A DNA stretch of 26,503 nucleotides from Paenarthrobacter nitroguajacolicus JCM 14115 (GTDB lineage: Bacteria; Actinomycetota; Actinomycetes; Actinomycetales; Micrococcaceae), in the NCBI GenBank assembly GCA_001313365.1, contig BBFS01000067.1, positions 1-26,503 of the forward strand, written 5' to 3'. The position numbers and the translations under genes are program-made. Below, piece after piece: positions 1-26,503 of the stretch. The notes under the pieces are model-generated. The model saw nothing but the letters and a program-made list of their open reading frames with translations. It made no database searches and was not told where the DNA came from. How positions within the stretch are numbered: position 1 is the stretch's first letter; the number at the start of each line of letters is the position of its first letter.

Positions 1-718
1 CCGCAGCCCCCCCCGCCCCCCCGGCACCTGCGCCCGCCCCCCCACTGGCCGGCACAGGTTCCTACACCATCAAGGCGGGCGACACCCTCAGTTCCATCGC
101 TTCCCCGCCACGGGGTTTCCCTGCCGCTTTGATGGCTGCCAACAACAATGTGACAGCCACCACCGTCATCTATCCGGGCCAGAAGCTCACCATCCCCCGG
201 CGCAGGCTTGCAGCCTGCCGGTGACACCAAGCCCTTGGTCCCCAGTACGTTCCTGGCTTCACCTACCCGCCGGCAGTTGTCAGCTCGGCTAACGAGAACA
301 AGGCCTTGCTCAACGCCTCACCTGTGCCCAGCCGGGCTGAAATGAAGAGCATCGTAGCTGACACGGCCCGGCGCATGGGCGTCAGCCTTCACTGGCTTTG
401 GCCTTCGCCGAACAGGAATCAGGCTTTGACCAGCGGGCTGTCTCGCCCGCCAATGCGATCGGCACGATGCAGGTTATTCCTTCTTCCGGCCAATGGGCGT
501 CCGACCTCGTGGGCCGCAAGCTCAATCTCCTGGACCCGTACGATAATGCCACGGCAGGTGTCGCCATCATCCGGACCCTTATTGCTACCAGCAAGGACTT
601 GGACACGGCGATTGCCGGCTACTACCAAGGTCAGTACTCGGTCAGTAAGTACGGCATGTATGACGACACCAAGCGTTACGTCGAATCGATCAAGGCCCGA
701 CAGCGCACTTTTGGCTAG
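1..718 (+). CDS. LysM-domain lytic transglycosylase (SLT fold), 5' end missing
   Basis: This is the C-terminal part of a secreted peptidoglycan-binding and -cleaving enzyme; its start lies before the window. It opens with a Pro/Ala-rich linker. A LysM domain follows (about 58-205), with YTIKAGDTLSSIA and then VIYPGQKLTIP. The C-terminal soluble lytic transglycosylase domain (about 340-715) shows LAFAEQESGFDQRAVSPANA, with the catalytic-type Glu in the EQES motif, followed by AIGTMQVIPS and IAGYYQGQ. The stop is TAG at 716-718. The reading frame shifts by one base near 200-220, 270 and 387; each fits loss of one base from a GGG or CCC run, and restoring them gives one continuous protein. LysM plus SLT predicts action on the cell wall outside the membrane. 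The next gene is a PASTA kinase, also a cell-wall-linked protein, but no co-transcription is shown because a hairpin separates them. Confidence 0.85.
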
Positions 719-739
719 GCCATCAACTGCACCTTTGAA

Positions 740-773
740 GGGGCCCGAAACCCACGTGGATTCGGGCCCCCCC
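740..773 (+). terminator. GC-rich hairpin after the transglycosylase gene
   Basis: The left arm GGGGCCCGAA (740-749) pairs with the right arm TTCGGGCCCC (761-770) around an 11-base loop. There is no T-tract, as is common in actinobacteria. The left arm has a run of 4 G while the right arm has a run of 7 C (767-773), so three C are unpaired. This asymmetry matches the suspected homopolymer errors elsewhere. Confidence 0.7.
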
Positions 774-796
774 TTCCCTGCCTCGTTTAGGATCAT

Positions 797-4368
<3,572 letters not shown>

Positions 4369-4434
4369 CCTTCAAGAGTAGTAGCCCACGGCAAGGTTGC
4401 GGGACTGCGGCCGTAACCGATGCCACCGCCTACG

Positions 4435-5233
4435 TCACAGTTTCTCCGCTGATCCGCTTCCGTCACCACGGGGTTCATCCCTGTCCTCTGCGATGTCTGA
4501 CGTGGCGTCTTCGGCAACCTCGATCTTATGGACAGGTTCGGGGGGGCCTTTGCCGGCCAACTGGGCCTTGACCACTGCTGCGTACTCGTCCACATACTCC
4601 TGACCGGAAAGCCGCATCAATTCGTACATGATTTCGTCGGTCACAGCCCTCTGGATCAGTCGGTCGTCTTCCATGCCGTAGTAGCGGCTGAAGTCCAGGG
4701 GGGGCTGCCCGAAAATGAGGCCGATCCGGCGGATGTTGGGCAGGCGTTTGCCGATGGGCTGGACCTTCTCCGTCCCGATCATTGCCACAGGCACCACGGG
4801 AACACGTGTTTGCAGTGCGAGCTTGGCCACGCCCACTTTGCCACGGTAGAGCCGGGCATCAGGGCTGCGGGTGCCTCCGGATAGATCCCCAGCAGGCCTC
4901 CGGAATTCAGGACGTCTTTGCCCGCCTGCAGTGACATTTCCGACGCCGCGCCGCCGGAACGGTCCATCGGCAGTTGGTTGCTCAGCCTGAAGAACAGCGC
5001 AGTCAGCCGGCCTTTGAGCCTTTTCCTGTGAAGTACTCGGACTTGGCCAGGAAGATCACCGGGCGACGAACCATCAGGGGGGGCAGGAAGATGGAGTCCG
5101 AGAAGGACAAGTGGTTGGAGGCCAGGATGGCAGCTCCGCTTTCAGGAACGTTGTCCAGTCCCTTCACCCAGGGACGGAACAGGAGTTTGAGGATGGGACC
5201 GAGAAAGATCCTCTTCATGACCCAATAGAACAC
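4435..5233 (-). CDS. plsC: 1-acyl-sn-glycerol-3-phosphate acyltransferase (PlsC family), copy 1
   Basis: Membrane-associated acyltransferase that adds the second acyl chain to make phosphatidic acid. The N-terminus is hydrophobic and basic (MFYWVMKRIFLGPILKLLF). Motif I, NHLSFSDS (NHxxxxD), appears at about residue 40; the Arg-Lys region and LAKSEYFTGKG follow. The substrate-binding motif should read YPEGTRSPDGRLYRGKVGVA; the sequence shows it only after repairing lost bases near 4875 and 4862. Then come VPVVPVAMIGTEKVQP and an acidic C-terminal tail with many D and E. Extra Pro residues (FLPPLMV and GQPPLDFS) coincide with 7-base G runs at 5077-5083 and 4698-4704. The start is GTG 5233 or ATG 5218. 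Position beside aroG matches the mycobacterial and corynebacterial order. A second PlsC homologue is at 22984-23720. Confidence 0.9.
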
Positions 5234-5343
5234 GTTTGTCCTCTCACGGCCGATTGGTTGGCATGCACCCGGGCAACCCGGCCGGCACTCAACAGCAACC
5301 CTACTCCAGTGAGAAATGTCAGGAACAGTGACACGATGGACGC

Positions 5344-6145
5344 ATGACGGAACGCAACAAACCCGCCGCGCCGCTCGCTTTCCACCATGCCGGACATGGA
5401 GCCAACGCCTCCATCGGCGTGGCCATCTGCCACGGCTTCACCGGAAGTCCCCCCCTCAGCGTCCTCCCTTGGGCCGAATATTTAGCCAAGCAGGGCTTCG
5501 CAGTGTCCGTGCCCCCCCTCCTTCCCGGTCATGGCACCAGTTGGCGTGACCTCGCCACCACGAGGTGGCAGGACTGGTACCGGACCTTTGAGCAGAGTTA
5601 CCTGGACCTTGCAGCGACGACGGAGACGTGTTTCGTGGCAGGGCTCTCCATGGGCGGAGCTTGGCTCTGCGGGTGGCCTCCCGCCATGAAGTTCCCGGGC
5701 TGGTCCTGGTGAACCCGGGGGCTGAGCTTCTACGACCGACGGGTGCGGTACGTCGGGGGGGCGTTGAAGTACGTCATGCCCACTACCACCCCCCATAGTG
5801 GAGGACAGGCCGGCGCCCATAACGGTCGAGGAAGGCGACTACTCCAAGACGCCGCTGAAGGCCGTCCACGAACTCAAGAAGCTCTTCCGCGCAGCTACCC
5901 GTGGCCTACCGCATGTGGAGGCTCCCGCGCTGGTGTTCAAATCCTCGGTTGACGACGTCGTCCCGCCGAGCTCAGTGGCCACCATCAGCAAGTACATCGA
6001 CTCCTCGCGCCTCAAAGTGGTCACGCTTCCACACAGCGGGCATGTGGCCACCCTGGATGTTGATGCACCCACCATTTTTGAAGAATCAGCCGGCTTTTTC
6101 CGCCAGCGTGCCGGGGGGGACAGAGTAGCCTCGGAGTCATCATGA
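5344..6145 (+). CDS. Alpha/beta hydrolase, carboxylesterase/monoacylglycerol-lipase-like, copy 1
   Basis: A serine hydrolase of about 265 residues, likely acting on carboxylic or lipid esters; the substrate is unknown. Visible features are the oxyanion-loop HGFTGSP, the LLPGHGTSW strand-turn, the nucleophile elbow GLSMGG (catalytic Ser), the acid-residue region KSSVDDVVPP and the catalytic His in LPHSGHVATLD. There is no signal peptide, so it is probably cytoplasmic. Frame breaks lie near 5662 (TTT read as TT), 5720 (an extra G) and 5790 (six C where five fit). In-frame extra residues fall at 7-base runs at 5449-5455, 5512-5518, 5755-5761 and 6113-6119. It lies directly before a paralogue: its stop TGA (6143-6145) overlaps the next ATG (6142), which suggests translational coupling. 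Confidence 0.85.
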
Positions 6146-6947
6146 AAATGCTCCCCCGACTTTTCGCCGTTCCACAGTAGCTGGAAGGGTGCCGGCCCCC
6201 CGCGTTGGTGTGGTCATGTCCCACGGGTTCACTGGAAGCCCGCACAGCGTCAGGCCGTGGGCCGAACACCTCGCCGCGTCCGGCTACGCCGTAAGGCTGC
6301 CGTTGCTGCCCGGCCACGGCACCACGTGGCAGGACATGGCCACCCGCTCGTGGCGGGAGTGGCACCGTGCCGTGGATGATGCGTACCTTGAGCTGGCTTC
6401 GGAGTGCGATTACGTTTTCTCTGCCGGTTTGTCCATGGGCGGCACCCTGGCCTTGCGGATAGCAGCCACGCGTCCCATTGCAGGGACAGTGGTGGTGAAC
6501 CCTGGACTGGTCCTGGACGATCCGCGGGCTGTCATCGTCGCTGCCCTCAAGTATGTGGTGAAGACAACTCCGGCCATCGCCAATGACATTCTCAAGCCGG
6601 ACCAGGACGAAGGTGCCTACGCCCGGACGCCAGTTGCGGCCGCTCACCAACTCAAGAAGATGTACAAGGACACAGCCGCCATCCTGCCGCGCATCAGCTC
6701 ACCCGTCAGGGTCTACAAGTCAACGGTGGACAACGTCATCTCGAACGCGAGCCTGGAGTTCCTCCGTTCCCGGGTTCAGGCACCGGTGGATGTCACTTAC
6801 CTCCACAACAGCCGCCATGTTGCCACCCTTGATAATGACGCTCCGGAGATTTTTTCCGGAACCGTCGATTTTATCCAGAAGACCGTAGCGGCCCTGGCCG
6901 GGCACGGGCTTTCCTCCGAAAAGGACACAGCCCATGAACAGGCCTGA
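6142..6947 (+). CDS. Alpha/beta hydrolase, carboxylesterase/monoacylglycerol-lipase-like, copy 2
   Basis: A paralogue of the preceding gene with the same layout: MSHGFTGSPHSVRPWAEHLA, LPLLPGHGTTWQDMA, nucleophile elbow GLSMGG, VVNPGLVLDD, KSTVDNVIS for the acid region and NSRHVATLD with the catalytic His. The start is taken as ATG 6142 (MKMLPDFSPFHSSWKGAG) because this aligns with the paralogue's N-terminus. It requires one C to be removed at 6153-6157 (5 instead of 4) and one at about 6195-6200 (6 instead of 5). Without repair, the longest open frame begins at GTG 6189. From there to TGA 6947 the frame is intact. The 3' end overlaps the following gene by 14 bases, so all three form one transcription unit. 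Confidence 0.85.
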
Positions 6948-7503
6948 TCCCAATTCTGCTGATCAAAGCGCCAACAAGGACGACGACGCCGTATGGCAGG
7001 ATCTGGTGGCCCGGCTGGAGGCCACGCAGTCAGGCCCGGAAGGGGGAATCGCCAAAGCACGGAAAGCCGCAGGACATCAACCAGGCCCCCCCGGGCCTGA
7101 AGCCGGGCTTCAGCAAGAGTCCGGCAGGACTTTCCGGGACTTCGATCCGCTGGGGTTGTCCGCACCTGCCCCGGAACCGTTACCTGATCCGGCGGCAGTA
7201 CGTGCCGATGCCGATGCCGGAATCCGGCCGTCCGGGCCTCGTGACTTCGAAGTCGAGGACGAGGACCACACCTTCGTTCCTGAGGATCCGCCCAGCCTGG
7301 CGGGAACTGAGCCGCTGGTCATGCTGGCGTGGGTGGGTGCCGTGGGCGGACCCATCGCCCTGCTTTTCACAGCCATGTTTTGGCGGTCCGCGCCGTTGAC
7401 GGCAGTTCTGGGCATTGTCGCCATTTTCGTGGCGTCAGTGGTCTACCTCATCATGCAGCTTCCGCAGGAAAAAAACGAGGACGACGACGGCGCCCGCCTC
7501 TAG
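6934..7503 (+). CDS. Conserved hypothetical membrane protein with acidic N-terminal region
   Basis: I do not recognise a named family. The protein has 189 residues. Its first 120 or so are hydrophilic and rich in D, E, P and A, with a predicted helix near VWQDLVARLEATQ. Two transmembrane helices follow: PLVMLAWVGAVGGPIALLFT and LTAVLGIVAIFVASVVYLI. A short acidic C-terminus ends in DDDGARL. The frame is intact. The ATG at 6934 lies inside the end of the second hydrolase gene, so the two are probably translated in tandem. It converges on the glucokinase gene with only 33 bases between the stops and no clear hairpin. A role with the hydrolases is possible but only inferred from the overlap. Confidence 0.7.
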   Translation: MNRPDPNSADQSANKDDDAVWQDLVARLEATQSGPEGGIAKARKAAGHQPGPPGPEAGLQQESGRTFRDFDPLGLSAPAPEPLPDPAAVRADADAGIRPSGPRDFEVEDEDHTFVPEDPPSLAGTEPLVMLAWVGAVGGPIALLFTAMFWRSAPLTAVLGIVAIFVASVVYLIMQLPQEKNEDDDGARL

Positions 7504-7536
7504 GGGGGGCACACAGCCGTTCCCAGCATGGCAAGC

Positions 7537-8616
7537 CTAGCTGCGCGCCCGTCCGCTGACACGCGACAAGTCTGCTGCGCCGATCATGCCGGCACGCGGC
7601 CCGAGGGCCGCGAGCTCGATCCTTGCCATGGGACGGAAACCCCCGCCCTGTGAGGTTCTTCGCGAATGACTCCCGGCGGGTGCGGCGAGCAACTCCCCCG
7701 CATCACACAGTCCCCCCGCCTATAACGAACATCCCGGGGGGGTCAAGTGCTGCTGCGAGGTTGGCCAACCCCCAGGCCCAACCATTCGCCTTGGTCGGCG
7801 AGGAGTTCGCGGGACGTGGCATCGCCCGCAAGTGCCAGCGAGGTCACGGCTGCGCCCGACAGGTTCTCTGCGGTCCCGCCTGCCTTCTCCAAGAGCGCAC
7901 GGCCTGCGGGGGGGAATTGGTCCGCACCAGCTGCCGGGCTTCCCGGCCCAGAGCGTTACCGGAGGCATACTGTTCCCAGCAGCCGCGGTTACCGCATTCG
8001 CAGCGGTGGCCCCCCGGGGGGGAAAATGATCTGGTGCCCGAATTCCCCCGGCAACGCCGTAGCGTCCCCCGTTCCACCCGGCCATCCATGACCATGGCAC
8101 CACCAATGCCTGTGCCCAGCGTGATGCACACCAGGCGGCTTTCGCCCTGGCCTGAGCCAAAGCGCCACTCCGCCCACGCCGCAGCATCTGCGTCATTTGT
8201 GAGCAGTACGGGACGCCTCAGCAACTTCTGGAGGCTCTCCCTCAGGGGGGGCTCGTTACGCCACGCCAGATGGGGGGGGCTGAACAGCACCGTGCCGCCG
8301 TCGAGGTCCATCCATCCTGCGGCACCGATGCCCACCGAAGCGATCCGGTGTCCTGCGCTGAGTTCGTCCACCAGCTCCACAATGGTCTGCTCGACGGCTC
8401 GGGGGGGTCCGCGCCTGGCGTGGACCTGCGTGCCTCGGCGAGGACCCTGCCCTCGGCGTCCACAACGCCGGCGGCTACCTTGGTGCCTCCGATGTCGATC
8501 CCGATCGCCAGTCCGCGGCGGCCCAAATGGCTTCGTCGGGCAGCCCAGGGCACGTCCCTCCATGCCGAGGCCGGTGGCTTGGGTCTGACCAGGGAACTGG
8601 ACCGTAGTGCGGGCAT
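7537..8616 (-). CDS. glk: ROK-family glucokinase
   Basis: Phosphorylates glucose to glucose 6-phosphate using ATP. N-terminal phosphate-binding motif: LAIGIDIGGTKVAAGVVD. Sugar-binding and catalytic segment: PVLLTNDADAAAWAEW, with the ND pair. Second phosphate motif: ITLGTGIGGAMVMDG. ROK zinc motif: GHRCECGNRGCWEQYASG, with three Cys and the upstream His. The end, IELAALGPRAGMIGAADLS, is typical for the family; the stop is TAG at 7537-7539. The start is ATG 8616. Breaks or extra residues lie near 8401-8406 (GGGGGG), 8245-8251 and 8271-8277 (extra Pro), 8072, 8019-8024, and several sites between 7640 and 7910. It lies between lipid-related genes, is transcribed divergently from the acyl-CoA ligase and converges on the small membrane protein gene. 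A polyphosphate glucokinase is less likely from the motifs, but I cannot exclude it. Confidence 0.9.
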
Positions 8617-8808
8617 CCCCTCATCCTATTCCGCAGGGCGGGGGGGCGGCACCGGCATCATAGGGGGCATGGATGGCATCGAGTTGCTTGAAATGACGGC
8701 TCATCCGTAAAGTTACTCGCCAGTAGGTGAAATAGAACACACCTCCGCGAGCGGGCATACTAGAGTGGAAGCAGCCCCTCGTGGCCCGTGGATATCAAAG
8801 GAGCTACC
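8617..8808. other. Divergent promoter region between glk and the acyl-CoA ligase
   Basis: About 190 bases without a gene. The region must hold the promoters of both divergent genes, but I could not place a convincing -35/-10 pair. AAAGGAG at 8797-8803 is the ribosome-binding site that fixes the ligase start at GTG 8809. G runs of 7 (8640-8646) and 5 lie in it. Confidence 0.5.
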
Positions 8809-10624
8809 GTGCGTGAAATCAGTGTTCCTCCCCTCGTGAACATCGCCCCCCCGGAAACCAACATCACGGACCTCGTGATCCGAGAGGCAGAAAAAGCATC
8901 CAACCCTGCGCTGTTTTCCAAGTTGGACGGCAATGGGCAGTGGCAGGACATCCGTGCCAAGGACTTCCTGCAAGACGTGAGGGCCTTGGCAAAGGGCCTC
9001 ATCGCCAGTGGAGTCGGCGTAGGCGATCGTGTGGGCATCATGTCCCGCACGCGGTACGAATGGTCCCTCGTGGACTTCGCCATCTGGTTTGCCGGAGCGT
9101 CTCTGTCCCTATCTACGAAACGTCGTCGCCTTCACAAGTGGCATGGAACCTGGGCGACTCAGGCGCTGTTGCAGCCTTTGGCGAAGCCGCGCACCATGAG
9201 GACGTCATCCGCCAGGCTGTTGCCGCAGAAGACATCACTTCGGTGGCCAACGTCTGGCAGCTTGAGGGCGCCGGACTCGATGCGCTGCGCACTGCAGGTG
9301 CAGGCGTCCCCGACGACGAACTCGAGTCCCGCCGTTCCTCAGCCGGGCTCAAGGATCTCGCTACGATTATCTACACCTCCGGTACCACCGGCAGGCCCAA
9401 GGGCTGCGAACTGACCCACGCAACTTCGTGGAGCTCTCCGAGAATGCCCGCGCTTCATTGCCGGAAATCATCAACGAGTCTGCCAAGACCATCATGTTCC
9501 TCCCCTTGGCCCACGTCTTCGCGCGTTTCATCTCCGTGCTTGCCGTGGCCGGCGGGGTGAAGGTGGCGCACACCCCCCCGGACATCAAGAACCTCTTGGC
9601 TGACCTCCAGAGCTTCCAGCCGACGTTCATCCTGGCTGTTCCCCCCGGGTCTTCGAGAAGGTCTACAACTCGGCGCTGACCAAGGCAGAGGACGGCGGCA
9701 AGGGAGCCATCTTCCACCGCGCAGTGGATACTGCAATCGCCTATTCCAAAGCACGCGAGTCCGGTTCGCTGGGACTTGGCTTGAAGCTCAAGCACGCCTT
9801 GTTCGACAAACTCGTCTACGGCAAACTCCGTGCGGCGATGGGCGGCCATGTTGCCCACGCAGTCTCGGGAGGCGGTCCGTTGGGTGAACGACTCGGGCAC
9901 TTCTTCCAGGCATCGGCCTGCAGATCCTGGAGGCTACGGCCTGACCGAGACCACGGCGCCGATCTCCGTGAACACACCGTCCATGATCAAGATCGGCACG
10001 GTAGGTGCCCCCTTGCCGGGCAACTCGGTCAAGATCGCCGACGACGGGGAAATCCTCGCCAAGGGTGTCTGCGTCATGCGCGGCTACTACAAGCGTGAAG
10101 ACCTGACTGACGAAACGTTTGCTGACGGCTGGTTCCGCACCGGAGACATCGGCGAACTGGACAACAACGGCTTCCTCAAGATCACTGGCCGCAAGAAGGA
10201 AATCATCGTTACTGCCGGCGGAAAGAACGTGGTTCCTGCCCTGCTCGAGGACCAGATCCGCGCGGATGCGTTGGTTTCCCAGGTTCTTGTGGTGGGCGAC
10301 AACCGTCCATTCATCGGCGCTGGTCACCCTGGACGAAGAAGCGCTCCCGGGCTGGCTGGACCGCCACGGGCTCCCGGCCGGCACCACAGTCGCCGAAGCA
10401 CCGACCACCCGGTGGTTAAGGCAGCAGTCCAGGAACTCATCAGCAAAGCCAACCAGTCGGTGTCCCAGGCTGAGGCCATCAAGTCCTTCAGGATCGTTCC
10501 GGCGGACTTCACCGAAGCCTCGGGTCACCTGACGCCATCCCTCAAGGTCAAGCGGGCCCAGGTCATGAAGGACTTCGACACCGTCATTGAGGAAATGTAC
10601 ACAGCACCCCCCCGCGCGTCCTAG
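8809..10624 (+). CDS. fadD15: Long-chain fatty acid-CoA ligase (AMP-forming), FadD15-like
   Basis: Activates fatty acids to acyl-CoA through an acyl-adenylate. Adenylate-forming motifs in order: [17 protein letters not shown] (ATP P-loop), [29 protein letters not shown] (after two one-base repairs near 9911 and 9938), [20 protein letters not shown] (the Asp binding the ribose), [17 protein letters not shown] (hinge), and TPSLKVKR with the C-terminal catalytic Lys. The expected length is about 600 residues. GTG 8809 is preferred as the start because AAAGGAG lies five bases before it; GTG 8788 is in frame but has no such site. Frame breaks lie near 9104, 9424, 9648-9653 (six C for four), 9911, 9938, 10320 and 10408. 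Extra Pro residues sit at 8848-8854 and 9575-9581. A terminator follows directly. It belongs to the conserved block with pknL, aroG and plsC. Confidence 0.92.
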
Positions 10625-10650
10625 CCAGGGCGTTTCAACCAGGAGCAGCA

Positions 10651-10696
10651 AAAAAGTACCCCCCCGTCCGGATTCTTCCGGACGGGGTACTTTTTT
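10651..10696. terminator. Bidirectional terminator between acyl-CoA ligase and pyc
   Basis: A strong hairpin with A-tract before and T-tract after: GTACCCC...GTCCGGA (10656-10672) against TCCGGAC...GGGGTAC (10677-10690), then TTTTTT. It serves both convergent genes. The left arm carries 7 C (10659-10665) but its partner only 4 G (10684-10687). Confidence 0.92.
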
Positions 10697-10706
10697 GCGT
10701 GGATGG

Positions 10707-13700
10707 CTAGCCGATCACCAGCAGCAAGTCGCCGCCCTGGACCTGCTCAACCGAGGAAATGGCGAGGCGGGAGACCGTGCCGGCCACCGGCGTCGTGATG
10801 GATGCTTCCATCTTCATCGCCTCAATGGTGGCAACGGTGTCGCCGGCGTTGACGACATCGCCCACCTTGACCGTTACGGTGACTGCGCCGGCAAACGGTG
10901 CGGCAACCTGGCCTGGCTGTGCCGGATCTGCCTTTTCCGCGGCCTTGACATTGCTGACCACGGATCGGTCACGAACAACAACGGGCCTGGACTGGCCGTT
11001 GAGCGTGCACATCACAGTGCGCATGCCCTTCTCGTCGGCTTCTGAGACGGCCTCAAGCTGGGCAATGAGGCGTACGCCCTTCTCTAGCTCGATAACGTGC
11101 TCTGCGCCCTGCTGGAGACCGTACAGGTAGTCACGGGTGTCCAGCACGGAGATGTTGCCGTAAGTGTCAACGCTCTTCAGGTAGTCCTTGGTGGGTCCCG
11201 CGAAGAGCAAACGGTTCAGCGTGTGCTGCCGCGTCTTGGAATCACCCTTCAGCGCGGCGCTGTCCTCGGCGCTGATGTCGACGTCGCGCACCTTGACGCT
11301 GCGGCCTTGAAGGGCCTTGGTGCGGAACGGCTCCGGCCAGCCTCCGGGAGGATCACCGAGCTCCCCGGAGAGGAAGCCGATGACGGAGTCCGGGATGTCG
11401 TAGTTCTGCGGGTTCTCGTTGAAGTCCGCGGGATCGGCGTTGAGTCCTACAAGGTGCAACGCAAGATCGCCTACCACCTTGGAGGATGGGGGGGTGACCT
11501 TCACCAAACGGCCCAGGATCCGGTCAGCCGCCGTGTACATGTCCTCGATGGCCTCGAACTGCTCCCCCCCAGGCCCAAAGCGATGGCCTGCTGGCGAAGG
11601 TTTGACAGCTGGCCGCCGGGGATTTCGTGCTGGTAGACGCGGCCAGTGGGGCCCGGAAGACCGGATTCGAAGGGGGCATAGACGCGACGAACGGCTTCCC
11701 AGTAGGGCTCAAGGGAACCCACGTTGGCCAGGCTGAGCCCGGTATCGCGGGGGGGTGTGTTGGCCAATGCAGCGACCAGTGCCGACGCGGCGGGCTGACT
11801 TGTGGTGCCGGCCAGGGATGCAGATGCCACGTCAACGGCATCCACGCCAGCGTCAACAGCAGCCAGCAAAGTGGCAAGCTGGCCACCCGCAGTGTCGTGC
11901 GTGTGCAGGTGGACGGGCAGGTCGAAGCGCTCACGCAGGGCAGATACCAGTTTCGCGGCAGCGGCCGGACGCAGGAGGCCTGCCATGTCCTTGATGGCGA
12001 GGATGTGTGCACCGGCGTCGACGATCTTCTGGGCGAGGTCCAGGTAGTAGTCGAGGGTGTAGAGGTCCTCGTTCGGGTCCAGGAGGTTGCCTGTGTAGCA
12101 AAGAGCCACCTCGGCGACGGCCGTCCCCCCCGTTGCACGCACGGCCCGAATGGCGGGGGCCATCTGGTTGACGTCGTTGAGGGCGTCAAAGATACGGAAG
12201 ATGTCAATGCCCGTAGCGGCAGCCTCGTTAACGAAGGCCTCCGTCACTTCTTCCGGGTAGGGGGTGTAGCCCACGGTGTTGCGTCCGCGGAGCAGCATCT
12301 GGATACAGGTGTTCGGCAATGCCTTGCGCAGTGCAGCCAGGCGGTCCCACGGGTCCTCACCCAGGAAGCGAAGTGCGACGTCGTAAGTTGCGCCGCCCCC
12401 CCAGGCCTCCACGGAAAGCAGCTCGGGCATGAGTGCCGTCACTGCCGGACCGGCGGCCACGAGGTCGCGGGTGCGCACCCGTGTTGCCAGCAGGGACTGG
12501 TGGGCGTCGCGGAACGTGGTGTCCGTAACAGCCAGCGCCTGCTGCTCACGGAGGGCCTTGGCAAAGCCCTCCGGCCCAAGTTCGATCAACTTCTGGCGCG
12601 AACCCGACGTGGGAACCGGTCCATCGATCGTCGGCAGCTTGCTGGCAGGGTCCGAATGGACAGCGAGCTCGCCGTTGGGCTTGTTCACGGTGACCTCAGC
12701 CAACCAGGTGAGCAACTTGGTTCCACGGTCTGCTGAGATGTGCGACTTCAGCAGCTCAGGGCGCTTGTCGATGAAGTCCGTGGCCACGTTTCCGGCGTTG
12801 AAGTCCGGATCCGCGAGAACAGCCTGCAGGAATGGAATGTTGGTGGACACGCCACGGATACGGAACTCAGCCAAACCACGACGCGCGCGGGCTACGGCCG
12901 CAGGGTAGTCGCGGCCACGGCATGTCAGCTTCACCAGCATTGAGTCGAAGTGCGGGCTGATCTCGGCACCGGAGTAAACAGTGCCGCCGTCGAGCCTGAC
13001 ACCGGCGCCACCGGCAGAACGGTAGCCGGTGATCTTTCCAACGTCAGGACGGAAACCGTTGGAGGGGTCTTCGGTGGTGATGCGGCACTGCAGCGCAGCA
13101 CCCTTGATGGACACCGAATCCTGGCTCAGCCCAAGGTCCGCAAGGGTTTCCCCCCCGAGGCGATCCGCATCTGAGCCTGCACGAGGTCCACGTCGGTGAT
13201 TTCCTCGGTGACGGTGTGCTCCACCTGGATGCGGGGGGGTTCATCTCAATGAAGACGTGCTGGCCGGCCCGCTCCCCCTTCTGTGTCCACCAGGAACTCC
13301 ACAGTTCCGGCATTGACATAGTTCAAGGCCTTCGCGAACGCCACGGCGTCGCGGTAAAGGGCCTGACGAATGTTCTCGTCCAGGTTCGGCGCGGGCGCAA
13401 TCTCCACCACTTTCTGGTGGCGGCGCTGCAACGAACAGTCACGCTCGAAGAGGTGCATGACGTTGCCTTCGGCGTCGGCCAGGATCTGCACTTCGATGTG
13501 GCGGGGGGGACGCAGAACTGCCTGCTCAAGGAACATGGTGGGGGGGTCGCCGAAAGCTGCATCGGCTTCGCGCATGGCGGACTGCAAAGCTTCGGGAAGG
13601 GCTTCGCGCGTCTCCACACGCCGCATGCCACGGCCGCCACCGCCGGCGACGGCCTTGGCGAAGATGGGGGGGAAGCCGATCTCGTCGGCGGCAGCGATGA

Positions 13701-14133
13701 GCTCATCAAGGTCCTTGGAGGGCTTGCTCGACTTCAGGACCGGGACACCGGCCTTGCGGGCGGCTTCCAGGGCAGCAACCTTGTTGCCAGCGAGCTCCAG
13801 GACCTCCGCGGGCGGGCCCACGAAGGTAATGCCTGCTGCCTTGGCAGCGCGGGCGAGGTCCGGGTTCTCGGAGAGGAAGCCATAGCCGGGGGGGTAAATT
13901 GCGTCAGCGCCGGCTTCTTTGGCGACGCGGACAACCTCCTCTACGTCCAGGTAGGCGCGGACGGGATGGCCCACCTCGCCGATCAGGTAAGCTTCGTCGG
14001 CCTTCTGCCGGTGGATCGAGTTACGGTCCTCATGCGGAAAGACGGCTACGGTCTTGGCGCCCAGTTCATAACCAGCGCGAAACGCCCTGATCGCGATTTC
14101 GCCGCGATTGGCCACCAGAATTTTCGAAAACAT
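10707..14133 (-). CDS. pyc: Pyruvate carboxylase
   Basis: Biotin-dependent anaplerotic enzyme that carboxylates pyruvate to oxaloacetate; about 1130 residues in one chain. Biotin carboxylase domain: [82 protein letters not shown] (after repair near 13230 and 13270). Carboxyltransferase domain: [64 protein letters not shown]. Biotin carrier domain: [20 protein letters not shown] with the biotinylated Lys in EAMKMEA; the protein ends LLLVIG. The start is ATG 14133 with AGGAG upstream. Frame breaks lie near 13156-13230, 13267-13271 (5 for 4) and 11564-11570 (7 for 5). Extra residues sit at 12398-12404, 13504-13510 and 13541-13547. It is transcribed away from parA; a CRP-like site lies about 75 bases upstream of the start. 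Confidence 0.96.
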
Positions 14134-14198
14134 ACTTCTCCTGCATCATTGCGGTGGATCGGTCGGTGGTCACAGTGTGTAGTGCCGCCAGCATCAAA

Positions 14199-14227
14199 CA
14201 CAAATCTTTGTGGCAACCATCACAAAG
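14199..14227 (-). promoter_or_regulatory. CRP/GlxR-like operator upstream of pyc
   Basis: TGTGG, six bases, TCACA at 14209-14224 matches the CRP-family consensus TGTGA-N6-TCACA with one mismatch. It is part of a longer symmetric array of three half-sites. CTTTGTG (14206-14212) and CACAAAG (14221-14227) form 7-bp arms with an 8-base spacer, and CACAAA (14199-14204) pairs with TTTGTG (14207-14212). The position, roughly 65-95 bases before the pyc start, suits a regulator of pyc. It could also affect divergent parA, whose start is about 210 bases away. The binding protein is inferred. Confidence 0.5.
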
Positions 14228-14349
14228 GAATCGTCATCTGGGCTGTATATGCGTGCGCGCGATCCGGCCGCATGCTATTGCTGCCGCTTATCCCCAGCTG
14301 TCTGCGCGTAGAAAGCGGGAATCGACCGCGATGCACCATATGATGTTCA

Positions 14350-14392
14350 GGGGGGGGCTTCGGCAAGCCCCCGGCTCCGGTGCTTCCGGAGC
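14350..14392 (+). other. Two tandem stem-loops in the parA leader
   Basis: The first hairpin is GGGGGCTT (14353-14360) with AAGCCCCC (14365-14372), loop CGGC. The second is GCTCCGG (14374-14380) with CCGGAGC (14386-14392), loop TGCTT. They abut with one base between and lie 46 bases before the parA start, without a T-tract. The first arm has 8 G against 5 C in its partner. The region 14134-14437 (about 300 bases) holds this, the pyc operator and no gene I can support. Function is unknown: attenuator, RNA stabiliser and DNA-level site are all possible. Confidence 0.55.
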
Positions 14393-14437
14393 GAATCAGC
14401 GCGATACGGCAACCGGCGTTAGGTTTTGGGTTTTCAA

Positions 14438-15255
14438 GTGCAAGTAGTCAGCATCAGCAGCCTCAAGGGTGGAGTGGGAAAGACGTCCGTGACCACCGGT
14501 CTGGCGTCCGCGGCCCTCGCAGCCGGTATTCCCACGTTGGTAGTGGACCTCGATCCACACGCCGACGCCACCACGGCACTTGGCGTCCAGCCGGGCGGGC
14601 AACTCGACATCGGCCGAATGCTGAAAAGCCCCCGAAAAGCCAACCTCGCCGGCAATGTGGCCGGCAGCTCCTGGGTGTCCAATGGGTCCAGCAACGGCAC
14701 CTTGGACGTCGCAGTGGGATCGGCCTTCACCGGAATCTATGATCGGCCGGATCTGGGCCGACGCGACCTTCGCAGGCTTTCAGCCGTACTGGCAGGCACC
14801 ACTAACTACGAACTTGTCTTGGTGGACTGCCCCCCCCGTCCCTCAACGGCCTGACGCGCATGGCTTGGAGTGCAAGCGATCGCGTAGTCCTCGTCGCGGA
14901 GCCCGGGCTCTTCTCGGTGGCCGGCACGGAACGCACCATGCGTGCTATCCAGTTGTTCCGGCAGGAGTTCGCGCCCAACCTGGCCCCCCCGGCAGGGATC
15001 GTGGCCAACCGGGTGCGCACCGGATCCGCGGAGCATACCTTCCGTTTGGCTGAAATGGAATCCATGTTCGGCGAGCTGCTCCTGACGCCCCCCCATATTC
15101 CGGAGCAGGCCAATTGGCAGCAGATCCAGGGTGCAGCACACTCGGTCCACCACTGGCCCGGAGACTCTGCCAAGAACGCTGCCAAACTCTTTGATGACCT
15201 CCTCAGGAGCCTCCTGGCGGGACAGTCCTCGACGCGGGACCGCCGACAGCGCTGA
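14438..15255 (+). CDS. Orphan ParA/MinD-type ATPase
   Basis: A P-loop ATPase of the ParA/Soj family, about 270 residues. Deviant Walker A: SSLKGGVGKTSVTTGLASA, with the signature Lys before GG. Walker A': LVVDLDPHADATTALGV. Walker B: YELVLVDCPPSLNGLTRMA, which needs removal of two C from the 8-C run at 14830-14837. A C-terminal segment follows with GIVANRVR and LAEMESMFGELLL. GTG 14438 (MQVVSISSLKGG) is preferred because homologues begin right at this strand; TTG 14426 is in frame. No parB or parS-like repeat is visible nearby, so it is an orphan. Such proteins position DNA, division components or other cargo; the cargo here is unknown. Extra Pro residues lie at 14984-14990 and 15089-15095. 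It converges on the MerR gene across a terminator. Confidence 0.88.
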
Positions 15256-15283
15256 GCGCCTCCGCCTCAGCACGTTAGACACG

Positions 15284-15322
15284 AAGAAGGCCTCGTCCCC
15301 CCCCTAGGGACGAGGCCTTCTT
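15284..15322. terminator. Bidirectional terminator between parA and merR
   Basis: Arms AAGAAGGCCTCGTCCC (15284-15299) and GGGACGAGGCCTTCTT (15307-15322) form a perfect 16-bp stem, with TT following. The loop is CCCCCTA, inflated by a run of 8 C (15297-15304). It serves both convergent genes. Confidence 0.9.
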
Positions 15323-15348
15323 TTGGCTCGAGTTCAGTGGACCGGTGT

Positions 15349-15941
15349 TTAGCCGATGCGGCGCGCTACGCGCCTCTTGCTCAATTCGTCGTCGGGAAAG
15401 GACTGCTCCGCGGCATGCTCGCTCGGAAGCGCGGCCAAGCTTCCCTCAACTTCCCGCCATACGCGCCCGACGCGATGCCGAAGACGCCCTGCCCGCCCTG
15501 CACGAGGTCGATGACCTCATCAGCGGAAGTACATTCGTAGACACTCGCACCGTCGCTCATCAGCGTGATCTGCGCCAGGTCCTCGACGCCCCGTTCGCGA
15601 AGGTGTTCCACGGCACTGCGGATCTGCTGGAGGGATACGCCAGTATCGAGGAGACGCTTGACTACCTTCAGGACCAGAATGTCCCGGAAGCCGTAGAGAC
15701 GCTGGGAACCGGAGCCCGCAGCGCCACGGACAGCAGGCTCAACCAAGCCTGTACGTGCCCAGTAGTCGAGCTGGCGGTACGTGATGCCTGCAGCTTTGCA
15801 TGCGGTAGGACCGCGGTAACCCGCGTCCTCGTCCAGCACGGGAAGGTCCTCCGTGAAGAGCAAACCTTGGGCGCCGGATGCGGGCGCAGCAATACCGGCA
15901 GAGGACTGCTTCAGCTCGCCTGCTTCGCCTTTCGGACTCAC
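15349..15941 (-). CDS. MerR-family transcriptional regulator (Rv1830/ResR-like)
   Basis: DNA-binding regulator with an N-terminal MerR winged helix: YRGPTACKAAGITYRQLDYW, ARTGLVEPAVR, then QRLYGFRDILVLKVVKRLLD and TGVSLQQIRSAVEHLRERG. No metal-binding Cys motif is visible in the C-terminal part. The C-terminus should read through WREVEGSLAALP to VARRIG with stop TAA at 15349-15351. This requires one frame repair near 15465; without it the frame ends early at 15381. The start is GTG 15941, four bases after AAGGAGG. Its place after the bifunctional nuclease and the other MerR gene matches the order Rv1826-Rv1830 of M. tuberculosis, where the last gene, Rv1830, is known as resR and linked to growth control and drug resilience. 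Orthology here is inferred from order. Confidence 0.88.
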
Positions 15942-16179
15942 GTGACCTCCTTGTTCTCAGTTCCCTTGGGGGGGACGGTGCATACTCTGATACAACGGCG
16001 AAATGCAGCAGTGTAATTCCCGCAAGTCCGCACCTTCCAGTGTGACTTGCGCCGGCAGTGTATGCAACGGGAACTTGATAACTTCGACGTTAGGCCCGTG
16101 AGGCGTCGAGGTCAAAGACCTTGGCTCCAAAATCCCGTCGTGTCGAAAGTTTCACCCTCAACTTTAGGCTTAGGCTGAG
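15942..16179 (-). promoter_or_regulatory. Leader of the Rv1830-like merR gene with a palindromic operator candidate
   Basis: A 238-base gap between the nuclease stop and the merR start, so this merR probably has its own promoter. It holds a perfect inverted repeat AAAGTT (16146-16151), eight bases, AACTTT (16160-16165). A related AACTT pair lies at about 16073-16084 (GAACTTGATAACTTC). Both are plausible MerR-type operators, possibly for autoregulation. No gene is visible in the gap. Confidence 0.4.
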
Positions 16180-16686
16180 TCAGCCTTCGAAATCTTCCGG
16201 TTCCACGTCGTCCAGGAACTCGCGGAATCGACGCATCTCGCGCTCTTCGTCCACTGCGGGATCCGGCTCCGAGTCTTCGCCTTCATCATGCTCGGTGATG
16301 CGGACACCGGCTTCTTCCATGACCGCATCGGCGCACCAGATGCGGCATTTGGCTCGCAGCGCCAGGGCCAATGCATCCGAAGCCCTCGAACTTACTACCG
16401 TACCGTCGTCGAACTGCAGCTGCCCGTAGAAGATGTTGTCCTCAACAGCCACAATGTTCACGCTGATGATGGAATGGCCCAAGGATTCGACAACATCAAC
16501 CAGGAGATCGTGCGTCATAGGCCGGGGGGGCGGGACAACGCCCTGCTGTGCCAACGCGATCGCGCTGGCTTCAGGAGTGCCGATCCAGATCGGAACATGC
16601 CTCTCACCGTTGATCTCCCGAAGGAGTACCAGCGGCTGATTGGACGGCAGTTCGATCCGGACGCCGACGATTTCGACTTCGATCAT
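16180..16686 (-). CDS. Bifunctional nuclease family protein (DUF151)
   Basis: A small soluble protein of 168 residues. The DUF151 core is clear: EVEIVGVRIELPSNQPLVLL, HVPIWIGTPEASAIALAQQG, PMTHDLLVDVVESLGHSI, YGQLQFDDGTVVSSRASDAL and ALALRAKCRIWCADAVMEEA. The C-terminal tail is very acidic. Members of the family have nuclease activity in plants, but the bacterial role is poorly defined. The frame is intact; one extra Pro (GVVPPPRPMTH) lies on a 7-G run at 16524-16530. The ATG at 16686 overlaps the stop of the upstream merR gene (TGATG), so the two are translationally coupled. It is one of the best-preserved genes in the window. Confidence 0.93.
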   Translation of the reverse strand: MIEVEIVGVRIELPSNQPLVLLREINGERHVPIWIGTPEASAIALAQQGVVPPPRPMTHDLLVDVVESLGHSIISVNIVAVEDNIFYGQLQFDDGTVVSSRASDALALALRAKCRIWCADAVMEEAGVRITEHDEGEDSEPDPAVDEEREMRRFREFLDDVEPEDFEG

Positions 16687-17417
16687 CAGCTATCCATCCG
16701 GGAGATACGGTCATGCACCAGGCCCTGTGCAGGGTGAGGCAAAGATCGCTGATCTCACGGGCAGCCTCGGCGGCACGAGCCTGCGAAGCAGCGTCCCTCC
16801 GCGACGTCAACGGGGGGGCAACGGCGCGTTCCACCAGGCCGAACTCCCGCTCAGCTGCAGCTTGGAAGGGACGAAGGTGGCGGGGGCTCGAGGCCGTGAC
16901 CTTCCAATTGGACACAAGCCCGGGCCACCTGGAGTGCGTGCTCGTCGAACTTGCCGCCCACGTGGGTGATTAGTCCAAAACTCAGGAGGGATTCAAGCAG
17001 GGGGGGGACACTGGCGCCCGACTCGGCGCGTAATTGCTCTTCGGTGAGCGCGCGGGCCCGCCCTTGCACTTCGGCTGCCATTTCCGCCGAGACCACCCTG
17101 GGCGACACGGTAACACCCGGCGGGAGGTTCTCCGGCCTCTCACCGCGGTCGATGGCATCGAGATAATCCTTGATGACCTTCAGTGGCAGGTACTGATCAC
17201 GCTGAAGGGCGAGGACGAAACGGAGCCGCTCAACATCACTGTCCGAATACTGCCGGTAACCCGCAGGAGTCCTCTTCGGGTTAATGAGGCCTTTTTCCTC
17301 CAGGAAACGGATCTTGGACGCTGTCATACCGGGAAAGTCATCGCTCAGCTGGGCAAGGACTTCCCCCCCGATATTCAGGACCTGCGGTCCGCGACGGTCC
17401 TGCTGGGCCATAGCCAC
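16686..17417 (-). CDS. ftsR: MerR-family regulator, FtsR-like (Rv1828 type)
   Basis: Transcription factor; the C. glutamicum homologue FtsR activates ftsZ. N-terminal winged helix: LNIGEVLAQLSDDFPGMTAS, KIRFLEEKGLINPKRTPAGY, RQYSDSDVERLRFVLALQRD, YLPLKVIKDYLDAIDRGE. This is followed by a helical effector domain with HVGGKFDEHALQVARACVQL and REFGLVERAVAPLTSRRDAA. The end should read LVHDRISRMDS, with stop TGA at 16686-16688 overlapping the nuclease ATG. Breaks: about 16860-16890 and 16723 (lost C). Extra residues: NIGGEVL at the 7-C run 17363-17369, and an extra Pro at 16811-16817. The start is GTG 17417 or ATG 17411, 17 bases after the garA stop. A role in division control is inferred from the homologue. 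Confidence 0.9.
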
Positions 17418-17434
17418 AGGCAGATACCCCCCCG

Positions 17435-17910
17435 TCAGACTTGGCCTGCTGCGCGAACAGGGCTCAGGTAGTAAGTCAACCGGAACTTGCCGATCTGCAC
17501 CTCATTGCCGCTCTTCAGCTGCACGCGGTCCACGCGGTCGTGGTTGACGTACGTACCGTTGAGGCTTCCCATGTCCACCAGCTCGAAGCCGGACGCCGTC
17601 CGGATGAACTGCACATGCTTGCGGGAAACCGTGACGTCATCCAGGAAGATGTCGGCATCCGGGTGCCGGCCCGCCGTGGTGGTGTCCGCGTCCAGCAGGA
17701 AACGAGCGCCTGCGTTGGGACACTGTGCGCAATGAGCAATGCCGAGTTCGGCGGAAGTGCGTCTACGGATGCACGCTCTTCAGGAGCCAACTTGGGCGCA
17801 ATGCTCGGCTCGTCCCACGTTGGCGTGATGCTGATCGAGGTGGTCTCCGACGTCGGCTGTTCCTCCGCGCCGTTCCCGACATTGGCTTGATTCTGTTCGC
17901 CGCCAACCAT
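17435..17910 (-). CDS. garA: FHA-domain regulator, GarA/OdhI family
   Basis: A small phosphothreonine-binding switch protein that, in mycobacteria and corynebacteria, inhibits 2-oxoglutarate dehydrogenase and modulates glutamate metabolism depending on phosphorylation. The N-terminal tail carries SETTSISITP, matching the ETT phospho-acceptor pair used by PknB- and PknG-type kinases. The FHA domain reads, after repair near 17715, LLIAHSGPNAGARFLLDADT, GRHPDADIFLDDVTVSRKHV (the GR and SRKH phosphate-binding residues) and ELVDMGSLNGTYVNHDRVDR (the SLNGTYVN motif), ending FRLTYYLSPVRAAGQV. The stop is TGA at 17435-17437. The start is ATG 17910 with AGGAGG upstream. It lies between gcvH and the FtsR-like gene, as in M. 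tuberculosis. A PASTA kinase is encoded in this window at 797-2897; a direct kinase-substrate link is only possible. Confidence 0.93.
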
Positions 17911-17928
17911 GGAATTTCCTCCTCATCC

Positions 17929-18042
17929 GCCGGCAGTTCCAAACCCTGCCGGCCACTTCCGCCTCCCGGTACCGCCGGGCAAATCGGTTGCTGGCCCGCC
18001 GTCCCGCTTTCCCGGTTATGGGAATGCGGCCTGACGGGCCAG
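17929..18042 (-). other. Structured intergenic RNA between gcvH and garA
   Basis: Two strong inverted repeats fill this 138-base gap. Near garA: GCCGGCAG (17929-17936) with CTGCCGGC (17946-17953), nine-base loop, just before the garA ribosome site. Near gcvH: outer arms CTGGCCCG (17991-17998) and CGGGCCAG (18035-18042) enclose an inner stem, CCGC-T-TTCCC (18004-18013) with GGGAA-T-GCGG (18020-18029), loop GGTTAT. No U-tract follows. It may be a factor-assisted terminator or a processing site that sets different gcvH and garA levels. Confidence 0.55.
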
Positions 18043-18048
18043 ATAACT

Positions 18049-18438
18049 TTAGCCTACCTGTTGTTCGTACTCCGATGCACTGAGCAGGGAATCCACTGCA
18101 TCAGCTTCTGCAAGCTTTACTTCAATTAACCATCCCTCGCCGTACGGGTCCGAGTTAATGAGCGCCGGATCAGTGTCCAGGGCGTCATTTCGATTGGTGA
18201 CTTCACCAGTCACCGGGGGGGCGTAGATATCACTGACACTTTTCGTGGACTCCACTTCGCCAACAACTTCATTGCCGGTGACTTTCGTGCCCGGCTCAGG
18301 CATCTGGGCGTAGACAACGTCACCCAAGGCGTCCTGCGCGAAGTCGGTGATGCCAATGCGCACAACGCCATCGGCATCTGGAGCGGTAACCCACTCGTGT
18401 TCTGCGGTGTAGGAAAGTTCTTCCGGAATATTGCTCAC
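18049..18438 (-). CDS. gcvH: Glycine cleavage system H protein
   Basis: The lipoyl carrier of the glycine cleavage system; it shuttles the methylamine group between GcvP, GcvT and the L protein. Key features: SYTAEHEWV near the N-terminus, VRIGITDFAQDALGDVVYAQ, and VGEVESTKSVSDIYAP with the lipoylated Lys in ESTK. Then GEVTNRN and SDPYGEGWLIEVKL, ending EYEQQVG. There are 129 codons plus stop, close to the family's usual length. The start is GTG 18438 with AAAGG seven bases upstream; the open frame extends further upstream but the extra residues are not GcvH-like. One extra Pro (APPVTGE) lies on the 7-G run 18216-18222. No gcvP or gcvT lies in the window; gcvH leads the garA cluster instead, as in mycobacteria. 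Confidence 0.95.
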   Translation of the reverse strand: MSNIPEELSYTAEHEWVTAPDADGVVRIGITDFAQDALGDVVYAQMPEPGTKVTGNEVVGEVESTKSVSDIYAPPVTGEVTNRNDALDTDPALINSDPYGEGWLIEVKLAEADAVDSLLSASEYEQQVG

Positions 18439-18557
18439 TGGTGGCCTTTCATCGGGACATTTACGAACCTCGACGGCGGCCTTGCTGATGGCCACCGCTG
18501 AAAGTATAGGCACATTTCCCCCCCTGCACCTCATGGGGTCTCTGCCATGATTGACCC

Positions 18558-19148
18558 ATGACCGAACAAGCACAAGTACCAGCTCAGAAAAAGCGCAATT
18601 GGGGGGCGTAAAAATAATCCTGATCCTGGTGGCAGTACTTGTCGCTGTGGCCGCCTACTTCATCCTCGGGGGGGCCATTCTTCCCCCCGCTGGTGGTCCG
18701 ACGTCATTGCCGGACAGATCCGGCGCGACCTTGGAGCCAGCGTGCTGGTGGGAATGTTCTACGGTTTCGTTTTCACTTTCATTCCGCTCCTCGTAGCGTG
18801 GCAGGCCACCCGTAAAGCGGTGTCCTGGCCCTGGAAAATTGCTATTGTCCTGGTGGCCGTCGCCATCGCCACGCCTAACCTGCTTACGGCCGGCATCGTC
18901 TTCGGCAGCACGGAGTCAGCCCACGCCGGCCAGCGGACCTTGAGCGTGGATGCAGGATTCTTCACAACCTGGACAGCCATTTCCGCTGTTGCCGCCGTGG
19001 TGGTCTTCGCTGCAGTCACAATTCTCTGGGCGCTGTGGCGCCGTAGGGGGGGCAAGCAAATGAAAGTGCTCAAGCAAGCAGAGAACCACCGCACCAGGCT
19101 GCGAAAAATGCCGAAGCACAAGCGCAGGACACCACACCCAGCGCCTAG
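18558..19148 (+). CDS. Conserved hypothetical membrane protein with four helices
   Basis: I cannot name the family. After repair it has about 195 residues: a short hydrophilic start (MTEQAQVPAQKKRNW), then transmembrane helices near VKIILILVAVLVAVAAYFIL, VGMFYGFVFTFIPLLVAW, IAIVLVAVAIATPNLLTAG and AVAAVVVFAAVTILWALW, then a basic turn (RRR) and a hydrophilic Ala/Gln-rich cytoplasmic tail (KNAEAQAQDTTPSA). ATG 18558 is the start. Frame breaks lie at the G run 18601-18606 (6 where 4 fit), at the G/C runs near 18669-18690, and near 19095, where one lost C must be restored to reach TAG 19146-19148. It is transcribed divergently from gcvH and ends at a strong terminator. No functional motif is visible. 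Confidence 0.75.
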
Positions 19149-19155
19149 GACGCAG

Positions 19156-19188
19156 GAAGCCCGCCATGGGATATCCATGGCGGGCTTC
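19156..19188. terminator. Bidirectional terminator after the four-helix membrane protein
   Basis: A perfect 14-bp stem, GAAGCCCGCCATGG (19156-19169) and CCATGGCGGGCTTC (19175-19188), with loop GATAT, is followed by TTCGTGTT. It separates the membrane protein gene from the convergent transporter gene. Confidence 0.9.
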
Positions 19189-19220
19189 TTCGTGTTGCGG
19201 CCTTGCTTTGTAGTCCAGCG

Positions 19221-20438
19221 TCAGGCGACGGTGGCCTCACGTGGTTCGCGTTCGACGTCGGGAGTTACAGCAGGCGCCGCCACTCCCCCCCTGCGCTTTG
19301 CTGCTGCCGCTGCCGCTGCCGCCAGCATGACCAGCAGCGCGGCAACGGTAATTCCGGCTCCAGCCAGATGGGCGAGGTGTAGCCGAGGCCGGCGGTGATG
19401 GTAACGCCCCCCCCGAGCCAGGCCCCCCCGAGTGCGTTGCCGAGGTTGAACGCGCCGATGTTCGCGCCGGATGCGAGCGTTGGTGCTGTGGAGGCAAAGT
19501 GCATCACGCGCATCTGGAGGCCCGGTACGGTGGCGAATCCGAAGCCGCCCAAGAGCGCCAGTGACACCAGGGTGGCGATGCTGTTGGACGCGGTGAGGGC
19601 GAAGAAGACCAGCACCGCCACCAGTCCGGCAAGGATGACAATGAGGGACTTGTCCAGGCTTTGTCGGCAGCCTTGCCACCCAGGAAGTTCCCAACAAACA
19701 GGCCACCACCGAAGAGCACCAGGAGCCACGGCACGGCGCGGACTCGAATCCGGACACCTCGGTGAGAGTGAAGGCGATATAGGTGAAGGCGCCGAACATG
19801 CCGCCGAACCCGAGGATGGTCACCATGATGGAAAGCCATACCTGACCGGACTTGAACGCGCCCAGTTCGCTGCGGAGGCCCTTGGTTGGTTCCGTGCTGG
19901 CTTTAGGGACCATCAGGCAATGCCGATCAGCGCCACGACGCCGATGGCGGTGATCGCCCAGAAAGTAGAACGCCAACCGAAGTTCTGGCCCAGCAGCGTC
20001 CCAAAGGGAACACCCAGGACGTTGGCCGCAGTGAGGCCGGTGAACATGATGGCGATGGCACCGGCTTTCTTGTGTGCCGGCACCAGGCTCGCGGCAACTA
20101 CGGAACCGATGCCGAAGAATGCGCCATGGCAAAGCGCTGCGATGATGCGGCCGATCATCATGGCCGCGTAGCTGTCGGCTATCGCGGAAAGAAAGTTGCC
20201 GGCGATGAACAGGACGAGCAAACCAATAAGGACCGGTTTTCGCGGGAGCTTGTGACTGCGGCCGTCACCAGGAGTGCGCCAACGGCAACGCTGAGGCATA
20301 GCCGGAGATGAACCAACCGGCCGAAGCCTCACTGACCTGGAAGTCGGCGGCAACTTCGGGCAAGAGGCCCATGATCACGAATTCGGTCAGTCCGATGCCG
20401 AATCCGCCGAGGGCAAGGGCAATCAACCCTGCGGGCAT
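19221..20438 (-). CDS. Major facilitator superfamily transporter (DHA1-like efflux permease)
   Basis: A membrane transporter of about 400 residues with twelve expected helices; probably drug or sugar efflux, substrate unknown. The N-terminus MPAGLIALALGGFGIGLTEF, then VIMGLLPEVAADFQVSEASA and GWFISGYA, is typical of AraJ/YdhP-type DHA1 proteins. Later segments include LIGLLVLFIAGNFLSAIADS, MMIGRIIAALCHGAFFGIGS, FTGLTAANVLGVPFGTLLGQ, FWAITAIGVVALIGIA and, in the second half, GFATVPGLQMRVMHFASTAP and LASGANIGAFNLGNALGGAW. The start is ATG 20438 with AAGGAG six bases upstream; the stop is TGA at 19221-19223. Frame breaks lie near 20300, 20240, 19915, 19740 and 19660. Runs of C at 19408-19414 and 19424-19429 add residues or shift frame. 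It is divergent from a MarR gene, which probably represses it. Confidence 0.9.
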
Positions 20439-20502
20439 GTGGAGCTCCTTAAAGTTCGGTTCCGATCAGAAGTGGAAGTGCGTCGTCGGGAACCGTAGAA
20501 TA

Positions 20503-20559
20503 ATAGTTGCAGACGCTCTATATATAGTTGCACACGCTAGATAGTTGCGCAAACAACTA
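20503..20559. promoter_or_regulatory. MarR-type operator array between the MFS and marR genes
   Basis: ATAGTTGC occurs three times (20503-20510, 20524-20531, 20541-20548), 21 and 17 bases apart. The second and third copies are followed by or embedded in symmetric contexts. TAGTTG (20542-20547) and CAACTA (20554-20559) form a perfect 6-bp inverted repeat around CGCAAA. The AT-rich TCTATATATAG at about 20517-20527 could be a promoter element. This patch is much more AT-rich than its surroundings and lies between two divergent genes. Confidence 0.65.
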
Positions 20560-20607
20560 CTTTTGGATGCGTCGCGATCACTACATCGAGGCAGGAGCAC
20601 AGCAGGC

Positions 20608-21054
20608 ATGGGCATCAAGGACGACGCCGTAGAAGTACGGGCGCAGGGCTGGCGAACCCTGGCCGCCCTTCACGGAAGCATCGAAGCCGAACTGGAGAAG
20701 GCACTCCAGGCCTCGAGTGACCTGTCGGTAGTGGAGTACACGGTACTGGATGCGCTGAGTCGCCAGGACGGCTGGCACATGCGGATGCAACAGCTGGCCC
20801 GCGCCACTGCCCTATCCAGCAGCGCTACCACCCGCCTGGTCAACCGCCTCGAGGACCGTGGCCTGCTTACGCGCATCCTGTGCGCCGATGACCGTCGAGG
20901 CATTTACACCGAACTCACAGTGGACGGCCAGAAGCTTCTGGAGGAGGCCAAGCCCGTACATGACGAGACCCTGGCCTCCGCCCTGGAGGCCGCCGAGTCC
21001 ATGCCGGAGCTGGAACCGCTGGTGAGGGCGCTCGGCGCGTTGCAGAAGGTCTAG
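20608..21054 (+). CDS. MarR-family transcriptional regulator
   Basis: A dimeric winged-helix repressor of 148 residues. The MarR core is clear: GWRTLAALHGSIEAELEKAL, LSVVEYTVLDALSRQDG, MRMQQLARATALSSSATTRL (recognition helix), VNRLEDRGLLTRILCADDRR (wing, with the DDRRG turn) and YTELTVDGQKLLEEAKPVH. The frame is intact from start to stop. ATG 20608 is preferred because MGIKDDAVEVRAQGW fits the family start; GTG or ATG codons further upstream (20545) would add an atypical leader that overlaps the operator zone. It is transcribed away from the MFS gene and likely controls it and itself. The inducer is unknown. Confidence 0.92.
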   Translation: MGIKDDAVEVRAQGWRTLAALHGSIEAELEKALQASSDLSVVEYTVLDALSRQDGWHMRMQQLARATALSSSATTRLVNRLEDRGLLTRILCADDRRGIYTELTVDGQKLLEEAKPVHDETLASALEAAESMPELEPLVRALGALQKV

Positions 21055-21060
21055 CCCGAT

Positions 21061-21121
21061 CCCGGTCTTGTTTGTATCCCCCCGGCGTTCAACGCAGGGG
21101 GGGGATACAAACAAGACCGGG
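21061..21121. repeat. Long near-perfect palindrome after marR
   Basis: Arms CCCGGTCTTGTTTGTAT (21061-21077) and ATACAAACAAGACCGGG (21105-21121) are perfect complements. Inside them lie a 6-C run (21078-21083) opposite an 8-G run (21097-21104), then GCGTT and AACGC flanking a single C at the centre. If the runs were equal the hairpin would have about 28 pairs. It may be the marR terminator, but it lacks a T-tract and its arms are AT-richer than nearby DNA. Confidence 0.75.
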
Positions 21122-21143
21122 ACTAAACGAAGCATTAACGACC

Positions 21144-21184
21144 AAAGGCCGGAATCACCGTGTTTCCACGTGATTCCGGCCTTT
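21144..21184. terminator. Terminator of the tRNA-Pro gene
   Basis: AAAGGCCGGAATCAC (21144-21158) pairs with GTGATTCCGGCCTTT (21170-21184); GTG and CAC extend the stem past one bulged C, around loop TTTC. On the - strand it follows the tRNA 3' end by one base and is followed by GGTCGTTAATG. Confidence 0.8.
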
Positions 21185-21185
21185 A

Positions 21186-21262
<77 letters not shown>

Positions 21263-21403
21263 CTGGTTCCACCGTTCTCCGCCTAAGTTTTCCTCCGAAG
21301 AGTCCCACCTAAGCAGTCCGGCCGAACCACCTCCAAAAGCTTACACGAAGTTGGAGGTCGGAGACGCCATCACAGCCAAAGTGGGCTGTGATGCCCGTCT
21401 CAC

Positions 21404-22973
21404 TTAGCGCTTCTTGCCACGCTTCTCGCGTACGCGCATGTTGACCTCGATGGGTGTGCCCTCGAAGCCGAACGTTTCGCGGAGGCGACGCGTGATGAAG
21501 CGACGGTATCCGGGGGGGTCCAGGAAGCCGGTGGTGAACAGCACGAACTTCGGCGGACGGCTGGATGCTGGGTGCCAAAGAGGATACGGGGGGGCTGCTT
21601 TCCGCCACGAACCGGGTGCGGGTGGGCTGCCACGAGTTCGCCAAGGAACGCGTTGAGGCGTCCGGTGGGGGGGATGCGGCGGTCCCAGCTCTCCAGCGCG
21701 ATGTCCAGCGCGGGGGGGACCAGGCGGTCCTTATGCCAGCCGGTCTTGGCCGAGATGTTCACGCGGGGGGGTGCCCACTCCACGTGGGCCAGGTCCTGCT
21801 CGATTTCACGCTCAAGGTAACGGCGGCGTTCGTCGTCCAGGAGGTCCCACTTGTTGAACGCGAGCACCAGCGCACGGCCGGACTCAATGGCCAGCTGCAG
21901 GATACGGACGTCCTGCTCGCTGAGGACCTCGTCGACGGCAAGAAGCACGACGCGACCTCCGCCTTTTCGAGGGCGGCCTGCGTACGCAGGGAAGCGTAGA
22001 AGTCGGCGCCCTGTGCCATGTGCTGGCGGCGGCGGATACCTGCGGTGTCCACGAAGCGCCACGTGCGGTCGCCAAGTTCGATGAATTCGTCAACCGGGTC
22101 GCGGGTAGTGCCGGCCAGCGGATCCACCACAACGCGCTCGGAGCCTGCGAGCTTATTCAGCAGGGAGGACTTACCCACGTTCGGGCGACCGATCAGGGCG
22201 ATACGGCGGGGGGGACCGCCGGAACGCTCAACGCCGTCCACCAGCGAGTACTCGGGCAGGGTGTCCATGACGTGGTCCAGGAGGTCGGCAACGCCACGGC
22301 CGTGCAGAGCCGAAACCGGGTACGGCTGGCCGAAGCCCAAGCCCCCCCACAGGGCAGCGGAATCGGCCTCCTGTGCGAAGTCATCCACCTTGTTGGCCAC
22401 CATGATGACCGGCTTCTTGCTCTTGCGGAGCATCTTCATGACGCCCTCGTCAGTCGCGGTCGCTCCAACGGCGGAGTCAACGACGAAAAGCACGGCGTCG
22501 GCAAGCTCTACGGCCATTTCGGCCTGCTCGGCTACGCGGGCGTGGATGCCCTTGCGTCGTGCTCCCAACCACCGGTATCCACCAAGGTGAAGTTGCGGCC
22601 GTTCCAGCGCGCCGAGTACATGACGCGGTCGCGGGTAACGCCCGGGGTGTCCTCCACAACAGCTTCGCGGCGGCCGAGGATGCGGTTGACCAAGGTGGAC
22701 TTGCCCACGTTGGGGGCGTCCGATGATGGCCAGAACCGGGTCCAGCTTGAGGGGACCTTCGTCGCCTTCATCGCCGTATTCACCGCTGAGCAGCGCGGCA
22801 TCTTCTTCGTCGAGTTCGTAGTCCTCCAGGCCTGCCCGGAGGGTGGCCGCGCGAAGCTCGGCTTCGTCGTCGTCGAGGGCCGCCAGGTTTTCCGCCACCT
22901 GGTCGGTGCCGGTGGGCGTGTATTCGTCGTCGCCGGCTCCGTGGAGGCCGGATTTTTGAGTCGTATCGCTCAT
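21404..22973 (-). CDS. der: Ribosome biogenesis GTPase Der (EngA)
   Basis: Essential double GTPase for 50S subunit maturation. An acidic N-terminal extension of about 75 residues, usual in actinobacteria, precedes the first G domain: [18 protein letters not shown] (after repair of a 5-C run near 22712), [18 protein letters not shown] and MVANKVDD. The second G domain has [45 protein letters not shown] and [11 protein letters not shown]. The C-terminal KH-like domain includes [40 protein letters not shown] and EKRGKKR; the stop is TAA at 21404-21406. The start is ATG 22973 with AAGGAAAG upstream. Frame breaks lie near 22712, 22560, 21955 and 21570. Extra residues sit on 7-base runs at 22208-22213 and 22345-22350, and others near 21585, 21665, 21713 and 21765. 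It lies 10 bases after plsC2, last in the rluB-tyrA-cmk chain. Confidence 0.95.
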
Positions 22974-22983
22974 TGCACTTTCC

Positions 22984-23720
22984 TTAGTGGTGGTCTGCCG
23001 GCGTCCCGGCTACTGCTGTATGGCGGTGCTGCGAAGTGGGTTCGCCGGGCGCAGGTTCCAGGGGAAGGCCCTGGCCTGTGGCCCGGATGGCGTCCTGGAC
23101 GTGTTCGGCCAGGGCTTCACGGATCTCCGCAGCCGCCCTGTCCATTGAAACACGCCCGGGTTCGCCCTTCCGGCGCTTCACCGTGATGGGTTCACCGAAG
23201 CTGACATGCAGCTTGCGGCGGGGTTTGGGGATATGTCTCGATGCTCATCACCCTGGCGGGTTCCGAGAATGGCCACAGGGATGACGGTAGCTCCCGAGTT
23301 GAGGGCGAGCCATGCAACTCCACTGCTGATGCTTTCGGCAGAGCCGCTCCCCCGGGTTCCTTCGGGGAGAATCCCTACGCAACGACCGGCGTCGAGCAGT
23401 CTCCTGCCGACATGCAGGGCGGTGCGATCACCGGCGCGGTCAACTGGAATCTGTCCGGATCCCCTCAGGACAGAGCCCAGGAAGCCTTTGAACATCTCCT
23501 TTTTAACGAGGATATGCATGGGGCGCGGCGACGCACCGTACATCACGGGCCCATCCAGGAAGCTGATGTGGTTCGCGGCAAATATCACGGGTCCGGCAGC
23601 GGGAACGTTGCTTTTGCCTGCCACGATGGTCCGGTAGATGACGTGATCCAGGAACCAACCAACCGGTCGGCTCCACATCTTGCTCCCCCCACAGAGGGGG
23701 AGCTGATTCTCAGTCACCAT
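22984..23720 (-). CDS. 1-acyl-sn-glycerol-3-phosphate acyltransferase (PlsC family), copy 2
   Basis: A second PlsC-like acyltransferase of about 245 residues. Motif [19 protein letters not shown] (NHxxxxD). Then [38 protein letters not shown] (EGTR glycerol-phosphate motif) and [20 protein letters not shown]. The C-terminus should continue through [20 protein letters not shown]; a break near 23226-23232 hides this. The stop is TAA at 22984-22986. The start is ATG 23720, inside the last codons of cmk (11-base overlap), so translation is coupled. Position between cmk and der is conserved in actinobacteria, where the product is annotated as a lysophospholipid acyltransferase. The physiological difference from copy 1 (4435-5233) cannot be told from sequence. 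Confidence 0.92.
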
Positions 23721-24427
23721 AGATAACCTTGCTCACGATCGCCAAGGCGGTCTGGACGGTTTCCTCAAAGTTCAGTTCCGAAGAATCGAGTGTCACCACA
23801 CCGTCGGCCGCCTGGGTGAAGTTCACTACCGTTGAGTCCTTGGCGTCACGCTGGATTACCTGGGCATTGAGCTGTTCTTTGGTCTGCGTGCCGCCCAACT
23901 GGATCCCACGACGCCGCATCCTGGCTTCCTCGCTGGCGGTCAAGAGCATGCGGACCTCGGCATTGGGGGGGACGACGACGGTGGTGATGTCGCGCCCCTC
24001 CACCACCATGCGGCGGTGGTGCTGATCGATCAGCTCGCGCTGGCGACGGATCAGCTCGGTGCGGGCACCGAGCGTCGTGGCGACAGCACTGACCGACGAC
24101 GAGATCAAAGGATCCCGGATTTCGTCCGTGATGTCCGTTCCATCAACCGCCACATACTCCGTGGCAGTCGTGGTGCTGATCTCCAGCGGCATGATTTTGG
24201 AAGCCTGTTCCACCGCAGCGCCATCCTGGAGGTCAACGCCGGTCTTGAGGCAGTACCACGTCAGCGCCCGGTACATTGCGCCGGTATCCAGGTATGCCAG
24301 TTTCAAGCGCCGGGCAACTTCCTTGCTGACGCTGGACTTGCCGGACCCCCGAAGGGCCGTCAATTGCGATCACGAGCGGCTTGCCGGGACGGGCAACTGT
24401 TTCCGGGCCAAAAAATTCACGCGTCAT
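23710..24427 (-). CDS. cmk: Cytidylate kinase
   Basis: Essential enzyme that phosphorylates CMP and dCMP with ATP. The N-terminus reads MTREFFGPETVARPGKPLVI, then AIDGPSGSGKSSVSKEVARR (P-loop) once one G is removed at 24345-24349, where 5 replace 4. Next are YLDTGAMYRALTWYCLKTG, ITDEIRDPLISSSVSAVA, MVVEGRDITTVVVPNAEV, then LTASEEARMRRRGIQL and VIQRDAKDSTV. It ends VSKVIYGD, with stop TGA at 23710-23712. ATG 24427 overlaps the stop of tyrA (TAATG). An extra Pro (VVVPPNAEV) lies on the G run at 23966-23972. It is second in a four-gene overlapping chain, so expression is likely coupled with tyrA and plsC2. Confidence 0.95.
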
Positions 24428-25546
24428 TACTGAAGTACCCGCCATCCACGGTCAGTCAAAGCTTCAACAAGGAGGTCATGCTTGCTGGGAAGCACGGAAA
24501 GTTCCACCATGCCCACGTTCTGTCCCGACGAATGGTCGAGCCGAAGGTCTTCGAGGTTCACCCCCCCGATCTCGCCGATCTCCGTGAGGAGGTGCGCGAT
24601 CTGGCCGGGCTTGTCATCCACCAGGATGGTGAGCCACGAGTACGCCTGGGGGAGGTCCGCCGTGCTTGCCCGGGATCCTGGCCTGGCCTGCATTCCCCCC
24701 CTCGCTGATGAGCTGGGCAAGGTCAAGCCGTGCACCGGGTGCAAGCGGTTCTTCCAAGGTACCGATCAAACGGTTCAGGTCCTCGCGCACACCGTGCAGG
24801 ATGGACACCACCTTTTCCGCGTTGCCGCCCCAGGATCTGTACCCAGAGGGTGGGATCGCTTGCTGCAATGCGGGTAGTGTCCCTGAGTCCGTTGCCCGCC
24901 AAGGAGAGGGCATGCAGCGGCGTGCCTTGCAAACGGCTCGCCAGAAGCGACGACATGATCTGCGGCAGATGCGACACCAACGCCACGGCTTCATCATGCT
25001 CGTCCGCGGTGAACTGGGAAACGATCGCTCCCAGATCGCCCGCAAGTGAACGTGCAGCCTGAAGTGCAGCATCCGACGTTTCTTCGGAGGGGGGGCAAAG
25101 CACCCAGGGCATGGAGGTGAAAAGCTCTCCCCCTGGCCGCAACCGGGCCGGACTTCTCCCTGCCTGCCATGGGGGGGTGGGTACCCACATAGCGGGCAAG
25201 GTCCACGCCGCGTTCGCGCAGCTGCGCCTGGATGGTGGCTTTGACGCTGGCAATATCAGCCACGACGCGGACGGGTAGTCCGCCAGGGCCTTCTGCACGA
25301 CGTCTGCTGTAACATCCGGCGGAGCCGCGACAACTACCAGTTGGGGTTCTTCATCCAGCTCCCCCAACGGACGTCCTGCACCGATATCCACCGCGACCGC
25401 CTGGTTGGTGGGCGAAGGATCGAAAAGGAAAACCGGGACCCCGCGTCCGCGCAGGCCCAGGCCGATGCTGGCTCCAAGCAAGCCTGTACCGAGGACGACG
25501 ACCGGGCCATCAAGATGACCCCTGCCGTGCGTACCGAATGCGACAT
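24427..25546 (-). CDS. tyrA: Prephenate dehydrogenase with C-terminal ACT domain
   Basis: Tyrosine biosynthesis enzyme that oxidatively decarboxylates prephenate with NAD(P)+. N-terminal Rossmann motif: VVVLGTGLLGASIGLGLRGR. Then LVVVAAPPDVTADVV, ADIASVKATIQAQLRERG, YVGTHPMAGREKSGP (the catalytic-type His and conserved GREKSG), HDEAVALVSHLPQIMSSLLA and LAGNGLRDTTRIAASDP. A C-terminal ACT domain, WLTILVDDKPGQIAHLLTEI through MVELSVLPSKHDLLVEAL, suggests feedback control, probably by tyrosine. The start is ATG 25546 (MSHSVRTAGV), two bases before the rluB stop; one lost C near 25525 must be restored. Other breaks: about 25275, 25155-25180, 25120, 24820 and 24690. The stop, TAA at 24427-24429, shares a base with the cmk ATG. 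With aroG at 2968-4368 it is the second aromatic-pathway gene here, but the two are far apart. Confidence 0.93.
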
Positions 25547-25548
25547 GC

Positions 25549-26503
25549 CTAGAGTCCCACCGATGCCAGGAGGTGTCCGACTTCCTGCCTGCCGAGGTTG
25601 CGGATGCTGCCCTGGCGCTGGTCGCCCAAGCCAATGGGGGGCCCACCTTGACGCGGACAAGACGCTCCACCGGGAACCCGACGGCGTCGAACATGCGACG
25701 CACAATACGGTTCTTGCCCGAGTGCAGGACAACCTCAATCAGGACGTGGCCTGGAGTGGAGTCCACCAATCGGAAGGAATCCACTGCAGCAACGCCGTCT
25801 TCAAGCTCGACGCCGTTCTTCAGCTTGGCGCCCACACCTTGCGGGAACGGGCCACGCACCTGGACCAGGTACGTCTTGGGTACCTCATACGAAGGGTGCG
25901 TCAAGCGGTTGGCAAGTTCGCCGTCGTTGGTCAGCAGCAGCAGTCCCTCAGTGGCGACATCGAGGCGGCCGACGTGGAACAGTCGTTCGCCCTTGTTCTT
26001 GTTGTTCTTGAGGAAGTCGCTGATGCAGGGACGGCCCTCGGGGGGGTCTTCCATGGTGGAAACGACGCCCTTGGGCTTGTTGAAGACCATGTAGACGAGG
26101 GTTTCGTCCAGCTGGATCCGGATGCCATCGACGTGGATGACGGCAGACGTTGGGTCCACTCGCATACCAAGTTCGGTGGTAACCACTCCATCAACTTCGA
26201 CGCGTCCTTCGAGGATCATTTCCTCGCACACACGGCGTGAAGCCACACCAGCCTGTGCCATGACCTTCTGCAGGCGGACGCCGTCAACGTCGTGAAGGTC
26301 GGACTGCGGGACTTCCTGGCGCGGGCCGCGGTTGCGACCCGGCTTCCGGATGGGTCCCAGGTTCTGGCCGAAGCGTTCGCTGCCGAAGGCCTTGGAGCCG
26401 TACTGCCGTGCAGGTTTCGCCTTGGGCTTCAGCGCCCGGAGTGCCGGGGCTTTGCCGAAGCCGGGCTTGTTGGAGCCTGGCTTGCGGAAGGGCTTTGCGG
26501 GCC
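25549..26503 (-). CDS. rluB: 23S rRNA pseudouridine synthase (RluB/RsuA family), 5' end beyond window
   Basis: Converts a specific uridine of 23S rRNA to pseudouridine. An S4 RNA-binding domain (KVMAQAGVASRRVCEEMI, then LEGRVEVDGVV) is followed by the synthase domain: YMVFNKPKGVVSTMEDPEGR, LFHVGRLDVATEGLLLLTND (catalytic Asp in RLD), LTHPSYEVPKTYLVQVRG, VLHSGKNRIVRRMFDAVGFP and VKRLVRVKVGP-like VERLVRVKVGP. It ends QEVGHLLASVGL with stop TAG at 25549-25551. Before the S4 domain lies a long basic Lys/Pro/Gly-rich tail (KPFRKPGSNKPGFGKAPALR and more), running off the window end, so the start is not seen. A break near 25637 changes the last 25 residues and artificially fuses the frame to tyrA. 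An extra Pro lies at 26041-26046. Confidence 0.93.

Follow-up and report, generated by a model that had tools for sequence, protein, structure and literature searches.

The stretch of DNA analysed here, called the window, comprises 26,503 bases (positions 1 to 26503, unstranded; 63% G+C) and is apparently a whole contig, the protein collection searched assigning its own protein, P0006, to a single contig of 26,503 bases. It raises the question of whether its many long runs of G and of C, present throughout, belong to the organism or to the way in which the record was made. Runs of G have length 4 in 21 cases, 5 in 12, 6 in 2, 7 in 39 and 8 in 4, and runs of C have length 4 in 24 cases, 5 in 17, 6 in 11, 7 in 25 and 8 in 4. 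Combined, the 159 G/C runs of at least four bases form two peaks, with 45 fours, 29 fives, 13 sixes, 64 sevens and 8 eights. A base-to-base Markov expectation yields 3.4 runs of seven G and 3.3 of seven C, compared with the observed 39 and 25, but the same stretch in near relatives is a better control.

The nearest of the 121 genus genomes searched (a sample of a larger group) is G071, which presents 94% identity over window positions 11627-14130, and 91.5% and 92.8% identity in two alignments covering nearly the whole window. Together with four others at 89-91% identity it forms the set of five near genomes; G087 (89%), as near as some of these, was left out. The named relatives are Arthrobacter sp. 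18067 (L001), at 84%, and Paenarthrobacter sp. CM16 (L069), at 83%. In the same stretch of the five near genomes there are 0.0 7-base runs per 10 kb, compared with 24.1 in the window, and 49.6-55.3 4-base runs per 10 kb, compared with 17.0. The 4-base and 7-base runs of the window add up to 41 per 10 kb, which is close to the usual density of fours. Across 80 relatives' loci, 12 runs of seven occur in 1,584,016 bases. The excess of 7-base G/C runs in the window is real, and far beyond chance.

The preliminary description, made from the letters of the window, had claimed that its G and C runs are systematically too long, and had proposed a comparison of run lengths with close genomes. The claim holds in a stronger form than stated, with 64 sevens against none in the five relatives, and the comparison shows an excess of sevens and a shortage of fours in the window relative to these genomes. 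For the sixteen individual runs it had placed, twelve sets of coordinates are exact, two are displaced by one base (18216-18222 in gcvH should be 18215-18221, and 24345-24349 should be 24346-24350), and two by seven (9648-9653 should be 9641-9646, and 13267-13271 should be 13274-13278). The original lengths it had proposed for these runs agree with the relatives in 15 of 16 cases, the exception being run 2668-2674, which was a four and not a five.

The spike at seven was also sought in wider surveys. Among 101 genus genomes (a sample of a larger group), the number of 7-base runs ranges from 0 to 56 per genome, and the whole 5.2 Mb genome behind L001 contains 13. Among 396 genomes of the phylum (also a sample), the maximum is about 2.6 per 10 kb, compared with 24.1 in the window; the density in the window is thus about nine times that of the densest genome, G292, which has 741 such runs in about 2.8 Mb. 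A second genome with the same spike was found neither among 6 genomes, nor among the 101 of the genus, nor among the 396 of the phylum, these sets overlapping in part. One genome of the genus survey, G057, is the opposite outlier, with no 7-base runs and 18 6-base runs, compared with at least 200 6-base runs in each of the other genomes surveyed; this deficit may be another assembly artefact or a true difference.

The rule of the length change was obtained from an anchored set, in which the window was compared with G071 and a run was accepted if the four bases next to it on either side matched without a gap. Single G/C bases are unchanged in 4199 of 4199 cases, 2-base G/C runs in 1558 of 1565 (7 shortened), and 3-base G/C runs in 304 of 315 (10 shortened, 1 lengthened). 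From four bases upward the picture is different: among 55 4-base runs, 16 stay, 11 become 5, 1 becomes 6 and 27 become 7, with none shortened, and among eight 5-base runs, five stay and one each becomes 6, 7 and 8. Single A/T bases are unchanged in 3327 of 3330 cases (3 lost, with one single A/T base gained), 2-base A/T runs in 714 of 717 (3 shortened), and A/T runs of three to six bases in 142 of 142 (115/115 for length 3, 20/20 for 4, 6/6 for 5 and 1/1 for 6). No growth of A/T runs of length 1-6 relative to G071 is found in the anchored set.

In a looser set, the original length was taken as the majority among 3-7 relatives, with an agreement of at least 70%, which resolved 151 of the 159 G/C runs of at least four bases and left 8 aside. 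The 112 inferred fours of this set read 4 in 37 cases, 5 in 15, 6 in 5 and 7 in 55; the other inferred originals are 29 fives, 1 six, 7 threes and 2 twos. Given the looser set starts from window runs of at least four bases, shrunken fours would escape it; the anchored set has none. Of the 64 window 7-base runs, 61 are resolved: 55 gained three bases, 5 gained two, and 1 shares a gain of four with a touching run. No single run among the 151 gains more than three bases, since both entries of +4 belong to one touching pair, a C-run and a G-run at 8010-8022, with a shared gain. Inferred fives become 8 in 6 resolved cases and 7 in 5. When events backed by at least four of the five near relatives are counted as supported (20 less-supported events were set aside), 91 lie in or beside the 159 G/C runs of at least four bases, compared with 43 elsewhere, and the supported insertions at these runs comprise 58 of +3, 21 of +1 and 10 of +2. 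The length change has a threshold at four bases, is limited to G and C, and has a preferred gain of exactly three.

Two observations count against the technical explanation favoured below. The first is the presence of runs in the looser set that do not follow the rule: of its 151 runs, 3 appear to have lost one base, and for 9 the relatives imply an original of fewer than four bases. The second is a weak clustering of the outcomes of true fours in their order along the window (41 switches, compared with 50.5 expected, P = 0.026). The flanking-base context of fours that became 7 differs little from that of fours that stayed 4 in six tests, the best of which (C 3' of a G-run, 25/55 versus 8/37) yields an uncorrected P of 0.026. 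Likewise, G runs and C runs become 7 at rates that do not differ significantly (34/51 versus 21/41, P = 0.14, with fours read as 5 or 6 left out). Between 22751 and 23523, six successive G/C runs with an inferred length of 4 read 4, as though the outcome depended on local coverage or on a polishing block.

Of the 43 supported events outside the G/C runs of at least four bases, 41 are deletions (37 of one base, 3 of two and 1 of three) and 2 are insertions. The 37 one-base deletions, spread over the whole window and mostly of G or C, are a second error class. A search for a methylation-type motif around them gave nothing significant, the best P being 0.0007 among 2560 patterns. For nineteen further 3-base G/C runs, the interval reaching ten bases beyond the run in each direction is one base short on balance, the loss not necessarily lying inside the run. 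The preliminary description missed these 37 deletions, as well as the limitation to G/C runs of at least four bases and the sparing of A/T runs.

The effect on genes was assessed with gene models built on the conserved open reading frames of G071, of which 25 were chosen and 24 lie inside the window. Counting run and non-run events together, and including those backed by at least three of the five relatives, frame shifts are present in 20 of the 24 models; the four models without one are gcvH, a bfn-like gene and two of unknown function. The gene der, for the ribosome biogenesis GTPase (21404..22973, minus strand), has 4 frame-shifting and 7 in-frame differences, cmk, for (d)CMP kinase (23710..24445, minus strand), has 1 of each, and pyc, for pyruvate carboxylase (10707..14133, minus strand), has 4 frame-shifting and 8 in-frame differences. 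Both der and cmk are essential genes. The relative's copies served to check the families of der (an NCBIfam equivalog), cmk (TIGR00017), gcvH, ftsR, the PASTA Ser/Thr kinase, class II DAHP synthase and prephenate dehydrogenase, and Pfam identifies cmk and pyc on the window's own fragments; the names pknL and bfn are labels of the preliminary description. A tRNA gene (21189..21262, minus strand; Rfam RF00005, 65.3 bits) has C4 and C5 runs that are unchanged, with a net length difference of zero in 15 of 15 relatives. At 24723-26501 (minus strand), an RluB-like pseudouridine synthase and a prephenate dehydrogenase dimerization domain share a single open frame; this is a false fusion, the relative having two separate gene models.

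Fours read as 7 account for 48 of 98 inside gene models and for 7 of 14 outside them. Given this share is equal in both, selection on the reading frame is not the cause of the +3 steps, and in-frame selection as their source is ruled out by the non-coding runs. The gain of three comes from the process itself and not from selection. The errors depend on which base is repeated and on how long the run is, and take no account of where genes lie or of their reading frame.

The N-terminal part of pyc (13246..14133, minus strand), which contains Pfam domains Biotin_carb_N and CPSase_L_D2, carries four extra prolines that fall at four G7 runs (13503, 13540, 13666 and 13888). Protein P0007, which comes from another record and is labelled Paenarthrobacter nicotinovorans, matches the in-frame part of this fragment at 282 of 282 aligned residues, with 0 mismatches, and lacks the extra prolines; these are absent from all 10 homologues aligned (the first 10 after the window's own protein among at least 120 listed, P0007 included). 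The DNA thus probably comes from a Paenarthrobacter. The window's own protein, entry P0006 of the protein collection, includes the four surplus prolines and stops at a false end. The artefact from this contig has thus reached a protein collection, which is a warning for users.

Evidence that requires no relative is provided by hairpins. In a terminator-like hairpin (10651..10696, unstranded), C7 at 10659-10665 faces G4 at 10684-10687, where the relatives imply arms of 4 and 4 (agreement 7/7 and 5/7). In a long palindromic hairpin (21062..21122, unstranded), C6 at 21078-21083 faces G8 at 21097-21104, where the relatives imply arms of 5 and 5 (agreement 5/7 and 6/7). The flanking stems of both otherwise pair correctly, and unequal arms are expected if each arm was mis-measured independently. 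The arms of a third hairpin, at 15284-15322, are likewise unequal, but the original arm length is uncertain because of the loop, and this hairpin was left out of the count.

The long G/C runs are almost certainly a sequencing or assembly error and not a biological feature. This was the technical origin put forward in the preliminary description, and it is supported by the 20 broken gene models, the equal share of +3 inside and outside genes, the unequal hairpin arms, and a P0007 record without the inserts. As for the route, a nanopore-type consensus with a length model miscalibrated for G/C runs of at least four bases is the probable one, platform and software being judged from the type of error. 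The record would be a long-read consensus, most likely of the nanopore type, from a pipeline in which run length is estimated apart from base identity, and the length model (whether part of the basecaller, of the polisher or of a decoder of run lengths) would be miscalibrated for G/C runs from four upward, so that the dispersed signal from a true four would be scored as a seven. If the scatter among the reads exceeded that of the training set, the broad column of a length such as 7 could beat the narrow column of 4, which would give a jump rather than a drift in run length. The one-base deletions along the window, most of them of G or C, may be a product of the same poor consensus.

The literature is consistent with such a route in part. 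MarginPolish, whose run-length-encoded consensus resembles the proposed pipeline in deciding length apart from base with a separate table per base, picks the maximum-likelihood run length from that table, for which human DNA and a single basecaller supplied the training data; according to its authors, errors of calibration seemed to affect a simple Bayesian model of length (PMC7483855). Separate tables per base make a length error limited to G/C natural; MarginPolish is cited as a type of tool, and its link to the window is an analogy. The Homopolish authors suggest that basecallers may overfit particular run lengths, and describe a draft assembly dominated by insertions (PMC8011154). One basecaller overcalled runs of 5-15 (PMC5889714), Nanopolish extends long runs (PMC6854639), and run shortening is also known (PMC5889714, PMC12007338). 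Like the homopolymer indels of long reads (nanopore or PacBio), those of the window sit in homopolymers, break genes and vanish in comparison with relatives (PMC8011154, PMC12007338, PMC6321869), but they differ in that growth occurs only at G/C runs of at least four bases, and mostly by exactly three. In the profile of PMC12007338, deletions at A/T runs are commonest; in the window, unlike in that profile, whose features are common in it but do not define long-read error, deletions do not prevail, A/T runs are not hit most, and G/C runs of at least four bases grow. Literature searches for a gain specific to G/C brought up none among the papers listed. Given the excerpts of PMC5889714, PMC6854639, PMC7483855, PMC12007338, PMC8011154 and PMC6321869 do not describe a gain of three limited to G/C, the platform is a guess from the type of error.

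The main technical rival, which overlaps with the general technical origin, is a polisher that tests homopolymer lengths within a fixed range (e.g., up to +3), with gains piling up at the limit. The range is a supposition, but Nanopolish was run with a dedicated homopolymer option in published assemblies (PMC5889714, PMC6854639), and both the ceiling of three among the 151 resolved runs and the six fives read as 8 agree with a limit of this kind. The five resolved fives that became 7 are unlike a pure +3 ceiling, and we consider this explanation possible, yet rather unlikely.

The remaining explanations are biological. If the runs were real, a lineage would have grown its G/C tracts, with reading frames preserved through steps of +3 or restored by slippage in expression. 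The commonest change is indeed in frame, with 58 supported insertions of +3 compared with 21 of +1 and 10 of +2. However, outside gene models the +3 share is the same as inside, the 20 frame-broken models are broken partly by deletions outside the runs, the hairpin arms are unmatched, and P0007 lacks the inserts, which makes real growth highly improbable. Even less credible is its specific form, a living Paenarthrobacter population that carries +3 tracts at about half of its former 4-base runs, with broken frames rescued in expression.

Phase-variable simple sequence repeats, as in Helicobacter or Neisseria, include G/C tracts of at least seven bases in coding sequence. The window likewise has tracts of 7-8 G or C inside coding genes, but its 64 7-base runs extend along the whole 26.5 kb contig and into housekeeping genes such as der, pyc and gcvH, rather than being confined to a few contingency genes, and the same stretch of the five relatives has none of that length; we therefore give contingency loci next to no probability. 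Ordinary decay of the chromosome segment into pseudogenes, in keeping with 20 of 24 broken models, is just as negligible, since it would not target G/C runs of at least four bases while sparing A/T runs, and the in-frame part of Pyc has no substitution in 282 residues relative to P0007.

A technical error in the consensus thus remains the preferred reading. The fingerprint it leaves (a surplus of 7-base and a deficit of 4-base G/C runs beside normal A/T runs) is computable from the letters of a sequence and would reveal other records produced in the same way. As biology, it has no importance: given the length error is technical, the broken genes of this record are not to be read as real.
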